Shown here in pieces: positions 1 to 64,000 of a stretch of 64,000 nt of DNA; the stretch's first letter is position 1, and the number at the start of each line of letters is the position of its first letter. The DNA is from Fusobacterium massiliense (lineage in GTDB: Bacteria; Fusobacteriota; Fusobacteriia; Fusobacteriales; Fusobacteriaceae): the NCBI RefSeq assembly GCF_900095705.1, contig NZ_LT608327.1:124001-188000 (forward strand). The letters are read 5' to 3'. The translations under genes were made by a program, and so were the position numbers. The notes beneath the pieces are model-generated. The model was not told where the DNA came from. It did not search any database and saw only the letters and a program-made list of their open reading frames with translations.

Positions 1-476
1 TTTAGTTTATCTCCAACCATAGCACCTGTTGAACTTGCTAATTCTTTTCCAATTAAGATTCCTTTTTTGTTTTCAGGGTCTATTTTCCCGTCAATTATCA
101 TTTCATCTATTTTCATAGAACTGATAGCTTTTTCTAAATCGTAACCAACAACTTTTACACCAGCTACATAAGGACTTGTGTAAGCTTCATATTTTATAAT
201 TCCTTGAGTGTCTATAGTTGGAACTACTCCTTTAACCCCTTTTATCTTTTCAATATTTTCTGAAATCTCTTTATAGTTTTCAATATTTTCTGGAGAGTAA
301 ACAGTTACATGACTTGTTAAGGATAAAATACTATTTATCATATTTTTATCAAGACCGTTGGATACTCCCAGTGATACAATTAGGACAGTTACTCCAATTA
401 AAACTCCAATTATTGATAATATACTTTGTTTTTTTCTTTCTAACATTTGTTTTTTTGCAATAAAAAATTCTATCAT
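1..476 (-). CDS. ABC transporter permease, LolC/LolE (MacB-FtsX) type, N-terminal part
   Basis: The gene starts at 476 on the minus strand and runs off the left edge, so only about 158 N-terminal residues are visible. The start is supported by an AGAGGT ribosome site a few bases upstream. The product begins MIEFFIAKKQMLERKKQS, followed by a hydrophobic segment (about residues 19-40, SILSIIGVLIGVTVLIVSLG), then a soluble stretch with the 'GVKGVVPTI' pattern typical of the periplasmic domain of LolC/LolE/MacB-type permeases. Such permeases work with a LolD/MacB-type ATPase, for example to release lipoproteins from the inner membrane. The ATPase is not in the window, so the substrate is unknown. 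Lol-type is my preferred reading; a MacB-like exporter is the alternative. Confidence 0.7.
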   Translation of the reverse strand, partial: MIEFFIAKKQMLERKKQSILSIIGVLIGVTVLIVSLGVSNGLDKNMINSILSLTSHVTVYSPENIENYKEISENIEKIKGVKGVVPTIDTQGIIKYEAYTSPYVAGVKVVGYDLEKAISSMKIDEMIIDGKIDPENKKGILIGKELASSTGAMVGDKL

Positions 477-502
477 TTTCTACCTCTTATTTTTTTATAT
501 TT

Positions 503-570
503 TTATTAGTTCGAAGAGCCTGTGTTTATTGAGCTCGTAGAACTCATACGGCTGTCAAGAGACTTTATTT
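503..570 (+). repeat. Palindromic repeat family, copy 1 (left outer stem missing)
   Basis: Contains the inner part and right half of the family core: GTTCGAAGAGC, the apical loop, GCTCGTAGAAC, then CATACGGCTGTCAAGAGAC. The left outer arm (GTCTCTGACGTCCG) is absent and replaced by T-rich sequence. It lies between recQ and the permease gene, just after the recQ stop codon. Confidence 0.85.
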
Positions 571-571
571 A

Positions 572-2380
572 CTAAGGAAGTTTAGTGTACTGTAGTATTT
601 TTTCTAGGAAAATATCCCCATAACTTTTAAATTTCTGATTTCCTACCCCTTTTATTTTTAACATTTCCCATTTGTTTTTAGGTTTTTTCTCAGCCATTTC
701 AATCAAACTAACATCAGAAAAAATTATATAAGGAGCTACATTTTCTTTTTTTGATATCTCTTTTCGTAATGCATTTAATTCTTTAAAAAGAGCATTTTCA
801 AAATAATCAAATTCAACATTTTCATTTTCTTTTCTTTTTATTTTAAGACTGTCATCTAAAATTTTTTTATACTTCTCACCAAGCTTTAAAACTGGAAAAC
901 TTCCAGCACTCTGGTTTAAAAATTTTTCAGATATCATGTGATTTATAAAATCTTCTATCCATTCTTGCTTATATTCTCTCATTATTCCAAAGGTTGAAAT
1001 TTTATCCAAACCTTTTCTTAGCATTTTAGAATCTGCTCTTCCTAAAAGAATATTTGAAACAGTAGAAACTCCTAAATTTTCTCCTGTTCTTCCTACACAA
1101 GAAATTATTTTTTTAGCTTCAATAGAATAATCTTTTATATTTTTTTCTTTCTTACAATTTTCACAATATCCACAGTAGTCTCTTATCATTTTTTCACCAA
1201 AATATCTTAGTATATATTGCCTATAACAACTTGTAAGTTCAGCATATTCTATCATTTTTTTGAATGCTTTTTCTTTTTTTTCTTTATATTTAAAATCCTT
1301 ACCAGCAGTTTCTTTGTCAATTAAAAATTTTTGTACACTTTTATCTTTCTCGTTATAAATTAGTATAGCTTCAGCAGGAGCTCCATCTCTACCAGCTCTT
1401 CCTGCTTCTTGATAGTAAGCTTCTAAGTTTCCAGGAATATTGGCATGAATAATATATCTTATATTAGATTTATTTATCCCCATACCAAAAGCATTTGTAG
1501 CAACCATAATTTGTGCATCATCATCTAAAAACATTTTTTGATTTTCATCTCTTTCTTCTTTAGAAAGTCCAGCATGATACTTAACTACATTTCTACCTAA
1601 AGTTTTTAAAAATATATACATTTCTTCCACATTTTTTCTTGTAGAGCAATATATTATTCCAGATTTTCTATGATTTTGTGCTATATATTCTCTTATAAAA
1701 GGTTTTCCATCAATATCTAAATCCTTGTCAAGACCTGTATTATCAATTACTTTAAAATAAATATTATCTCTATTAAAGTAATCTGTAAAAACAATAGGAT
1801 TTTCCATACCTAATTTTTGAATGATATCCAATTTTATTTTAGGTGTTGCAGTTGCTGTTAATGCAACAATTTGTAAATTATTTTTATTAATTACTTTTAT
1901 AAAATCAGATATTTTGAGATAACTTCTTCTAAAATTTTCCCCCCATTGTGACACACAGTGAGCTTCATCTATCACAAGCATTGAAATATCAATATTTTTT
2001 ATAAATTGTAAGAAATACTCATTTTCTAATCTTTCTGGAGAAATATATAATATTTTTATTTTTTTTCTTTTTATTTTAAATAGAATTTGATTATATTCCT
2101 CCATAGATAAAGTTGAATTAAGATAGGCTGAATCTATTCCCACTAGTCTTAATCCATTAACTTGATCTGTCATTAATGATATTAATGGAGAAATAATTAT
2201 TGTTAAACCTTCAAAAATTAAAGCTGGAATTTGATAACAAATTGATTTTCCAGCTCCAGTAGTCATTATTCCTAAAACATTTCTTTTTTCTAAGATAGCA
2301 TCGATTATTTTTTCTTGACCTTCTCTAAAATTTTCATATCCGTAAAACTCTTTTAAAATTTTAAGTGCTTCTTTTTTCAT
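572..2380 (-). CDS. recQ: ATP-dependent DNA helicase RecQ
   Basis: A 602-residue superfamily 2 helicase that unwinds DNA 3'-5' in recombination and repair of stalled forks. Motifs appear in RecQ order: motif 0 FREGQEKII (residues 18-26), Walker A TTGAGKS (40-46), DEAH (138-141), the RecQ-specific aromatic-rich loop SQWGENFRRSY just after it, LTATATP, and motif VI with YYQEAGRAGRDG. The RQC zinc site is visible as Cys-containing segments (SCYRQYILRYFGE, then DYCGYCENCK), and the C-terminal ~80 residues look like an HRDC domain (WEMLKIKGVGNQKF). Full length for a bacterial RecQ with all three domains. A start at 2380 is preceded by AAGG. It is preceded by its own promoter-like sequence and flanked by repeat copies on both sides, so it is probably a single-gene unit. 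Confidence 0.96.
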   Translation of the reverse strand: MKKEALKILKEFYGYENFREGQEKIIDAILEKRNVLGIMTTGAGKSICYQIPALIFEGLTIIISPLISLMTDQVNGLRLVGIDSAYLNSTLSMEEYNQILFKIKRKKIKILYISPERLENEYFLQFIKNIDISMLVIDEAHCVSQWGENFRRSYLKISDFIKVINKNNLQIVALTATATPKIKLDIIQKLGMENPIVFTDYFNRDNIYFKVIDNTGLDKDLDIDGKPFIREYIAQNHRKSGIIYCSTRKNVEEMYIFLKTLGRNVVKYHAGLSKEERDENQKMFLDDDAQIMVATNAFGMGINKSNIRYIIHANIPGNLEAYYQEAGRAGRDGAPAEAILIYNEKDKSVQKFLIDKETAGKDFKYKEKKEKAFKKMIEYAELTSCYRQYILRYFGEKMIRDYCGYCENCKKEKNIKDYSIEAKKIISCVGRTGENLGVSTVSNILLGRADSKMLRKGLDKISTFGIMREYKQEWIEDFINHMISEKFLNQSAGSFPVLKLGEKYKKILDDSLKIKRKENENVEFDYFENALFKELNALRKEISKKENVAPYIIFSDVSLIEMAEKKPKNKWEMLKIKGVGNQKFKSYGDIFLEKILQYTKLP

Positions 2381-2422
2381 TATAACCTTCTTTGTTAAAA
2401 TACCGATTTTATCATATTTATT

Positions 2423-2451
2423 ATGATATCACACTAATAATTTTTGGTCAA
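2423..2451 (-). promoter_or_regulatory. Predicted sigma-70-type promoter of recQ
   Basis: On the minus strand TTGACC and TATCAT are separated by 17 bases, about 45 bases before the recQ start. Pattern match only. Confidence 0.55.
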
Positions 2452-2479
2452 ATTAATATGGACATATACATTTTTATTT

Positions 2480-2590
2480 TATAGGAAAGTATAAAAATAA
2501 ATAGCAAAATTAGTCTCTGATGTCCGTATTAGTTCGAAGAGCCTGTGTTTATTGAGCTCGTAGAACTCATACGGCTATCAAGAGACTCTA
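2480..2590 (+). repeat. Palindromic repeat family, copy 2 (complete, reference copy)
   Basis: Complete copy with the A/T-rich left arm (TATAGGAAAGTATAAAAATA...) and core at 2513-2586. The core folds as GTCTCT/AGAGAC, GAT/ATC, CCGTAT/ATACGG, GTTC/GAAC and GAGC/GCTC around a CTGTGTTTATTGA loop. Lies between recQ and the dprA-like gene. Confidence 0.95.
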
Positions 2591-2596
2591 TATAAT

Positions 2597-3526
2597 TTAG
2601 AAAAGCTTTATTTGTAGATTTTGAGAAAAATTATCATCAAGTAAGTATTTAAAAGTTTTTTCATCTTTCAATATAAATAAATCCTTTTTATATTTATTTA
2701 TAAAATCTTCGTTGAAATCGGAGATAAAGATTTTCTTTTTTTGAGCTTTTGCATATTTAAAAGTTTGAACAGTTCCACCTTTTAAAGCTGTTTGTCCTAT
2801 TATAATACCAGATGTTAAAGCTGATTGTAATCTATTTCTTTTCAATAGATTAAATGTGGAAATTTTTGTGTTTGGTAAAAGTTCTGATAATAAAAAACCA
2901 TTGTTTTTTAATATTTCTTCTGATAATTTTTTATTGTTGCAGGGATAAATTGCTGTATTTAAACCTTGTCCTAAAATAGCAGCTGTTTTTCCTAATGTTA
3001 CCCAATGACCTATTTCATCAATCCCTTTAGCTAAGCCACTAATATTGTAATAATTATTATTTTTTAAAAATTTTCCAACTTCTTTAACAAAATTTATTCC
3101 TTTTTCATTTGGATTTCTTGTACCAACTATTGCATAGGATTTAGAAAGTTCTTCTTCAGTAGGAAAATGTCCCTTTATATATAGTATAAAGGGAGGTTCT
3201 TTTATACCTATTAGTGATTTAGGATAATTTTTATCGGAGTAAAATAATAATTTAATATTTTCTTTTCTACATTCCTCTAATATTTTATTTTTTTCCATTG
3301 CCATAGAAAATAGGTTTTCTTTTTCAGTTAATTTTAAAATAATATTTATTTTTTCTGAATTGAAATTTTCTTTTAAAAAATAAAGTTTATCTTTTTCAGT
3401 AAGTCCAAAAAAGTTTATATTATTTTGTATGCTAAGATTAAAAATTTTATAGGCGATATTTTGTATTACGATATTGTTAGTTGAATAAAGATATGAAAAA
3501 ATAAAGAGTTCATCTTCGTTGTACAT
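2597..3526 (-). CDS. dprA: DprA/Smf-like DNA-processing protein (divergent, no C-terminal winged helix seen)
   Basis: A 309-residue protein with the Rossmann-type core of DprA, which binds single-stranded DNA and loads RecA during natural transformation. Visible landmarks: ILYIKG before the core, then YAIVGTRNPNEKG, ISGLAKGIDEIGHW, AILGQGLNTAIYPCNN, LLSELLPNT, RNRLQSALTSG and GGTVQTFKYAKAQKK, which match in order the family motifs GSR, SGLARGID, G.GLD..YP, FP.RNR..S.L and GS..TA. Several positions differ from the usual consensus (GTR for GSR, LLKRNR for FPRRNR), and the protein stops soon after the core. GGAGGTC lies just before the start at 3526. A specialised DprA-like paralogue is possible. 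Confidence 0.8.
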   Translation of the reverse strand: MYNEDELFIFSYLYSTNNIVIQNIAYKIFNLSIQNNINFFGLTEKDKLYFLKENFNSEKINIILKLTEKENLFSMAMEKNKILEECRKENIKLLFYSDKNYPKSLIGIKEPPFILYIKGHFPTEEELSKSYAIVGTRNPNEKGINFVKEVGKFLKNNNYYNISGLAKGIDEIGHWVTLGKTAAILGQGLNTAIYPCNNKKLSEEILKNNGFLLSELLPNTKISTFNLLKRNRLQSALTSGIIIGQTALKGGTVQTFKYAKAQKKKIFISDFNEDFINKYKKDLFILKDEKTFKYLLDDNFSQNLQIKLF

Positions 3527-3545
3527 AATTGACCTCCAAGCTCTT

Positions 3546-3660
3546 TATAGGAAAGTGTAAATTAAATTATATTAAAAATTAGCCTCTGATGTCCGTATTA
3601 GTTCGAAGAGCCTGTGTTTATTGAGCTCGTAGAACTCATACGACTATCAAGAGGCTTTAT
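3546..3660 (+). repeat. Palindromic repeat family, copy 3 (complete; GCCTCT/AGAGGC variant)
   Basis: Arm from 3546, core 3582-3655. The outer stem is GCCTCT paired with AGAGGC rather than GTCTCT/AGAGAC: both sides of one pair have changed. The inner triplet is GAT/ATC. Confidence 0.95.
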
Positions 3661-3663
3661 TGT

Positions 3664-3778
3664 TATATAAGTAAAGTATAAAATTAAATATTGAAGTATG
3701 CCTCTGATGTCCATATTATTTTGAAGATTTTTTGATTATTGAGCTTGTAGAACTCATACTGCTATCAAGAGGCCTCAA
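3664..3778 (+). repeat. Palindromic repeat family, copy 4 (diverged; GCCTCT/AGAGGC variant)
   Basis: In tandem with copy 3, core 3700-3773. Left half of the inner region has drifted (ATTATTTTGAAGATTTTTTG), but the outer pairs GCCTCT/AGAGGC and GAT/ATC are kept. It ends at the phnE stop codon. Confidence 0.85.
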
Positions 3779-5353
3779 TTATTTGTTAACTTTTTGTCTT
3801 ATAAAATAAGATATATTTTCTATTAAAATTATAACAAAAATTAGAATTAATAATAATATCCAAACTTTTTCCCAGTTTCTAAAAGCAATATTATTTATAA
3901 GAAGTTGCCCAATACCTCCAGCTCCAACCATTCCTAATACACTTGAATTTTTCATATTAGATTCAAATCTATACAATAAAACAGATATAAAATTAGTATA
4001 AGTTGCTGGAATCCATAATTTTAGATAAATATAGAATTTTTTTAAACCTAGGCTCTTCCCGTAGATTCCAAAATCATAGTCAACACTTTCTAGAATATCA
4101 ACATATACCTTAGTTAATACTCCGGTAGTATAAATATATAGTGCAAGAAAACCACTTATAAGTCCAGGACCAAAACCAGTAAAAAATAATATAGCAACTA
4201 TAACTGGAGGGAAAGTTCTTATAAAGTTTATAAGAATTTTTACTAAAAAAGATACTTTTTTACTTGAAATATTAGAACTAGCAAAATAACTTATTATTAA
4301 TGAAGTTGGTGCTGCAAAAATTGTTGCAAAGAATGCTACTAATAAACTATCCCATAGTGCAAATAAACCCTTTATTGAATAAGAAAAATCTATATTTGAA
4401 AACTTTTTCAAGAAAGTGGATAATCTCTCAATAAAAACAGGGAAAGATATTTTAGTGCTATCATTGTATAAAATTAATAAAGTAGTAATGATAAATATAG
4501 TTAGAAAAATTTTTGTTAGAAAAGCAGCTAATTTACTAAATTTGTATCCTTTATAAGTAGAAACTTTAATATAGTTATCTTTTTTTCTAAAAAACCAACT
4601 TATTGTATCCGTTATAAAAATAAAAATTAGTAGTATTAGAACGATAAAAGAAACTTTGTCATATCTCAAAAAACTTAAATCTTTCCATAATTCTTCTCCT
4701 ATACCACCGGCTCCAACCATTCCTAATACACTTGCACCTCTAATACTAGATTCTAGTATTAAGAAAAATAAGGAAACAATAAAAGGCTTTGATAGTGGAT
4801 AAACACAAGATTTTAAAAATACAAACTTAGAAAATCCAAAAGTCTTAAAAGCCAGTATTTTTTTTGAATCAATTTCCTCCAAATATTCTTTTAATAACTT
4901 AGAACTAGAGAAAAAAGTTATTATAAATAAACTTAAAAAACCTGTAAAGCTTCCAACACCTACTAGGCTTACTAATATTGCTGCTAATACCAAAGCTGGA
5001 ATAGTTCTAAAAGCTGTAAAAAAAATAGATAATATGTTGATTATATATTTATTCTTAAAAATATTTTTTGTCAAAAATGGAGAAAAAATTACAGCTATTA
5101 ATACCCCTAAGAATGAAGAGGAAAATGCAATTATAAAGGTTTCAAAAAGTTTAAAAAATACAATTTTATAGTCTTCAGTATCAAGTCTCATCATACTTAA
5201 AATCAAATTTTTTAATCTTGAAAATCCAATTATATAATCTTGAAAATCTAGATTAAGAGTAAAAAAGAATAATAAAATTATAGAAAAAGCTAATAAATAT
5301 TTAATTAAAATTTTATTCTTTTGTGTTTTGATAAACTTCTCTAATGTCATCAT
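3779..5353 (-). CDS. phnE: Phosphonate-type ABC transporter permease, two PhnE domains fused in one chain
   Basis: A 524-residue membrane protein made of two homologous PhnE-like permease halves, roughly residues 20-260 and 275-520. Each half contains the characteristic sequences: RTIPALVLA and RTFPPVIVA, and the ABC-contact loop ending VLGMVGAGGIG. PhnE normally functions as a homodimer of about 270 residues, so this chain can supply both halves of the channel. With phnC and phnD it forms an importer of the phosphonate/phosphite/phosphate-ester class. The gene overlaps phnC by 41 bases, indicating translational coupling. The start ATGATG at 5353 follows AGAGGT. No C-P lyase genes are present, so the substrate cannot be read from context. 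Confidence 0.88.
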   Translation of the reverse strand: MMTLEKFIKTQKNKILIKYLLAFSIILLFFFTLNLDFQDYIIGFSRLKNLILSMMRLDTEDYKIVFFKLFETFIIAFSSSFLGVLIAVIFSPFLTKNIFKNKYIINILSIFFTAFRTIPALVLAAILVSLVGVGSFTGFLSLFIITFFSSSKLLKEYLEEIDSKKILAFKTFGFSKFVFLKSCVYPLSKPFIVSLFFLILESSIRGASVLGMVGAGGIGEELWKDLSFLRYDKVSFIVLILLIFIFITDTISWFFRKKDNYIKVSTYKGYKFSKLAAFLTKIFLTIFIITTLLILYNDSTKISFPVFIERLSTFLKKFSNIDFSYSIKGLFALWDSLLVAFFATIFAAPTSLIISYFASSNISSKKVSFLVKILINFIRTFPPVIVAILFFTGFGPGLISGFLALYIYTTGVLTKVYVDILESVDYDFGIYGKSLGLKKFYIYLKLWIPATYTNFISVLLYRFESNMKNSSVLGMVGAGGIGQLLINNIAFRNWEKVWILLLILIFVIILIENISYFIRQKVNK

Positions 5354-6062
5354 TATTGACCTCTTTACTATTTTTTAAGAAAAATATTTCTCCATTTTTT
5401 AGAGCTAAAATTCTGTCAGAAAACTTTTTTGCAATTTCGACATTGTGTAAATTCAATATAATTGTCTTATTCTTTTTCTCATTAATTCTTTTAAATATTT
5501 CCATAATTTGAATAGAATTTTTTTCATCTAAACTACTGATAGGCTCGTCTGCCAATATTATTTCTACATTTGGAGCTATAGCTCTAGCTATAGCAACTCT
5601 TTGTTTTTCTCCACCAGATAGATATTTAGCTTTAGTGTAAGCTAATTTTTTTATTCCAACTTTATCTAAGCAATATAAAGCTCTTTCATATTCTTCTTTA
5701 GAAAAGTAATTAAATAATATTTGAAAAAAACTTTTTTTATTTAAAAATGGAATAGTAACATTATCTATAACATAAAGGTTATCGATAATATTTAATTCTT
5801 GAAAAATATAAGCCATATTCTTTTTTATTTTATTTTTTTCTTTTTCATTAATTTGAGATATATTCATATTATTAAAATTAATAGAACCGGAATTTATATC
5901 TTCAAGCCCGTTTATACATCTCATAAGAGTAGATTTTCCAGCTCCACTCTCTCCAATTATAGAGATTATTTCTCCTTTTTTTATATCAAAAGAAATATTT
6001 TTTAAAACTTCTTTTTTACCATAATTTTTAACTAAGTTTTTAATTTCAATTATATTTTCCAA
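5313..6062 (-). CDS. phnC: Phosphonate-type ABC transporter ATP-binding protein
   Basis: About 249 residues with all ABC ATPase elements: Walker A GESGAGKST, Q-loop region YIFQEL, signature LSGGEKQRVAIARA, Walker B IILADEPISSLD and the NLHNVE switch histidine typical of PhnC. It energises the PhnE permease on the cytoplasmic face. I place the start at a TTG at 6062 (protein begins MENIIEIKNLVKNYG), because GAAGGTG sits six bases upstream; an alternative TTG at 6077 has no ribosome site. The 3' end overlaps phnE, and a hairpin separates the gene from phnD upstream. Confidence 0.88.
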   Translation of the reverse strand: MENIIEIKNLVKNYGKKEVLKNISFDIKKGEIISIIGESGAGKSTLMRCINGLEDINSGSINFNNMNISQINEKEKNKIKKNMAYIFQELNIIDNLYVIDNVTIPFLNKKSFFQILFNYFSKEEYERALYCLDKVGIKKLAYTKAKYLSGGEKQRVAIARAIAPNVEIILADEPISSLDEKNSIQIMEIFKRINEKKNKTIILNLHNVEIAKKFSDRILALKNGEIFFLKNSKEVNNDDIREVYQNTKE

Positions 6063-6110
6063 GTTTATCACCTTCAATTGTTTGTAAATAAAGCATTTAT
6101 ATATTAATAA

Positions 6111-6132
6111 AGGGGCTGTTATAACAACCCCT
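6111..6132 (-). terminator. Intercistronic hairpin between phnD and phnC (leaky terminator or mRNA-stabilising stem)
   Basis: AGGGGCTGTTA pairs with TAACAACCCCT with one mismatch. On the minus strand it is followed by only a weak T tract (TTTATTAA). Its place directly after the binding-protein gene suits the usual excess of binding protein over membrane components; that role is inference. Confidence 0.6.
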
Positions 6133-6155
6133 AAAATAATAATAAAAGAAATATT

Positions 6156-7037
6156 TTATTTTATTTTTTCTATATCAATTCCCATTTTATTTAATTTATC
6201 TTCTATAGTTTTGTAACTATTGATATCAGCTTCTTGAAAACCTTTTATTCCAAAAAGTTTTAAAGTTAATTCTTGTCCTTCTGGAGTAGCAGTAACTTTA
6301 AGGAAAGCATCTTTAATTTTTTCTTTTGTTTCAGGAGCTAATTTAGATGAAACAGTTAAAGTTATTCCAGGAATCAAATCACTTTTTTGTAGAACTTTAA
6401 CTTGGTTTTCAACATCAGGAAATTCCTTAGCAAATTTTGTTATAGAACCTTCATAAGTTCCAATAGCATCGACATCTCCATTAACAAGAAGTTGTAAAGC
6501 TTTATCGTGTCCACCAGCAAATTGAGAAGTAATATCTTTTTCAATATCTATACCATGATCTTTTAGTATAACAGCTGGGAAAATATATCCTGAAGTTGAT
6601 GAAGGATCAACAAAAGCAATTCTTTTACCTTTTAGATCTTCAACTTTTTCTATTCCAGAATCTTTTCTAACAACTAACACAGAATAATATCCAGGTTCAT
6701 CATTTTTACCAACACTTGTAAGCAAAGCTTCTGAACCATTTTTTGTGTTTGCTAAGATATAAGCAAAAGGTGGAATTAAAGCAAAATCAACAGTTCCAGT
6801 TCCCAATGCTTCAACCAGTCCTATATAATTACTAGCAATATAACCATTTACATCTTTTCCTATTTGTTCTCCAAGCATTTTGTATAAAGGCTCTGCATCC
6901 TCTAACATTTTTTCAGAGTTGGCTATAGGAGATAATCCCATTATTAAAGGTTTTTCTTCTTTTTTCTTGCCACAACTAATTAAAATCCCCACAACTAAAA
7001 CCAATAAAACAAGTTTAAAAAAATTTTTTAACTTCAT
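6156..7037 (-). CDS. phnD: Phosphonate-type ABC transporter substrate-binding lipoprotein
   Basis: A 293-residue binding protein of the PhnD family. The N-terminus is a lipoprotein signal peptide with lipobox LISC (Cys about 22), so the mature protein should be lipid-anchored outside the inner membrane. PhnD landmarks are GLSPIANSEKMLED, the VDFALIPPFAYILA segment, FVDPSSTSGYIFPA (ligand-phosphate loop in the family) and GGHDKALQLLVNGDVDAIGTY. It is the first gene of the phnDCE unit, with a promoter-like sequence 40 bases upstream and AGGAGG before the start. Ligand could be a phosphonate, phosphite or another phosphate ester; the sequence alone does not decide. Confidence 0.9.
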   Translation of the reverse strand: MKLKNFFKLVLLVLVVGILISCGKKKEEKPLIMGLSPIANSEKMLEDAEPLYKMLGEQIGKDVNGYIASNYIGLVEALGTGTVDFALIPPFAYILANTKNGSEALLTSVGKNDEPGYYSVLVVRKDSGIEKVEDLKGKRIAFVDPSSTSGYIFPAVILKDHGIDIEKDITSQFAGGHDKALQLLVNGDVDAIGTYEGSITKFAKEFPDVENQVKVLQKSDLIPGITLTVSSKLAPETKEKIKDAFLKVTATPEGQELTLKLFGIKGFQEADINSYKTIEDKLNKMGIDIEKIK

Positions 7038-7076
7038 TTGAACCTCCTAAAATATGTAGTAAGTATATATATTTGT

Positions 7077-7105
7077 ATTGTACAAAAGCTAATTAAAAAA
7101 AGCAA
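7077..7105 (-). promoter_or_regulatory. Predicted promoter of phnDCE
   Basis: Minus strand TTGCTT, 17-base spacer, TACAAT, about 40 bases before the phnD start. Confidence 0.6.
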
Positions 7106-7115
7106 TACTTTTTAT

Positions 7116-7232
7116 TATATAAGAAAGTATAAAAAATAAATAAAGAAAATTAATCTCTGACGTCCGTATTAGTTCGAAGAGCCCGTGTTCATTGAGCTTG
7201 TAGAACTTATACGGCTGTCAAGAGAGTTTATT
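7116..7232 (+). repeat. Palindromic repeat family, copy 5 (complete)
   Basis: Arm from 7116, core 7153-7226 with ATCTCT on the left and AGAGAG on the right, so the outermost pair is lost. Inner pairs GAC/GTC and GTTC/GAAC are kept. The loop reads CCGTGTTCATTGA. It lies between the nanQ-like stop codon and the phnD promoter. Confidence 0.93.
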
Positions 7233-7234
7233 TA

Positions 7235-7696
7235 TTAAAATTCTACCTTAAATATTACTTTTTTAATTTCCTTAGGTTCATCAACTGCTAAAAGAGCAAT
7301 ATGTGGCTCATAAGGAAATAATATTAAAAAATTATTTTTATTTAAAATTAATTTAGTTTGATCTTTTATATCAGATTTTACTAAAGTATAATCTTTCTCT
7401 TGATTATAACTTTGAGTTTCGATAGTATTGTCAATGGAAGAGTAGTTTATTGCCTCTTCCCCTTCAAAAACAATATGAATATCAATATATCTTTTATGAT
7501 ATTCTAGTTCTTGACCTATATTTATTCTTGTTTCAGGTTTTTCAGGACAATTAAAAAATATTTTTTCACCATCAACAATATTTTTATCAAAATTATGTTT
7601 TAAATATTTTCTTTCTTTTATAAAATCAATTGCTATATCAAGATTTTTATTTATTCCTTTGTAAATATCAATATTTTTTAAATCATCGTAAATCAT
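7235..7696 (-). CDS. YhcH/YjgK/YiaL family protein (NanQ-like sugar anomerase)
   Basis: A 153-residue cupin-fold protein of the YhcH/YjgK/YiaL (DUF386) family. Diagnostic segments are ELEYHKRYIDIHIVFEGEE and FLILFPYEPHIALL, which carry the conserved metal-binding His and Glu residues. The E. coli relative YhcH (NanQ) speeds interconversion of sialic acid anomers. Here the gene is divergent from nagA, so a role in N-acetylneuraminate or amino-sugar catabolism is a reasonable inference, but the exact substrate is not shown. The start is preceded by AGAGGTTGAG. Confidence 0.85.
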   Translation of the reverse strand: MIYDDLKNIDIYKGINKNLDIAIDFIKERKYLKHNFDKNIVDGEKIFFNCPEKPETRINIGQELEYHKRYIDIHIVFEGEEAINYSSIDNTIETQSYNQEKDYTLVKSDIKDQTKLILNKNNFLILFPYEPHIALLAVDEPKEIKKVIFKVEF

Positions 7697-7727
7697 TTAA
7701 CTCAACCTCTTAAATTTTCTTTTACTT

Positions 7728-7758
7728 ATTGTATTACTTTTTATTGATTTTTGTCAAT
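7728..7758 (-). promoter_or_regulatory. Predicted promoter of the YhcH-family gene
   Basis: Minus strand TTGACA followed 19 bases later by TACAAT (a TAATAC at 16 bases is an alternative -10). It lies back to back with the nagA promoter in a ~118-base divergent region. Confidence 0.5.
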
Positions 7759-7766
7759 ATAACTAT

Positions 7767-7795
7767 TGATTTATTTTTTTAAGTGTTATAAAATT
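7767..7795 (+). promoter_or_regulatory. Predicted promoter of nagA
   Basis: TTGATT, 17-base spacer, TAAAAT, ending 19 bases before the nagA start codon. Confidence 0.6.
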
Positions 7796-7814
7796 CTAGT
7801 GAGGTGATTGAAAA

Positions 7815-8978
7815 ATGGAAAGAATATTATTAAAAAATGCAAAAATTGTAATGGGTAATAAAATTATTAAAGGTTCATTATTAATTGAAGATTCAAAAAT
7901 AAAAAATATTTTTGAAAATAAAGAAAATGTTAATTCTGAAAATTTAGAAATCAATAAAACTATAGACTTAGAAGGAAAAATTTTAGGACCGGCTTTTATA
8001 GATGTTCATACTCATGGAGCAGATGGAGCAGATGCTATGGATATTAGTGAAGATGGATTAAAGAAAATTTCAAAATATCTTGCATCAGAAGGGACAGGAA
8101 ATTTTTTAGCCACAACTTTGACAAGCTCAAAAGAAATATTAAAAGAAACTTTAGAAACAATAGGTAAATTACAAAATAAAGATATTGATGGAGCAAATAT
8201 ATTTGGTGTCCACATGGAAGGTCCATATTTTTCAGTTGAGTATAAAGGTGCTCAAAATGATAAATATATGAAACCAGCAGGAACAAAAGAGTTGGAAGAA
8301 TACTTGAATGTAAAAAAAGATTTAGTAAAGCTTTTCTCTATATCTCCACATAATCAAGAAAATTTAGAAGCTATAAAATTTTTATCTGAAAGAGGAGTTG
8401 TAGTGTCAGTTGGACATTCGGCTGCCAATTATGAAGATGTTATTAAGGCTATTGACTATGGTTTAAGTCATGCAACTCATACTTATAATGGAATGAGAGG
8501 TTTTACTCATAGGGAACCTGGAGTTGTTGGAGCTATATTAAATTCAGATGAAATTATGGCAGAAATAATTTTTGATAAAGTTCATGTACATCCAGAAGCT
8601 GTAAGACTTTTAATTAAAGTTAAAGGTGTGGATAAAGTGGTGTGTATAACAGATTCTATGTCTGCAACTGGACTGGAAGATGGAAAGTATAAATTGGGAG
8701 AACTTGATGTAAATGTTAAAAATGGAGAAGCTAGACTTGCAAGTAATAATGCTTTAGCAGGTAGCGTTCTTACAATGGATAGAGCTTTTAGAAACTTATT
8801 AGATTTAGGATATAGCCTAACAGATGCTTTTAAAATGACAGCAACAAATGCAGCTAAAGAGTTTAAATTAAATACAGGACTTATAAAAGAAAATAAAGAT
8901 GCAGATATCGTTATTTTAGATAATGACTATAATGTTTGTATGACTTTTGTTAAAGGGAAATTAAAATATAGTAAATAA
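7815..8978 (+). CDS. nagA: N-acetylglucosamine-6-phosphate deacetylase
   Basis: A 387-residue amidohydrolase that removes acetate from GlcNAc-6-phosphate, giving glucosamine-6-phosphate in the cytoplasm. Metal-site and substrate motifs are in order: DVHTHGADGADAMD (about 62-75), the catalytic-region HMEGPYF, GHSAANYEDV, HTYNGMRGFTHREPG, HVHPEAVR and CITDSMSATG with the catalytic Asp, then NALAGSVLTMD. Length and motif order are typical of NagA. GAGGTG precedes the start. The divergent YhcH/NanQ-like gene points to sialic acid and amino-sugar scavenging from host glycans, a common activity of oral and gut fusobacteria; nagB and the nan genes are not in the window. Confidence 0.96.
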   Translation: MERILLKNAKIVMGNKIIKGSLLIEDSKIKNIFENKENVNSENLEINKTIDLEGKILGPAFIDVHTHGADGADAMDISEDGLKKISKYLASEGTGNFLATTLTSSKEILKETLETIGKLQNKDIDGANIFGVHMEGPYFSVEYKGAQNDKYMKPAGTKELEEYLNVKKDLVKLFSISPHNQENLEAIKFLSERGVVVSVGHSAANYEDVIKAIDYGLSHATHTYNGMRGFTHREPGVVGAILNSDEIMAEIIFDKVHVHPEAVRLLIKVKGVDKVVCITDSMSATGLEDGKYKLGELDVNVKNGEARLASNNALAGSVLTMDRAFRNLLDLGYSLTDAFKMTATNAAKEFKLNTGLIKENKDADIVILDNDYNVCMTFVKGKLKYSK

Positions 8979-9010
8979 AAGCAAATAAAAAAGATTTAAA
9001 AAATTAAACT

Positions 9011-9057
9011 AATCCATATTACCTATATTTAGTATATATGTAATATGGATTTTTTTT
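9011..9057 (+). terminator. Rho-independent terminator after nagA
   Basis: Perfect 12-bp stem AATCCATATTAC / GTAATATGGATT followed directly by a run of eight T. Confidence 0.92.
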
Positions 9058-9113
9058 GTTTTCTGTGCTATTATTAAGTAAAGTTGTAAATTTTTTTTAA
9101 GTGCAAGGAAAGG

Positions 9114-10160
9114 ATGGGATACATGTTAAATATGGAAAAATCAGGTGGAGGAGTAGGAAACCAAACTGATATGAGGGAATTTGTTTTATACTTAAAAGAA
9201 AAAATATTTTCTGAAAAGTATAAAATTAGTAGGGAGGAAGCATTGACGCTTGCGAAAATTCCTAACGATGATATGGATACTTTGAATTTACTTTTTGAAT
9301 CAGCTGATGAGATAAGAGAAAAGTTTTGTGGGAAATACTTTGATTTATGCACTATTATAAATGCAAAATCAGGTAAATGCTCAGAAAATTGTAAATATTG
9401 TGCACAGTCAGCTCATTTTAAAACTAATGCAGAAGTATATGACCTTGTATCTAAAGAACTTGCTTTATGTGAAGCTAAAAGAAATGAAGATGAAGGAGCT
9501 CACAGATTTTCACTAGTAACAAGTGGTAGAGGCTTAAAAGGAAATGAAAAAGAATTAGATAAACTTGTCGAAATATACAAGTACATAGGTGAAAATACAG
9601 AAAAAATTAAATTATGTGCTTCACATGGAATATGCTCAAAAGAAGCCTTACAAAAGTTATATGATGCCGGAGTTATTACTTATCATCATAATTTGGAGTC
9701 TTCTAGAAGATATTATCCTAATGTTTGTACGACTCATACATATGATGATAGAATTAATACTGTAAAAAATGCAATAGCTGTGGGAATGGCTGTTTGTAGT
9801 GGTGGAATTTTTGGTTTAGGGGAAAATATCGAAGATAGAATTGATATGGCACTAGACATAAGAGATTTGGGAGTAGTTTCAGTTCCAATAAATGTGTTGA
9901 CACCGATACCAGGAACACCTTTTGAAAATAATGAAGCTGTAAATACTTATGAAATATTAAAAACAATTTCTATATATAGATTTATGATGCCTGATGTGTT
10001 TATTAGATATTGTGGTGGAAGAATAAAGCTAGGAGAACATGTTAGAACTGGAATGAAATGTGGAGTTAATTCGGCACTAACTGGAAATTTCTTAACTACA
10101 ACAGGAACAACTATAGAAACTGATAAGCAAATGGTAAAGGAGCTAGGTTATGAAATTTAA
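9114..10160 (+). CDS. bioB: Biotin synthase (radical SAM)
   Basis: A 348-residue enzyme inserting sulfur into dethiobiotin to form biotin. The radical-SAM cysteine triad is at about residues 89, 93 and 96 (GKCSENCKYCAQS); YHHNLESSRRYYPNVC, GGIFGLGE and the late Arg-containing IRYCGGRIKLG carry the further cluster-ligand and substrate positions expected in BioB. The start is uncertain: ATG 9114 has AAGGA close upstream, and ATG 9123 has AAAGG at nine bases; the first ~19 residues (glycine-rich, GGGVGNQ) are not typical of the family. It overlaps bioD by 11 bases, so the two are translationally coupled. Confidence 0.95.
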   Translation: MGYMLNMEKSGGGVGNQTDMREFVLYLKEKIFSEKYKISREEALTLAKIPNDDMDTLNLLFESADEIREKFCGKYFDLCTIINAKSGKCSENCKYCAQSAHFKTNAEVYDLVSKELALCEAKRNEDEGAHRFSLVTSGRGLKGNEKELDKLVEIYKYIGENTEKIKLCASHGICSKEALQKLYDAGVITYHHNLESSRRYYPNVCTTHTYDDRINTVKNAIAVGMAVCSGGIFGLGENIEDRIDMALDIRDLGVVSVPINVLTPIPGTPFENNEAVNTYEILKTISIYRFMMPDVFIRYCGGRIKLGEHVRTGMKCGVNSALTGNFLTTTGTTIETDKQMVKELGYEI

Positions 10161-10812
10161 AGATTTTTTTGTTATAGGAACAGATACAGATGTTGGGAAA
10201 ACTTATTCTAGTACCTTATTATACAAAGCTTTAAAAAAATATAACTATCAATATTACAAGCCTATTCAAAGTGGCTGTTTTCTAAGAGATGGGAAACTTA
10301 TAGCGCCAGATGTTGATTTTTTAACAAAGTTTAACAACATAGATTATGATGATTCAATGGTTAGTTATACACTAAAAGAAGAAGTTTCTCCACATTTATC
10401 AGCTGAAATGGAAGACACAAAAATAGAAATAGAAAATGTTGTAAAACATTTTTCAGACTTAAAAAATAAATATTCAAATATTTTGGTTGAAGGAGCTGGT
10501 GGACTTTATGTTCCTTTGATTAGAGATAAGTTTTACATATATGATTTAATAAAATTATTAAAACTTCCTGTAGTTTTAGTTTGTGGAACAAGAATAGGAG
10601 CTATAAATCACACTATGTTGACTTTAAATGCCTTAAAAGATATGGGAATAGAGGTTCACGGACTTATTTTTAATAACTATAAAGGACAATTTTTTGAAGA
10701 TGATAATATAAAAGTAGTCTTAGAGCTTTCAAAAATAAAAAAATATATGATTTTTAAAAATGGCCAAAAAGAAATTTCTGAAAATGAAATTGAGAAATTT
10801 TTTGCTATATAA
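10150..10812 (+). CDS. bioD: ATP-dependent dethiobiotin synthetase
   Basis: A 220-residue P-loop enzyme that closes the ureido ring of dethiobiotin using CO2 and ATP. The extended Walker A GTDTDVGKT is at about 10-18, followed by YKPIQSGC and the VEGAGGLYVPL motif (about 115-125) that are characteristic of BioD. Starts inside the end of bioB with AAGGAG seven bases before its ATG. It is second in the bioBD pair; bioA follows after a repeat copy of about 80 bases plus spacer. Confidence 0.95.
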   Translation: MKFKDFFVIGTDTDVGKTYSSTLLYKALKKYNYQYYKPIQSGCFLRDGKLIAPDVDFLTKFNNIDYDDSMVSYTLKEEVSPHLSAEMEDTKIEIENVVKHFSDLKNKYSNILVEGAGGLYVPLIRDKFYIYDLIKLLKLPVVLVCGTRIGAINHTMLTLNALKDMGIEVHGLIFNNYKGQFFEDDNIKVVLELSKIKKYMIFKNGQKEISENEIEKFFAI

Positions 10813-10814
10813 CT

Positions 10815-10920
10815 AAAAGTTTAAATTTAAATATTATAAATTAGTCTCCGACGTCCGTATTACTCTGGAGAGGATTTCAGTGAGCTCGGAAGAGTCATAC
10901 GGCTGTCAGGAGACTTTATT
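10815..10920 (+). repeat. Palindromic repeat family, copy 6 (subfamily B)
   Basis: Core 10844-10914. Outer stem GTCTCC/GGAGAC, GAC/GTC. The inner stem is CTCT/AGAG where subfamily A has GTTC/GAAC, and the loop is GATTTCAGTGA. All replacements keep base pairing. It sits between bioD and bioA. Confidence 0.93.
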
Positions 10921-10961
10921 TATAGGTAAATTATTGAGAAAAAGAAAGGAGATTTAGTCTT

Positions 10962-12296
10962 ATGTTTAATAATTTGTCTGAACTTCAAAAAAAAGATTTA
11001 AAATATGTATTTCACCCTTGTGCTCAAATGAAAGATTTTGAAGAGCTGCCTCCATTGGTTATGAAAAAGGGAGAAGGTCTTTATTTAATAGATGAAAATG
11101 GAAATAAGTATATGGATTGTATTTCTAGTTGGTGGGTAAATTTATTTGGTCATTGTAATCCAAGAATAAATAAAGTTGTAACAGAACAAGTAAATACCTT
11201 AGAACACATTATTTTTGCAAATTTTGCTCATGAACCAGCTGCTGAATTATGTGAAGAATTAACTAAAGTAATGCCTAAAGGTATTAATAAATTTTTGTTT
11301 TCAGACAATGGTTCATCATGTATAGAAATGGCTTTAAAACTAAGTTTCCAATATCATCTACAAACTGGAAATCCTCAAAAAACAAAGTTTATTTCATTAG
11401 AAAATGCTTATCATGGAGAAACTATTGGAGCTTTAGGGGTTGGAGATGTAGATATCTTTACAGAAACTTATAGGCCATTAATTAAAGAAGGAATAAAAGT
11501 AAGAGTTCCTTATTTAAACTCAAAAATAACAGAAGAAGAATTTAAAAAAATTGAAGATGAATGTATAGAAGAGTTAGAAAAATTAATTGAAGAAAAACAT
11601 GACGAAATAGCTTGTATGATAGTTGAACCATTGGTACAAGGAGCTGCAGGAATAAAAATATATTCAGCTAAATTTTTAAAGGCAGCAAGAGAACTAACAA
11701 AAAAATATAATATACATTTAATTGATGATGAAATAGCTATGGGCTTTGGAAGAACTGGGAAAATGTTTGCATGTGAATATGCTGGAATAGAACCTGATAT
11801 GATGTGTATAGCAAAAGGCTTATCATCTGGATACTATCCAATAGCAATGCTATGTATAACAAGTGAAATTTTTGATGCTTTTTATTCTGACTATAAAGAA
11901 GGAAAATCTTTTTTACATTCTCACACATATTCTGGAAATCCATTAGGTTGCAGAATAGCTTTAGAGGTTTTAAGAATTTTTAAAGATGAAAATATTTTAG
12001 AAAGCGTTAATAAAAAAGGAAAATATTTAGAAAAAAAATTACATGAAATTTTTAAAGATAAAGATTATATAAAAGATATAAGAAATATTGGATTAATTGG
12101 TGCAATAGAATTAAAAGATGTAAAACCAAATGAAAGAATAGGTAGAAAAATCTATGCTGAAGCATTAAAAAAAGGTGTATTTGTAAGACCTATAGGAAAT
12201 ACGGTTTACTTTATGCCACCTTATGTAATAACTGAAAATGAAATAGATATTATGCTTGATGTATGTGAAAAATCTATTGAAGAAGTTTTAAAATAG
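10962..12296 (+). CDS. bioA: Adenosylmethionine-8-amino-7-oxononanoate aminotransferase
   Basis: A 444-residue class III PLP aminotransferase that converts KAPA to DAPA with S-adenosylmethionine as amino donor. BioA landmarks are CISSWWVNLFGHCNP (the SWW substrate segment), DNGSSCIEMALK, AYHGETIGALG, LIDDEIAMGFGRTG with the PLP-contacting Asp, the PLP lysine in CIAKGLSSG, and HSHTYSGNPLGC. The start at 10962 follows AAAGGAGA at about ten bases. It completes the last three steps (bioA, bioD, bioB); bioF and the pimeloyl-forming genes are not in the window. Confidence 0.96.
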   Translation: MFNNLSELQKKDLKYVFHPCAQMKDFEELPPLVMKKGEGLYLIDENGNKYMDCISSWWVNLFGHCNPRINKVVTEQVNTLEHIIFANFAHEPAAELCEELTKVMPKGINKFLFSDNGSSCIEMALKLSFQYHLQTGNPQKTKFISLENAYHGETIGALGVGDVDIFTETYRPLIKEGIKVRVPYLNSKITEEEFKKIEDECIEELEKLIEEKHDEIACMIVEPLVQGAAGIKIYSAKFLKAARELTKKYNIHLIDDEIAMGFGRTGKMFACEYAGIEPDMMCIAKGLSSGYYPIAMLCITSEIFDAFYSDYKEGKSFLHSHTYSGNPLGCRIALEVLRIFKDENILESVNKKGKYLEKKLHEIFKDKDYIKDIRNIGLIGAIELKDVKPNERIGRKIYAEALKKGVFVRPIGNTVYFMPPYVITENEIDIMLDVCEKSIEEVLK

Positions 12297-12341
12297 CTAA
12301 AGTATATGATGTAGTTATAGTTGAAAATTGATAAAATAATA

Positions 12342-12456
12342 AATAAAGTCTCTCGATAGCCGTATGAGTTCTACGAGCTCAATAAACACAGGCTCTTTGA
12401 ACTAATACGGACATCAGAGACTAACTTTTATTATTTAATTTTATACTTTTTTATAG
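12342..12456 (-). repeat. Palindromic repeat family, copy 7 (complete, reverse orientation)
   Basis: Core 12348-12421, with the arm on the right (to about 12456). Stem pairs GTCTCT/AGAGAC and GAT/ATC. Follows the bioA stop codon and could terminate transcription from that side. Confidence 0.93.
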
Positions 12457-12459
12457 AAT

Positions 12460-12525
12460 AAATAAAGTCTCTTGACAACCGTCAAAGTTCTACGAGCTCT
12501 AATACGAATGTCAGGAGACTATTTT
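12460..12525 (-). repeat. Palindromic repeat family, copy 8 (apical part deleted)
   Basis: Tandem with copy 7. Core 12468-12519 retains outer stem GTCTCT/GGAGAC (one wobble) and GAC/GTC, but the left inner strand and loop (about 22 bases) are missing between GAGCTC and TAATACG. Confidence 0.85.
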
Positions 12526-12526
12526 T

Positions 12527-13126
12527 TTATTTATAGTATTTTTCAACTTCCTCTGAATCTTTAAATCCTTGTGCTTTAGCAAGATTATCCATATTTTTAA
12601 TAACTAAATTTATATTTTTTTCTTTAGAATTTTCTATATGTTTTAAATATAATTTTAAAGTTTTTTCAGAATAGGATAATAGTTCACCTTTTAAATAAGT
12701 TTCTATAGATGTATCAATATCATCGTCATCTTTAGAGTATAAAGGTCTTCCCATTGAAGAAAAAATTGGGAATCTTTCAAAAAAATCTTCTTCCCACTTC
12801 ATATAAATCAACATTATTTTATTAACTAAACTATTTTTTTCTTCAGAAATATTTTTTAAATAAATTTTAATTCTTTCATATTCTTTAGGAGAATTATACC
12901 TCATCATTTCTGCATATTTTATAAATAAAGGATTGTATTCTAAATTTAAATCATCTAAGTATGATAATAAAGTTTCCTCATTAAAAGTTAGCCACTGAGA
13001 TTTTCTCATAATAATAAAGTCTTCTTTGTTATCCTGACAACTAGCTCTTCCACCAATATTATTAAGGTTGGAGAAAAAGTTCCATTCTTTCTCTAATATT
13101 TTTTCTATTATCAGATTTTTTTCCAT
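12527..13126 (-). CDS. DUF4125 family protein
   Basis: A 199-residue predicted cytoplasmic protein with the DUF4125 pattern: an N-terminal KEWNFFSNLNNIGGRASCQ segment, then MRKSQW and LLSYLDDL, a YAEMMRYNSP segment and a central FPIFSSMGRP sequence. No catalytic motif of a known enzyme is evident and there is no signal peptide. It lies 22 bases downstream of the TPR-DUF4037 gene, and I recall the two families occurring side by side in Firmicutes, so the proteins probably act together. Function unknown. An AGGAGG lies 12 bases before the start, which is a rather long spacing. Confidence 0.75.
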   Translation of the reverse strand: MEKNLIIEKILEKEWNFFSNLNNIGGRASCQDNKEDFIIMRKSQWLTFNEETLLSYLDDLNLEYNPLFIKYAEMMRYNSPKEYERIKIYLKNISEEKNSLVNKIMLIYMKWEEDFFERFPIFSSMGRPLYSKDDDDIDTSIETYLKGELLSYSEKTLKLYLKHIENSKEKNINLVIKNMDNLAKAQGFKDSEEVEKYYK

Positions 13127-13148
13127 TATTTTTCTCTACCTCCTTTAT

Positions 13149-14966
13149 TTAATCTAACCATGGAGAATATTGTTTTAAAAATTCATCATTTATATTTTTT
13201 TGAATATCTACTCCATAATCTCCTAAAAAATCACTTTCAATATTACTCAAATTTTGATTTTTTAACTCTTCTATTAGTAAGCTAGAAATTTTTCTTACAT
13301 AAGGAATTTTGTTTTGAGTTAAGACCATTTCATTTAATAAAGTATGAATTTCATGTCCAAGTATCTCTAAATCTTTTAAAGCTCTATTTGACCATTTATA
13401 GAAAATCTTATATTTTTTATTTAACAAGAAAACCAAATGTATAACCTCATCAACAAATAAATATAAAGCTTGATTTGCAGCAACTATGTCGTTTCTTCTC
13501 AAGCATCTAGAATAATTATATTGTCCGTGTTGAGAAATATTCATACAACGAGTTGCTATTTTATTTTGTCTTATTACTTCTGGATAATAATTCAATAAAG
13601 ACTTTCTTATTTCAGAAAAAATACCTAGATTATCTAAAAATACTTCTCCATTTGTTGCTGTTGCAAGGGCAGTTTCTGGGATCCTTTGCCAATCATTTAT
13701 AGTTTTAGGTAAATCAAAAGAGCCTATAAACTTAAAATAGAAATCTTCTATTGAAAGTAGACCTCTTCTATTTTCTCCCCATTCACTGATTTTTATTTCA
13801 TTGAAACCTGCATAAGATTTAGGTAAGGTATTCAGTATTTTATTAATTTTATTTCCATATTTTTCAATATCTTCATTTCTTAGCCATATACAAACAGATG
13901 GTCCAAAATCGTGATCCTGAGATAATTCATCATCATAGCCATAACATTCAGAACCTTCACCAACCAAACCAAAAGCACATAGAGGTAAAATATCTTTTAA
14001 TTCTTTTTCAAATACAGGTAGAACTATGTCTTTAAAATATCTTCTTGCTAATTCTAAACCTTTCATATTTTTACTATCATCTTCATAGTTAGTATTGGTA
14101 AATTCATTTTTTTTATCAATATTTACTTTATTTCCAAAATCATTATATTCTGATTTGTTTAATAAATCTTCTAAAAATTCTATATTGCTAACAATATTTT
14201 TATAGTTATCACTATTTTCTCCCATAGTTTCTTTAGATATCGTAGCAGACTTTTTAAAATACTCTATAGCTTTTTTTAAATTTCCTTCATTATACTGATA
14301 AATAGCCATATTATTTAATGAAGCTGCATAAAGAGGATGTTTAGTACCAACGTTTTTTTCAAAAATTTCTAGAGATTTATTTAGATAATCTATAGCTTTT
14401 TCTTTCATTTTTAATTGTAGACAAGGATTAAATAAATTACTTAGGGTTACGGCATATTCAAGTAAGTATTCTTCACTATCGTATTTTTTTAAGATTTCTA
14501 AGCTTTTTTGATGAATATCGTAGGCTTTTTTCATTTCTCCTATATTTTGATAAAAAAGACCAAAATTATTACATAAGCCTGCAAAAGAAAAAGTATTATC
14601 AGCCTTATTTTCTTCATATATTTTAACTATCTGTTCATAATTTTTTTCTAGTAAATCATATTTTTGAGAAAATCTATAAACTTCAGTAAGATTTAATAGA
14701 CTTGTAGCATAAGCTAAGTTAGAAGTACCATATTTTTTATTGATTATAGCTAATGCTTCTTTTAGTTTTTCTTCTGCATTATCATAATGACCAATATATT
14801 TTAAAGTTCCTCCTAATTCATTAAGAGCTTTAATATATTCATCACTTTCTTTTCCAAAAGATTCTGCTGTTTCAGTTAAAATCTCTTTTAAAACTTCAAC
14901 TTCTTTCAAAATATTTCCTTGAGTTTGAAATTTTTCTCTTTCTTTTTGTAAATTAGTTATATTCAT
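13149..14966 (-). CDS. TPR-repeat protein with C-terminal DUF4037 (nucleotidyltransferase-like) domain
   Basis: A 605-residue two-part protein. Residues ~1-270 are tetratricopeptide repeats (YDNAEEKLKEALAI, MKKAYDIHQKSLEIL, LKKAIEYFKKSATIS), a protein-interaction superhelix. Residues ~300-605 are DUF4037, with GEGSECYGYDDELSQDHDFGP, which has the GS...D.D arrangement of nucleotidyltransferases, and a C-terminal helical part (RCMNISQHGQYNYSRCLRR). It is likely to transfer a nucleotide to an unknown substrate; that is inference from the motif. The gene precedes the DUF4125 gene by 22 bases in one unit. AGAGGTCTT precedes the start. It is preceded by a degraded repeat copy. Confidence 0.8.
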   Translation of the reverse strand: MNITNLQKEREKFQTQGNILKEVEVLKEILTETAESFGKESDEYIKALNELGGTLKYIGHYDNAEEKLKEALAIINKKYGTSNLAYATSLLNLTEVYRFSQKYDLLEKNYEQIVKIYEENKADNTFSFAGLCNNFGLFYQNIGEMKKAYDIHQKSLEILKKYDSEEYLLEYAVTLSNLFNPCLQLKMKEKAIDYLNKSLEIFEKNVGTKHPLYAASLNNMAIYQYNEGNLKKAIEYFKKSATISKETMGENSDNYKNIVSNIEFLEDLLNKSEYNDFGNKVNIDKKNEFTNTNYEDDSKNMKGLELARRYFKDIVLPVFEKELKDILPLCAFGLVGEGSECYGYDDELSQDHDFGPSVCIWLRNEDIEKYGNKINKILNTLPKSYAGFNEIKISEWGENRRGLLSIEDFYFKFIGSFDLPKTINDWQRIPETALATATNGEVFLDNLGIFSEIRKSLLNYYPEVIRQNKIATRCMNISQHGQYNYSRCLRRNDIVAANQALYLFVDEVIHLVFLLNKKYKIFYKWSNRALKDLEILGHEIHTLLNEMVLTQNKIPYVRKISSLLIEELKNQNLSNIESDFLGDYGVDIQKNINDEFLKQYSPWLD

Positions 14967-14984
14967 AAGACCTCTTTTTTAAGT

Positions 14985-15085
14985 GTAAATTTAGATAAAA
15001 AATAACCCTTGACGTCCGTATTATTGCTCAAAGAGTCTATTTTATTAAACTCGTAGAACTTATACAGTTGTCAAGAGACTTTATT
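14985..15085 (+). repeat. Palindromic repeat family, copy 9 (degraded)
   Basis: Recognisable from CTTGACGTCCGTATTA to TTGTCAAGAGAC (end 15079). Outer left arm changed to AACCCTT, and the inner strand reads GCTCAAAGAGTC. GAC/GTC pairing is kept. Confidence 0.8.
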
Positions 15086-15090
15086 TTTTA

Positions 15091-16893
15091 TTAGTCATTC
15101 AATTTTAAAACAGATACAAATGCTTCTTGTGGAATTTCAACATTTCCTATGCTCTTCATTCTCTTTTTACCTTCTTTTTGTTTTTCAAGAAGTTTTTTCT
15201 TTCTTGTTATATCTCCACCGTAACATTTTGCTATAACATTTTTTCTATATGCTTTTATAGTTTCTCTAGCAATAATTTTTGAACCTAACGCTGCTTGAAT
15301 TGGAATTTCAAATTGTTGTCTTGGAATAACTTCACTTAATTTTTGACATATAGCTTTTCCTCTGTAATAAGCATTATCTACATGTGCTATAAATGAGAAT
15401 GCATCAACAGGTTTTCCAGAAACTAAAATATCTACTTTTACAAGATTAGAAACTTTATATTCACTTAATTCATATTCAAATGAAGCATATCCTTTAGTTC
15501 TTGATTTTAATTTGTCATAAAAATCAATTACTATTTCTGCAAGAGGCAATTCATATGTAAGCATAGATCTAGTTTCATCTAAATAATCCATTGATATAAA
15601 TATTCCCCTTTTTTCTTGACAAAGTTCCATAACATTTCCAACATATTCTTTAGGAACTATAACTTTTCCCCTTATATATGGTTCTTGAATAGTTATTTTT
15701 CCTCTGCCTTGTTCAGGGAACTCACAAGGGTTATCAATAATAGCTTCTTCTTTATCATCTATACTTACTTTGTATTCAACTGATGGTGTTGTTGAAATCA
15801 AATCGATATTGTATTCTCTTCTTAATCTTTCAACAATAATTTCCATATGTAACAAACCTAAGAAACCACATCTAAAACCAAATCCTAAAGCTAGAGATGT
15901 TTCAGGAACAAAAGTTAATGAAGCATCGTTTAGTTGTAATTTTTCTAGAGCTTCTCTCAATTCTTCATAATCATCAGTAAATAATGGATATATTCCAGCA
16001 AATACCATTGATTGAGCAGGTTTAAATCCTTCTAAAGGAAATAAAGCAGGATTTTTAACGGTTGTTATTGTATCTCCAACTCTTGTATCATGAATAGTTT
16101 TTACTCCAGTTATAATATATCCAACTGAACCACTAGTTAAACCATCTGTTGATTTCATTGTTGGAGAAAAAATTCCAACTTCTAAGACATCTAATTCTTT
16201 TTCAGTTGACCAAATTTTTATTTTATCTCCTTTTTTTATAGAACCGTCTAAAACTTTTACATAAGTTACAACTCCTCTATAATCATCAAAGAAAGAATCA
16301 AATATTAATGCTTTTAATGGAGCATTTTCATCATAGTCGGGAGCTGGTATTCTTTGAACAACAGCTTCTAGGATATCTTCAATACCTATACCATTTTTAG
16401 CAGAAGCTAAAACAGCATCATCTGCTGGTAAACCAATTATATCCTCTATTTCTTTTTTTACTTTTTCTGGCTCAGCAGCGGGTAAATCTATTTTATTAAT
16501 TATAGGTAAAATTTCTAAATTGTTTTCTATTGCAAGATAAACATTTGCAAGAGTTTGAGCTTCAACTCCTTGAGCAGCATCTACAACAAGTAAAGCTCCT
16601 TCACAAGCTGCAAGAGATCTTGATACTTCATATATGAAATCCACGTGTCCTGGAGTATCAATTAAGTTTAGTTCATATTCAATGCCATCTTTTGCTTTAT
16701 AAAATAAAGTTACTGCTTGAGCTTTTATTGTTATTCCTTTTTCTCTTTCAAGTTCCATAGAATCTAATATTTGTTCTTTCATATCTCTTTCAGCAACAGT
16801 TCCTGTGTATTCTAAAAGTCTATCTGCAATAGTAGATTTTCCATGATCTATATGTGCAATTATTGAAAAATTTCTTTTATTTTTTTGTAGCAT
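15091..16893 (-). CDS. lepA: Elongation factor 4 (LepA), translational GTPase
   Basis: A 600-residue translational GTPase that acts on ribosomes and in initiation or back-translocation under stress. G1 is [10 protein letters not shown]2/G3 regions include [11 protein letters not shown] and DTPGHVDF, G4 is NKIDLP; the LepA-specific C-terminal domain ends in [19 protein letters not shown] choose ATG 16893 ([17 protein letters not shown]), the standard LepA N-terminus, because GGAGG lies six bases upstream; the upstream ATG at 16905 overlaps that ribosome site. A consensus promoter lies 240 bases upstream, so the leader includes two nested repeat copies. Confidence 0.97.
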
Positions 16894-16911
16894 TATAGCC
16901 TCCATTTTTTT

Positions 16912-17122
16912 ATTTATAAGAAAGTATTTAAAATTAGTCTCTGGTGTCCATATTAGTTCGAAGAGCCTATGTTCTTCTATAGGAAAGTATAAAAATAAAT
17001 AGCAAAATTAGTCTCTGACGTCCGTATTAGTTCGAAGAACCTATGTTTATTGAGCTCGTAGAAGTCATACGGCTGTCAAGAGACTTTATTTAATTGAGCT
17101 TGTTATCAAGAGACTTTATTTG
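16912..17122 (+). repeat. Palindromic repeat family, copy 10 (outer copy, interrupted by copy 11)
   Basis: Left half 16912-16974 (arm, GTCTCTGGTGTCC, GTTCGAAGAGCCTATGTTC) and right remnant 17093-17122 (ATTGAGCTTGT then TATCAAGAGAC). Joining the two restores the loop GTTCATTGAGCTT seen intact in copies 5 and 16. The right inner strand has an additional deletion. Confidence 0.85.
16975..17092 (+). repeat. Palindromic repeat family, copy 11 (complete, inserted inside copy 10)
   Basis: Complete element: arm TTCTATAGGAAAGTATAAAA..., core 17011-17084 with GTCTCT/AGAGAC and GAC/GTC, tail TTTATTTA. Its ends mark the extent of an element that can insert: about 118 bases. Confidence 0.88.
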
Positions 17123-17131
17123 TTTCTTTTA

Positions 17132-17160
17132 ATTATAAAAGATTTATTCATTTCTGTCAA
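17132..17160 (-). promoter_or_regulatory. Consensus sigma-70-type promoter reading toward lepA
   Basis: Minus strand TTGACA, 17-base spacer, TATAAT: a perfect consensus match. Transcription would start near 17125 and run through both nested repeat copies before lepA at 16893. Confidence 0.8.
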
Positions 17161-17173
17161 TTTAAGTTATACT

Positions 17174-17965
17174 TTAGTCTCCTAAAATTAAAATTTGAAA
17201 AATTCCAAAAATAATCATAAGAATTGCACCAATAAAAGATAGTATTCTGTGTAGTTTTAAATTTTCACTTTCAACCAAAGTCTTTTTAAAAATATTAGCT
17301 AGAATACCAAAAAATAGTATAACTAAAAAAATTCCTGTTGACATAGAAAGTGTAAATAAAAACATATTATTATTTAAGCCAAAGCTTTCTAGAAATAAAA
17401 GAACTGTCATTACTCCTGGGCAAGGGCATAGACCTAAGGCTATTGAAAATCCTAATATATTTTTTATTTTTGTTTCATGGCAATGCTCACATGTTTTATT
17501 TTTTAAAGTTGAATATATACTATATATACCTATTAAAATTATAAGGATAGAAGCAATAAGCCTTGTTCTATTATCTAAATCATAAAATAATATCATTGAA
17601 GCCTTATCTGATAAACTTATAATAAATTTTATTAAGATATAAGCTGATAAACCTTGTAAATATGCTATCAATATAGAAACTAATAGTAGTTTATAGAAAT
17701 TTAATTCCTCTTTAACAGAATATGTTAATACTAAAGTTTTTCCATGTCCAGGACCAAAAGAGTGGACTATTCCATATAAAAAAGTTAAAAGTAAAAGAGT
17801 ATAATTTAATTTATCTTGATTTTCATCTATTAATTTGCTTATGTTTTCAACTATATCTTGTTGATAAAAAGCAATTTTATACATCATTAAATTAAAATTA
17901 GATAGAACTAGGTACACTAAAGCAATACCTACAATAGCAGTTAAATATTTATATATTTTTTTCAT
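17174..17965 (-). CDS. NicO/RcnA-type nickel/cobalt membrane transporter
   Basis: A 263-residue membrane protein with about six hydrophobic segments. The family signatures are the histidine-rich GIVHSFGPGHGKTLV in the second segment and LGLCPCPGVMTVLL in a later one; a cytoplasmic loop carries CEHCHETK, a plausible metal-binding site. NicO/RcnA proteins export or import Ni2+/Co2+. The DUF1007 gene immediately upstream overlaps it by four bases (ATGA), a frequent pairing for this family. Given the cobalamin genes elsewhere in the window, cobalt is an attractive but unproven substrate. Direction of transport cannot be decided here. Confidence 0.85.
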   Translation of the reverse strand: MKKIYKYLTAIVGIALVYLVLSNFNLMMYKIAFYQQDIVENISKLIDENQDKLNYTLLLLTFLYGIVHSFGPGHGKTLVLTYSVKEELNFYKLLLVSILIAYLQGLSAYILIKFIISLSDKASMILFYDLDNRTRLIASILIILIGIYSIYSTLKNKTCEHCHETKIKNILGFSIALGLCPCPGVMTVLLFLESFGLNNNMFLFTLSMSTGIFLVILFFGILANIFKKTLVESENLKLHRILSFIGAILMIIFGIFQILILGD

Positions 17966-18513
17966 TCAAAATCAACCTCGTATTCATTTGGACTTACTAA
18001 ATTAAAGTAAAATTTAATTTTGTTATTTGTAAAAAAGTTAACCTTAGTTTTTATATTTTTTAAATTATTATCTACATGAAATGATGTTTTATCATAGTCA
18101 TAATTGTAGTAATATTTTGTGTCATAAAGGGCTATTTTTAATTTAGAGCTCTTTGTAATTTTTTGATCTATTGGAACAAAAAAATAGATATCTAAGTTAT
18201 CGTCATCCAATTTGGCTTGTTCAAAAATTATATCATCTTCTTTGTAAGTTTTATTGTTGAATTTTACTCTAATATGCTTAAATAAATACTTTAAAAAGAC
18301 AATATTATCACCTTCAACATTCATATTTTTATCTGGTTTCAAAACTTTTTTGTTAAGTCTTGTGTTCAGTTCATCTAATTTAAGATTTATTTCAAGTCCT
18401 TCAAGTGTATTATTTTCTATTCTTGCATTGATATCTGCATCAAAAAAAACATGAGGATGAGAATAAATATTTAAACTAAATATTAAAAAGAAACATAAAA
18501 ATTTTATTTTCAT
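17962..18513 (-). CDS. DUF1007 family exported protein, partner of the NicO-type transporter
   Basis: A 183-residue protein with an N-terminal signal peptide (KIKFLCFFLIFSLNIYS) followed by HPHVFFDADINARI, the DUF1007 signature in which the first residues of the mature protein supply histidines that may bind metal. The rest is predicted beta-rich (the NNLKNIKTKVNFFTNNKIKFYF end). Its likely place is the periplasm, handing metal to or from the transporter encoded just downstream (ATGA overlap). The function of DUF1007 is not established; the metal role is inferred from this pairing. Start 18513 has only a weak ribosome site. Confidence 0.8.
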   Translation of the reverse strand: MKIKFLCFFLIFSLNIYSHPHVFFDADINARIENNTLEGLEINLKLDELNTRLNKKVLKPDKNMNVEGDNIVFLKYLFKHIRVKFNNKTYKEDDIIFEQAKLDDDNLDIYFFVPIDQKITKSSKLKIALYDTKYYYNYDYDKTSFHVDNNLKNIKTKVNFFTNNKIKFYFNLVSPNEYEVDFE

Positions 18514-18549
18514 AGTGCATCAACTTTCTATTTTATTTTATCTTTTACA

Positions 18550-18578
18550 ATGATACATCTATTTATAGATAATTTCAA
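18550..18578 (-). promoter_or_regulatory. Predicted promoter of the DUF1007-NicO pair
   Basis: Minus strand TTGAAA, 17-base spacer, TATCAT, about 36 bases before the DUF1007 start. Confidence 0.6.
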
Positions 18579-18599
18579 ATTTTTTTATAATTATATTTT

Positions 18600-18721
18600 T
18601 CTATATAAAAATAGTCTCTGACGTCCGTACCAGTTTGAAGAGCCTGTGTTTATTGAGCTCGTAGAACTCATACGGCTGTCAAGAGACTAATTTTGCTATT
18701 TATTTTTATATTTTTTTACAG
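18600..18721 (+). repeat. Palindromic repeat family, copy 12 (core inverted relative to its arm)
   Basis: Core 18614-18687 reads in the forward orientation (GTCTCTGACGTCCG...), but the characteristic arm lies on its right as TAATTTTGCTATTTATTTTT, the reverse complement of the usual left arm. GAC/GTC pairing. Confidence 0.9.
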
Positions 18722-18757
18722 AAAAAAAGGTTGTTACAAATTAAATTGTAACAACCT
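18721..18757 (-). terminator. Rho-independent terminator of hutU
   Basis: Perfect 12-bp stem AGGTTGTTACAA / TTGTAACAACCT with a six-base loop, followed on the minus strand by seven T. Confidence 0.92.
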
Positions 18758-18779
18758 CAATCCTAAAGATTATACTTTT

Positions 18780-20801
18780 TTATTTTTTTAAAGTTTTCTT
18801 TATTAATTCATCATTAACAATGTATGGTAATGTAATATGGTCTGTTCCTTTATTATCTAAGTTGTATTCTACAACAGTTTCGATAGAGTGAGGATTTCTT
18901 GCCCAAGCTCTTCTAGCAACTCCACCCATTACGTCCCAAGGCATTGCTTGCCATAAGATTTCATCTACTCTTTTACTTCCGTCAAGAACCATTCCAAATC
19001 CACCGTTGATAGATTTTCCGATTCCAACTCCTCCACCATTATGAAGAGCTATCATAGTCATACCTCTTGCAGCATTTCCAGCAAAACATTGAGTTGCCAT
19101 ATCTGCCATTATGCTACTTCCGTCTTTAATGTTTGAAGTTTCTCTGAAAGGAGAGTCAGTACCAGACACATCGTGATGGTCTCTACCTAACATTACAGGT
19201 CCAATTTCTCCATTTCTAACCATTTCATTAAATTTAAGAGCTATTCTAGTTCTACTCATTGCATCTTGATAGAATATTCTTGCTTGAGTTCCAACAACAA
19301 GTCCATTCTTGTCAGCATCTTGTATCCATACATAGTTATCTCTATCTTGATATCTTCTGTTAGGGTCAACAAGTTCAAGAGCAGCTTTGTCTGTCTTTAA
19401 TAAATCTTCTTTCTTTCTTGATAGACATACCCATCTGAATGGTCCATATCCATAGTCAAATAATTCAGGTCCTAATATATCTTCAACATATGAAGGGAAT
19501 ATAAATCCTTCTTTATCGTCTACGCCATTTTTAGAAATTTCTTTTATTCCTACATCATAGATAGATTTTAAGAAACTATTTCCATAGTCAAAGAAGTATA
19601 CTCCTCTATCATGTAAAGTTTTGATTGCTTTATAATGTCTTTTTAAACCTTCATTTACTAATTCTCTGAATTTAGCTCTATCAGTTCCAAGAAGTTTAGT
19701 TCTTTCTTCAAAAGAAGTTCCTACTGGGCAATATCCTCCATCATAAACAGCATGACAAGAAGTTTGGTCTGATAATAAATCAATATGTTTATTAAATTCT
19801 ATTGCATATTCTAGTATTTCAACTATATTTCCATGGTATGCTATTGCATAAGGAGTCTTTGAAGAAATTTTTTCTTCTGCAATTTTAAATGCTTCTTCTG
19901 GAGTATTTGCTATTGCATTTACCCAACCTTGTTCAAGTCTTGTATTGATTCTTGATAAGTCAACTTCAGCAACGATTGCAACACCTTTTGCTATTTCACA
20001 AGCTTTACCTTGAGCTCCACTCATTCCTCCAAGTCCTGAAGTTATAAATAATTTTCCTCTTAAATCTCCATCAGCTGGAACTCCACAGAATAATCTTCCT
20101 GCATTTAATATAGTTGAGTAAGTTCCATGAACTATACCTTGAGGACCTATATACATCCAACCACCAGCAGTCATTTGTCCATAGTTTGCAACACCTATTG
20201 CAGCTCCTCTAGCCCAGTCATCATAGTTATCAAATAGACCTACCATAAGTCCATTAGTAATTATAGCTCTCGGAGCATAAGGATTAGATCTAAATAATCC
20301 AGTTGGGTGTCCTGAAGCTACAACTAAAGTTTGATCTTGAGTCATATTTTCAAGGTATTTTTTGATAAGTCTATATTGCATCCAGTTTTGACATACTTGT
20401 CCAGTTTCTCCATAAGTTACTAATTCATAAGGATATAGAGCTATATCAAAATCTAAGTTATTATCTATCATAACTTGCATTGCTTTAGCTTCAGTACATT
20501 TTCCTTTATATTCATCTATTGGTTTTCCATATAGATTTCCTTCTGGTCTAAATCTATATCCATAGATTCTTCCTCTTTCTTCTAATTCTTGCATGAATTC
20601 TGGAGCTAACATTTCATGAAATTCTTCAGGAATATATCTTAAAGCATTTCTTAAAGCTAGTTCTCTATCATGTTCAGATAGTTTTACTATTCTTTTTGGA
20701 GCCCTTCTTATGCTAGGATCCATTTTAGGAATTTCCATTGGGATATCTTCAGCAGTTAATTTTATTGTCATTGCATCATAAATAGTTTTATTACTTAACA
20801 T
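18780..20801 (-). CDS. hutU: Urocanate hydratase (long form)
   Basis: A 673-residue urocanase, the second enzyme of histidine breakdown (urocanate to imidazolone propionate), using tightly bound NAD+ as electrophile. Urocanase sequences are clear: GETGQVCQNWMQYRLIKKYL, VVASGHPTGLF, YIGPQGIVHGTYST, GLGGMSGAQGKA, DQTSCHAVYDGGYCPVG with the active-site Cys region, LGRDHHDVSGTDSPFRET and ALHNGGGVGIG. The chain is about 120 residues longer than the E. coli/Bacillus type and resembles the long form also found in eukaryotes. AGGAGG precedes the start. Transcribed in the same direction as hutH, which lies 366 bases upstream across two structured repeats. Confidence 0.96.
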   Translation of the reverse strand: MLSNKTIYDAMTIKLTAEDIPMEIPKMDPSIRRAPKRIVKLSEHDRELALRNALRYIPEEFHEMLAPEFMQELEERGRIYGYRFRPEGNLYGKPIDEYKGKCTEAKAMQVMIDNNLDFDIALYPYELVTYGETGQVCQNWMQYRLIKKYLENMTQDQTLVVASGHPTGLFRSNPYAPRAIITNGLMVGLFDNYDDWARGAAIGVANYGQMTAGGWMYIGPQGIVHGTYSTILNAGRLFCGVPADGDLRGKLFITSGLGGMSGAQGKACEIAKGVAIVAEVDLSRINTRLEQGWVNAIANTPEEAFKIAEEKISSKTPYAIAYHGNIVEILEYAIEFNKHIDLLSDQTSCHAVYDGGYCPVGTSFEERTKLLGTDRAKFRELVNEGLKRHYKAIKTLHDRGVYFFDYGNSFLKSIYDVGIKEISKNGVDDKEGFIFPSYVEDILGPELFDYGYGPFRWVCLSRKKEDLLKTDKAALELVDPNRRYQDRDNYVWIQDADKNGLVVGTQARIFYQDAMSRTRIALKFNEMVRNGEIGPVMLGRDHHDVSGTDSPFRETSNIKDGSSIMADMATQCFAGNAARGMTMIALHNGGGVGIGKSINGGFGMVLDGSKRVDEILWQAMPWDVMGGVARRAWARNPHSIETVVEYNLDNKGTDHITLPYIVNDELIKKTLKK

Positions 20802-20844
20802 TATTAATTTCCTCCTAATTTTTTTATAAAATTTTAATTTATTG

Positions 20845-21066
20845 ATTTAAAAATAGTTCGTTATAACCAGATTTCTTAACGATTAAAAATCAAGAGTTCG
20901 CTACAAATTTGGCATCAGTAAGAAGCTCTAAATGAACAAGTTCATTAAAAGCTTCTAAGATCGCTAACTTGCTAACAAGTTAGCTCAGACACGCCAAGAT
21001 TTGTTCGGCTAACTCTATTTGATTTTTAATCTAAAATCTGGAAAAATAATTCACTTATTTTTAAAT
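20845..21066. repeat. Large branched palindrome (~222 nt), second repeat-like family, one copy here
   Basis: Nested inverted repeats from outside in: ATTTAAAAATA/TATTTTTAAAT, CCAGATTT/AAATCTGG, GATTAAAAATCAA/TTGATTTTTAATC, AGTT/AACT, ACAAAT/ATTTGT and TTGGC/GCCAA. Inside are two independent hairpins: GAAGCT...AGCTTC enclosing ATGAAC/GTTCAT, and GCTAACTTG/CAAGTTAGC. The predicted fold is one long stem ending in two hairpin branches. No reading frame is evident. It fills most of the hutH-hutU gap. Confidence 0.85.
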
Positions 21067-21078
21067 TATCCAAAAGAT

Positions 21079-21152
21079 AGCCCCGATGTCCGTATTAGTT
21101 CGAAGAGCCTGTGTTTATTGAGCTCGTAGAACTCATACGGCTATCAGGGGCT
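21079..21152 (+). repeat. Palindromic repeat family, copy 13 (GCCCC/GGGGC variant, no arm)
   Basis: Core only. The outer stem is AGCCCC paired with GGGGCT: one base pair shorter than usual on both sides and with two T-A pairs replaced by C-G. GAT/ATC and GTTC/GAAC are kept. The usual A/T-rich arm is not recognisable. Confidence 0.93.
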
Positions 21153-21167
21153 TATAATGTAGTTAAA

Positions 21168-22703
21168 TTAAAATTTTAGTTCTCCTATTGCTTTTTCTAC
21201 ATTATCTACAACTGCATTAGTTTTTATTAAATCTTCAGCAGCATGGATATCTATATACATAGGTCTATCAACACTTACATAAGAAATTAATTCTCTTACT
21301 TTATCATAAGCTACTTTAGTTGCTGGAGATAATTTTTCTTTAGCTCCTTTTAAGTCTATAGCTTGACAAGCAGTAATTAATTCCATTCCTATAACTTTTC
21401 TTACATTTTCAAGTATATCTTTTGATTTTTTAGCAGCTATTGATCCCATAGAAACATGGTCTTCTTGGTTAGCAGAAGTTGGTATTGAGTCAACAGAAGC
21501 TGGATGTGCTAAAACTTTATTTTCTGATACTAATGCAGCTGCACTGTATTGAACTATCATGAATCCAGAATTTAATCCACCTTGTTCAACTAAGAATGCA
21601 GGCAATCCATGGTTGATAGCTGGGTTTACCATTTTTTCTATTCTTCTTTCAGAAACATTTGCCATTTCAGCAAGAGCTATTCCTAAGAAATCAAATGGTA
21701 GTGCCATAGGTTGTCCATGGAAGTTTCCACCAGATATAACTTCGTCAGTATCAACAAATATTAATGGGTTATCTGTTACTGCATTTATTTCTATTTCAAC
21801 TTTTTGTTTTACATATTCTAATGTATCTTTACTTGCACCATGAATTTGAGGTATACATCTTAAAACATATGAATCTTGTACTCTTTCAACACCTTGTTTA
21901 GTAACATTTGTACTTCCTGCTAAAATTCTTCTCATATTTTCAGCTGTATTTATTTGACCAGCATGTCCTCTTACTTCACTTATTCTTGGATCATAAGCAT
22001 CTATAATTCCATGTAATCCTTCCATAGTTAATGATGCTGCAACATCTAAGTGTTTAGATAAATTGATAGCATCGTATAGAACGTGAGCACCTGTTGAAGT
22101 TAATGCTTGAGTTCCGTTTGTAAGAGCTAAACCTTCTTTTGAAGATAGAGCTTCAATTGGTTCTATTCCTGCTTTAGCTAATGCATCTTTAGCTTCTAAC
22201 AATTCACCTTTGTAGAAAGCTTTACCTAATCCAATTAGGACTAAAGACATATGAGCTAGAGGAGATAAATCTCCAGATGATCCAACTGAACCTTTTTCTG
22301 GTATCCAAGGAGTTACTTCTTTATTAAGTAATTCAACTAGTTTTTCAATTACTATTCTTCTTGCCCCTGAGTAACCTTTAGCTAAGTTTACAGCTCTTAA
22401 AAATACTACACCTCTTGCTATATCAATAGACATAGGATTTCCTACACTACAAGAGTGGCTCATTACTATATTTTTTTGTAATTGACCAGTTTGTTCTTTA
22501 GAGATGCTGATTTCAGCAAATTTTCCAAAACCAGTAGTTATTCCATAAGATACTTTTGCCTCATCAACATATTTGTCAACTAAAGCTCTAGCTTTATCAA
22601 TTTTTTCGTAAGCATCTTGAGAAATTTCTACCTTATACCCCCTTCTTGTTACATTGATTAAGTCTTCTAAAGTGATTCTTTTACTACCTAAAACAACTTT
22701 CAT
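21168..22703 (-). CDS. hutH: Histidine ammonia-lyase
   Basis: A 511-residue MIO-dependent lyase that deaminates histidine to urocanate, the first step of histidine fermentation. Family landmarks: YGITTGFGKFA (catalytic Tyr loop), NIVMSHSCSVG, the prosthetic-group loop KGSVGSSGDLSPLAHMS at about 138-153, LTNGTQALTS, QDSYVLRCIPQIHGA and NPLIF. The group-forming triad reads Ser142-Ser143-Gly144, not the usual Ala-Ser-Gly. The start at 22703 is preceded by GGAGG. hutU follows in the same direction; hutI and formimino-transfer genes are outside the window. Confidence 0.95.
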   Translation of the reverse strand: MKVVLGSKRITLEDLINVTRRGYKVEISQDAYEKIDKARALVDKYVDEAKVSYGITTGFGKFAEISISKEQTGQLQKNIVMSHSCSVGNPMSIDIARGVVFLRAVNLAKGYSGARRIVIEKLVELLNKEVTPWIPEKGSVGSSGDLSPLAHMSLVLIGLGKAFYKGELLEAKDALAKAGIEPIEALSSKEGLALTNGTQALTSTGAHVLYDAINLSKHLDVAASLTMEGLHGIIDAYDPRISEVRGHAGQINTAENMRRILAGSTNVTKQGVERVQDSYVLRCIPQIHGASKDTLEYVKQKVEIEINAVTDNPLIFVDTDEVISGGNFHGQPMALPFDFLGIALAEMANVSERRIEKMVNPAINHGLPAFLVEQGGLNSGFMIVQYSAAALVSENKVLAHPASVDSIPTSANQEDHVSMGSIAAKKSKDILENVRKVIGMELITACQAIDLKGAKEKLSPATKVAYDKVRELISYVSVDRPMYIDIHAAEDLIKTNAVVDNVEKAIGELKF

Positions 22704-23024
22704 ATGTACACCTCCATATATAATAAATACTTTTTAAAATGATTTTAATAATTAGTCAAAAAAATTATTCAATAACAATTTCTTCATTTTTAACTATATT
22801 ATTTTTTTCATTATAGAATGTTTTTAAAAAATTTAATAATATATATTATAAATGTTTTTTATATATTAAATATACGATACCGTTACAATTTGTATATAAT
22901 TTTAGTAGTTTGCTAGTATATGAAATTTATATTTTTCTAAATAAATGAAAAATATATATTATTTGCTTTATTAGATAAATAAATGATATAATAAAAGTAA
23001 ATATATTTTATAAGGAGGGTCTTT
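22704..23024. other. Divergent intergenic region between hutH and the ROK-type gene (321 bp)
   Basis: Very A/T-rich with no gene seen. On the hutH side (minus strand) a TTGACT at 22754-22759 could be a -35 element, but the base pattern at the right distance (TAAAAA) is a poor -10. The plus side has a better promoter match (listed separately). I see no riboswitch and no convincing operator palindrome. Confidence 0.5.
22963..22992 (+). promoter_or_regulatory. Predicted promoter of the ROK-type gene
   Basis: TTGCTT, 18-base spacer, TATAAT; ends 32 bases before the start codon. Confidence 0.55.
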
Positions 23025-24143
23025 ATGTATCAAAAAGAAATTAAAGAGAGTAATGAAAATATAATTTTTAACTCAATCTTTTTTACAGAACAATCTTTTT
23101 CTATTCCTGATTTAACTAAAAGAACTAACATGACTTTCCCAACTATAAAAAGAGTTATTAATGAATTTTTAGAAAAAAATATAATTGTCGAATGGAATTT
23201 AAGTAGTGGTGGTATTGGACGAAGAGCTGTTAAATATAAATTTAATCCAGATTTTTGTTATAGTATCGGTGTTAGTATAGATGAAAAAGAACTTAAATTT
23301 ATTTTGATGAATAGTGTAGGGACTATTTTATTATCAGATAAAGTTAAAATAGAAAATGAAGATTTTTTAGTTTTTTTAATTGAAAGTATTAAAAAATTTA
23401 TATCAAAAGCTGATGAAAAGTATATAAAAAAAATCATAGGAATTGGAATTTCTATTCCAGGTATCTATAATAAAGAGAATAATTTTTTAGAATTTTATGG
23501 AGATGTTAGGTATAGCACTGATATTTTAAAAGATATTGGAGATGAGGTTGGTTATCCAGTATGGGCTGAAAATGAAGCAAATATGTCAATATTGGCTGAA
23601 GCTATTATAGGAAAATATAAAGAATTATCAGATTTTACTGTTATTACTATTAATAATAAAGTTACTTGTTCAACGTTTCACAAGTTTGGAGATAAAAGTG
23701 AAGAATATTTCTTTAAAGCGAGTAGAGTTCATTATATGGTTGTTGATTATGAAAATCAAAAAAAAGTTGGAGATTTGATTTCCTTTAAAGTTTTAAAAAA
23801 TAGTATTTTAGAAAATTTTCCTGAAATTACTGATATTGAAGAATTTTTCTCAAATAAAAAATATAGGTACAGTGCTAAGGGTAAAAATATTGTTAATGAT
23901 TATTTAACATATATGGGAATTATTCTTAAAAATTTGATTTTTACTTATAATCCTAAAAAACTTATTGTTTGTGGTGAACTTTCTAAATACTCAAATTATC
24001 TTTTAGAGCAAATGGTAAGAATAGTTTATCCTAAAGATCATATTTTTTATAGAGGAAAAGAAACATTAACATTTTCTAAATTTAAAGGTAATTCAAGTAT
24101 AGTTGGAGCAGCCTTGTTCCCTATTGTAGATAAAATGATGTAA
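23025..24143 (+). CDS. ROK-family (NagC/XylR-like) transcriptional regulator
   Basis: A 372-residue protein with an N-terminal winged-helix region (about 15-65; FSIPDLTKRTNMTFPTIKRVINEFLEKN) followed by a ROK domain: GVSIDEKELKF, GIGISIPGIYN, WAENEANMSILAEA and the late KLIVCGELSK segment. The usual ROK zinc site (GHx..CxCGxxGCxE) is absent; the corresponding part reads HYMVVDYENQKKVGDL, so it is unlikely to be a sugar kinase and probably acts only as a regulator. Divergent from hutH, so control of the hut genes is a plausible guess, not shown. GGAGGG precedes the start; a small unknown gene follows 17 bases later. Confidence 0.78.
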   Translation: MYQKEIKESNENIIFNSIFFTEQSFSIPDLTKRTNMTFPTIKRVINEFLEKNIIVEWNLSSGGIGRRAVKYKFNPDFCYSIGVSIDEKELKFILMNSVGTILLSDKVKIENEDFLVFLIESIKKFISKADEKYIKKIIGIGISIPGIYNKENNFLEFYGDVRYSTDILKDIGDEVGYPVWAENEANMSILAEAIIGKYKELSDFTVITINNKVTCSTFHKFGDKSEEYFFKASRVHYMVVDYENQKKVGDLISFKVLKNSILENFPEITDIEEFFSNKKYRYSAKGKNIVNDYLTYMGIILKNLIFTYNPKKLIVCGELSKYSNYLLEQMVRIVYPKDHIFYRGKETLTFSKFKGNSSIVGAALFPIVDKMM

Positions 24144-24160
24144 TATATTTGGAGGTAAAG

Positions 24161-24580
24161 ATGAATAATAATGAATTTGTAAATAAATACACTTCAGGGG
24201 AATGTCTTTCATTTATTGAATTTCAAGTAATAGCAAAAAAATATAATATATATTTTGAAAAAATTAATAATGAGATAGTTATTTGTTATGACGGAGAAGA
24301 TGACCCTAAGCAAGCTGCTTTTGATTTTTATAAGACTTTTTATCCTGAAACAAAATTAACTCCTGCAACTTTTGATTTAGTTGTACATATAAAAGATTTT
24401 CACTTTAAATTTTTAAGAGATAAGATAAACGAGATTGCTAAAAGTTACGGACTTCCACCTGTTTATAATCAAACATTGTCACTTCAAGAGAATGCTAATT
24501 CTCTTTTAAATACTTTAAAAACTAGATATGCTATTCATAAGAAAGATATTGAGCTGATAAAGTATATTTTGAATCTATAA
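24161..24580 (+). CDS. Conserved hypothetical protein (139 aa)
   Basis: I do not recognise this small soluble protein. It has no signal peptide, membrane segment or enzyme motif. The sequence is acidic-to-neutral with an IVICYDGEDDPKQAAFDF segment and a helical C-terminus. The start is the ATG at 24161, because GGAGG sits six bases upstream; an in-frame TTG at 24149 would overlap the ribosome site. It follows the ROK-type regulator by 17 bases and is closed by a strong terminator, so the two are probably one transcription unit. Confidence 0.6.
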   Translation: MNNNEFVNKYTSGECLSFIEFQVIAKKYNIYFEKINNEIVICYDGEDDPKQAAFDFYKTFYPETKLTPATFDLVVHIKDFHFKFLRDKINEIAKSYGLPPVYNQTLSLQENANSLLNTLKTRYAIHKKDIELIKYILNL

Positions 24581-24610
24581 TATTCATTGAAGTATTGAAT
24601 AATGGAAATA

Positions 24611-24656
24611 AAAAAGCACGATATTTTTATAAAATCTAAATATCGTGCTTTCTTCT
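24611..24656 (+). terminator. Rho-independent terminator after the ROK/139-aa unit
   Basis: Perfect 14-bp stem AAAGCACGATATTT / AAATATCGTGCTTT; the flanking A and T runs would let it work on both strands, although the T tract on the plus side is short (TTTCTTCT). Confidence 0.85.
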
Positions 24657-24657
24657 A

Positions 24658-24740
24658 TAGTAATAAATAGTAAAAATTAGTAATAAATAGTAAAAATTAG
24701 TTTCTGACATCCGTATTAGTTCAGATCCTGTGTTTATTGA
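24658..24740 (+). repeat. Palindromic repeat family, copy 14 (left half only)
   Basis: Starts with an arm in which the 20-base unit 24661-24680 is repeated exactly at 24681-24700. The core begins GTTTCTGACATCCG at 24700 and stops at the apical loop (CTGTGTTTATTGA), where copy 15 begins. Confidence 0.85.
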
Positions 24741-24855
24741 TTTTATAGAGAAATATAAATTTAATATGAAAATTAGTCTCCGATGTCCGTATTACTTTGG
24801 AGAGCATTTCGGTGAGCTCGGAAGAGTCATACAGCTATCAGGAGACTTTATTTAA
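24741..24855 (+). repeat. Palindromic repeat family, copy 15 (subfamily B, complete)
   Basis: Arm from 24741, core 24776-24846. Outer stem GTCTCC/GGAGAC, GAT/ATC, inner stem CTTT/AGAG (one wobble), loop GCATTTCGGTGA. It starts exactly where copy 14 is broken. Confidence 0.92.
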
Positions 24856-24882
24856 TAAATTATAAATTTTGTATAAATATTT

Positions 24883-26700
24883 TTATTTATTATTAGCAGA
24901 CCAGTTTTTTCTTCTGTCTCCTTCTTTTAAAATTTTCTTTCTAAGTCTTACATTGTTAGGAGTTACTTCAACAAGTTCATCTTCTGCAATATAATCAAGA
25001 GCTTGTTCCAATGTAAATTTTCTAGGAGTGGCAAGTTTAACAGCATCGTCAGAACCAGCAGCTCTCATGTTTGTAAGTTTCTTAGTTTTACAAACGTTTA
25101 CAACTAAGTCATTTTCTCTATTATGTTCTCCAACTATCATTCCTTCATATACAGGTATACCTGGATCTAAGAATAGGCTTCCTCTGTCTTGTAAGTTGTT
25201 AAGTGCATAAGGAACAGTAACTCCAGGTTCAGTTGCAATCAAAACTCCCTTATTTCTAGTAGGAATATCTCCTTTATACTCTTCATAATCAAAGAATGAA
25301 TGATTTAATATCCCAGTTCCTTTTGTATCTGTTAAAAACTCGTTTCTAAATCCGATAAGTCCTCTTGCAGGAACTTTAAATTCAAGTCTAGTATAACCAT
25401 CTTGACCAGGAACCATAGAAACCATTTCAGCTTTTCTAACTCCCATTTTTTCAATTACAGTTCCTGTAAAACTATCATCAACATCTATTAGTGCAAGTTC
25501 TATCGGTTCTAATTTTTTACCATCTTTTTCTTTGAATAATACTCTTGGTTTTGAGACTTGTACTTCAAATCCTTCTCTTCTCATGTTTTCAAGTAATATA
25601 GAAAGTTGAAGTTCTCCTCTTCCTTTAACGACAAAAGAATCAGGAGAGTCTGTTGCTTCTACTCTCATACTAACATTTGTTTGAATTTCTTTTTGTAATC
25701 TATCCCAAATATGTCTTGATGTAACAAATTTACCTTCTTTTCCAACGAATGGAGAATCATTAACCATAAATGTCATAGCAAGAGTTGGCTCATCTATATC
25801 TATAACAGGTAATGCAACAGGGTTGTTGATATCTGCTAAAGTTTCACCAATATCTATATCTTCTATACCTGCAACACAAACTATATCTCCAGCTCCAGCT
25901 TCTTCAACTTCTACTCTTTTTAAACCTTCATATCCATATAAAACAGAAACCTTACCTCTTACTTGTTTTCCTTCTCTTTTTATAAGCATAACCTCTTGGT
26001 TTCTTTTTAAAGTTCCATTATGAATTCTTCCAACTGCCAATTTTCCAACATAGTTATCATAAGCAATATTAGTTATTAAAAATTGAGTTGGTTTTGTTGC
26101 ATCTCCATCGGGGTCTTGAACATGTTCCAAAATTGTTTCAAACAATGGTTGCATATCCATATTTTCATCAGTTAATTCTTTTCTAGCAAAACCAGTTTTT
26201 CCAGAAGCGTATACTACAGGAAACTCAAGTTGATATTCGTTAGCATTTAATTCTATAAATAAGTCATAAACCATATATAAAACATCTTCAGGTCTTGCAT
26301 TTGGCTTATCAACTTTATTTACAACAACTATTGGTCTGTGACCTTGTTCAAGTGCTTTTTTTAATACATATTTAGTTTGAGGCATAGGCCCTTCAAAAGC
26401 ATCTACAAGTAGTAATACTGAATCAACCATTTTCATAATTCTTTGTACTTCTCCACCAAAGTCAGCATGTCCTGGTGTATCAACTATGTTAATTTTATAG
26501 TCCTTATATTTAACAGCTGCATTCTTAGAGAAAATAGTAATTCCTCTTTCTCTTTCAATGTCATCTGAGTCCATAACTCTTTCTTCAACTTTTTCTAATT
26601 CGTGAGTTTTAAAAACTCCACCTTGTCTCAATAAGCAATCTACAAGAGTAGTTTTCCCATGGTCAACATGGGCAATAATTGCAATGTTTTTAATATTCAT
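24883..26700 (-). CDS. typA: Ribosome-associated GTPase TypA/BipA
   Basis: A 605-residue translational GTPase involved in ribosome assembly and stress adaptation. G1 is [12 protein letters not shown], followed by [26 protein letters not shown] and [10 protein letters not shown], all in the BipA form. The C-terminal part carries the BipA-specific sequences [20 protein letters not shown] and [20 protein letters not shown]. Length matches the family. The start is preceded by GAGAGGG. truB lies 14 bases upstream, so truB-typA is probably one operon. Confidence 0.97.
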
Positions 26701-26714
26701 TTTTTCCCTCTCAT

Positions 26715-27578
26715 TTAATAATATTTATATCCTTTTAATAAACAATTTTTATCAACAACAGCTAATCCCAAAAAATTGTTTTCAAAATAAACTCTATAAT
26801 ATCCATTTTCTAATGTATTTTCTAATTTAACTGTATTTCCATTCTTATATAAAGTAAATTCTTTTTCTGTATTCAAGAAACATTTTTTGTATAAGAAAAT
26901 ATCTTCAACTGTTTTTAAAAAGCTAAAATCTTTATTTAAAACCATATCTTCTATTTGTCCTAAAGTGTAAGATAAATCTAAAGAATAATCTCCGACTTGG
27001 TCTCTATTTAAAGCTGTCATTGTTGCATAAGTTCCTAAATCTTGCCCTATATCAAAAATCAAACTTCTAATATAACAACCTTTTGAGACCTTGGTTTTTA
27101 TTTTTGCTTTATTTTCAGAAAAACTTATAAGTTCAATATAATCAATATTAATTTCTCTTTCTGGTCTTTCAATTTCGATTCCTTTTCTAGCTAAATCATA
27201 TAACTTATTTCCTTGAATTTTTATTGCTGAATACATAGGAGGTACTTGTTTAATCTTTCCCACAAATTTACTTATTGATTTATTCAACTCTATTTCAGAA
27301 GTTTCAATATATTTTTCAGCTATTTTTTGACCTTCAATGTCATAAGTATCAGTTGCATATCCTATATCAAAATCAGCTGTGTAAACTTTGTTTTTAGCTT
27401 CTAAATCCGAAGCTAGTTTAGTGGCTTTTCCAACACATATAAGCATAACACCTGTTGCCAAAGGATCAAGAGTACCAGTATGACCTATTTTTTTTGTTTT
27501 TAATATTTTTTTTAATTTTCTTATAGCATCAAAAGAAGTAATTCCTTTTGGTTTATTTATAACAATTATTCCTTCCAA
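26715..27578 (-). CDS. truB: tRNA pseudouridine(55) synthase TruB
   Basis: About 287 residues; makes pseudouridine 55 in the T loop of tRNAs. The TruB signature INKPKGITSFDAIRKL is at the N-terminus, the catalytic Asp lies in GHTGTLDPLATGVM, and VPPMYSAIKIQGNKLYDLARKG and KVSKGCYIRSLIFDIG match the family. I place the start at a TTG (27578) giving MEGIIVINKP, the normal TruB N-terminus, with GAGG eight bases upstream; a longer frame from TTG 27617 has no ribosome site. A short C-terminal tail replaces the full PUA domain. It precedes typA by 14 bases. Confidence 0.94.
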   Translation of the reverse strand: MEGIIVINKPKGITSFDAIRKLKKILKTKKIGHTGTLDPLATGVMLICVGKATKLASDLEAKNKVYTADFDIGYATDTYDIEGQKIAEKYIETSEIELNKSISKFVGKIKQVPPMYSAIKIQGNKLYDLARKGIEIERPEREINIDYIELISFSENKAKIKTKVSKGCYIRSLIFDIGQDLGTYATMTALNRDQVGDYSLDLSYTLGQIEDMVLNKDFSFLKTVEDIFLYKKCFLNTEKEFTLYKNGNTVKLENTLENGYYRVYFENNFLGLAVVDKNCLLKGYKYY

Positions 27579-27704
27579 AATATCATCCTCAAAATTTCTT
27601 TTATATTTATAGCACAATATTATAGCACATTTCTTTTAAAGATACTAATTAATTTTATTATATTTATAATGAATAATCTATATTTAAATAAAATATAAAA
27701 AGAC

Positions 27705-27733
27705 TTGAAAATATTTTAAATAAGTAGTAGAAT
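27705..27733 (+). promoter_or_regulatory. Predicted promoter of the PNPOx-like gene
   Basis: TTGAAA, 17-base spacer, TAGAAT; 42 bases before the start codon. Confidence 0.65.
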
Positions 27734-27774
27734 AAAAGCATACCAAATTAATCAAAATAGAAGGAGTGATAATT

Positions 27775-28197
27775 ATGGCAAAATTAACAGATGCTATAAA
27801 AGAATTAATATTAAATCCAACTAAGGAAGGAGCATGGACAGCACAATTAGGATGGATAGCAACAGTAAGAGAAGATGGAGCACCTAATATAGGGCCAAAA
27901 AGATCTTGCCGTATCTATGATGATTCTACTTTAATCTGGAACGAAAATACAGCTGGAGAAATAATGAAAGATATCGAAAGAGGATCTAAAGTTGCAGTTG
28001 CATTTGCTAACTGGGATAAATTAGATGGATATCGTTTTGTAGGAACTGCTGAAGTTCACAAAGAAGGAAAATATTATGATGAAGTAGTAGAATGGGCTAA
28101 AGGGAAAATGGGAGTACCTAAAGCTGCAGTAGTATTTCATATTGAAGAAGTTTATACTTTAAAATCAGGACCAACAGCTGGAACAAGAATAGACTAA
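27775..28197 (+). CDS. Pyridoxamine 5'-phosphate oxidase-like (flavin-binding split-barrel) protein
   Basis: A 140-residue protein with the split-barrel fold: WIATVREDGAPNIGPKRSCRIYDDSTLIWN near the N-terminus and KVAVAFANWDKLDGYRFVGTAEV in the middle. This group of small single-domain proteins binds FMN or related cofactors and often acts as a reductase; the substrate is unknown. I start at ATG 27775 because AAGGAG lies eight bases upstream; a GTG at 27766 lies inside the ribosome site. It has its own promoter match and a clear terminator, and codon use suggests good expression (inference). Confidence 0.8.
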   Translation: MAKLTDAIKELILNPTKEGAWTAQLGWIATVREDGAPNIGPKRSCRIYDDSTLIWNENTAGEIMKDIERGSKVAVAFANWDKLDGYRFVGTAEVHKEGKYYDEVVEWAKGKMGVPKAAVVFHIEEVYTLKSGPTAGTRID

Positions 28198-28220
28198 TAA
28201 TAATTTGATATTAAGAAAAT

Positions 28221-28270
28221 AAAGTTATTGTGATATTGATATTATTAATATTACAATAACTTTTTTATTT
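28221..28270 (+). terminator. Rho-independent terminator after the PNPOx-like gene
   Basis: Stem AAAGTTATTGT.ATATT / AATATT.CAATAACTTT, loop in between, followed by TTTTTTATTTT. Confidence 0.88.
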
Positions 28271-28390
28271 TCTATAGAAAAGTATAAATTTAAATAGCAA
28301 AATTAGTCTCTGACGTCCGTATTAGTTCGAAGAGCTTATGTTCATTGAGCTTGTAGAACTTATACGGTTGTCAAGAGGCTTTATTTATAA
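28271..28390 (+). repeat. Palindromic repeat family, copy 16 (complete)
   Basis: Arm from 28271, core 28306-28379. Outer stem GTCTCT/AGAGGC (one T-G wobble), GAC/GTC; loop TTATGTTCATTGA. Sits between the preceding terminator and the cobalamin promoter. Confidence 0.92.
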
Positions 28391-28418
28391 GGAAAATATA
28401 AAAATTAAAACAAAAAAG

Positions 28419-28447
28419 TTGACTATTTTAGTATGTTTTTATATAAT
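28419..28447 (+). promoter_or_regulatory. Consensus promoter of the cobalamin cluster
   Basis: TTGACT, 17-base spacer, TATAAT. The predicted leader before cbiA is only about 40 bases, too short for a cobalamin riboswitch. Confidence 0.78.
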
Positions 28448-28493
28448 TAGATATATATTTTTAAATATTTTAAGAAAGTAGGTTGAGAAAAAA

Positions 28494-29828
28494 ATGAAAG
28501 CATTTATGCTTGCTGGTATAAGTAGTGGAATTGGGAAAACAACAATCTCTATGGCTCTTATGTCAGCTTTTGACAATATCTCCCCATTTAAAGTTGGACC
28601 TGATTATATAGATCCTGGTTTTCACGAATTTATAACAGGAAACCCAAGCTATAATTTAGATATGTTTATGATGGGAGAACAAGGTGTTAGATATAGTTTT
28701 CTAAAGCATCATAAGAATATTTCGATAATAGAAGGTGTTATGGGACTTTATGATGGGATAGATAATACTTTAGATAATAATAGCTCTGCACATTTAGCAA
28801 GATTTTTAGGGGTTCCAGTAATTCTAGTGTTAGATGGAATAGGTAAAAGTACAAGTATTGCTGCTCAAGTTTTGGGATATAAGAATCTTGATCCTAGAGT
28901 TAATATTGCTGGAGTTATAATAAATAAAGTTTCAAGTGCAAAAACATATTCGATATTTAAAGAGGCAATAGAAAAATATACAGGAGTTAAATGTCTAGGT
29001 TTTGTTGGGAAAAATGATTCTTTGAATATATCAAGTAGACACTTAGGACTTTTACAAGCACATGAAGTTGATGACTTGAAAGAAAAGTTACAAATATTAA
29101 AAAATGCAGTCTTGGAAAATATAGATCTAGTTGAATTAGAAAAAATTGCAACAGAGCAAACTAGAAACATAGAAGAAAAAGTTAGTGATATTGCTTATCC
29201 ACTATACTTATCTAACTTAAAAGATAAATATACAGGAAAAACAATAGCAATAGCTAAGGATTCTGCATTCTCTTTTTACTACAATGATAATATTGAATTT
29301 TTAGAATATATGGGATTTAAAATTAGATATTTTTCTCCGATAAAAGATGCAGTAGTACCAGAATGTGATGCTATTTATCTAGGTGGGGGATACCCAGAAA
29401 ATTTTGCAAAGGAATTATCTAGCAATAAAAGTATGATTAATTCTATTAGAGATAATTATGAACAAGGTAAAAGTATCTTAGCTGAATGTGGAGGTTTTAT
29501 GTACTTAAGTAATGGTATAGAGGACACAGAGGGGAAAATGTCTGAAATGTGTTGTTTGGCACCTTGTTTAGTAAATATGACAAATAAATTAGATATATCT
29601 AGATTTGGGTATATATCAATAACTAATAAAGATGGACTAGAAATAGCTAAGGGACATGAGTTCCATTATTCGAAATTAAAAACAGTTATTGAAGATACAA
29701 GAAAATTTAAAGCTGTAAAAAAAGATGGAAGAAATTGGGATTGTATATTTAATGGAAAAAAGATGTATGCAGGTTACCCACATATACATTTTTTTGGAAG
29801 TTATAAATTATTAGAGGAGTTATTTTAA
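28494..29828 (+). CDS. cbiA: Cobyrinate a,c-diamide synthase
   Basis: A 444-residue glutamine-dependent amidotransferase that amidates the a and c carboxylates of cobyrinate in cobalamin synthesis. The N-terminal ATP-binding half begins AGISSGIGKTTIS (P-loop, about 7-19) and continues PFKVGPDYIDPGFHE; the C-terminal glutaminase half has LGGGYPENFA and the nucleophile Cys in LAECGGFMYL, with a late HEFHYSKL. Architecture and length match CbiA/CobB. First gene of the cluster, with a promoter about 50 bases upstream and AGGTTGAG before the start. Its 3' end runs into a remnant of an unrelated gene. Confidence 0.95.
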   Translation: MKAFMLAGISSGIGKTTISMALMSAFDNISPFKVGPDYIDPGFHEFITGNPSYNLDMFMMGEQGVRYSFLKHHKNISIIEGVMGLYDGIDNTLDNNSSAHLARFLGVPVILVLDGIGKSTSIAAQVLGYKNLDPRVNIAGVIINKVSSAKTYSIFKEAIEKYTGVKCLGFVGKNDSLNISSRHLGLLQAHEVDDLKEKLQILKNAVLENIDLVELEKIATEQTRNIEEKVSDIAYPLYLSNLKDKYTGKTIAIAKDSAFSFYYNDNIEFLEYMGFKIRYFSPIKDAVVPECDAIYLGGGYPENFAKELSSNKSMINSIRDNYEQGKSILAECGGFMYLSNGIEDTEGKMSEMCCLAPCLVNMTNKLDISRFGYISITNKDGLEIAKGHEFHYSKLKTVIEDTRKFKAVKKDGRNWDCIFNGKKMYAGYPHIHFFGSYKLLEELF

Positions 29829-30165
29829 TGAAAAAAGAGATGGAGAATCTACAGAATTTATTTTATTTATGTTAGAAATTATAAAAGAAACTTTAATAGA
29901 ATTAGTTGAAAAACAAAAAATGACCGATAAAATGACCGATAAAATGACCGATAAAATGACCGATAAAATGACCGATAAATTTAAAGAAAGAATAGAAATA
30001 CTTATCAAATATTTAGGTCAAAATGATTCTATTAGCAATAAAGAGGCACAAAGCTTGTTGGGTATCTCAGAAGCTACAGCAAAGAGATTTTTAAATAGTT
30101 TAGTCAAAGAAAATCTTCTAGAAGCTGTTGGAGAATACAAAGTAAGAAAATATATAAAAAAATAA
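29827..30165 (+). pseudogene. C-terminal remnant of a Fic-type (or similar) protein with winged helix
   Basis: The frame is open from about 29815 but has no convincing start; the first ATG (29869) would give 98 residues. It reads DGESTEFILFMLEIIKETL, similar to the end of the Fic domain of Fic/DOC proteins (pattern STPFIEFML), then (MTDK)5, then a winged-helix end (NKEAQSLLGISEATAKRFLNSLVKENLLEAVG). Fic and AlbA_2/AAA-type proteins often carry such MTDK/VTDK repeats before a C-terminal winged helix. The catalytic Fic motif and the rest of the N-terminus are missing, and the piece directly abuts the cbiA stop codon, so I read it as a broken gene left in the operon. A short, functional regulator is a weaker alternative. 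Confidence 0.55.
29920..29979 (+). repeat. Five exact tandem copies of a 12-bp unit (MTDK-encoding)
   Basis: ATGACCGATAAA is repeated five times without change, inside the Fic-type remnant. Such 12-bp arrays can expand or contract in frame by slippage. Confidence 0.95.
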
Positions 30166-30191
30166 TAAAAGAATGAAATGGAGTGATAATA

Positions 30192-30842
30192 GTGAGTTAT
30201 ATAAAAGTACCAGGAGATATAGAAAAAAGAAGTTTTGAAATTATTGAAGAAGAATTAGGAGATAAAGCGAAGAAATTCTCTGAAAGTGAAATGCCTATAG
30301 TTAAAAGAATAATCCATACTTCAGCAGATTTTGAATATGCTGATTTAATAGAATTTCAAAATAATGCTATAGAAAGTGGATTAAAAGCTTTAGAAAAAGG
30401 TTGTAAAATTTATTGTGATACAAATATGATAGTAAATGGACTTAGTAAACCTGCCTTATCTAAATATAACTGTTCTGCTTATTGTTTAGTTTCCGATAAG
30501 GAAGTAATTGAAGAGGCTAAAAAAGAAGGACTTACTCGTTCAATAGTTGGAATGAGAAAAGCAGGAAAAGACCCTGAAACAAAAATATTTATTTTAGGAA
30601 ATGCACCTACTGCATTATATCAATTAAAGGAAATGATAGAAAATGGTGAAATAGAAAAACCTGCTTTAGTTATAGGAGTTCCTGTTGGTTTTGTTGGAGC
30701 AGCAGAATCAAAAGAAGAATTTAAAAAGCTAGGTATTCCATATATCACAATAAATGGTAGAAAAGGTGGAAGTACAATAGGTGTTGCTATACTTCATGGA
30801 ATTATCTACCAAATATATAAAAGAGAAGGTTTTCATGCATAA
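30192..30842 (+). CDS. cbiC: Precorrin-8X / cobalt-precorrin-8 methylmutase
   Basis: About 216 residues; moves the C11 methyl to C12, forming (hydrogeno)cobyrinate. The catalytic His is in RIIHTSADFEY, and CDTNMIVNGLSK, ILGNAPTAL and GVPVGFVGAAESKE are standard for CbiC/CobH. I choose GTG 30192 (MSYIKVPGDIEK), because the GGAG at 30180-30183 is correctly spaced for it; the earlier in-frame GTG at 30183 overlaps that site. Follows the gene remnant by about 26 bases, and cbiD follows after 95 bases without a visible terminator. Confidence 0.95.
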   Translation: MSYIKVPGDIEKRSFEIIEEELGDKAKKFSESEMPIVKRIIHTSADFEYADLIEFQNNAIESGLKALEKGCKIYCDTNMIVNGLSKPALSKYNCSAYCLVSDKEVIEEAKKEGLTRSIVGMRKAGKDPETKIFILGNAPTALYQLKEMIENGEIEKPALVIGVPVGFVGAAESKEEFKKLGIPYITINGRKGGSTIGVAILHGIIYQIYKREGFHA

Positions 30843-30937
30843 TTTTTTACAAATAAAAAGATGAAAAATATTGATTAAAAGTTTTGATTTTAAGTCTTTA
30901 TTTGGACAAAATATAAAAATAATAAAGAGAGATTAAA

Positions 30938-32065
30938 ATGGAAGAAAAAGAATTGAAAAATGGTTATACAACAGGAACTTGTGCCACAGCAGCAGTGAAA
31001 GTTGCTTTAGAAGCACTAGTCTATGGTAAAAAAGCTACTGAAGTTGATATAACTACATTAAATTACACAAATTTAAAAATACCAGTTCAAAAGCTGAGAG
31101 TTAGAAATAATTTTGCAAGCTGTGCTATACAAAAATATGCAGGTGATGACCCTGATGTTACTAATGGAATAAGTATTTGTGCTAAAGTACAATTGGTAAA
31201 AGAACTTCCAAAAGTTGACAGAGGTGCATACTATGATAATTGTGTGATTATTGGTGGTAGAGGAGTTGGACTTGTAACAAAAAAAGGACTTCAAATAGGA
31301 GTTGGAAAATCTGCAATAAATCCTGGACCACAAAAAATGATAACCTCTGTTGTTAATGAAATTTTAGAGGGAATAGATGAGAAAGTTATAATAACTATTT
31401 ATATTCCTGAAGGAAGAGCAAAGGCATTAAAAACTTATAATCCTAAAATGGGAGTTATAGGAGGGATTTCTGTCCTAGGAACAACTGGCATAGTTAAAGC
31501 TATGAGTGAAGATGCATTAAAAAAATCTATGTTTGCAGAACTTAGAGTTATGAAAGAAGACAAAGATAGGGATTGGGTTATTTTTGCTTTTGGTAACTAT
31601 GGAGAGAGACATTGCATAAAATTGGGGCTAGATGTTGAGCAAATGATAATAATAAGTAACTTTGTTGGTTTTATGATTGAGTCAGCAGTTAAACTAGGAT
31701 TTAAGAAAATCATTATGCTTGGGCATATTGCTAAAGCAATAAAAGTAGCAGGTGGAATTTTTAACACACACAGTAGAGTAGCTGATGGTAGAATGGAAAC
31801 TATGGCTACTTGTGCTATTTTAGTTAATGAAAAAATTGAAAATGTAAAAAAAATTATTGGTGCAAACACTGTTGAAGAAGCTTGTGATTATGTTGAAAAT
31901 AATGAAATTTATCATTTAATTGCAAATAGAATTGCCTTCAAAATGCAAGAATATGCAAGAGCAGATATAGAAGTATCGGCTGCAGTATTTTCTTTTAAAG
32001 GAGAAACTATGGGGGAAAGTGATAATTATCAAAAAATGGTAGGTGATTGCGGTGCAATTAAATAA
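30938..32065 (+). CDS. cbiD: Cobalt-precorrin-5B C1-methyltransferase
   Basis: A 375-residue enzyme of the oxygen-independent corrin pathway that methylates C1. The N-terminal GYTTGTCATAAVKVAL is the strongest CbiD signature, followed by DDPDVTNGI, INPGPQKMI, GGISVLGTTGIV and NTHSRVADGRMETMA. CbiD occurs only in the anaerobic (early-cobalt) route, so it fixes the pathway type for this cluster. The start follows AGAGAG. The end overlaps the start of cbiE by 14 bases. Confidence 0.96.
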   Translation: MEEKELKNGYTTGTCATAAVKVALEALVYGKKATEVDITTLNYTNLKIPVQKLRVRNNFASCAIQKYAGDDPDVTNGISICAKVQLVKELPKVDRGAYYDNCVIIGGRGVGLVTKKGLQIGVGKSAINPGPQKMITSVVNEILEGIDEKVIITIYIPEGRAKALKTYNPKMGVIGGISVLGTTGIVKAMSEDALKKSMFAELRVMKEDKDRDWVIFAFGNYGERHCIKLGLDVEQMIIISNFVGFMIESAVKLGFKKIIMLGHIAKAIKVAGGIFNTHSRVADGRMETMATCAILVNEKIENVKKIIGANTVEEACDYVENNEIYHLIANRIAFKMQEYARADIEVSAAVFSFKGETMGESDNYQKMVGDCGAIK

Positions 32066-32708
32066 GATAAATGTTGTAGGTTTAGGTCCTGGAAATATAA
32101 AATATCTTTCTATGGCTGGTGTAGATTGTATAAAAAGTGCTGAAATTATAGTTGGAAGTACAAGACAACTTTCAGACTTAAAATCTATTCTTTCAAAAGA
32201 ACAAGAAATATATATATTAGGTAAATTACCAGAATTGATAGTTTATCTAAAAGCTAATATTAGCAAAAAAATCACAATTATTGTTTCTGGAGATACAGGT
32301 TATTATAGTTTGGTTCCTTATTTATCAAAAAATTTATCAAAAGAAATTTTAAATATTGTTCCTAATATATCATCTTATCAATATCTATTTTCAAGAATAG
32401 GAGAGAATTGGCAAAGTTTTAGACCAGCTAGTGTTCATGGTAGAGAGTTCGACTACTTAAATAAAATTGATGAAAAAGATATTTCTGGACTTGTGTTATT
32501 AACAGATGATGTTCAAAATCCTTATGAAATAGCAAAAAATCTATTTGAAAATGGAAAAAGAAATATAACTGTCATAGTTGGAGAAAATTTATCTTATGAT
32601 AACGAAAGAATAACTATAGTTAAAATTGAAGATTATGAAAAACTAAATAGAAAATTTGATATGAATGTTTTAATTTTAAAAAAGGGAGAAAACTATGGAA
32701 AAGAATAA
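32052..32708 (+). CDS. cbiE: Cobalt-precorrin-7 C5-methyltransferase
   Basis: About 218 residues of the tetrapyrrole-methylase (SAM-dependent) family. The N-terminal NVVGLGPGNIKYLSMAG is the family's SAM-binding loop, IIVSGDTGYYSL is the second signature, and SVHGRE is typical of the CbiE/CobL N-terminal domain. In many bacteria CbiE and CbiT are fused as CobL; here they are separate and have a dehydrogenase gene between them. I use GTG 32052 (MQLNKINVVG), with AGGTGA five bases upstream; a GTG at 32043 overlaps that ribosome site. Overlaps cbiD and the following gene. Confidence 0.92.
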   Translation: MQLNKINVVGLGPGNIKYLSMAGVDCIKSAEIIVGSTRQLSDLKSILSKEQEIYILGKLPELIVYLKANISKKITIIVSGDTGYYSLVPYLSKNLSKEILNIVPNISSYQYLFSRIGENWQSFRPASVHGREFDYLNKIDEKDISGLVLLTDDVQNPYEIAKNLFENGKRNITVIVGENLSYDNERITIVKIEDYEKLNRKFDMNVLILKKGENYGKE

Positions 32709-33660
32709 ATTAAAAATAGTAGTTTTAGACAGAAATGCAATAGGTCCTTTTAAATTAAAAGAAAAATTTTCAAAATACGGGGAATACACTGAACTAAATT
32801 TGACAAATGATGATGATGTAGGAAGTTATTTAAAAGATTGTGAAGTAGTTATTTTGAATAGAATTAGATTAGGAAAAAAAGAATTTGAAAAAGCATCTAA
32901 TTTGAAATTAGTTCTATTAACTGGAACAGGTTATAATCATATAGATTTAGTTGCTGCAAAAGAACATGGAGTAACTATTGCTAATGTGGCTAATTATTCT
33001 ACTAATTCTGTTGCTCAATTGACTTTAACATTTTTATTGAACGAATTAACAAGAGTAGAAAAATTAAGTCAAGAAGTTAAAAAAGGAAAATGGTCTGAAA
33101 TTTCAATTAGAATGGATAAGTATTACCATACAGACACAGAAGATAAAGTTTTAGGAATTTTAGGTTATGGAAATATAGGAAAAAAAGTAGAGGAATATGC
33201 TAAAATGCTTGGAATGGAAGTTATGATAGCTAAAATTCCTGGAAGAGATTATTTAGATGAAGTAGATAATAGGTTTACATTAGATGAAGTCTTAGAAAAA
33301 TGTGATGTTTTATCAATTCATGCACCTTTAACAGATTTAACTAAAAATTTAATAAATTTAGATAATATGAAAAAAATGAAAAATTCTGCAATAATTTTAA
33401 ATTTAGGAAGAGGCCCTATAATAAATGAAGATGATTTATATTATGCCTTGAAAAATGGAATAATTGCTTCAGCAGCAACAGATGTTATGGTAGAGGAACC
33501 ACCTAAAAAGAATTGTAAGTTACTTGAATTAGATAATTTTACAGTAACTCCACATTTGGCTTGGAAATCATCAAAAAGTTTAGAAAGACTTTTTGATTCT
33601 ATTGAAAATAATTTAAAATTATTTTTGGAAAATAAGTTAGTAGGTTTAGAAAGTAAGTAG
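32695..33660 (+). CDS. D-2-hydroxyacid dehydrogenase (NAD-dependent), inside the cobalamin cluster
   Basis: A 321-residue member of the D-isomer-specific 2-hydroxyacid dehydrogenases. NAD-binding loop GILGYGNIGKKVEEYA at about 153-168; catalytic Arg in LNLGRGP, Glu in VEEPP and His in TPHLAWKS, all present, so it is probably active. Family members reduce 2-oxoacids such as hydroxypyruvate or glyoxylate; the precise substrate is not deducible. It overlaps the end of cbiE by 14 bases and precedes cbiT by 20, so it is co-translated with corrin enzymes even though no step in the pathway is known to need such an enzyme. Start ATG 32695 follows AAGGGAG. Confidence 0.85.
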   Translation: MEKNKLKIVVLDRNAIGPFKLKEKFSKYGEYTELNLTNDDDVGSYLKDCEVVILNRIRLGKKEFEKASNLKLVLLTGTGYNHIDLVAAKEHGVTIANVANYSTNSVAQLTLTFLLNELTRVEKLSQEVKKGKWSEISIRMDKYYHTDTEDKVLGILGYGNIGKKVEEYAKMLGMEVMIAKIPGRDYLDEVDNRFTLDEVLEKCDVLSIHAPLTDLTKNLINLDNMKKMKNSAIILNLGRGPIINEDDLYYALKNGIIASAATDVMVEEPPKKNCKLLELDNFTVTPHLAWKSSKSLERLFDSIENNLKLFLENKLVGLESK

Positions 33661-33680
33661 AAAATAGAGAGAGGATAAAT

Positions 33681-34250
33681 ATGCATATATATGATAAAGA
33701 GTTTACTCAAACTGAATTACCGATGACAAAGCAAGAAATAAGGGCAGTATCTATTGCTAAGCTTATGTTAAAACCTGATTCAATTTTGATAGATGTTGGA
33801 GCAGGAACTGGGACAATAGGTATAGAAGCAGCAACATATATGCCACAGGGTAAAGTTTATGCTATAGAAAAAGAAGAAAAAGGTTTAGAAACAATAAAAT
33901 TAAATGCAGAAAAATTTGAGCTTAAAAATTTTGAATTGATACATGGAAAAGCACCTGATGCTATACCAAATATTCCTTATGATAGAATGTTTATTGGTGG
34001 CTCAACTGGTGGAATAGAAGAAATAATTACTCATTTTATGACTTATGCAAAAGATAGAGCTATACTTGTTATCAATTGTATAACATTAGAGACACAAGCA
34101 AAATCTTTAGAAGTTTTAAAAGAAAAAGGTTTTAAAGATATAGAAGTTATAACGGTTACAGTTGGTAGAGCAAAAAAAGTAGGTCCTTATACTATGATGT
34201 TTGGAGAAAATCCTATTTGTATAATTAAGGTTATAAAAAGAGATAACTAA
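33681..34250 (+). CDS. cbiT: Cobalt-precorrin-6B C15-methyltransferase (decarboxylating)
   Basis: A 189-residue SAM-dependent methyltransferase that methylates C15 and removes the acetate carboxyl on ring C. The start ELPMTKQEIRAVSIAKL and the SAM loop DVGAGTGTIGIEAA (about 38-51), followed by AIEKEEKGLE and DRMFIGGSTGGIEEI, are typical of CbiT. GAGAGAGG precedes the start. It ends the first block of corrin genes; the next gene of the pathway, cbiL, lies 3.7 kb downstream beyond an inserted three-gene module. Confidence 0.95.
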   Translation: MHIYDKEFTQTELPMTKQEIRAVSIAKLMLKPDSILIDVGAGTGTIGIEAATYMPQGKVYAIEKEEKGLETIKLNAEKFELKNFELIHGKAPDAIPNIPYDRMFIGGSTGGIEEIITHFMTYAKDRAILVINCITLETQAKSLEVLKEKGFKDIEVITVTVGRAKKVGPYTMMFGENPICIIKVIKRDN

Positions 34251-34296
34251 AAACTCATAATATTTTTAAAATTATATTTATTAACTTAATGATTGT

Positions 34297-34380
34297 ATTC
34301 CTAAAAAATATAAAAATAAAAAGTTTTAGGAATATATTCCTTAAAAATTATAAAAAATAAAAGTTTTGGGATTATATTTC
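34297..34380. repeat. Tandem A/T-rich ~40-bp repeat with internal inverted repeat
   Basis: Two diverged units start at ATTCC 34297 and ATTCC 34336, and a third begins at ATTTC 34376. The first unit is itself an inverted repeat (ATTCCTAAAA ... TTTTAGGAAT). They lie between the cbiT stop and the promoter of the ATPase gene; they may be a weak terminator or an operator. Confidence 0.6.
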
Positions 34381-34387
34381 TTAAAAT

Positions 34388-34416
34388 TTGATTTTTAATA
34401 AAAAAGATTATATAAT
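34388..34416 (+). promoter_or_regulatory. Consensus promoter of the ATPase/GIY-YIG/FRG module
   Basis: TTGATT, 17-base spacer, TATAAT; 25 bases before the ATPase start codon. Confidence 0.78.
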
Positions 34417-34441
34417 TTTAGAAAAGAAATGAGGTGCTAAT

Positions 34442-35680
34442 ATGATAAGAATAGATAGAAAAGAATATTTAAATTTTTTAATTGAATCAAAAGATAAACA
34501 GATAATAAAGGTAGTATCTGGAGTAAGAAGATGTGGAAAATCTACTCTTTTTGAAATATATAAAGATTATTTATTAAAAAATGGAGTTGAGAAAAAGCAA
34601 ATAATATCTATCAATTTTGAAGATATGGATTATGAAGAGCTAACTGATTATAAAAAACTCTATGAATTTATAAATTCTAAAATGCTTGAGGATAAAAAAA
34701 ATTATATTTTCTTAGATGAAATTCAACATGTAGATAAATTTGAAAAAGTTGTAGATAGCCTTTTTATAAAAAATAACGTAGATTTATATATAACAGGTTC
34801 CAATGCTTATTTTATGTCAAGTGAACTCGCAACTCTTTTAAGTGGTCGTTATATAGAATTAAAAATGCTTCCTTTATCTTTTAAAGAATACTATCAAGCT
34901 AGACTAGAATATGAAAATTTAGATAAAAAAGAAAATAAGATATTAAAAACTCTGATGCAATATTATAATGAATATATAGTAAATAGTTCTTTTCCTTATA
35001 CTTTACAATTAAACAATAACTTAAAAAATATATATGAATATTTAGATGGAATATATAACTCTGTTCTTTTAAAAGATATAGTAGCAAGATTAAAAATTTC
35101 TGATGTTATGAGACTTGAAAGTGTTGTTAAATATATATTTGATAATATTGGCAATCTGACTTCAATATCAAAGATTGCAAACACTTTAACTTCAATGGGA
35201 AGAAAAACCGATACTAAAACTATTGAAAAGTATGTAAAGGGGCTTATTGACGGACTACTTATATATGAAGTTAATAGATACAATATAAAAGGTAAAGAGT
35301 TTTTATCAACATTATCAAAATACTATGTTTCAGACTTAGGGCTTAGACAAATGATTCTGGGTAATAGAAATATTGATATGGGGCATATTCTAGAAAATAT
35401 AATTTATCTTGAATTACTTAGAAGAAAAGTAAATGTCTATGTTGGGCAATTTGATAAAAATGAAATTGACTTTGTCGTTATTAATTCAAATGAAGTTGAA
35501 TATTATCAAGTTGCTTTAACTGTCTTAGATGAGAATACTTTAAAAAGAGAGTTAGCTGCTTTTAAAAATATAAAGGATAACTACCCTAAGTATTTATTAA
35601 CATTAGATGATGTACTACCAAATACTAATTATGATGGAATAAAAGTAATAAATGCTTTGGAATGGTTGCTGGGAGAATAA
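34442..35680 (+). CDS. AAA_14/DUF4143 ATPase
   Basis: A 412-residue ATPase of the widespread AAA_14-DUF4143 type. Walker A is GVRRCGKST (27-35), Walker B YIFLDEIQHV (about 88-97), a sensor-like ITGSNAYFMSSELATLLSGRY follows, and then the DUF4143 part (LKDIVARLKISD, FLSTLSKYYVSDLGLRQ, ENIIYLELLRR, EIDFVVINSNEVEYYQVA) that ends in a nuclease-like fold without proven activity. Cellular role unknown; it is commonly found in accessory regions. GAGGTG precedes the start. First gene of a module with its own promoter; the GIY-YIG gene starts 19 bases later. Confidence 0.88.
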   Translation: MIRIDRKEYLNFLIESKDKQIIKVVSGVRRCGKSTLFEIYKDYLLKNGVEKKQIISINFEDMDYEELTDYKKLYEFINSKMLEDKKNYIFLDEIQHVDKFEKVVDSLFIKNNVDLYITGSNAYFMSSELATLLSGRYIELKMLPLSFKEYYQARLEYENLDKKENKILKTLMQYYNEYIVNSSFPYTLQLNNNLKNIYEYLDGIYNSVLLKDIVARLKISDVMRLESVVKYIFDNIGNLTSISKIANTLTSMGRKTDTKTIEKYVKGLIDGLLIYEVNRYNIKGKEFLSTLSKYYVSDLGLRQMILGNRNIDMGHILENIIYLELLRRKVNVYVGQFDKNEIDFVVINSNEVEYYQVALTVLDENTLKRELAAFKNIKDNYPKYLLTLDDVLPNTNYDGIKVINALEWLLGE

Positions 35681-35699
35681 GTTAAGAGAGAGGATTAGT

Positions 35700-36587
35700 A
35701 TGATTAAGTTTACTGATTTTATTAAAGACTTTACAAAAGGAAAAGAAAATAAGATAAAATTTAAGTTTCATATGAGTACAGATTTTTTAGAATTAAAAAA
35801 ATCTCCATATGATTGTTTAATGGAAGATTCAAAAGATTGGCAAAATTTAAATAATTATAGAAATGAAAAGGGAAAATCTAGTAGACTTGATGGATACGAT
35901 TATTTAGTAAGTTTTGCTCAATATAATATTTATGGAAGAAATTTTTTTGTCTTTGGAGGAATATATAAAGTAGAAATTGCAAAACCTGAACATTATGAGA
36001 TAGGTGGATATAATATTTCTCTTTTAGATAATAATGATACTATAGGTGAATTACTTAATAAATATAGAAAAAGACTAGTTATAAAATTAGATGAAAACCT
36101 AGGAATAAATTTTGAGTTAACATATGAAGTAGTTGCAAAGAAAAATATTGAAGTTTTTGAAGTTTTTCCAGATATTGCCATAGAAAAATTTAATGGTTAT
36201 CAAAATGTAAGTATAACTCATAAAGAACTTAGAGAAATTGTTAGTAATAATGAACTTAGTTGGAAATTAGCACTTTCATATATAAAAGCTGTGTATGTTA
36301 TTACAGATACAAAAACAGGAAAATTATATATTGGTTCTGCCTATGGAGATAGTCAAGGTCTATGGCAAAGATGGGAATGTTATGCTGATTTTAAAGATTT
36401 AACTGGTGGGAATAAAGAATTTGAAGTACTTGTAGAAAAAAATGGGAAAGATTATATTTTAAATAATTTTAAATACTCTATAGTTGAAATTTTTGATACT
36501 AAGACAAATCGAGAGTATATACTAGAAAGAGAAAATTATTGGAAAAATGTTTTTGAGACAAGAAAGTTTGGAATGAACTGGAATTGA
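35700..36587 (+). CDS. Protein with C-terminal GIY-YIG nuclease domain
   Basis: About 295 residues. The C-terminal third has a GIY-YIG endonuclease core: AVYVITDTKTGKLYIGSAYG at about 196-215, an Arg in LWQRWECYA, and a later Glu in YILERENYWKN that fits the metal-binding position. The N-terminal ~190 residues (SPYDCLMEDSKDW, YLVSFAQYNIYGRNFFVFGG) are unknown to me and may recognise the target. I start at ATG 35700, preceded by GAGAGG; longer in-frame starts fall inside the ATPase gene. The FRG-domain gene starts 23 bases downstream. Likely DNA-cleaving and possibly defensive, but no activity is shown. Confidence 0.8.
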   Translation: MIKFTDFIKDFTKGKENKIKFKFHMSTDFLELKKSPYDCLMEDSKDWQNLNNYRNEKGKSSRLDGYDYLVSFAQYNIYGRNFFVFGGIYKVEIAKPEHYEIGGYNISLLDNNDTIGELLNKYRKRLVIKLDENLGINFELTYEVVAKKNIEVFEVFPDIAIEKFNGYQNVSITHKELREIVSNNELSWKLALSYIKAVYVITDTKTGKLYIGSAYGDSQGLWQRWECYADFKDLTGGNKEFEVLVEKNGKDYILNNFKYSIVEIFDTKTNREYILERENYWKNVFETRKFGMNWN

Positions 36588-36610
36588 TTAGAAGTAGATA
36601 GGAGGAAAAA

Positions 36611-37924
36611 ATGAATAAGATTTATGTAGATAAAGTATACTATTCTGAAAAAGAAAATATTGATGATGCTGAATATAATAAAATAAGTTATACTGTAAGA
36701 AAGATACGAAGTGTATCAGACTATTTAAGAGCAGTTGAGACTATATTAAGTAACTATTATATCTGTGGTGATTTTTCTCCTATAAAAAGATTTGAAAATT
36801 TATTTTATTTAAGAGAAAATAAATTAAAATCTATTATGCAAGAGGGAGTATTTTTTAGAGGACAATCTGAGGAATTTGAATTTATAATACCTAGTATTTT
36901 TAGAGATACCAAATATATAGAAAATGAGCATGAATTAATAAAAGAAGCAGAAATATCATATCCATTAGAAATTCAAAAGATAAAATATCTACCTGATAAG
37001 TTAGCTTTAATGCAACATTATGGACTACCTACAAGGATTATGGATATAACTACAAATGCTTTGGTAGCTTTATATTTTGCAGTATCTAAGGATAAAGATA
37101 AAGATGGTGTTGTTTATCTATTCAATAAAAAAACAAATAAAAAAGAAGTTCTAACTTCAAAAAGTATCCCTGTTATAATAAAAACAGTTCTAGCTAATTT
37201 AACATATAAAGAAAAATTATTATTAGATTTAACTTTTAGGAAAATTAAAAATAAAGAGATATTACTATCTTCTTTTAGAAAAGTAAATTACAGGATATTA
37301 CCTATAATAGGAAAAATTTATGATGCTATAAAAACGGATATAGGATTTATTCCTACTAATATAAAAATTTCAGATTTTTATGGTTTAAACTTTGTAAAAC
37401 CACTAGAAGTAGATGAAAGAATTATTCGGCAAAATGCAATGTTTATGATTTTTGGATTAGATGGAATTTATGACTCACATAAAGAAGGACTAAAACAACT
37501 CAAAGTAGATAGCGAATTAATAGGGAAAAGAGCAATTTTAGAATCTTATTATAAAATAGAAAAATTCCGCAATGAAATTTATAATCTCACTGCGGAAATA
37601 AAACAAATAGAAACTAAATTATGGAAAAAAAATACAGAAGAAGTATTAAAAAATAAAATAAGTGAACAAGTTTTTGATGCAATGTTGGCTTATGCCCCCG
37701 AATTTTCTTTACCTAAAAAAGAAAAAGAGTGGGCTTTTTATAATAAAAGTGATGAAGATGATGAAACTAGAAAACAAACCTATGACGGAAGTGCTATAAT
37801 ATTATTAAAATCTAAGTATAAAGAGAAAATAAAAAATGAATTAGAGTTAATTGGAATTTCGAGAAAATCAATTTATCCTGATATGCAAAACAAATCACAA
37901 TATATAAGAGAAAAATATTTATAA
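36611..37924 (+). CDS. FRG-domain protein
   Basis: A 437-residue protein with an FRG domain: FFRGQ at 81-85, LALMQHYGLPTRIMDITTNALVALYFAV at about 131-158 (the conserved His-Tyr-Gly-Leu-Pro-Thr-Arg and Asp). FRG domains resemble ADP-ribosyl-transferring folds in shape of motif and recur in toxin or phage-defence settings, but their biochemistry is poorly known. The C-terminal part (residues ~240-437) carries a charged helical stretch. GGAGG precedes the start. Only 18 bases separate it from cbiL, so cbiL and the rest of the corrin genes would be read from this module's promoter as well. Confidence 0.8.
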   Translation: MNKIYVDKVYYSEKENIDDAEYNKISYTVRKIRSVSDYLRAVETILSNYYICGDFSPIKRFENLFYLRENKLKSIMQEGVFFRGQSEEFEFIIPSIFRDTKYIENEHELIKEAEISYPLEIQKIKYLPDKLALMQHYGLPTRIMDITTNALVALYFAVSKDKDKDGVVYLFNKKTNKKEVLTSKSIPVIIKTVLANLTYKEKLLLDLTFRKIKNKEILLSSFRKVNYRILPIIGKIYDAIKTDIGFIPTNIKISDFYGLNFVKPLEVDERIIRQNAMFMIFGLDGIYDSHKEGLKQLKVDSELIGKRAILESYYKIEKFRNEIYNLTAEIKQIETKLWKKNTEEVLKNKISEQVFDAMLAYAPEFSLPKKEKEWAFYNKSDEDDETRKQTYDGSAIILLKSKYKEKIKNELELIGISRKSIYPDMQNKSQYIREKYL

Positions 37925-37942
37925 ATTAAGAAAGGAAAATGT

Positions 37943-38665
37943 ATGACTAACAAATTTTATGGTATAGGTGTTGGAGTTGGGGATCCAGAAGAGATAACTA
38001 TAAAAGCTATAAACACCTTGAAAAAATTAGATGTAGTAATATTACCAGAGGCAAAAAAAGATGACGGTAGTGTTGCTTATGAAATTGCAAAACAATATAT
38101 GAAGGAAAATGTAGAGAAAGTTTTTGTTGAATTTCCTATGCTTAAATCTCTAGAGGATAGAGAAAATGCAAGAAAAGAAAATGCAAAAATAGTTCAAAAA
38201 TTTTTAGATGAAGGGAAAAATGTTGGTTTCTTAACTATTGGAGACACTATGACATACAGTACTTATGTATATATTTTAGAGCATCTTCCTGAAAAATATT
38301 TAGTTGAAACAGTTCCAGGAGTCTCATCATTTGTTGATATGGCATCAAGATTTAATTTTCCACTTATGATAGGAGATGAAACTTTAAAAGTTGTATCACT
38401 TAATAAGAAAACTAATATTGAATTTGAATTAGAAAATAATGACAACATAGTTTTTATGAAAGTTAGTAGAAATTTTGAAAATTTAAAACAAGCACTTATA
38501 AAAACAGGAAATATAGATAAAATTATTATGGTTTCAAATTGTGGAAAAGAAAGTCAAAAAGTTTATTATGACATAAAAGATTTAACAGAAGATGATATTC
38601 CATATTTTACAACTCTAATTGTAAAAAAAGGTGGATTTGAAAAATGGAGAAAATTTAGTATATAA
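37943..38665 (+). CDS. cbiL: Cobalt-precorrin-2 C20-methyltransferase
   Basis: A 240-residue tetrapyrrole methylase that adds the C20 methyl, committing precorrin-2 to corrins. FYGIGVGVGDPEEITIKA is the SAM-binding N-terminus in the form typical of CbiL/CobI; FLTIGDTMTYSTYVYI and TVPGVSSFVDMASR are the further family signatures. AGAAAGGAAA precedes the start. It follows the FRG gene by 18 bases and is followed by an exported protein gene before cbiF. Confidence 0.94.
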   Translation: MTNKFYGIGVGVGDPEEITIKAINTLKKLDVVILPEAKKDDGSVAYEIAKQYMKENVEKVFVEFPMLKSLEDRENARKENAKIVQKFLDEGKNVGFLTIGDTMTYSTYVYILEHLPEKYLVETVPGVSSFVDMASRFNFPLMIGDETLKVVSLNKKTNIEFELENNDNIVFMKVSRNFENLKQALIKTGNIDKIIMVSNCGKESQKVYYDIKDLTEDDIPYFTTLIVKKGGFEKWRKFSI

Positions 38666-38679
38666 GGAGAAGCCATATT

Positions 38680-39363
38680 ATGAAAAAATTATTAGCTATA
38701 TTATTTTTAATTATTGCAGTTCAAGGTATCGCTGAAACAGTAGTTAAAGGAACTTATGAAACAAAAAGAAAAAGATATGTTGAATTAACTCAAACATTAG
38801 AGAAAGAAATATTCTTAAATTATACTCTACCAGATAATAAAAAGGAAATTGTAACTTACAAAGGTGTTGATTATGATATTTTAGTAAGTAAAAATGATTT
38901 ATTAGAAATTTATAATAAAGGAAGAAAAGAACCAATAGAGGATATTAAAAATAAGATATCATATAAAGATGAAAAATTTGATTACATCCATAATGAATTT
39001 GCTGAATTAATTGAAAATAATAAAGCAGTTGTCTATGATAGAAAAAATGAAAAAGAAATAAATTATCTTATAAAAGTAAAATATAGTAATGCAATTTACT
39101 ATGATAATGGGGGCGGTTCTCTTTATAATGGATATAAATTTTATAAAGACAAAGAATGGACAGAGTCAGTGTTAAAATTTAATATAATTACTAAATTTGG
39201 AATTGCACTACACCATAGTTTAGGTGATAATCCATATAATAGAGAATTAACTGAAAAAGAAAAAGAAAGAATAGAAAAATATGATGAAAAATTTAATGAG
39301 GAAAAAGAATTATATCAAAGAGCTATACAAACACCAGATGTAACTCAAAGTTTTAGTTACTAA
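38680..39363 (+). CDS. Exported protein of unknown function within the cobalamin cluster
   Basis: A 227-residue protein with a clear cleavable signal peptide (KKLLAILFLIIAVQGIA, cleavage likely after AVQGIA-ET), so it is secreted or periplasmic. The rest is charged and hydrophilic; I recognise no domain. The segment KAVVYDRKNEKEINYLIKVK and the glycine stretch DNGGGSLYNGYKFY stand out but do not suggest a function. No lipobox. It lies 14 bases after cbiL and 37 before cbiF in the same direction; whether it serves corrinoid or cobalt handling is open. Confidence 0.65.
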   Translation: MKKLLAILFLIIAVQGIAETVVKGTYETKRKRYVELTQTLEKEIFLNYTLPDNKKEIVTYKGVDYDILVSKNDLLEIYNKGRKEPIEDIKNKISYKDEKFDYIHNEFAELIENNKAVVYDRKNEKEINYLIKVKYSNAIYYDNGGGSLYNGYKFYKDKEWTESVLKFNIITKFGIALHHSLGDNPYNRELTEKEKERIEKYDEKFNEEKELYQRAIQTPDVTQSFSY

Positions 39364-39400
39364 AATAAATTATAGAATTTAAAAAAGAAAGGATTTTAAA

Positions 39401-40171
39401 ATGGAAAAATATAAAGAAAAAGTTTACTTTATAGGAGCAGGGCCAGGTGACCCAGAGTTAATAACTATAAAAGGACAAAGAATAGTTAAAGAAGCTGATG
39501 TTATTATTTATGCAGGTTCTTTAGTTCCAAAAGAGGTCATAGATTGTCATAAAGAGGAAGCAGAAATTTACAACTCAGCATCTATGTCATTAGATGAAGT
39601 TATAGATGTTACTGTAAAAGCAATAAAAGCAGGTAAAAAAGTAGCAAGAGTTCATACAGGAGACCCTGCAATCTATGGAGCACATAGAGAACAAATGGAT
39701 ATGTTAGATGAATATGGAATTGAATATGAAGTTATTCCAGGAGTAAGTTCGTTTTTAGCATCTGCTGCGGCATTGAAAAAAGAATTTACACTGCCTAATG
39801 TTTCTCAAACAGTAATATGTACAAGAATAGAAGGAAGAACTCCTGTTCCTGAAAAAGAAAGCTTAGAAAGTTTAGCAAAACATAGAGCATCTATGGCAAT
39901 ATTTTTATCAGTTCATATGATAGATAAAGTTGTTGAAACATTGGCTACTTCTTATCCCATGACAACACCTGTGGCAGTTGTTCAAAGGGCAACTTGGCCA
40001 GACCAAAAAATTGTTTTAGGAACTCTTGAAACCATTGAACAAAAAGTTAAAGAAGCTGGAATAAATAAAACAGCACAAATATTAGTTGGAGATTTCTTAG
40101 GGAATGAATATGAAAAATCTAAACTATATGATAAACATTTTACTCATGAATATAGAGAAGGTGTAAAATAA
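39401..40171 (+). CDS. cbiF: Cobalt-precorrin-4 C11-methyltransferase
   Basis: A 256-residue tetrapyrrole methylase that adds the C11 methyl. VYFIGAGPGDPELITIKGQ is the SAM loop, and AGSLVPKEV, RVHTGDPAIYGAHREQMD and VIPGVSSFLASAAALKKEFTLP are the features that distinguish CbiF/CobM from its sister methylases. AGAAAGGA precedes the start. The cluster from here on (cbiF-cbiG-cbiH-cbiJ) is compact, with gaps or overlaps of a few bases to 42. Confidence 0.96.
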   Translation: MEKYKEKVYFIGAGPGDPELITIKGQRIVKEADVIIYAGSLVPKEVIDCHKEEAEIYNSASMSLDEVIDVTVKAIKAGKKVARVHTGDPAIYGAHREQMDMLDEYGIEYEVIPGVSSFLASAAALKKEFTLPNVSQTVICTRIEGRTPVPEKESLESLAKHRASMAIFLSVHMIDKVVETLATSYPMTTPVAVVQRATWPDQKIVLGTLETIEQKVKEAGINKTAQILVGDFLGNEYEKSKLYDKHFTHEYREGVK

Positions 40172-40213
40172 TAATATAGATTATTATATTCAAATTAATA
40201 AAGAGGTGAACTT

Positions 40214-41215
40214 ATGAAATTAGCATTTTGGACAGTAACAAAAGGAGCGGGAAATATTGCAAGAGAATATAAAGAAAAATTAGAAAAGAATCTGAAAGAC
40301 TGCGATATTGATGTTTTTACTTTGAAAAAATATGATGTTGAAGATACTATTCAAATAGAAGATTTTACTTCTAATATAAATGAAAAGTTCTCTCAATATG
40401 ATGCTCATATTTTCATAATGGCAAGTGGAATAGTAATTAGAAAAATAGCAAACTTGATAGGAACAAAAGATAAAGACCCTGCTGTGCTTTTGATAGATGA
40501 AGGAAAACATTTTGTAATTTCTCTTTTATCTGGACATTTGGGTGGAGCTAATGAACTTTCTTACTCAATAGCAAATATTTTAAAATTAGTACCAGTTATT
40601 ACAACAAGTTCAGATGTTACAGGAAAAATTGCTGTTGATACTATATCTCAAAAATTAAATGCAGAATTAGAAGATTTAAAATCAGCTAAGGAAGTAACAT
40701 CACTTATTGTTAATGGACAAAATGTAAATATACTTTTACCAAAAAATGTAAGAGTAGGTGAAGAAAAATCAGCCGATGGTTTTATTTTAGTATCTAATAA
40801 GAAAAATATTGAATATACTAGAATTTATCCTAAAAATTTAATTTTAGGAATAGGTTGTAAAAAAGATACTAAGACAGAGGATATTTTAAAGGCTATAGAA
40901 AAATGTTTGGATAAGAATAATTTGGATTTTAGATCTTTAAAAAAAATGTCTACTGTTGATGTAAAAGAAAATGAACAAGGACTGATTGATGCAAGTAACT
41001 TCTTAGGACTAGATTTAGAAATAATATCAAGAGATGAAATAAAGAAAATTCAAGATCAATTTGAGGGTTCAGATTTTGTGGAAAAAAATATAGGGGTAAG
41101 AGCTGTATCAGAACCTGTTGCACTTTTATCATCGACAGGAAATGGAAAGTTTTTAGTGATGAAAGAAAAATATGATGGAATAACAATTTCAATATATGAA
41201 GAGGAGATGAAATAA
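40214..41215 (+). CDS. cbiG: Cobalt-precorrin-5A hydrolase
   Basis: A 333-residue enzyme that opens the delta-lactone ring of cobalt-precorrin-5A, releasing acetaldehyde. The N-terminal and central parts match CbiG: IFIMASGIVIRKIANLIGTKDKDPAVLLIDE and FVISLLSGHLGGANELS, followed by the C-terminal CbiG domain (LILGIGCKKDTKTEDI, VDVKENEQGLIDAS). Only the anaerobic pathway uses a stand-alone CbiG. AGAGGTG lies before the start. Its TAA shares one base with the cbiH ATG. Confidence 0.94.
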   Translation: MKLAFWTVTKGAGNIAREYKEKLEKNLKDCDIDVFTLKKYDVEDTIQIEDFTSNINEKFSQYDAHIFIMASGIVIRKIANLIGTKDKDPAVLLIDEGKHFVISLLSGHLGGANELSYSIANILKLVPVITTSSDVTGKIAVDTISQKLNAELEDLKSAKEVTSLIVNGQNVNILLPKNVRVGEEKSADGFILVSNKKNIEYTRIYPKNLILGIGCKKDTKTEDILKAIEKCLDKNNLDFRSLKKMSTVDVKENEQGLIDASNFLGLDLEIISRDEIKKIQDQFEGSDFVEKNIGVRAVSEPVALLSSTGNGKFLVMKEKYDGITISIYEEEMK

Positions 41216-41964
41216 TGAATAAAGGGAAGATTTATGTAGTAGGTATTGGACCTGGAAACATGGAAGATATAAGTAGAAGAGCATATGATGTATTAAAAAA
41301 TATAGATGTTATAGCGGGATATACAACTTATGTCAATTTAGTTAAAGATGAATTTTCAGATAAAGAATTTTTAATTTCTGGAATGAAAAGAGAAATCGAA
41401 AGATGTAAAGAAACTTTAGAAGTTGCTAAAACTGGAAAAACAGTTGCTTTAATAAGTAGTGGAGATTCTGGGATATACGGTATGGCAGGGATAATGCTTG
41501 AAGTTGCTTCAGGGACAGGAGTAGAAGTTGAAGTAGTTCCTGGAATTACATCTACAATAGCAGGAGCTGCTTTGGTAGGAGCACCTCTTATGCATGACCA
41601 AGCTATAATAAGTCTAAGTGATTTATTAACTGATTGGGAAGTTATTAAAAAAAGAATAGATTGTGCAAGTCAAGGAGACTTTGTAATTTCTCTTTATAAT
41701 CCAAAAAGTAAAGGTAGAACTGAACAAATTGTTGAAGCTAGAAAAATTATGCTAAAACATAAGTTACCTACTACTCCTGTAGCTTTACTTAGACAAATAG
41801 GAAGAAAGGAAGAAAACTACACACTTACAAACTTAGAAGATTTTTTAAACCATGAAATAGATATGTTTACAATAGTTTTAGTTGGAAATTCAAATACATA
41901 TATTAAAGATGGGAAAATGATAACACCTAGAGGTTATGAAAAAAAATCAAATTGGGGAAAATAG
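41215..41964 (+). CDS. cbiH: Cobalt-precorrin-3B (cobalt-factor III) C17-methyltransferase
   Basis: A 249-residue tetrapyrrole methylase that adds the C17 methyl and contracts the ring. The start KIYVVGIGPGNMEDIS is the SAM loop; AYDVLKNIDVIAGYTTY, LISSGDSGIYGMAGIMLE, VVPGITSTIAGAALVGAPLMHD, the SLSDLLTDWEVI and ISLYNPKSKGR patterns are typical for CbiH/CobJ. GAGGAGATG overlaps the end of cbiG. It precedes cbiJ by 13 bases. Confidence 0.95.
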   Translation: MNKGKIYVVGIGPGNMEDISRRAYDVLKNIDVIAGYTTYVNLVKDEFSDKEFLISGMKREIERCKETLEVAKTGKTVALISSGDSGIYGMAGIMLEVASGTGVEVEVVPGITSTIAGAALVGAPLMHDQAIISLSDLLTDWEVIKKRIDCASQGDFVISLYNPKSKGRTEQIVEARKIMLKHKLPTTPVALLRQIGRKEENYTLTNLEDFLNHEIDMFTIVLVGNSNTYIKDGKMITPRGYEKKSNWGK

Positions 41965-41977
41965 AAAGAAGGATATA

Positions 41978-42721
41978 ATGATTTGGGTAATTGGTGGAAC
42001 TAAGGATTCAAGAGATTTTTTAGAAAAATTTATAGAGCATGATACTAATATTATTGTTTCAACTGCAACTGAATATGGGGCAAAATTAATAGAAAATTTA
42101 TCTGTAAAAACTTCATCAGAAAAAATGGATAAAGGAGCTATGTTAAAATTTGTAGAAGATAATAAAATTACAAAAGTAATAGATACAAGCCATCCTTATG
42201 CTTTTGAAGTTTCTAAAAATGCAATGGAAGTTGCAGAAGAGAAAAATATTGAGTATTTTAGATTTGAAAGAGAAAAAGTAGATATTTTACCTAAAAAATA
42301 CAAAAACTTTGAAGAAATTAAAGATTTAATAGAATATGTAGAAAAACTTGATGGAAATATTTTGGTTACTTTGGGAAGCAATAATGTTCCTCTCTTTAAA
42401 GATTTAAAAAATTTAGATAATATATATTTTAGGATTTTATCAAGATGGGATATGGTAAAAAGATGTGAAGATAATAATATACTTCCTAAAAATATTATTG
42501 CTATGCAAGGACCATTTACTGAAAATATGAATATAGCAATGATGGAACAATTTAATATAAAGTATTTAATTACTAAAAAAGCAGGAGATACAGGTGGAGA
42601 AAGAGAAAAAGTTAGTGCCTGTGATAAATTAGATGTAGAGATTATTTATTTAGATAAAAAAGAAATGTCTTATAAAAATTGTTATACAAATATAGATAGA
42701 CTTATAGAAAAACTAATCTAA
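41978..42721 (+). CDS. cbiJ: Cobalt-precorrin-6A reductase
   Basis: About 247 residues; reduces the macrocycle of precorrin-6A. MIWVIGGTKDSRDFLEKF at the N-terminus is the CbiJ/CobK nucleotide-binding signature; IDTSHPYAFEVSKNA and the C-terminal YLITKKAGDTGGEREKV complete the family pattern. I choose ATG 41978, preceded by GAAGG; a longer in-frame start at 41936 falls inside cbiH. It is the last recognisable corrin enzyme; CDF transporter follows after 23 bases. cbiB, cbiP, cobalt chelatase and the nucleotide-loop genes are not in the window. Confidence 0.93.
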   Translation: MIWVIGGTKDSRDFLEKFIEHDTNIIVSTATEYGAKLIENLSVKTSSEKMDKGAMLKFVEDNKITKVIDTSHPYAFEVSKNAMEVAEEKNIEYFRFEREKVDILPKKYKNFEEIKDLIEYVEKLDGNILVTLGSNNVPLFKDLKNLDNIYFRILSRWDMVKRCEDNNILPKNIIAMQGPFTENMNIAMMEQFNIKYLITKKAGDTGGEREKVSACDKLDVEIIYLDKKEMSYKNCYTNIDRLIEKLI

Positions 42722-42744
42722 AATATAAAAATAGGAGAAGTAAA

Positions 42745-43857
42745 GTGAATAAAGAAAATGAAAGAGAAAAGATAATAGTAAAAACAAGTATAGTTGGAAT
42801 TTTAGCAAATATACTACTTGTTATCTTTAAATTAGGAATAGGTATATTTTCAAATTCAATTGCTATAATTTTAGATGGAATTAATAACTTAACAGATGCA
42901 TTATCATCACTAGTAACAATTGTTGCAACTAAAATAGCTAATTTAGCTCCAGATAAAAAACATCCTCTTGGACATGGCAGGATAGAATATTTAAGTACAA
43001 TGATTGTAGCAGGAATTATATTCTATGCAGGAATAACTTCACTAATAGAAAGTATAAAGAAAATTTTTAATCCTACAGATGTAGAATATTCTAAAATTAC
43101 ATTAGGAATATTAATATTTTCAATTTTACTAAAATTTTTATTAGGTAGATATGTAAAGAATGTAGGAGAAAAATTTAATTCAAGCTCACTTATAGCATCT
43201 GGAGCTGATGCAAGCTTTGATGCAATACTTTCATTTTCTGTTTTATTATCAGCACTTATATACATATTTACTAAAATTAATTTAGAAGCCTATGTTGGAA
43301 TTTTAATTTCGATATTTATAATAAAATCTGGAATTGAGATTTTTATGGATGCTGTAAATGAAATTTTAGGAAAAAGAATGGATAAGAAACTGATAAACGA
43401 AATAAAAAATACAATTAATGCTATTGAAAATGTTCATGGGGTTTATGATTTACTTTTACACAATTATGGACCAGATAAATATGTTGGTTCTGTTCATATA
43501 GAAATACCAGATTTTCTAACAGCTGAAGTTATAGATCCACTTGAAAGACATATAAATAGCATCGTATTAGAAAAACATAATGTTTATTTATCTGGAATAA
43601 CAATTTATTCTATGAATACAAAAAACAATGAGCTTATAAAAATTCGTTCAAGAGTAAAAGAAATAGTTTTGTCACATAAAGAGATTCTAGAATTTCATGG
43701 CTTTTATATTGAAGAGAAAACAATGTCTATGAGATTTGATATTATAATAGACTATTCATTTGAAAATAGAGAAAAAATATATAATATTATTTTAAAAGAA
43801 ATTAAAAATGAATATTCAGAATATAATATAAATATAAAAGTTGATATAGATGTATAA
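42745..43857 (+). CDS. Cation diffusion facilitator (CDF) family transporter
   Basis: A 370-residue transporter: about six membrane segments in residues 15-205 followed by a cytoplasmic C-terminal domain (ENVHGVYDLLLHNYGPDKYVGSVHIE). Site residues are in LDGINNLTDALSS in segment 2 and ASGADASFDAILS in segment 5, with HPLGHGRIEYLST in the loop. The DxxxD in segment 5, where zinc-type CDFs usually have HxxxD, hints at manganese or another metal rather than zinc. GTG is the start, preceded by GGAG. It lies 23 bases after cbiJ; cobalt is tempting from context but not supported by the motif. Confidence 0.85.
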   Translation: MNKENEREKIIVKTSIVGILANILLVIFKLGIGIFSNSIAIILDGINNLTDALSSLVTIVATKIANLAPDKKHPLGHGRIEYLSTMIVAGIIFYAGITSLIESIKKIFNPTDVEYSKITLGILIFSILLKFLLGRYVKNVGEKFNSSSLIASGADASFDAILSFSVLLSALIYIFTKINLEAYVGILISIFIIKSGIEIFMDAVNEILGKRMDKKLINEIKNTINAIENVHGVYDLLLHNYGPDKYVGSVHIEIPDFLTAEVIDPLERHINSIVLEKHNVYLSGITIYSMNTKNNELIKIRSRVKEIVLSHKEILEFHGFYIEEKTMSMRFDIIIDYSFENREKIYNIILKEIKNEYSEYNINIKVDIDV

Positions 43858-43866
43858 ATATTTATC

Positions 43867-43895
43867 TTGACTTTATATATAAGATTTGTTAAAAT
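43867..43895 (+). promoter_or_regulatory. Predicted promoter of rpsO
   Basis: TTGACT, 17-base spacer, TAAAAT; would give a 5' leader of about 70 bases. Confidence 0.75.
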
Positions 43896-43906
43896 ACAAA
43901 GGAATT

Positions 43907-43947
43907 TAAGCTCAGTTTTACGACTAGCCTATGTATTACTTAGCTTA
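43907..43947 (+). promoter_or_regulatory. Hairpin in the rpsO leader (possible S15 autoregulatory structure)
   Basis: TAAGCTCAG pairs with CTTAGCTTA (one mismatch) around a 23-base loop, about 28 bases before the rpsO start. Ribosomal protein S15 is known to regulate its own mRNA in several bacteria through unrelated leader structures; here the role is inference. Confidence 0.45.
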
Positions 43948-43974
43948 GATATTTAAAATTTTAGGAGGAATAAA

Positions 43975-44232
43975 ATGAGAACTAAGGCAGAAATTATTAA
44001 AGAATTTGGAAAGACTGAAGCAGATACAGGATCTACTGAAGTACAAATAGCATTACTTACAGAAAAAATTAATCACTTAACAGAACACTTAAGAGTACAC
44101 AAAAAAGATTTCCACTCAAGATTAGGATTATTAAAAATGGTTGGACAAAGAAAAAGATTACTTGCTTACCTAACTAAGAAAGATCTTGAAGGATACAGAG
44201 CTTTAATTGCTAAATTAGGAATAAGAAAATAA
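43975..44232 (+). CDS. rpsO: 30S ribosomal protein S15
   Basis: An 85-residue ribosomal protein that binds 16S rRNA helices early in 30S assembly. [57 protein letters not shown] contains the full S15 signature (split here only by reading: [37 protein letters not shown]-like). The start is preceded by AGGAGG. It has its own promoter, leader hairpin and a strong terminator, so it is a single-gene unit. Confidence 0.98.
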
Positions 44233-44245
44233 GTTATTAAAAATT

Positions 44246-44280
44246 AAGCTGTTGTAAAAAATACAACAGCTTTTTTATTT
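44246..44280 (+). terminator. Rho-independent terminator of rpsO
   Basis: Perfect 11-bp stem AAGCTGTTGTA / TACAACAGCTT followed by TTTTATTTT. Confidence 0.93.
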
Positions 44281-44395
44281 TATAGAAAAGCATAGCTTTA
44301 AATGGCTAAAATTAGTCTCTGATGTCCGTATTAGTTCGAAGAGCCTGTGTTTATTGAGCTCGTAGAACTTATACGGCTGTCAAGAGACTTTTTTA
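44281..44395 (+). repeat. Palindromic repeat family, copy 17 (complete)
   Basis: Arm from 44281, core 44314-44388. GTCTCT/AGAGAC; the inner triplet is GAT on the left and GTC on the right, a T-G wobble intermediate between the two paired states seen elsewhere. Confidence 0.93.
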
Positions 44396-44587
44396 ATAAA
44401 AAAATCTATTCTATAAATTACTTTTTAATGTTAAAATATAATAGAAGTTTTTTGCTTAATAAAATTTATCTAAAAATATTTAACCATAAAAGGTGGAGGA
44501 AGTATTAAAAAAGGTAATTTAAAAATGGATAAAACATACACAAAAATCAATTAATATAAATTATAAGAAAAGGAATTGAGGAAAATA
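44396..44587. other. Intergenic region upstream of rlmN
   Basis: A/T-rich. A TATAAT near 44436 may be the -10 of the rlmN operon promoter, without a good -35. A nine-codon frame begins at ATG 44525 (MDKTYTKIN) after AAAGGT; it may be a chance frame. Nothing else recognised. Confidence 0.4.
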
Positions 44588-45664
44588 ATGAATAAAGAAA
44601 AAATTAATATTTTAAATTTATCACAAGAGGAGTTAACAGATTTTTTAGTCTCTTTAGGCTTAAAGAAGTTTTATGGTAAAGAAGTTTTTATTTGGTTACA
44701 TAAAAAAATAGTTAGAAACTTTGATGATATGACAAATATATCTTTAAAAGATAGAGAAATTTTAAAAGAGAATGCTTATATATCTCTATTTAATTTGTTA
44801 AAATATCAAGTTTCAAAAATAGATAAAACTGAGAAATTTTTATTTAGTTTAGAAGACGGAGGAACTATTGAAACAGTTCTTTTAAGACATAAAGATTCAA
44901 AAAACAAAGAAATTAGAAATACATTGTGTGTATCATCTCAAGTTGGCTGTCCTGTAAAATGTAGTTTTTGTGCTACAGGTCAAAGTGGCTATATGAGAAA
45001 TTTAAATGTAAGTGAAATATTAAATCAAGTATATACAGTTGAAAGAAGACTTAAAAATAAAGGAGAAAATTTAAATAATTTAGTCTTTATGGGAATGGGA
45101 GAACCTTTATTAAATATAGATAATCTTTCAAAAGCTTTGAGCATAATATCAAATGAAAATGGAGTAAATATTTCAAAAAGAAAAATTACTATTTCCACAT
45201 CTGGTGTAGTTCCAGGAATAGAGAAAATTTTACTAGAAAAAATACCAATAGAATTAGCAGTTTCACTACATAGTGCAATAAATGAAAAAAGAGATCAGAT
45301 TATACCCATTAATAAAAACTTTCCATTAGAAGATTTGTCAGCAGTTTTAGTTGAGTATCAAAAACAAACTAAAAGAAGATTAACTTTTGAGTATATTTTG
45401 ATTGATAATTTTAATATCTCTGAACTTGATGCCAATGCTTTAGCTGATTTTGCACATCAGTTTGATCATATTATAAATTTGATACCTTATAATGAAGTTG
45501 ATGGTGTCGAGCATAAGAGACCTTCTGTGAAGAAAATAGAAAGATTTTATAATTACTTAAAAAATGTTAGAAAACTTAATGTCACTTTAAGGCAAGAAAA
45601 AGGTAGTGATATTGATGGAGCTTGTGGACAATTAAGACAAAGATCTAAAAAAGGGGAAAATTAA
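44588..45664 (+). CDS. rlmN: Dual-specificity 23S rRNA / tRNA adenine-C2 methyltransferase RlmN (radical SAM)
   Basis: A 358-residue radical-SAM enzyme that methylates A2503 of 23S rRNA and A37 of some tRNAs. The cluster-binding CxxxCxxC is in [17 protein letters not shown], the GMGEPLLN motif follows, and [10 protein letters not shown] and LAVSLHSA are typical. A late Cys in DIDGACGQL is the second catalytic cysteine. I start at ATG 44588, with GAGG five to six bases upstream; an in-frame TTG at 44576 overlaps the ribosome site. First gene of a long compact operon. Confidence 0.96.
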
Positions 45665-45666
45665 AA

Positions 45667-47817
45667 ATGAAAAAAATTATTTTATTAGCAAAGATGGTAG
45701 GTGGTTTATGTTTAATATTTTTAGTTCTTATATTAGGAGTTTATATAAAATATAGATTAGAATTAAAAGATATTCAAAGTTTAGTTGAAGATTATAAACC
45801 ATCGGTTGCTACAACAATTTATGATAAAAATAATAAAGTTGTTGATATTTTGGCAGCTGAAGATAGAGAAGTTGTAAAGTTAAGTGAAGTTTCTCCTTAT
45901 TTAAAAGATGCTTTTATTTCAATAGAAGATAAACAATTTTATTCTCACCATGGTTTACATTTTAAGGGAATATTTAGAGCTATTGTGACAAATTTATTGA
46001 GTAGAAAAGCTAGTCAAGGTGGAAGTTCAATCACACAGCAATTAGCTAAAAATGCCTTTTTAACGTCTGAAAGAAAAATATCAAGAAAAATAAAAGAAGC
46101 TATACTTACTTATCAAATGGAAAGAACTTATACAAAAGATGAAATTTTAGAAAAATATTTGAATGAGATATATTTTGGATCTGGTTCTTATGGAGTAAAA
46201 AGTGCAGCTTATCAATTTTTTAGAAAAGATGTAAAAGACTTAAATATAGCTGAAGCAGCTTTATTAGCAGGAATTCCAAATAGACCAACAAAATATGATC
46301 CAACTAAAAATTTGGAAAATGCTTTAGAAAGACAACAAATAATATTAAAAGAAATGTATAATGACGGGAAAATAACAGAAGAAGAGTACGAGAAAGCAAA
46401 AAAACATAAATTTGAACTTGAAAATGAAGATAATATAAAAAATATTCCTAAAGATACAACTATTATTTATAATAAGATAAGTAAAAAAAGCTTAAATAAT
46501 CCAGAATTAACAACAATAGTTGAAACATTTTTAGCAGATATTTATGATGAGGAAAAAATATATACTTCTGGATTAAAAATATATACAACAATAGATTTAG
46601 ATTTTCAAAAAACAGCAAAAGAAACTTTTAATAGTTATGAATACTTTAAGAATAAAGATATAAATGGAGCTATGGTAACACTTGATCCATTTACAGGAGC
46701 AATTGTATCTATTGTTGGTGGAAAAGATTTTAAAGCTAAGAACTTTGACAGAGCCTTAATGGCTAGAAGACAAATGGGATCATCATTTAAGCCTTTTGTA
46801 TATTTAGATGCACTTCAAAATGGATTTGAAGCATATTCAGTTGTAGTTAATGATTATGCGTCTTTTGGAAATTGGATACCAAAAAACGATGATGGAAAAT
46901 ATACTTATAACTCAACTTTAGTAAATTCATTAAATTTATCTTTGAATATACCAGCTATAAAGTTACTAAATAGTATAGGAGTTGAAAAATTTAAAGAAGA
47001 CAGTAAAAATATAAAATTAAGTTCAGAAATAAAAGATTTAACTGCTGCGTTAGGTTCAGTTGATGCAACTCCTCTTGAAACAGCTACAAACTTTTCTATC
47101 TTCGTTAATGGTGGATATTTAGTTAAGCCAAATATAATTAGAGAAATAAGAGATAATCAAGATATACTAATTTATACAAATGAAATAGAGAAAACAAAAG
47201 TATATGAAAGTGTTGACACTAGTGCAGTAACAGCTATGTTAAAGAATGTTGTTAGTAATGGAACAGCTAGCAGAGCTAGAGTTTATGATAAACAAGGAAG
47301 ACCAATAGAACAAGGTGGAAAAACAGGAACAACCAACCAAAATAGAACAGTTTGGTTTGTGGGAATAACTCCTGAATATGTAACAGTTTCATATATTGGT
47401 AGAGATGATAATAAGCCAATGTATGGAAAAATTACTGGTGGAAGTGCAGTAGCACCTATGTGGGCTAAGTACTATCAAACACTTATTAATAAAGGATACT
47501 ATACTCCAGGAAAATTTGAATTTTTAGAAAATGCTATAGAAACTGGAGATCTAGTAAAACAAAATATTGATATTTATACTGGACTTTTAGATGGACCTAA
47601 TAGTAAGGAAATTGTGGTAAGAAAAGGAAGATTACAAGTTGAAAGTTCAGAAAAGTATAGAAATGGTATAGCAAGTGTATTTGGAATAGAAGGTGGAATT
47701 GGAGTAGAAGAAAATATTGAGAATTCTGATGAAGTAGTTGATGGAGAAAATAATGAAAATGCTAATGGTGAGACATCAGAAGGAGATGGGCTAATTAATA
47801 GACTTTTTGGAGAGTAA
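45667..47817 (+). CDS. Class A penicillin-binding protein (PBP1A-type)
   Basis: A 716-residue bifunctional peptidoglycan synthase anchored by one N-terminal membrane segment (residues ~8-30). The glycosyltransferase (GT51) domain has the catalytic Glu87 in SIEDKQFYSHHG and GGSSITQQLAKN, RKIKEAILTYQMER, EKYLNEIYFGSGSYG. The transpeptidase domain has the serine motif SSFKPF (about 372), a second motif LNLSLN and KTGT (about 551). An acidic, Asn/Glu-rich tail follows. Starts two bases after rlmN ends; the helicase gene starts two bases after its stop. Confidence 0.94.
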   Translation: MKKIILLAKMVGGLCLIFLVLILGVYIKYRLELKDIQSLVEDYKPSVATTIYDKNNKVVDILAAEDREVVKLSEVSPYLKDAFISIEDKQFYSHHGLHFKGIFRAIVTNLLSRKASQGGSSITQQLAKNAFLTSERKISRKIKEAILTYQMERTYTKDEILEKYLNEIYFGSGSYGVKSAAYQFFRKDVKDLNIAEAALLAGIPNRPTKYDPTKNLENALERQQIILKEMYNDGKITEEEYEKAKKHKFELENEDNIKNIPKDTTIIYNKISKKSLNNPELTTIVETFLADIYDEEKIYTSGLKIYTTIDLDFQKTAKETFNSYEYFKNKDINGAMVTLDPFTGAIVSIVGGKDFKAKNFDRALMARRQMGSSFKPFVYLDALQNGFEAYSVVVNDYASFGNWIPKNDDGKYTYNSTLVNSLNLSLNIPAIKLLNSIGVEKFKEDSKNIKLSSEIKDLTAALGSVDATPLETATNFSIFVNGGYLVKPNIIREIRDNQDILIYTNEIEKTKVYESVDTSAVTAMLKNVVSNGTASRARVYDKQGRPIEQGGKTGTTNQNRTVWFVGITPEYVTVSYIGRDDNKPMYGKITGGSAVAPMWAKYYQTLINKGYYTPGKFEFLENAIETGDLVKQNIDIYTGLLDGPNSKEIVVRKGRLQVESSEKYRNGIASVFGIEGGIGVEENIENSDEVVDGENNENANGETSEGDGLINRLFGE

Positions 47818-47818
47818 T

Positions 47819-50656
47819 ATGCTTAATGAGAAACAATTAGAAGTGGTTAACTGTACTGAAGGACCTGTTGTTGTGATAGCAGGTCCTGGTACAGGGAAAA
47901 CTAAAACCTTAATTGAAAGAGTTATAAATTTATTAGTAAATAAAAAAGTAGCTCCAGACAAAATAATGCTTACAACTTTTACAAATAAGGCTACAAAGGA
48001 ATTAGAAATAAGAATAAATGAAAGATTAAAAGAATTAAATGAGGATATAGATATAAGTGGTATGTATTTAGGGACAATGCATTCTATATGGATTAGACTT
48101 ATTCGGGAAAATATATTTTATTCTAATTTTTTTGATGCTTTTGAAGTTATGAGTGGTGACTATGAACAACATTTTTTTATTTACTCAAGATTAAAAGAAT
48201 ATAAAAAAATAGAAAATTATAAGGAATTCTTTTCTAATGTTTCAAAATATAAAGTCTGTGATACTAATTGGAAGAAAAGTAAATTTCTAAAAGAAAAAAT
48301 AAATGCTTATAATGAAAATGCAATAGATATAAAATCAATAGAGACAACAGATAAATATATAATTTTTTTAAAAGAAGCGTATAAATTGTATGAAAAATTT
48401 CTTTTTGAAAATAATATTGTTGATTTTGCCTATCTTCAAATTGAATTTTTGAATATGATATCTAATAGTGAGGAATTTTTTAATATAATAAATAATAAGT
48501 TTGATTATATTATGGTAGATGAATATCAAGATAGCAATAGAGTACAAGAAAAAATATTATTAGCTATTTCTAAAAAGAAAAAAAATATATGTGTTGTTGG
48601 AGATGAAGATCAATCTATTTATAGATTCAGAGGAGCTAGTGCAAAAAATATTATAGATTTTAGAAATAAATTTTCTGAAGATGAGTGTAAATTAATAATA
48701 CTTAATAAAAATTATAGATCTGTACAGTCAATAGTTGAATTTAATAATAGTTGGATAAAATCTTTTGGTGATTGGAAAGAGAATAGATTTGAAAAAAATA
48801 TTATTTCTATGAAAGAAGAGTTAACTAATAATGTTTATAGTATTTTTGGAAAAAATATTTCTGAAAATGTCAAAAATACAGTTACATTTATAAAAAAATT
48901 AAAAGATGAAAGTATTGTTACTAACTATAATCAAATAGCTATATTATTTTCAGATTTTAGAGGAACTACACCTATAAAATTAAAAGAAGCCTTAGAAAAA
49001 GCTAATATAGATGTTTGCTTTTCAAGAGGAAAAAATTTCTTTGAAAATAAGGAAATAAAAGTAACTTTAGGACTTATATTAGGTATTTTTAAAGAATATT
49101 TTTATAAATCTAAAAATATAGAAATTTTAAAAGAAGAGAGAAATACAGAAAAAGAAGATAAAATAAAAAAAGAAGTTTTCAAAGAATATTTGTTTGAATG
49201 TCTAGATTTAGCAAAAGAAGAAGTAAAAAAAGATAGAGAATTGTATAATTATATAAAAAAAGTAATAGAAAATATGAAAGATTATAGTTGGGATTCTTTA
49301 AATGAATTATTTTATGAATTTTTTAAATTTTCATATTATCAAGAAATTTTAAAAAATGAAAATAATCTAAAAGAAAAAGCTAATCATAATCTCTCTATTT
49401 TAAGTAAATTATTTAAAAGTTTTCAAAAATATATTGATTATAAAAAGATATCATTTAATAAATTAGATGATAGCAATAATTTAGAAGAAAATTTCCCTTT
49501 TGTAAGATATTTTTTTGATATATATATAGATATCTTGAAAAATTCTAGAGTTGAAGAAATAGAGAGTGAAGAAGATATACCAAGTAATTGTATACCTTTT
49601 TTAAGTATACATCAATCTAAAGGTTTAGAGTTTCCAGTAGTAATTGTATTTAGTCTAGATAAATCTCCAAGAATACTTGATTATTCTAGCACAGAAAATT
49701 CTATTGATAGAATGCTTAATTCTAAAGAAGAAGTTTCTGAACAAGAAAAAGAATATCATGATTTTTATAGGAAATATTATGTTGCTTTTACTAGAGCTCA
49801 AAAATTATTAGTATTAAGCTCTTATGAAAAAGGGGTAGCAGAAGTTTTTAAAAATTCTTTTTATTCAAATCCTAGTGTAAATAGTATGAAGTATGATTTG
49901 AAAGAAATTAGATTAGATAATATTATTGAAAAAGAAGATAAAAGAATTTTTTCATATACAACAGATATAAGTATATATAAAAATTGTCCACAAAGATATT
50001 ATTTTATAAGAGAAAAAAGTTATGCAACATATTTTAAGAAAGAATTTAATCTTGGAATTATAGCACATAAAGTTATAGAATATATTAATAAGTTACCATT
50101 ATATGAAATTAATAAAATAGATGAAGAATTTATTGAAAAAATAGTTAAAAATGTATATAAATTTCAGAAAGAAAAAGTAGATGAAAATTTCAAAAGAATT
50201 GTAGAGCTTGTAAAAAAATATGTTGAAAATGAAAAAGAAAATTTTAAATATATAAAAGGCTCAGAAGTTTCTGAATATAGTGTGGAAAATAGCTATATAC
50301 TTTATGGAGAGCTTGATTTAATTTTAGAAAAAGATGATTATATAGAAATAATAGATTTTAAGACAGGAAAATATAGAGAAAATAATATTTATAATGAAAA
50401 TTATAAAGAACAATTATCATTGTATAAATATTTACTTCAAAAAAAATACAATAAAGAAATAAAAACAAGTCTATACTATTTAGAAGAAGATGAACCTAAA
50501 AAAGAAATATTAATAACGAATGAAGACTTTGAAAAAAATTATCAAAATGTAGATGAAATTGCTCAAAATATTTTGGCTAAGAAATTTGATAAAATTGTCT
50601 ATAATGAAAATTTATGTGAAAGATGTGAATTTAAAAATTATTGTTGGGGGAAATGA
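47819..50656 (+). CDS. UvrD/PcrA-type helicase fused to a C-terminal PD-(D/E)XK nuclease with Fe-S type cysteines
   Basis: About 945 residues. Helicase motifs: Walker A AGPGTGKTKTL (about 20-30), TTFTNKATKEL, Walker B DEYQDSNR (about 233), GDEDQSIYRFRGA, NYRS, SIHQSKGLEFPVV and YVAFTRAQKLL. The C-terminal ~220 residues form a RecB-like nuclease: GELDLIL, EIIDFKTGKY and QLSLYKYLL, with a first Cys in NCPQRYYF and three near the end (CERCEFKNYC), the pattern of the iron-sulfur nucleases of AddB/Cas4 type. Probably a helicase-nuclease for double-strand break ends. I start at ATG 47819 after GGAG. sbcD and sbcC follow with overlap or a few bases. Confidence 0.9.
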   Translation: MLNEKQLEVVNCTEGPVVVIAGPGTGKTKTLIERVINLLVNKKVAPDKIMLTTFTNKATKELEIRINERLKELNEDIDISGMYLGTMHSIWIRLIRENIFYSNFFDAFEVMSGDYEQHFFIYSRLKEYKKIENYKEFFSNVSKYKVCDTNWKKSKFLKEKINAYNENAIDIKSIETTDKYIIFLKEAYKLYEKFLFENNIVDFAYLQIEFLNMISNSEEFFNIINNKFDYIMVDEYQDSNRVQEKILLAISKKKKNICVVGDEDQSIYRFRGASAKNIIDFRNKFSEDECKLIILNKNYRSVQSIVEFNNSWIKSFGDWKENRFEKNIISMKEELTNNVYSIFGKNISENVKNTVTFIKKLKDESIVTNYNQIAILFSDFRGTTPIKLKEALEKANIDVCFSRGKNFFENKEIKVTLGLILGIFKEYFYKSKNIEILKEERNTEKEDKIKKEVFKEYLFECLDLAKEEVKKDRELYNYIKKVIENMKDYSWDSLNELFYEFFKFSYYQEILKNENNLKEKANHNLSILSKLFKSFQKYIDYKKISFNKLDDSNNLEENFPFVRYFFDIYIDILKNSRVEEIESEEDIPSNCIPFLSIHQSKGLEFPVVIVFSLDKSPRILDYSSTENSIDRMLNSKEEVSEQEKEYHDFYRKYYVAFTRAQKLLVLSSYEKGVAEVFKNSFYSNPSVNSMKYDLKEIRLDNIIEKEDKRIFSYTTDISIYKNCPQRYYFIREKSYATYFKKEFNLGIIAHKVIEYINKLPLYEINKIDEEFIEKIVKNVYKFQKEKVDENFKRIVELVKKYVENEKENFKYIKGSEVSEYSVENSYILYGELDLILEKDDYIEIIDFKTGKYRENNIYNENYKEQLSLYKYLLQKKYNKEIKTSLYYLEEDEPKKEILITNEDFEKNYQNVDEIAQNILAKKFDKIVYNENLCERCEFKNYCWGK

Positions 50657-51888
50657 TGAAAATAGTACATTGCTCAGATCTGCATTTGGGGAAAAGAGAT
50701 AGTGGAAAAGAAAAATATACTAAAAAAAGATACGAAGACTTTTTTATTGCTTTTGAAAATTTTATAACAGAGGTTGAAAAAATAAAGCCCGATGTCTGTA
50801 TTATAGCTGGAGATATTTTTGATAAAAAAGAAATAAACTCAAATACTCTTTCAAGAACAGAAGTATTATTAAATAGATTAAAAGCTACTGTCAAAAAACA
50901 AATAATAGCAATAGAAGGAAATCATGATAACTCTAAAAATTTAGAAGAGTCTTGGTTAAAATATTTGGAAGAGCAAGGTATTTGGAAACTTTTTTATTAT
51001 AATAAAGACTTTAAAGAAAATAATTGTTTAAAAATAGATGATGTAAATTTTTATCCGGTAGGCTATCCAGGATTTATGATAGATGAAGCATTAACAGAAC
51101 TTTCAGAAAAATTAAATCCAAATGAAAAAAACATAGTGATTGTTCATACAGGTATTTCAGGAGGTACGAATACTTTGCCAGGTTTGGTATCGACATCAGT
51201 AATAGACTTATTTAAAGATAAGGCAATATATGTAGCTGGAGGACATATTCATTCGTATACAACTTATCCTAAAGAAAAACCATATTTTTTTGTGTCTGGT
51301 TCATTAGAATTTTCAAATGTAAAAAATGAAAGCTCAGATAAGAAAGGTTTTATTATTTTTGATACGGATAACAACAATCATGAATTTATTGAAGTGGAAC
51401 ACAGAAAAAGAATAAAAGTAAAATTTGATTATAATAATATAGATGAAATTGAAAATGAATTTGAAACTTTTATTAAAAATTTAAATTTAACAGGAGAAGA
51501 AATACTACTTATTTCTACTTATATAAAAAATGGAGAATACTTTAATAAAGAAAAATTAGAAGATATTGCTGAGAAAAATGGAATATTAAAAGTAGATATA
51601 GAATTAAAAAGTATAGTTTCTAAAGAAAATAATAAAACAAATGAAATGACAGAAAATATGTGTGTTTTTGATATGGAAAAAAATATAATAAATAATTGGG
51701 AAAATGAAAATCTAGGAGAATCAGACAAAGAAAGACTTATAGATAATTTTTCTAAACTAAAAGAATATGCTTTAAATGAGGAAGTTGATAAATTAGAAAA
51801 GAAAGGTAAATCAAAAAAAGAAAATGATTTAAACCCTTATTTAGAAGGATTTTTAGAATTATTTGATAAGGTATTGGAGGGAGAATAA
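50656..51888 (+). CDS. sbcD: DNA repair exonuclease SbcD (Mre11-type)
   Basis: About 410 residues; metal-dependent phosphoesterase that trims and opens DNA ends together with SbcC. Motifs: SDLHLGKRD near the N-terminus, CIIAGDIFDKKE, EGNHDNSK, VHTGISGG and GGHIHSY, all in the order of the Mre11/SbcD family. Of the adjacent ATGs at 50653 and 50656 I prefer 50656 because the GGGGG ribosome site is better spaced for it; it overlaps the helicase stop. sbcC starts two bases after its end. The C-terminal quarter is low in conserved motifs and probably binds SbcC coiled coils. Confidence 0.94.
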   Translation: MKIVHCSDLHLGKRDSGKEKYTKKRYEDFFIAFENFITEVEKIKPDVCIIAGDIFDKKEINSNTLSRTEVLLNRLKATVKKQIIAIEGNHDNSKNLEESWLKYLEEQGIWKLFYYNKDFKENNCLKIDDVNFYPVGYPGFMIDEALTELSEKLNPNEKNIVIVHTGISGGTNTLPGLVSTSVIDLFKDKAIYVAGGHIHSYTTYPKEKPYFFVSGSLEFSNVKNESSDKKGFIIFDTDNNNHEFIEVEHRKRIKVKFDYNNIDEIENEFETFIKNLNLTGEEILLISTYIKNGEYFNKEKLEDIAEKNGILKVDIELKSIVSKENNKTNEMTENMCVFDMEKNIINNWENENLGESDKERLIDNFSKLKEYALNEEVDKLEKKGKSKKENDLNPYLEGFLELFDKVLEGE

Positions 51889-51890
51889 TA

Positions 51891-54671
51891 ATGTTTATAA
51901 AAAAAGTACATCTTGAAAATTATCGTTCACACTCTAATACTACGGTAGAATTTTCTAAGGGTGTAAATCTTATTTTGGGAATGAATGGTAAAGGTAAAAG
52001 TTCTATACTTGAAGCTATTTCTATGACACTATTTAACTTAAATGATAGAACTGGAAAAGAAAACAGTGGTGGAAACTATATAAAATACGGAGAAAAAAAA
52101 GCCAGAGTTAATATAACTTTTGTTGCTAACGATGATAGGGAGTATGAGTTAAGAACTACTTTTTCTACAAGTAAGAATAAATCTAAAGAAGATATACAAA
52201 AATTAATAGATGAAGCAAACATAGAATATACTGAAAATATAAAAGAAAAATTAGAAGAACTTTGTGGAATAAAAAAAGATTTTAAAGAAATTTATGAAAA
52301 CATAGTTATAGCAAAACAAAATGAATTTATAAATGTTTTTAAAAAGACTGGAACTGATAGAGAAAAAATTTTTAATAAAATTTTTAATACAGAAGTATAC
52401 AATATAATGGTTGAAGGTGCTTTAAAAATAGCTGAAAATAAATATGAAAAATCTAGAGATAATGTTTCAAATGAAATAAAAAGTATATCAGATAATATGA
52501 AAGATAGACTTCAGTTAGAAGAAAATTTAAAAGTTGAGAAGGAAAAAAGCAACGAAATAAATTCTAAAAATAATAAATTAGAGAAAAAAAGTGAAGAGCT
52601 AGAAAAAGAAATAAAAGATTATGAGAATAAAAAAAATGAAATTGAAAAGTTAAGAACTGAGTTAACGTATAAACAAAACTCAATAAAAGAAAAAGAAAAT
52701 ATATTAGTTGAAATTAAAAAGGATAAAGAAATATCTGAAAATGCAAGAAAAAAGCTTTTTGAAAATGAAGCACAATATAATGAGTATATAGAAATAGAGA
52801 AAAAACAACAAATATTAAGAGAAAATGTAGCTAGATTAGAAAAAGAACAAAGTTTGAATAAAGATTATAGACACAATATAGAGACATTAGAAATAGATAA
52901 TAAGAACTTAAATAATTCAATTATAGAATTAGAAGGAGATATTTCTAAAAATGAAAGCAAAAAAGATGAATTTAAAAATGTTATATTAGCCCTTGAACAA
53001 AGAGAAGAGGCATTAAAAGTTGAATTAGAAAATTACAGAGAAGCAAGTGAAAAATTAGAGGAATTAGAAAAAGAAAAAAATGAAAAATCTAATGAAAAAT
53101 TAGTTGTAGAAACAAATTTAAAAAATTTTGAAAATAACAGAAACAAAAAATTAGAGTTATTTGAAAATATTAATATGAATGATATTTCAAAAAAATTATC
53201 TGAACTTGCTAAACTGGAAGATGAAATAAAGGTTTTGAGGAAAGAAGAAGCAACTCTTGAAACAGAAATCAGAACTTTAAATAAATCTATGAACGAATTG
53301 TCTTCTAATTTATGTCCTTATTTAAAAGAAAATTGTGAGAACTTAAAAGGTAAAAATTTTAAAGATTATTTTTTAAATCAAATTTCTGGAAAAGAAAATA
53401 ATTTAAAGGGCTACCAAAATAAAATAGAGGACTTAGAAAAATCTTTATCAATAAAATATGAACTAGAAAGTAAAAAAATGGAGTATTCTACTTTGAAAAA
53501 TGAGATAGAAAGCTTAAATTCAAATTTGGAAATGGAAAATCAAAAATTTAAAAATATAGAAGTTGAAATAGAGAATAGGGTACTAAGAACTCAAGCAATT
53601 TTAAAAGAAAAATCTATTGAAAGTTTTGAAATATTAAAAGCTAAAAAAATAGAACATGAAACTGAGTTAAAAAATTTGAACTTAGTTGAAAAAAGAAAAG
53701 AGCTAGAAAATTTGGAGATGGATTTATCTCAAAATTATTCAAAAATTTCAGAAAATAAAAGTAAAATAGCTGAAAATATAAAAAAAATTGAAGAAAATAA
53801 AGTAAAAATTATTTTAAATACTGATGAAAATCTTAGTGAAAAAAGAGCAGAGTTAGGTGTAATCGAAAGTAGAGCTAGTCTTTTAAAAAAGTCATATGAA
53901 GAATATTTAGAAAGTAAAAGTCAAGCTGAAAAACTAGAAACTTTAGAAGAAACGATTAAAAAAAATGAAGAAGAAATTGAAAAATTAAAAAAAGAAGAAG
54001 AAAATATAATTGTTTTGGGAAAGACCTTAAGAGAAAGTTTAGGAAAAATAGATATTGAGCAAATAAATTTAGAAAGTGAAAATATAAAAAAAGAATTAGG
54101 TGCTTTGAAAATAGAGATAGGGCAGAATAATGAAAAAATAAATGCTTATCAAAAGGATTTAGAAGATATAAAAAATAAGGAAGATAAAATAAAAGAATTA
54201 GAAAAAGAATTGAGAAAAGTTGAAACTAAATTCAATAAGACTAAAGCTATTAGAAATAATGTAAAGGAAATGGGAAGAGCTATTTCAAAGTATATGCTAG
54301 AAGAGATTAGTAATATTGCAAGTATAAATTTCAACAAAATAACCGGGAGAACAGAAAGAATAAAATGGTCTAATGAGGATAAAGATAAGTATTCTGTATA
54401 TTTAGAAAGTCAAGATAGAGAAACATATTTTGATCAAATATCTGGAGGAGAACAAGTATCTGTTGCAATAGCAATTAGAGGAGCTATGACTAATTATTTC
54501 ACAAATTCTAAATTTATGATTTTAGATGAGCCTACTAATAATTTAGATATTGAAAAGAGAAAATTACTTTCTGAATATATAGGAGAAATTTTAAAAGATT
54601 TAGATCAAACTATAGTTGTTACACATGATGATACATTTAGAGAAATGGCTGAAAGAATAATAGAATTGTAG
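51891..54671 (+). CDS. sbcC: DNA repair ATPase SbcC (Rad50-type)
   Basis: A 926-residue SMC-like ATPase. The N-terminal head has Walker A GMNGKGKSSILEAI (about 30-43); two long coiled-coil arms (Lys/Glu/Asn-rich heptads) occupy about residues 170-790 and meet at a hook near the centre; the C-terminal head has signature ISGGEQVSVAIAIRGA, Walker B FMILDEPTNNLD and a late histidine in VVTHDD. The hook is CPYLKENC, Cys475 and Cys482, not the usual CxxC. With SbcD it forms the end-processing complex. Starts two bases after sbcD. Confidence 0.94.
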   Translation: MFIKKVHLENYRSHSNTTVEFSKGVNLILGMNGKGKSSILEAISMTLFNLNDRTGKENSGGNYIKYGEKKARVNITFVANDDREYELRTTFSTSKNKSKEDIQKLIDEANIEYTENIKEKLEELCGIKKDFKEIYENIVIAKQNEFINVFKKTGTDREKIFNKIFNTEVYNIMVEGALKIAENKYEKSRDNVSNEIKSISDNMKDRLQLEENLKVEKEKSNEINSKNNKLEKKSEELEKEIKDYENKKNEIEKLRTELTYKQNSIKEKENILVEIKKDKEISENARKKLFENEAQYNEYIEIEKKQQILRENVARLEKEQSLNKDYRHNIETLEIDNKNLNNSIIELEGDISKNESKKDEFKNVILALEQREEALKVELENYREASEKLEELEKEKNEKSNEKLVVETNLKNFENNRNKKLELFENINMNDISKKLSELAKLEDEIKVLRKEEATLETEIRTLNKSMNELSSNLCPYLKENCENLKGKNFKDYFLNQISGKENNLKGYQNKIEDLEKSLSIKYELESKKMEYSTLKNEIESLNSNLEMENQKFKNIEVEIENRVLRTQAILKEKSIESFEILKAKKIEHETELKNLNLVEKRKELENLEMDLSQNYSKISENKSKIAENIKKIEENKVKIILNTDENLSEKRAELGVIESRASLLKKSYEEYLESKSQAEKLETLEETIKKNEEEIEKLKKEEENIIVLGKTLRESLGKIDIEQINLESENIKKELGALKIEIGQNNEKINAYQKDLEDIKNKEDKIKELEKELRKVETKFNKTKAIRNNVKEMGRAISKYMLEEISNIASINFNKITGRTERIKWSNEDKDKYSVYLESQDRETYFDQISGGEQVSVAIAIRGAMTNYFTNSKFMILDEPTNNLDIEKRKLLSEYIGEILKDLDQTIVVTHDDTFREMAERIIEL

Positions 54672-54679
54672 AGGAAAAA

Positions 54680-55348
54680 ATGAAAATTAATTATGATTTG
54701 AAAATGGAAGAGATATTAAAAGAAGTTTCTAAAAATGGGGAGAAAAAAAGATTGTTAATTCATTCTTGTTGTGGACCTTGTAGTTCATCTGTTTTAGAGT
54801 ATTTGAAAGATTATTTTAAAATAGATATTTATTTTTATAATCCTAATATAACTATGGATTATGAATACTATGCTAGAATAGTCGAACAAAAAGAAATGAT
54901 AGAGAAATTAAATTATGATATGAATGTTATAGAGGGAATTTATGATCCTAAAAGTGATTTTTTTTCTAAAATAAAGGGCTTAGAAAATGAACCAGAGGGA
55001 GGAGCAAGGTGCTATTCTTGTTATGATTTAAGAATAGGAGAAACAGCAAAAAAAGCAAAAGAGGAGGGTTATGATTTTTTCTCAACAGTGCTTAGTATAA
55101 GTCCTATGAAAAATGTAAACTATATTAATGAAATAGGAGAGAAGTATTCTAAAGAATATAATATAGATTTCTTGTTTGCAGATTTTAAAAAGAAAAATAG
55201 ATATTTAAGATCAGTTCAAATTTCAAAAGAATTAGATATGTATAGACAAGAATATTGTGGTTGTATATTTTCAAAAGTTGAAAAAGAAAAAAGAGATAGA
55301 GAAAAAGCAGAAAAAGAAGCAAATGAGGGAGGTAAATCAAATGACTAG
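54680..55348 (+). CDS. queH: Epoxyqueuosine reductase QueH
   Basis: A 222-residue enzyme of the QueH (DUF208) family that reduces epoxyqueuosine to queuosine in tRNA and replaces the unrelated QueG in many anaerobes. Cysteine-rich signature regions are SCCGPCSSSVL at the N-terminus, GARCYSCYDLRIGETA in the middle, and YRQEYCGCIFSK at the end; FYNPNITMDYEYYAR is also typical. These cysteines bind a metal cluster in the family. The start follows GAGG. It sits nine bases after sbcC and overlaps the next gene by eight bases. Confidence 0.93.
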   Translation: MKINYDLKMEEILKEVSKNGEKKRLLIHSCCGPCSSSVLEYLKDYFKIDIYFYNPNITMDYEYYARIVEQKEMIEKLNYDMNVIEGIYDPKSDFFSKIKGLENEPEGGARCYSCYDLRIGETAKKAKEEGYDFFSTVLSISPMKNVNYINEIGEKYSKEYNIDFLFADFKKKNRYLRSVQISKELDMYRQEYCGCIFSKVEKEKRDREKAEKEANEGGKSND

Positions 55349-55958
55349 TTTTTCAGAGAAAACAGTAAGGATAGTATCTTTATTGTTTTTAGTAATTTTT
55401 GGGTATATGAGTTATAAAAATATTTATTACTCACCATTATTAATTTTAACAGTGATGATATATTTTTCAACAAAAGGGGTACAAATGTTTGAAGATAGAA
55501 TATATCTTTCAACAAGAGCATTTTTTTGGTTATTATTTTCAGCACTATTATTTTTAAGAATTTATTTGAATGAAAGTTCAGCTATAGATATGAAAAACAC
55601 AAAAATACTTGCAACTATGGGAATAATATCAGTTTGTATAGGGACTTGGATAGGAGACTTTTTTTCAAAATATGTATATATTAGATTAAAATTTTGTGTG
55701 AATAGATTTTTTTCTACTTCAAATAAAGGAAATTATGAAATAGTTAAAATGGAAGATTTACAACAAAATTATATAAAAAGTCTAGGTAAGAAAATGGGAA
55801 TAATGTTTTATCATATTACTTTGAAAGTACATGGAGAAGAAAGAAAATTTTTATTAGAACAAGAATTATTTGAGAAATTAAAAGATAGAAAAGAAATAAC
55901 TATAAACTTAAAAAAAGGTTGCCTAGGGATTTATTATGGGGTTGGAACAGAAATTTAA
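55341..55958 (+). CDS. Small membrane protein of unknown function
   Basis: About 205 residues. Three to four hydrophobic segments lie in the first half (IVSLLFLVIFGYMSY, PLLILTVMIYF, AFFWLLFSALLFLRIYL, TMGIISVCIGTWIG), followed by a soluble C-terminal half (KMEDLQQNYIKSLGKK, KVHGEERKFLLEQELFEKL). I do not recognise a family. I start at ATG 55341, preceded by GGGAGG; a longer frame from 55257 would lie inside queH. It overlaps queH by eight bases and precedes ruvA by 12, so it belongs to the operon. Confidence 0.6.
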   Translation: MTSFSEKTVRIVSLLFLVIFGYMSYKNIYYSPLLILTVMIYFSTKGVQMFEDRIYLSTRAFFWLLFSALLFLRIYLNESSAIDMKNTKILATMGIISVCIGTWIGDFFSKYVYIRLKFCVNRFFSTSNKGNYEIVKMEDLQQNYIKSLGKKMGIMFYHITLKVHGEERKFLLEQELFEKLKDRKEITINLKKGCLGIYYGVGTEI

Positions 55959-55970
55959 AGAGAGGAAATT

Positions 55971-56567
55971 ATGTTTGAATATTTAAATGGAATAGTAGAA
56001 TATAAAAAAACGGATTATGTGGCAATAGATATTAACGGAGTCGGTTATAAAGTATATATTTCACTTAGAGAGTATGAAAAGTTAGAGATTGGAAAACAAT
56101 ATAGATTATACATATATAATCATATAAAAGAGGATACAAATAAACTGATCGGATTTTTGGAAGAAAGAGAAAGAAAAATATTTGAGATGCTATTAGCTGT
56201 AAACGGGATAGGTATTTCTTTAGCATTAGCAGTTTTATCAAATTTTTCTTACGATAAAATTATTGAAATAATTTCAAATGAAGATTATAATAGTTTAAAA
56301 AGAGTCCCAAAACTTGGAGAAAAGAAAGCACAATTAATAATTTTAGAATTAAAAAATAAACTAAAAAATATAGAAATTATAAGTAGTTCACATGAAATAA
56401 AAGGTATTTCTATGGATATGCTTCAAGATTTAATTTCTGCTTTAGAAAGTTTAGGATACAATAAAAAAGAAATAGATAAAAATTTAGCAAAAATAGATTT
56501 AAAACAATACGCAAGTGTAGAGGAAGCAATAAAAGGAATTTTGAAAAATATAAGAATAGGAGAATAG
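55971..56567 (+). CDS. ruvA: Holliday junction branch-migration protein RuvA
   Basis: A 198-residue protein that binds four-way junctions as a tetramer and directs RuvB. The N-terminal OB domain reads YLNGIVEYKKTDYVAIDINGVGYKVYIS; the helix-hairpin-helix region holds LLAVNGIGISLALAVL and RVPKLGEKKAQLIILEL; the C-terminal RuvB-contact domain is DLISALESLGYNKKEI. Length is usual. AGAGAGG precedes the start. ruvB and ruvC are not in the window; the neighbours sbcCD and the helicase-nuclease make this an end-repair and recombination block. Confidence 0.95.
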   Translation: MFEYLNGIVEYKKTDYVAIDINGVGYKVYISLREYEKLEIGKQYRLYIYNHIKEDTNKLIGFLEERERKIFEMLLAVNGIGISLALAVLSNFSYDKIIEIISNEDYNSLKRVPKLGEKKAQLIILELKNKLKNIEIISSSHEIKGISMDMLQDLISALESLGYNKKEIDKNLAKIDLKQYASVEEAIKGILKNIRIGE

Positions 56568-56570
56568 AAA

Positions 56571-57071
56571 ATGAAAGGTTTACAAGAAATTTATTTAAAA
56601 GGATTTAGCTTTGAAAAATATAAAAGTATAGCGAGTGAAGATGAATTAGAAAAGTTAGAAGAATTGTATAAAAATTCTTTTATATCAGAAAATTTAATAG
56701 AAAAAATAAAAAAAATTAAAGTGAAAACTCCAGTTTTAGCAAGTGTTGAAACTTGGTGCCCTTATGCTAGAATTTTTTTAACAACTATTAGAAAAATTAA
56801 TGAAGTAAATGAAATATTTGATTTATCTTTAATAACTTATGGAAGAGGACTACACGACTTAGCAGGATACTTACATATAGAAGAAGATGATTTTGTTGTT
56901 CCAACAGCAGTATTTTTTGATAAAGAATTTAATAATTTAAGAGTTTTTAACGGATTTCCTGAAAAATATCATAAAGAAGATACTTTAGACACTATTGATG
57001 CAACTAGAAATTATCTAAAAGGTAAAAATATTGATGATATTGTTGAAGATGTTTTAAAAATTTTTGAATAA
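56571..57071 (+). CDS. Thioredoxin-like protein with a single active-site cysteine
   Basis: A 166-residue protein with a thioredoxin fold pattern: beta strand PVLASVETWCPYARIF (Cys at about 63) followed by ITYGRGLHDLAGYLHIEEDDFVVPTAVFFD, with a cis-Pro-like VPT. The usual CxxC is reduced to one Cys (WCPYAR), so it cannot work as a normal dithiol thioredoxin; a monothiol or binding role is more likely. No signal peptide, so cytoplasmic. The start is preceded by GGAGA. It is the last gene of the operon, three bases after ruvA; repeat copy 18 follows. Confidence 0.65.
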   Translation: MKGLQEIYLKGFSFEKYKSIASEDELEKLEELYKNSFISENLIEKIKKIKVKTPVLASVETWCPYARIFLTTIRKINEVNEIFDLSLITYGRGLHDLAGYLHIEEDDFVVPTAVFFDKEFNNLRVFNGFPEKYHKEDTLDTIDATRNYLKGKNIDDIVEDVLKIFE

Positions 57072-57093
57072 AAATTTTGAAAGTAATTTTTTA

Positions 57094-57210
57094 TTCTATA
57101 GGAAAGTATAAATTTAAATATTAAAATTAGTCTCTTGACAGCCGTATGAGTTCTACGAGCTCAATGAACACAGGCTCTTCGAACTAATACGGACGTCAGA
57201 GACTTTGTTT
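57094..57210 (-). repeat. Palindromic repeat family, copy 18 (core inverted relative to its arm)
   Basis: The usual left arm (TCTATAGGAAAGTATAAATTT..., from 57094) is followed by a core (57130-57203) in the reverse orientation: GTCTCTTGACAGCCGTATG ... ACGGACGTCAGAGAC. GAC/GTC pairing. Confidence 0.92.
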
Positions 57211-57249
57211 ACCTATAGCTCAGTTTATAGTAAAAGAAAGGAATAGGAA

Positions 57250-58485
57250 ATGGATACACTTAAAGAATTATTTAAGATTGGAGCAGGACCTTCTAGCTCT
57301 CACACAATAGGTCCAGAAAGAGCAACAAAAAGAGTAAAAGAAAAATTTCCAAATGCAGATAGCTTTATTGTAGAGTTGTGGGGAAGTTTAGCAGCAACAG
57401 GAAAAGGACATTATACAGATAAAATAATAATAGAAACATTTAAACCGATTCCAGTAGAAATAATTTGGAAACCAGAATTTGTTCATGAATTACATACGAA
57501 TGGAATGAAATTCATAGCTCTTGATAAAGATAAGCAAGAATTAGGAGAATGGATAGTATTTTCAGTTGGTGGTGGAACAATAAGAGATTATGATGAACTT
57601 ATGGATAAGAATCCTAAAAAGGAAGTTTATCCCTTAAATACTATGAAAGAAATAACTAAATGGTGTAAAGATAATAACAAACAATTATGGCAGTATGTTG
57701 AAGAATATGAAGGGCCAAGTATATGGCAACATCTAAAGTACATTGATCAAGCTATGGACGATGCAGTTAGAAGAGGACTTGAAAAAGAAGGAGATGTACC
57801 TGGACCTTTTAAATATCCTAAGAGAGCTAAAGAAATGTATGAAAAATCTTTATCAAAAAGAGCAGCTTTAATTTTTACAAATAAAGTTTTTGCTTATGCA
57901 TTAGCTGTTTCTGAAGAAAATGCAAGTATGGGACAAGTTGTAACTGCTCCTACTTGTGGAGCTTCTGGTGTTATTCCAGGACTTTTAAGAGGAATGAAAG
58001 AAGAATATGAATTGACAGAAAAACATATATTAAGAGGACTTGCAATAGCTGGATTGATAGGAAATTTAGTAAAATATAATGCAACTATTTCAGGAGCTGA
58101 AGGTGGATGTCAAGCAGAAGTTGGGACAGCTTGTTCTATGGCAGCAGCAATGGCAACATACTTTATGGGCGGAAATATAGACCAGATAGAGTATGCAGCT
58201 GAAAGTGCTATGGAACATCATTTAGGAATGACTTGTGACCCTGTAGGAGGCTATGTAATTATTCCTTGTATAGAAAGAAATGCCATCTGTGCCGTAAGAG
58301 CTTTAAATACAGCTATTTATTGTATGTCAACAGATGGAAATCACACTATAAGTTTCGATGAAGTTATTAAGACAATGAAAGAAACCGGAAAAGATATGTG
58401 TTCTGCTTACAAGGAAACTTCTGACGGAGGACTTGCAAAATATTACGATAGAATACTTGTGGATAATAATAGTGAGAGTAAATAA
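57250..58485 (+). CDS. sdaA: L-serine ammonia-lyase (single-chain, iron-sulfur)
   Basis: A 411-residue L-serine dehydratase that converts serine to pyruvate and ammonia with a 4Fe-4S cluster, supplying energy in amino-acid fermenters. The beta-type domain comes first (FKIGAGPSSSHTIGPERA, ending about residue 150) and the alpha-type domain second (APTCGASGVIPGLLRG, SGAEGGCQAEVGTACSMAA, MTCDPVGGYVIIPCIERN), with three or more cysteines suited to cluster binding. Many organisms encode the two parts separately. GAAAGG lies before the start. An M18 peptidase follows 11 bases later. Confidence 0.94.
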   Translation: MDTLKELFKIGAGPSSSHTIGPERATKRVKEKFPNADSFIVELWGSLAATGKGHYTDKIIIETFKPIPVEIIWKPEFVHELHTNGMKFIALDKDKQELGEWIVFSVGGGTIRDYDELMDKNPKKEVYPLNTMKEITKWCKDNNKQLWQYVEEYEGPSIWQHLKYIDQAMDDAVRRGLEKEGDVPGPFKYPKRAKEMYEKSLSKRAALIFTNKVFAYALAVSEENASMGQVVTAPTCGASGVIPGLLRGMKEEYELTEKHILRGLAIAGLIGNLVKYNATISGAEGGCQAEVGTACSMAAAMATYFMGGNIDQIEYAAESAMEHHLGMTCDPVGGYVIIPCIERNAICAVRALNTAIYCMSTDGNHTISFDEVIKTMKETGKDMCSAYKETSDGGLAKYYDRILVDNNSESK

Positions 58486-58496
58486 GGAGTATGAAA

Positions 58497-59789
58497 ATGG
58501 ATAAAGTAAAATTAGCAAAAAATTTAATGAATTTTATAGATGAAAGTCCTTGTAATTATTTTGCATGTATAAGTGCAAGAAAAATCCTTGAAGAAAAAGG
58601 ATATACAGAGCTATTTGAAAGTGAAACTTGGAAGTTAAAAAAAGGAGGAAAATATTTTTTAACAATAAATGATAGTGCATTAGTAGCCTTTAAAATAGGA
58701 AATAAAAAAATATCTGAAACTGGATATAAAATAGATGCATCTCATACTGATAGTCCTGGATTTTTAATAAAGCCAAATCCTGAAATGAATAAAAAAGATT
58801 ACATAGTTTTAAATACAGAAGTTTACGGTGGACCTATTATGAGCACTTGGTTTGATAGGCCTTTATCGTTTAGTGGAAGAGTTTTTGTTGAAGGTAAAAC
58901 AGCTTTTGAACCTAAAAAATATTTTATAAAATACGATAAAGATTTATTTATAATTCCATCACTTTGTATTCATCAAAATAGATCTGTTAATGATGGAATG
59001 GCTATAAATGCTCAAAAAGATACACTTCCTTTAATAACAATATTAGATGATAAGCAAAAAGAATTTTCTTTTAAGAAAATTTTAGCTGACTACTTAAAAG
59101 TAGAAGAAGATAAAATTTTAAGTTATGATTTAAATTTATATTCAAGGGAAAAAGGAAGTTTTGTTGGATTAAATCAAGAGTTTATTTCAATAGGTAGATT
59201 AGATAATTTAGCCGCATTTCATGCTGGAATAATGGCTCTTGTTGATAGTAAAGATAAGAATAATACTTGTATAGTAGTAGGATATGACAATGAAGAAGTT
59301 GGTTCAAGTTCAGTTCAAGGAGCAGATAGCCCAGCATTAAAAAATATATTAGAAAGAATTTCTAATGCAATGGGATTGTCATTTGAAGAACATCAACAAG
59401 CAATTGTAAATTCTTTTGTTATATCAAATGATGCTGCTCATTCAATTCATCCAAATTATTTAGAAAAATCAGATCCAACAAATGAGCCAAAATTAAATCA
59501 TGGACCAATAGTTAAAATGGCAGCTAATAAGTCATACATAACAGATGGATATTCTCATGCAGTTATAGAAAAAATAGCAAAAGAGGCAGGAGTTCCTATT
59601 CAAACTTTTGTAAATCGTTCTGATTTAAAAGGAGGAACAACAATAGGCCCTATTCAACAAGCCCATTTAAGAATACTAGGAATAGATATAGGAAGTCCAT
59701 TACTTTCTATGCATTCTGTTAGAGAACTTGGTGGTGTAGACGACCATTTACATCTATATAAATTAGTTAGTAAGTTTTTTGAAATATAA
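58497..59789 (+). CDS. M18 family aminopeptidase
   Basis: About 430 residues; a zinc aminopeptidase of family M18 that trims acidic or neutral residues from peptide N-termini in the cytoplasm. Metal-binding segments: DASHTDSPGFLIKPNPE, RLDNLAAFHAG (bridging Asp), GYDNEEVGSSS (catalytic and metal-binding Glu), SNDAAHSIHPNY and the final SMHSVREL. I start at ATG 58497 because AAGGAG is seven bases upstream; the ATG at 58491 is only one base from it. It follows serine dehydratase closely, so the pair links peptide breakdown to serine fermentation. Confidence 0.93.
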   Translation: MDKVKLAKNLMNFIDESPCNYFACISARKILEEKGYTELFESETWKLKKGGKYFLTINDSALVAFKIGNKKISETGYKIDASHTDSPGFLIKPNPEMNKKDYIVLNTEVYGGPIMSTWFDRPLSFSGRVFVEGKTAFEPKKYFIKYDKDLFIIPSLCIHQNRSVNDGMAINAQKDTLPLITILDDKQKEFSFKKILADYLKVEEDKILSYDLNLYSREKGSFVGLNQEFISIGRLDNLAAFHAGIMALVDSKDKNNTCIVVGYDNEEVGSSSVQGADSPALKNILERISNAMGLSFEEHQQAIVNSFVISNDAAHSIHPNYLEKSDPTNEPKLNHGPIVKMAANKSYITDGYSHAVIEKIAKEAGVPIQTFVNRSDLKGGTTIGPIQQAHLRILGIDIGSPLLSMHSVRELGGVDDHLHLYKLVSKFFEI

Positions 59790-59866
59790 TACTAAATTGT
59801 TATAGAAACTCTATTTTTATAATATAATTATCGAAATAATAAAAAAATAAATAGGGAGGTAATATT

Positions 59867-61930
59867 TTGGAAGCAAAAACTCAAAAAATTGAAGTATTAA
59901 TGAGTTCAACAAATACGATATTTTCTATTCCAGTTTATCAAAGAGATTATAATTGGGAAGAAAGACAGTGTAAAACTTTATTTAAGGATATTTTGAACAT
60001 TGGAAAAGATATATCTAAATTTTCTCATTTTATTGGAAGTATAGTTTATATTAAAGATAATGTATATGTTACAGATGATAAAAAAGATTTAGAAATAATT
60101 GATGGGCAACAAAGAATAACAACTTTAACTTTATTATATATTGCACTTTATCATGTGCTAAAAAGTAAGGAAGAATATAAAATAAAAGCTGAACAAATAT
60201 ATGAACAATACTTAATAAACAAATATTCAGAGAAAACTATAAAATTAAAATTATTACCTCCAGAAGAAAACTTAATAATTGTAGATATGATATTAAGAGA
60301 AGATTTTAAGAATTTAACTGATTATGAAGAAAGTAATTTTTATAAAAATTATATGTTTTTTAAAAATGAATTTGATAAAGTAGATAAAGAAGAAATTAAA
60401 AATATGGTTGAATGTATAATAAATGGCTTTAATAAATTAATTTTTATTGAAATTAGTCTTGAAAAAGGAAAAGATGAACCACAAAAAATTTTTGAAAGTC
60501 TTAATTCAACTGGGTTAGCATTATCACAGGCAGATTTGATCAGAAATTATATTTTAATGGGGTTAGAAAGAAATATCCAAAATGAAGTATACAGAAATTA
60601 TTGGCTATCTATTGAGAATAATTGTAAAGTAAAGAATATTCAGAATAAAAATATTGAAACTTATACTTCTGATTTTATTAGAGACTACTTAACATTTAAA
60701 ACAGGTGAAATTCCCTCTAAAAATAGAGTTTTTGAAATATTTAAAAAATATTATATAAGAGAAAATAAAGAATTAGAAGAATTAAAAAATATAAAGAATG
60801 TTTCTTATATTTATAGTTTAATTTTAAATCCTAGTTTAGAAAAAAATAAGGAACTTAAAGAAGAATTAAAAAATTTACAATTATTAGGATACTCTGTTAT
60901 AAATCCATTTTTAATAGGTCTTATCAAATTATTTAAAGAAGATCAAATTAAAGAAAATGAAATGTTAGAAATATTAAATTTGATCCAAAGTTATTTATGG
61001 AGAAGATATATAACAGGTATTCCAACAAATTCTTTAAATAGTATATTTCAAAATTTATACTTAAGAATTTTTGAAAGAAAAAATTTAGAAAATAGCCATA
61101 TAGCTGAACTTGAAAAAATATTATTAGAGAAAGATTTCCCAACAGATGAGGAACTTAAAGAAGAATTGAAAATTAAAAATATTTATAAAGAAAAAGAAAG
61201 ATTAAAATATATATTCAAAAAGATAGAAAATTATAATCATAAAGAACTTATAGATTTTGATAATGAGAATATTACCATTGAACATATTTTTCCACAAAAA
61301 CCAACAGATGACTGGGAAAGAGATTTAGGAAATCAAATAGAGCATATGATAACCTTTAAAGATACTATTTCTAATCTAACTTTAACAGGAAGTAATCCAA
61401 ATTTAAGTAATAAAACTTTTAAAGAAAAAAGAGATTTTTCAAACCATGGATATAAAGATAGTAAATTATATGTAAATAAATATTTAGCTGATTTAGAAAA
61501 ATGGGATATTACAGAAATGGAAAAAAGATTTGAAATTCTTTTCAGTGATATATTAAAAATCTGGAAAAGACCCGAAGTAAAAAATAAAACTTCAGAAAAT
61601 TTAATATTTTTTTTAAGTGGGAATATAACTTCAGGTAGTGGTAGATTACTTGAAGATGGTAAAAAATTTGAGCTATTCAAAGATTCTGAACTAATGTTAG
61701 AAGAAAAAATAGCTATTGGTATATTAAATGAAAGTTTAAAAGTTTTAGAAAAACTTAAAGAAAAAAAATTAATAGAAAAATTAGAAAATAAGTATATATT
61801 GAAAGAGAATTATATTTGTAACTCGCCTAGTGGAGCTTTAAAATTAGTTTTAGGTTACTCTGGAAATGGTTGGAGTAGTTGGAAAACTTATGATGGAAAA
61901 ATTTTAGATGAGCTTAGAAAAGAAAAATAA
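59867..61930 (+). CDS. DUF262 / DUF1524 / DUF4357 protein, GmrSD-like putative defence nuclease
   Basis: A 687-residue protein with three parts. N-terminal DUF262 (GmrS-like, ParB-type fold): FSIPVYQRDYNWEERQ and the conserved DGQQRITTLTLL (79-90). Middle DUF1524 with His-Asn-His nuclease pattern: ITIEHIFPQKP at about 468-478 and ISNLTLTGSNPNLSNKTF. C-terminal DUF4357 (residues ~580-687): GSGRLLEDGKKFELFKDS and SPSGALKLVLGYSGNGWSSWKT. GmrSD enzymes cut DNA carrying modified cytosines; a similar anti-phage role is inference. Start is TTG 59867 after GGGAGG. No methyltransferase is adjacent, fitting a type IV-like enzyme. Confidence 0.85.
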   Translation: MEAKTQKIEVLMSSTNTIFSIPVYQRDYNWEERQCKTLFKDILNIGKDISKFSHFIGSIVYIKDNVYVTDDKKDLEIIDGQQRITTLTLLYIALYHVLKSKEEYKIKAEQIYEQYLINKYSEKTIKLKLLPPEENLIIVDMILREDFKNLTDYEESNFYKNYMFFKNEFDKVDKEEIKNMVECIINGFNKLIFIEISLEKGKDEPQKIFESLNSTGLALSQADLIRNYILMGLERNIQNEVYRNYWLSIENNCKVKNIQNKNIETYTSDFIRDYLTFKTGEIPSKNRVFEIFKKYYIRENKELEELKNIKNVSYIYSLILNPSLEKNKELKEELKNLQLLGYSVINPFLIGLIKLFKEDQIKENEMLEILNLIQSYLWRRYITGIPTNSLNSIFQNLYLRIFERKNLENSHIAELEKILLEKDFPTDEELKEELKIKNIYKEKERLKYIFKKIENYNHKELIDFDNENITIEHIFPQKPTDDWERDLGNQIEHMITFKDTISNLTLTGSNPNLSNKTFKEKRDFSNHGYKDSKLYVNKYLADLEKWDITEMEKRFEILFSDILKIWKRPEVKNKTSENLIFFLSGNITSGSGRLLEDGKKFELFKDSELMLEEKIAIGILNESLKVLEKLKEKKLIEKLENKYILKENYICNSPSGALKLVLGYSGNGWSSWKTYDGKILDELRKEK

Positions 61931-61963
61931 GACTATGAAATAATTATTAGTTTCTTTACAAAT

Positions 61964-62017
61964 AAAAAAGGTATTTATTACTATTATTGGTTAATAGAAT
62001 ATAGATACCTTTTTTTA
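61964..62017. terminator. Bidirectional terminator between convergent genes
   Basis: A long imperfect stem, GGTATTTATTACTATT with AATAGAATATAGATACC, flanked by A and T runs on both sides, so it can serve both the DUF262 gene and the converging threonine aldolase gene. Confidence 0.88.
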
Positions 62018-62020
62018 ATA

Positions 62021-62062
62021 ATCTCTAAACTTGTAGAACTCATATGGCTATCAAGAGATTTT
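62021..62062 (+). repeat. Palindromic repeat family, copy 19 (remnant)
   Basis: The left side is reduced to ATCTCT, joined directly to the right half (AACTTGTAGAACTCATATGGCTATCAAGAGAT). The outermost pair is A-T (ATCTCT/AGAGAT) where most copies have G-C. Confidence 0.82.
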
Positions 62063-62063
62063 T

Positions 62064-63086
62064 TTATAAGTTTTTAATAATTTCTATAAATTTATCAACA
62101 TCTTCTTCTTTTGTAGCCCAAGAGGTAACAAATCTAGAACTTACATCATTACCTATTCCAAAAAATTCTACAGAAAAAATAACTTGTTTTTCTAATTCTC
62201 TTATTTGATCTTTGCTTAAATTAACAAAAATTTGATTGGTATAGGAATCAGTAGCTAATTCTATGCCATTTTCAATAAAAGCTTTTTTAATTTTCATAGC
62301 CATTTGATTAGCATGAACACCTATTCTGTAATATAGGTCATCTTTAAATAAAGTTAAAAATTGAACTCCAAGTAGTCGACCTTTTGCAAGTAAACCTCCC
62401 TTTTGTTTTATTGAAAAAAGAAAATCCTTTTTTAACTCCTCTTTAACAATGACAACAGCTTCACCAAATAATAAGCCATTTTTTGTGCCACCAATATAAA
62501 AAATATCACAATATTTAGGATAATCTTCAAGATTAAGATCAGATTTTTCAGAAGCTAAAGCTGAGGCAAGTCTTGCTCCATCTAAAAATAAATATAAATC
62601 ATTTTCTTTACATACTTCACTTATATTTTCTATTTCTTCCTTTGAATAAACAGTTCCAATTTCAGTGGTATTTGAAATATAAACCATTTTTGGCTTAACC
62701 ATATGATGATCTTCATGTTTTTTTAATTCATTTAAAATTAGATCAGCAGTCAATTTTCCATCAATACCATTAACTTCAATAATTTTATGTCCGGTAGCTT
62801 CAATAGCTCCAGTTTCATGTATAGAAATATGCCCAGTTTTACAAGCAATAACAGCTTCATAAGGTTTTAAGATATGAGAAATTACTGTTGTATTAGTTTG
62901 AGTTCCCCCCACTAAAAAATAAATATCTGCATTTTGATAATTTATGTTTTCACGAATTAAAATTTTCGCTTCTTCACAGTATTTATCTTCGCCATATCCA
63001 ATAGTTTGTTCAAAATTTGTTTTATTGAGAGCTTCCAGAACTTCAGGACAAGCTCCTTCACTATAATCATTTTTGAAATTTAGCAT
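62064..63086 (-). CDS. ltaE: Low-specificity L-threonine aldolase
   Basis: About 340 residues; a PLP enzyme that cleaves threonine or allo-threonine to glycine and acetaldehyde. FKNDYSEGACPEVLEAL at the start, GYGEDKYCEEAK, VGGTQTN, HISIHETGAIEATGHK, YISNTTEIGTVYS, LFLDGARLASAL (PLP-contacting Asp) and the PLP lysine in YIGGTKNGLLFGEA appear in family order. I use ATG 63086, with AGAGGGA six bases upstream; an ATG at 63101 overlaps that site. It follows nrnA by 27 bases on the minus strand. Confidence 0.93.
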   Translation of the reverse strand: MLNFKNDYSEGACPEVLEALNKTNFEQTIGYGEDKYCEEAKILIRENINYQNADIYFLVGGTQTNTTVISHILKPYEAVIACKTGHISIHETGAIEATGHKIIEVNGIDGKLTADLILNELKKHEDHHMVKPKMVYISNTTEIGTVYSKEEIENISEVCKENDLYLFLDGARLASALASEKSDLNLEDYPKYCDIFYIGGTKNGLLFGEAVVIVKEELKKDFLFSIKQKGGLLAKGRLLGVQFLTLFKDDLYYRIGVHANQMAMKIKKAFIENGIELATDSYTNQIFVNLSKDQIRELEKQVIFSVEFFGIGNDVSSRFVTSWATKEEDVDKFIEIIKNL

Positions 63087-63113
63087 TTTTATCCCTCTCA
63101 TATTTTTATTATT

Positions 63114-64000
63114 TTAATTAATTGATTCTTTTAATTTTTCTTTTATAATTTCTAATATTTCTTCAGAACTTTTATTTGAACTAAAGCCAGCTGCTTTTAT
63201 ATGACCTCCACCATTGAAAATATTAGCAATTTTATTCACATCAATGTTATGTTTACTTCTCATACTACCTTTAATTTTCCCATCGTTTTCTTCTCTTAAA
63301 AATAACGAAACAGAAGCTTCTTGATATGATAAAATTTTCTCAACTATACCTTCAGTATCTTCTTTACGAGCATTATATTTATTCATAGTTTTTTTATCTA
63401 AGTAATAATAACTTAATTTTATATCATCAAAAAATTCAAAGTTTGTTAAAGCTTCTCCCATTAGCTTTAATGTTTGAAATGAATTAGCATTTAAAAAATT
63501 AGTTACTATATAATTATTATTAACCCCTAATTTTATTAAATTTGTAGCTATTTGCATAGTTTCAAAACTTACATTACTATGAGAAAAATTTCCTGTATCA
63601 TTAACTAGACCAAGGTATATTGCTTCTCCTGCTTCTTTAGAAAGGGTATAAGCACACTCTTCAATGAAATTATAAATAATTTCTGAAGTAGATGAGCAAG
63701 TTGGTATAACACAGTTTATATCTCCATATGATGGATTGCTAATATGATGATCTATATTGATATATTTTTTAGCTTTTATTTTTTCAGAAACTTTTCCAGT
63801 TCTTTCTTTATTTGCAGAGTCTAAAAAGATTAATAAATCGGTATTGTAAATTTCATTTTCATTCAATATTTCTATTTGATCAGAACCATATAAAAATTTT
63901 GTTGTATATGGGATTGGATCTTGTAAAATAAATCTAATATTTTTATTAGGATATTTATTTTTTAGAGTTAAAAATAAAGCAAGACCAGAGCCAATAGCAT
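63114..64000 (-). CDS. nrnA: DHH-family bifunctional oligoribonuclease / pAp phosphatase NrnA (5' end outside window)
   Basis: The reading frame is open from the right edge (DAIGSGLALFLTLKNKYP...), which corresponds to motif I, HxNPDGDAIGSSLAL, so only the first ~20-25 codons lie outside. DHH motif DHHISN (about residue 85 from the edge), NDTGNFSHSN, and the DHHA1 domain end GSMRSK...IANIFNGGGHIKAAGF are clear. NrnA degrades short RNA oligonucleotides and 3'-phosphoadenosine 5'-phosphate. A TTG at 63866 is internal, not a start. It is the first gene of an nrnA-ltaE unit. Confidence 0.92.
   Translation of the reverse strand, partial: AIGSGLALFLTLKNKYPNKNIRFILQDPIPYTTKFLYGSDQIEILNENEIYNTDLLIFLDSANKERTGKVSEKIKAKKYINIDHHISNPSYGDINCVIPTCSSTSEIIYNFIEECAYTLSKEAGEAIYLGLVNDTGNFSHSNVSFETMQIATNLIKLGVNNNYIVTNFLNANSFQTLKLMGEALTNFEFFDDIKLSYYYLDKKTMNKYNARKEDTEGIVEKILSYQEASVSLFLREENDGKIKGSMRSKHNIDVNKIANIFNGGGHIKAAGFSSNKSSEEILEIIKEKLKESIN

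What the first reader, a model, noticed from the sequence alone, without database searches (positions are those of the whole stretch)
503..62062. A family of ~19 palindromic intergenic repeats whose base pairs co-vary between copies
About 19 copies of a ~75-nt core (reference 2513-2586) occur at 503, 2480, 3546, 3664, 7116, 10815, 12342, 12460, 14985, 16912, 16975, 18600, 21079, 24658, 24741, 28271, 44281, 57094 and 62021. All lie between genes. The pairs change on both sides: outer stem GTCTCT/AGAGAC, GCCTCT/AGAGGC (3546, 3664), GTCTCC/GGAGAC (10815, 24741), GCCCC/GGGGC (21079) and ATCTCT/AGAGAT (62021); inner triplet GAC/GTC or GAT/ATC, with one T-G intermediate (44281); inner stem GTTC/GAAC or CTCT/AGAG. 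This is strong evidence that the folded form matters, as RNA or as a DNA hairpin. Hairpin-templated repair of the DNA could also keep the arms complementary without selection, and would have to be excluded. I do not recognise it as a named repeat family.
Basis: partly seen in the sequence, partly recalled or inferred. Interest (0 to 1): 0.85.

Follow-up and report, generated by a model that had tools for sequence, protein, structure and literature searches.

The report
Miniature jumping DNA behind gene terminators
The scattered hairpin repeats are, most likely, miniature jumping DNA elements that borrow the enzyme of a rolling-circle insertion sequence (IS91 family) and land just behind the stop signals (terminators) of genes, which would explain how a small fusobacterial genome tolerates hundreds of them.

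Summary
The repeat family is real: 16 of the 19 listed places are covariance-model hits, 3 are fragments, all lie between genes, and the genome holds well over 150 copies. The ~75-nt palindrome is only one half of a ~118-nt unit. It is identical over 22 nt to the end of an IS91-family (Y2/HUH) insertion sequence in the same genome, and recurs at the ends of such elements in other genera of the family. All 31 full IS91-type insertions examined in four other genomes sit directly behind a hairpin plus T-tract: an intrinsic terminator, or the right end of another IS copy. The miniature elements sit behind T-tracts, often terminators or another element's hairpin, which explains the head-to-tail pairs. 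Best reading: non-autonomous IS91-type (Helitron-like) elements made of a borrowed origin end plus a terminus hairpin, kept because transposition needs it. Tree-aware covariation supports 4 of 26 pairs, all in the outer stem; the inner-stem covariation is one subfamily event. Conserved mismatches argue against hairpin-templated repair. REPIN/RAYT, group II intron and RNA-family explanations were tested and not met. Mobilisation is inferred, not shown.

The parts
2480..2596 (+). Reference copy of the miniature element: left (origin-like) end 2480-2505, hairpin core 2512-2588, T-rich tail
   Evidence: CM hit 2506-2594; left end TATAGGAAAGTATAA
483..571 (+). Copy with a decayed left part
   Evidence: CM hit, 69.5 bits
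3546..3663 (+). Complete copy, first of a head-to-tail pair
   Evidence: CM hit 3575-3663; spacing 118
3664..3781 (+). Second copy of the pair, more diverged
   Evidence: CM hit 3693-3781, 80 bits
7116..7236 (+). Complete copy, ends beside the stop codon of 7235-7696(-)
   Evidence: CM hit 7146-7234
10815..10922 (+). Copy of the GGAGAC subfamily with a decayed left end; no element between the orthologous genes of two congeners
   Evidence: CM hit 10837-10922
12338..12458 (-). Complete copy, downstream member of a head-to-tail pair
   Evidence: CM hit 12340-12428(-); left end at right
12459..12527 (-). Short, diverged upstream member of the pair
   Evidence: CM hit 12459-12526(-)
14985..15087 (+). 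Old copy, lying where both congeners have an ordinary terminator behind the lepA gene (15091-16905)
   Evidence: CM hit 14998-15087; LepA by Pfam
16912..16974 (+). Truncated copy (left end and left arm only)
16977..17094 (+). Complete copy inserted behind the truncated one
   Evidence: CM hit 17004-17092
18605..18725 (-). Copy whose core (18607-18695, reads +) is inverted relative to its outer parts; the left-end sequence lies on the right
20829..21176 (+). Element B: separate ~350-nt element with inverted terminal repeats AAATTTTAATTT; carries a core copy at 21072-21160
   Evidence: 12 near-identical copies; absent at the site in G001 and G002
24658..24740 (+). Truncated copy
24741..24856 (+). 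Complete copy, GGAGAC subfamily
   Evidence: CM hit 24769-24854
28271..28389 (+). Complete copy
   Evidence: CM hit 28299-28387
44281..44396 (+). Complete copy directly behind a terminator hairpin and T-tract (AAGCTGTTGTAAAAAATACAACAGCTTTTTTATT)
   Evidence: CM hit 44308-44396; flank style listing, seen
57096..57212 (+). Complete copy with left end in + orientation and core inverted (core reads -, 57122-57210); no element at this junction in G002
62021..62062 (+). Internally deleted copy (outer stem ATCTCT/AGAGAT)

Best explanation
Each repeat is a ~118-nt non-autonomous transposable element of the IS91 (rolling-circle, Y2 HUH transposase) kind. Its left end (TATAGGAAAGTATAAATTTAAA) is the origin end recognised and nicked by an IS91-family transposase; the palindromic core plus its tail (TTTATTTATT) is the terminus end. 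The transposase joins the origin end to targets that look like the element's own terminus, a hairpin followed by a T-tract, that is, host intrinsic terminators or an earlier copy. That gives insertion behind genes and head-to-tail arrays. The stem is conserved and co-varies because only copies with a working terminus hairpin spread. Shown from sequence: shared end, landing preference, arrays, presence/absence between species, Y2 transposase genes in the genome. Inferred: that this transposase moves the element, that the core is the terminus, and the rolling-circle steps.
For: Left end identical over 22 nt to the end of the genome's own IS91-type elements, which carry Y2_Tnp. The 19-nt motif occurs 185 times in the genome against 1 for the reversed control, and is enriched in G001, G037, G044 and G054. 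In G037 the same end starts a repeated element coding for Y2_Tnp + Zn_Tnp_IS91; its transposases hold HUH (NPHIH) and Y2 (YLGRY) motifs. IS right end = hairpin + TTTTTTTATT, and tandem IS copies (period 1442) join exactly there to the next left end. 18/18 IS insertions in G027, G025, G041 and 13/13 in G037 lie behind a hairpin + T-tract; shuffled flanks 3-14%. Miniature copies: 24 of 67 behind a terminator, 14 behind another element, 52 of 67 with a T-run of at least 4 just before the left edge; right-flank control 6%. One IS copy is inserted exactly behind a miniature element's core (L160). In 14 of 19 informative head-to-tail pairs the upstream partner is the more diverged (p 0.03). Presence/absence at orthologous junctions.
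Against: 29 of 67 miniature copies have neither a strong hairpin nor another element before them. The core is not similar in sequence to the IS terminus hairpin; only the arrangement matches. The readable transposase copies of this genome carry an in-frame TGA, and one contig is withheld, so no intact transposase was seen here. G001 has the ends but no Y2 transposase. No base-exact empty site, so absence of a target duplication is not shown.
Confidence: 0.82

Rival explanations
1. REP/REPIN-like palindromes mobilised by a RAYT (Y1 HUH transposase), as in Pseudomonas and E. coli.
For: Palindromic, intergenic, high copy number, confined to one species.
Against: The genome has only a 38-residue fragment of Y1_Tnp. 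The unit has a non-palindromic IS91-type end and is far longer than a REP.
Confidence: 0.03
2. A host-function RNA element (regulatory RNA, or 3'-end terminator/stabiliser) that spread and is kept by selection on the transcript.
For: Stable hairpin with T-rich tail, placed just behind stop codons; outer-stem covariation. At 15087 a copy lies where congeners have an ordinary terminator.
Against: No Rfam match. Absent from every other genome searched. The conserved left end and its link to an IS are unexplained. Many copies already lie behind a complete terminator. Both orientations occur. A secondary terminator role remains possible.
Confidence: 0.08
3. The arms are kept complementary by hairpin-templated repair or template switching, without selection.
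For: Roughly a tenth of copies have the core inverted between its outer parts, so exchange across the arms does happen.
Against: Internal mismatches and the bulge stay uncorrected in about 95% or more of copies while neighbouring pairs co-vary.
Confidence: 0.04
4. A retroelement derivative such as a group IIC intron, which also inserts behind intrinsic terminators.
For: Same landing preference as known for group IIC introns (own knowledge).
Against: No RVT_1 in the genome or in its two congeners; no group II intron RNA in the window; the ends match an IS91-type IS.
Confidence: 0.02

Closest known systems
IS91-family insertion sequences and their miniature derivatives (IS91, IS801, ISFv1 of F. 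varium)
   Same: Y2 HUH transposase with zinc-binding domain; transposase reads toward the origin end; no terminal inverted repeats; landing site resembles the terminus; short derivatives with an intact origin end are known for IS801 (229, 360, 679 nt; PMC3189936). ISFv1 (1.44 kb, 47 copies in F. varium Fv113-g1; PMC5720691) fits the IS of G027 (45 Y2 matches, tandem period 1438).
   Different: Published targets are tetranucleotides (GAAC, CAAG and similar); here the landing site is a hairpin plus T-tract. IS801 miniatures are internal fragments of the IS; here the terminus hairpin is new, and the element reaches hundreds of copies.
Helitrons (eukaryotic rolling-circle transposons), non-autonomous kind
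   Same: One end recognised as origin, hairpin near the other end, no target duplication, many non-autonomous copies, array formation (general knowledge; PMC5714925).
   Different: No helicase domain; bacterial; landing behind terminators. Similarity of mode only.
REPINs / BIMEs with RAYT transposases
   Same: Intergenic palindromes moved in trans by an HUH transposase.
   Different: Y1 enzyme, shorter unit, paired palindromes; no RAYT here.
131-bp intergenic repeat of F. nucleatum subsp. polymorphum (PMC1924603)
   Same: Similar length, intergenic, high copy, Fusobacteria.
   Different: Its sequence is only in a figure that is not held. The core of our family was not found in any other genome searched, so identity is unlikely but not excluded.
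Group IIC introns
   Same: Insertion directly behind intrinsic terminators (own knowledge).
   Different: Reverse transcriptase and intron RNA, both absent here.

Membership tests
IS91 family, non-autonomous member | Partner transposase with Y2_Tnp (PF04986) and Zn_Tnp_IS91 (PF14319) | tested here: met
   Both domains in the G037 elements with the same end; 5 Y2_Tnp matches in the window's genome, the readable ones with an in-frame TGA
IS91 family, non-autonomous member | Shares the origin end of an autonomous member | tested here: met
   22 of 22 nt identical to the genome's own IS
IS91 family, non-autonomous member | Specific landing site that resembles the element's own terminus | tested here: met
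   Hairpin + T-tract: 31 of 31 full IS, 38 of 67 miniature copies
IS91 family, non-autonomous member | No terminal inverted repeats | tested here: met
   Outermost left end (CTATAGGAAAG) and right end (TTTATTTATT) are not complementary; the inverted repeats are internal
IS91 family, non-autonomous member | No target-site duplication | tested here: inconclusive
   Flanks are too T-rich and relatives too distant for a base-exact empty site
IS91 family, non-autonomous member | Movement by the transposase through single-stranded DNA | not testable with these tools
   Needs a transposition assay
REP/REPIN-RAYT | Y1_Tnp (RAYT) gene in the genome | tested here: not met
   Only a 38-residue fragment
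Group II intron | Reverse transcriptase and intron RNA | tested here: not met
   No RVT_1 in the genome; no Rfam match in the window
Classical MITE (DDE type) | Terminal inverted repeats at the element's ends and a target duplication | tested here: not met
   No terminal repeats in the ~118-nt unit; element B, by contrast, has them
Known Rfam family | Gathering score reached | tested here: not met
F. nucleatum 131-bp intergenic repeat | Same sequence | tested here: inconclusive
   Published sequence is in a figure not held; core pattern absent from the GTDB set and from 60 family genomes
Intrinsic transcription terminator | Ends transcripts | not testable with these tools
   Hairpin with T-rich tail is present; function needs term-seq

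The most novel reading that the evidence does not exclude
A fusobacterial clade of IS91-type transposases recognises 'hairpin plus T-tract' by shape, both as the end of its elements and as its landing site. Any host transcription terminator can then serve as target or be captured as a new element end, so non-autonomous elements evolve new terminus hairpins freely, and the elements that spread double as portable transcription terminators.
Probability: 0.5. Interest if true: 0.82.

Novelty: new variant of a known kind. Interest (0 to 1): 0.68.

Why it matters
It offers an origin for one abundant class of bacterial 'mystery palindromes': one end from an insertion sequence, the other a hairpin, landing in a safe harbour behind terminators. 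It adds terminator targeting (31 of 31 full IS insertions examined in four genomes) to the IS91 family, which is known for tetranucleotide targets and for carrying neighbouring genes. It also shows that base-pair covariation among repeats inside one genome can reflect selection for mobility rather than an RNA function, a caution for RNA discovery by covariation.

Tried and rejected
REPIN/RAYT (no Y1 transposase). Group II intron or retron (no RVT_1). Rfam families. Identity with the F. nucleatum 131-bp repeat (sequence not available; core absent elsewhere). Element B as the source of the family: it is a separate inverted-repeat element that carries a core copy. Tandem duplication as the cause of pairs: partners differ in divergence and often in subfamily, so insertion next to an existing copy fits better. 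Hairpin-templated repair. The genome-contig scan with RecQ found no fusobacterial relative. Defining the right ends of G001's elements was inconclusive. A first, stricter hairpin finder missed obvious terminators and was replaced. One contig (G000:C1) is withheld and was left alone.

Full report
What is there. A covariance model from 14 window copies scores 16 window places and about 125 copies in 267 kb sampled from the same genome, a sample chosen for being copy-rich. The genome-wide search hit its limit at 150 scored copies. The left-end motif occurs 185 times in the genome against 1 for the reversed control. Scaling the window's 16 hits per 64 kb to 1.81 Mb gives roughly 450 copies (an extrapolation). 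No copy lies inside an ORF (0 of 125). The model finds nothing in 60 other genomes of the family, two congeners included.

The fold. The hairpin folds far better than shuffles as RNA and as DNA. On 14 copies, 95% of pair cells are paired and 9 pairs change on both sides. Because copies are related, I built a tree of 108 distinct copies and relocated the changes on its branches as a null: pairs 9:108, 11:106, 14:104 and 18:100 (columns of alignment A2) reach E<0.05; the inner-stem pairs do not, since they change together in one subfamily. This is a home-made version of R-scape with 12 simulated alignments, so the E-values (0.02-0.04) are rough. Two internal T.C mismatches and a bulged A persist in about 95% or more of copies, with 2 or 3 copies turned into a pair, which speaks against repair by copying one arm from the other.

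Copies begin ~28 nt before the hairpin with TATAGGAAAGTATAAATTTAAATA, preceded by a T-tract (TTTTTTATT; T at 70-93% of positions -9 to -4). Unit length is ~117-119 nt, equal to the usual spacing of head-to-tail neighbours (118-119). In about a tenth of copies the core is inverted between these outer parts, for example 57122 and 18607.

Where the end comes from. Searching relatives with window DNA showed the left end without the core in congener G001. A family-wide motif search found it enriched in G000, G001, G037, G044 and G054. In G037 it begins a longer element present in many copies, coding for a protein with the IS91 zinc-binding and Y2_Tnp domains. The window's genome has its own Y2 elements with the same end, 22 of 22 nt identical to the miniature element.

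Where they land. All 18 full IS91-type insertions examined in G027, G025 and G041 and all 13 in G037 sit directly behind a hairpin of -8 kcal/mol or better and a T-tract; in G037 four of these are behind the right end of another IS copy, which is itself a hairpin plus T-tract. Shuffled flanks do this in 3-14%. Miniature elements: 24 of 67 behind a terminator hairpin, 14 behind another element, 29 behind neither, mostly still behind a T-tract; the same test on right flanks gives 6%. At the left-end motif in G044, G054 and G001 the fractions are 12/14, 5/6 and 17/26. The right end of the IS is a hairpin followed by TTTTTTTATT, and tandem IS copies in G037 join exactly there. One IS copy in the window's genome is inserted exactly behind a miniature element's core (L160), so the core is used as a landing site just like an IS terminus.

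Mechanism proposed. By analogy with IS91, where replication starts at the origin end and ends at the terminus or at sequences resembling it (PMC3189936, PMC5714925), the miniature element is an origin end plus a terminus hairpin moved in trans. Landing sites resemble the terminus, which explains insertion behind terminators and behind earlier copies; the upstream partner of a pair is usually the more diverged (14 of 19, p 0.03). Covariation then reflects a need for a paired terminus in copies that spread. Presence/absence at orthologous junctions (10815, 57094) fits insertion. All steps of movement are inference.

Limits. The readable transposase copies of the window's genome carry an in-frame TGA and one 1.7-kb contig is withheld, so whether the family is still mobile is unknown. 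The core is not similar in sequence to the IS terminus hairpin. Base-exact empty sites and absence of target duplication could not be shown. Literature searches found no report of terminator targeting by IS91-family elements, but the library lacks most subscription papers. A published F. nucleatum intergenic repeat of 131 bp (PMC1924603) may be a parallel case; its sequence could not be read.

Verdict. Observation confirmed, interpretation partly supported, and the thing is best filed as a new variant of a known kind: a terminator-homing, miniature IS91-type element.

Noticed in passing
window 20829-21176 and about 11 further places in the genome (e.g. L044, L045, L047, L048, L051): Element B: a separate 280-350 nt element with inverted terminal repeats (AAATTTTAATTTGTTGAT / ATAAATTAAAATTT), near-identical copies, possibly a TA target; it carries a core copy of the main family and is absent at the orthologous site in both congeners.
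   Followed up: partly
L004, L160, L162, L180 (window's genome); L163 and relatives (G037): IS91-type transposase copies share an in-frame TGA at a tryptophan position: GQ(W)KYH in the window's genome, DLK(W)NPH in eight G037 copies. Probably a broken copy amplified in trans, but the repeated choice of Trp codons is odd.
   Followed up: no
L178 (G037:C1:1274200-1281300), L181; also G027: Perfect head-to-tail arrays of full IS91-type elements (four units, period 1442 in G037; period 1438 in G027), with identical 404-residue transposases.
   Followed up: partly
G001 loci L091, L098, L146, L148, L151, L156, L158: The congener G001 has about 30 left ends followed by its own, different repeated sequences (e.g. 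GAACTCTAACATTTT; AGTTAGCTGACAAAGTCAACT + T-tract), suggesting its own non-autonomous families, although it has no Y2 transposase.
   Followed up: partly
window 29905-29988: 12-bp tandem repeat AAAATGACCGAT inside a small ORF (29869-30165) that matches HTH_DeoR.
   Followed up: no
window 14985-15087: An old copy lies where both congeners have an ordinary terminator behind lepA, as if it had taken over the terminator's place.
   Followed up: no
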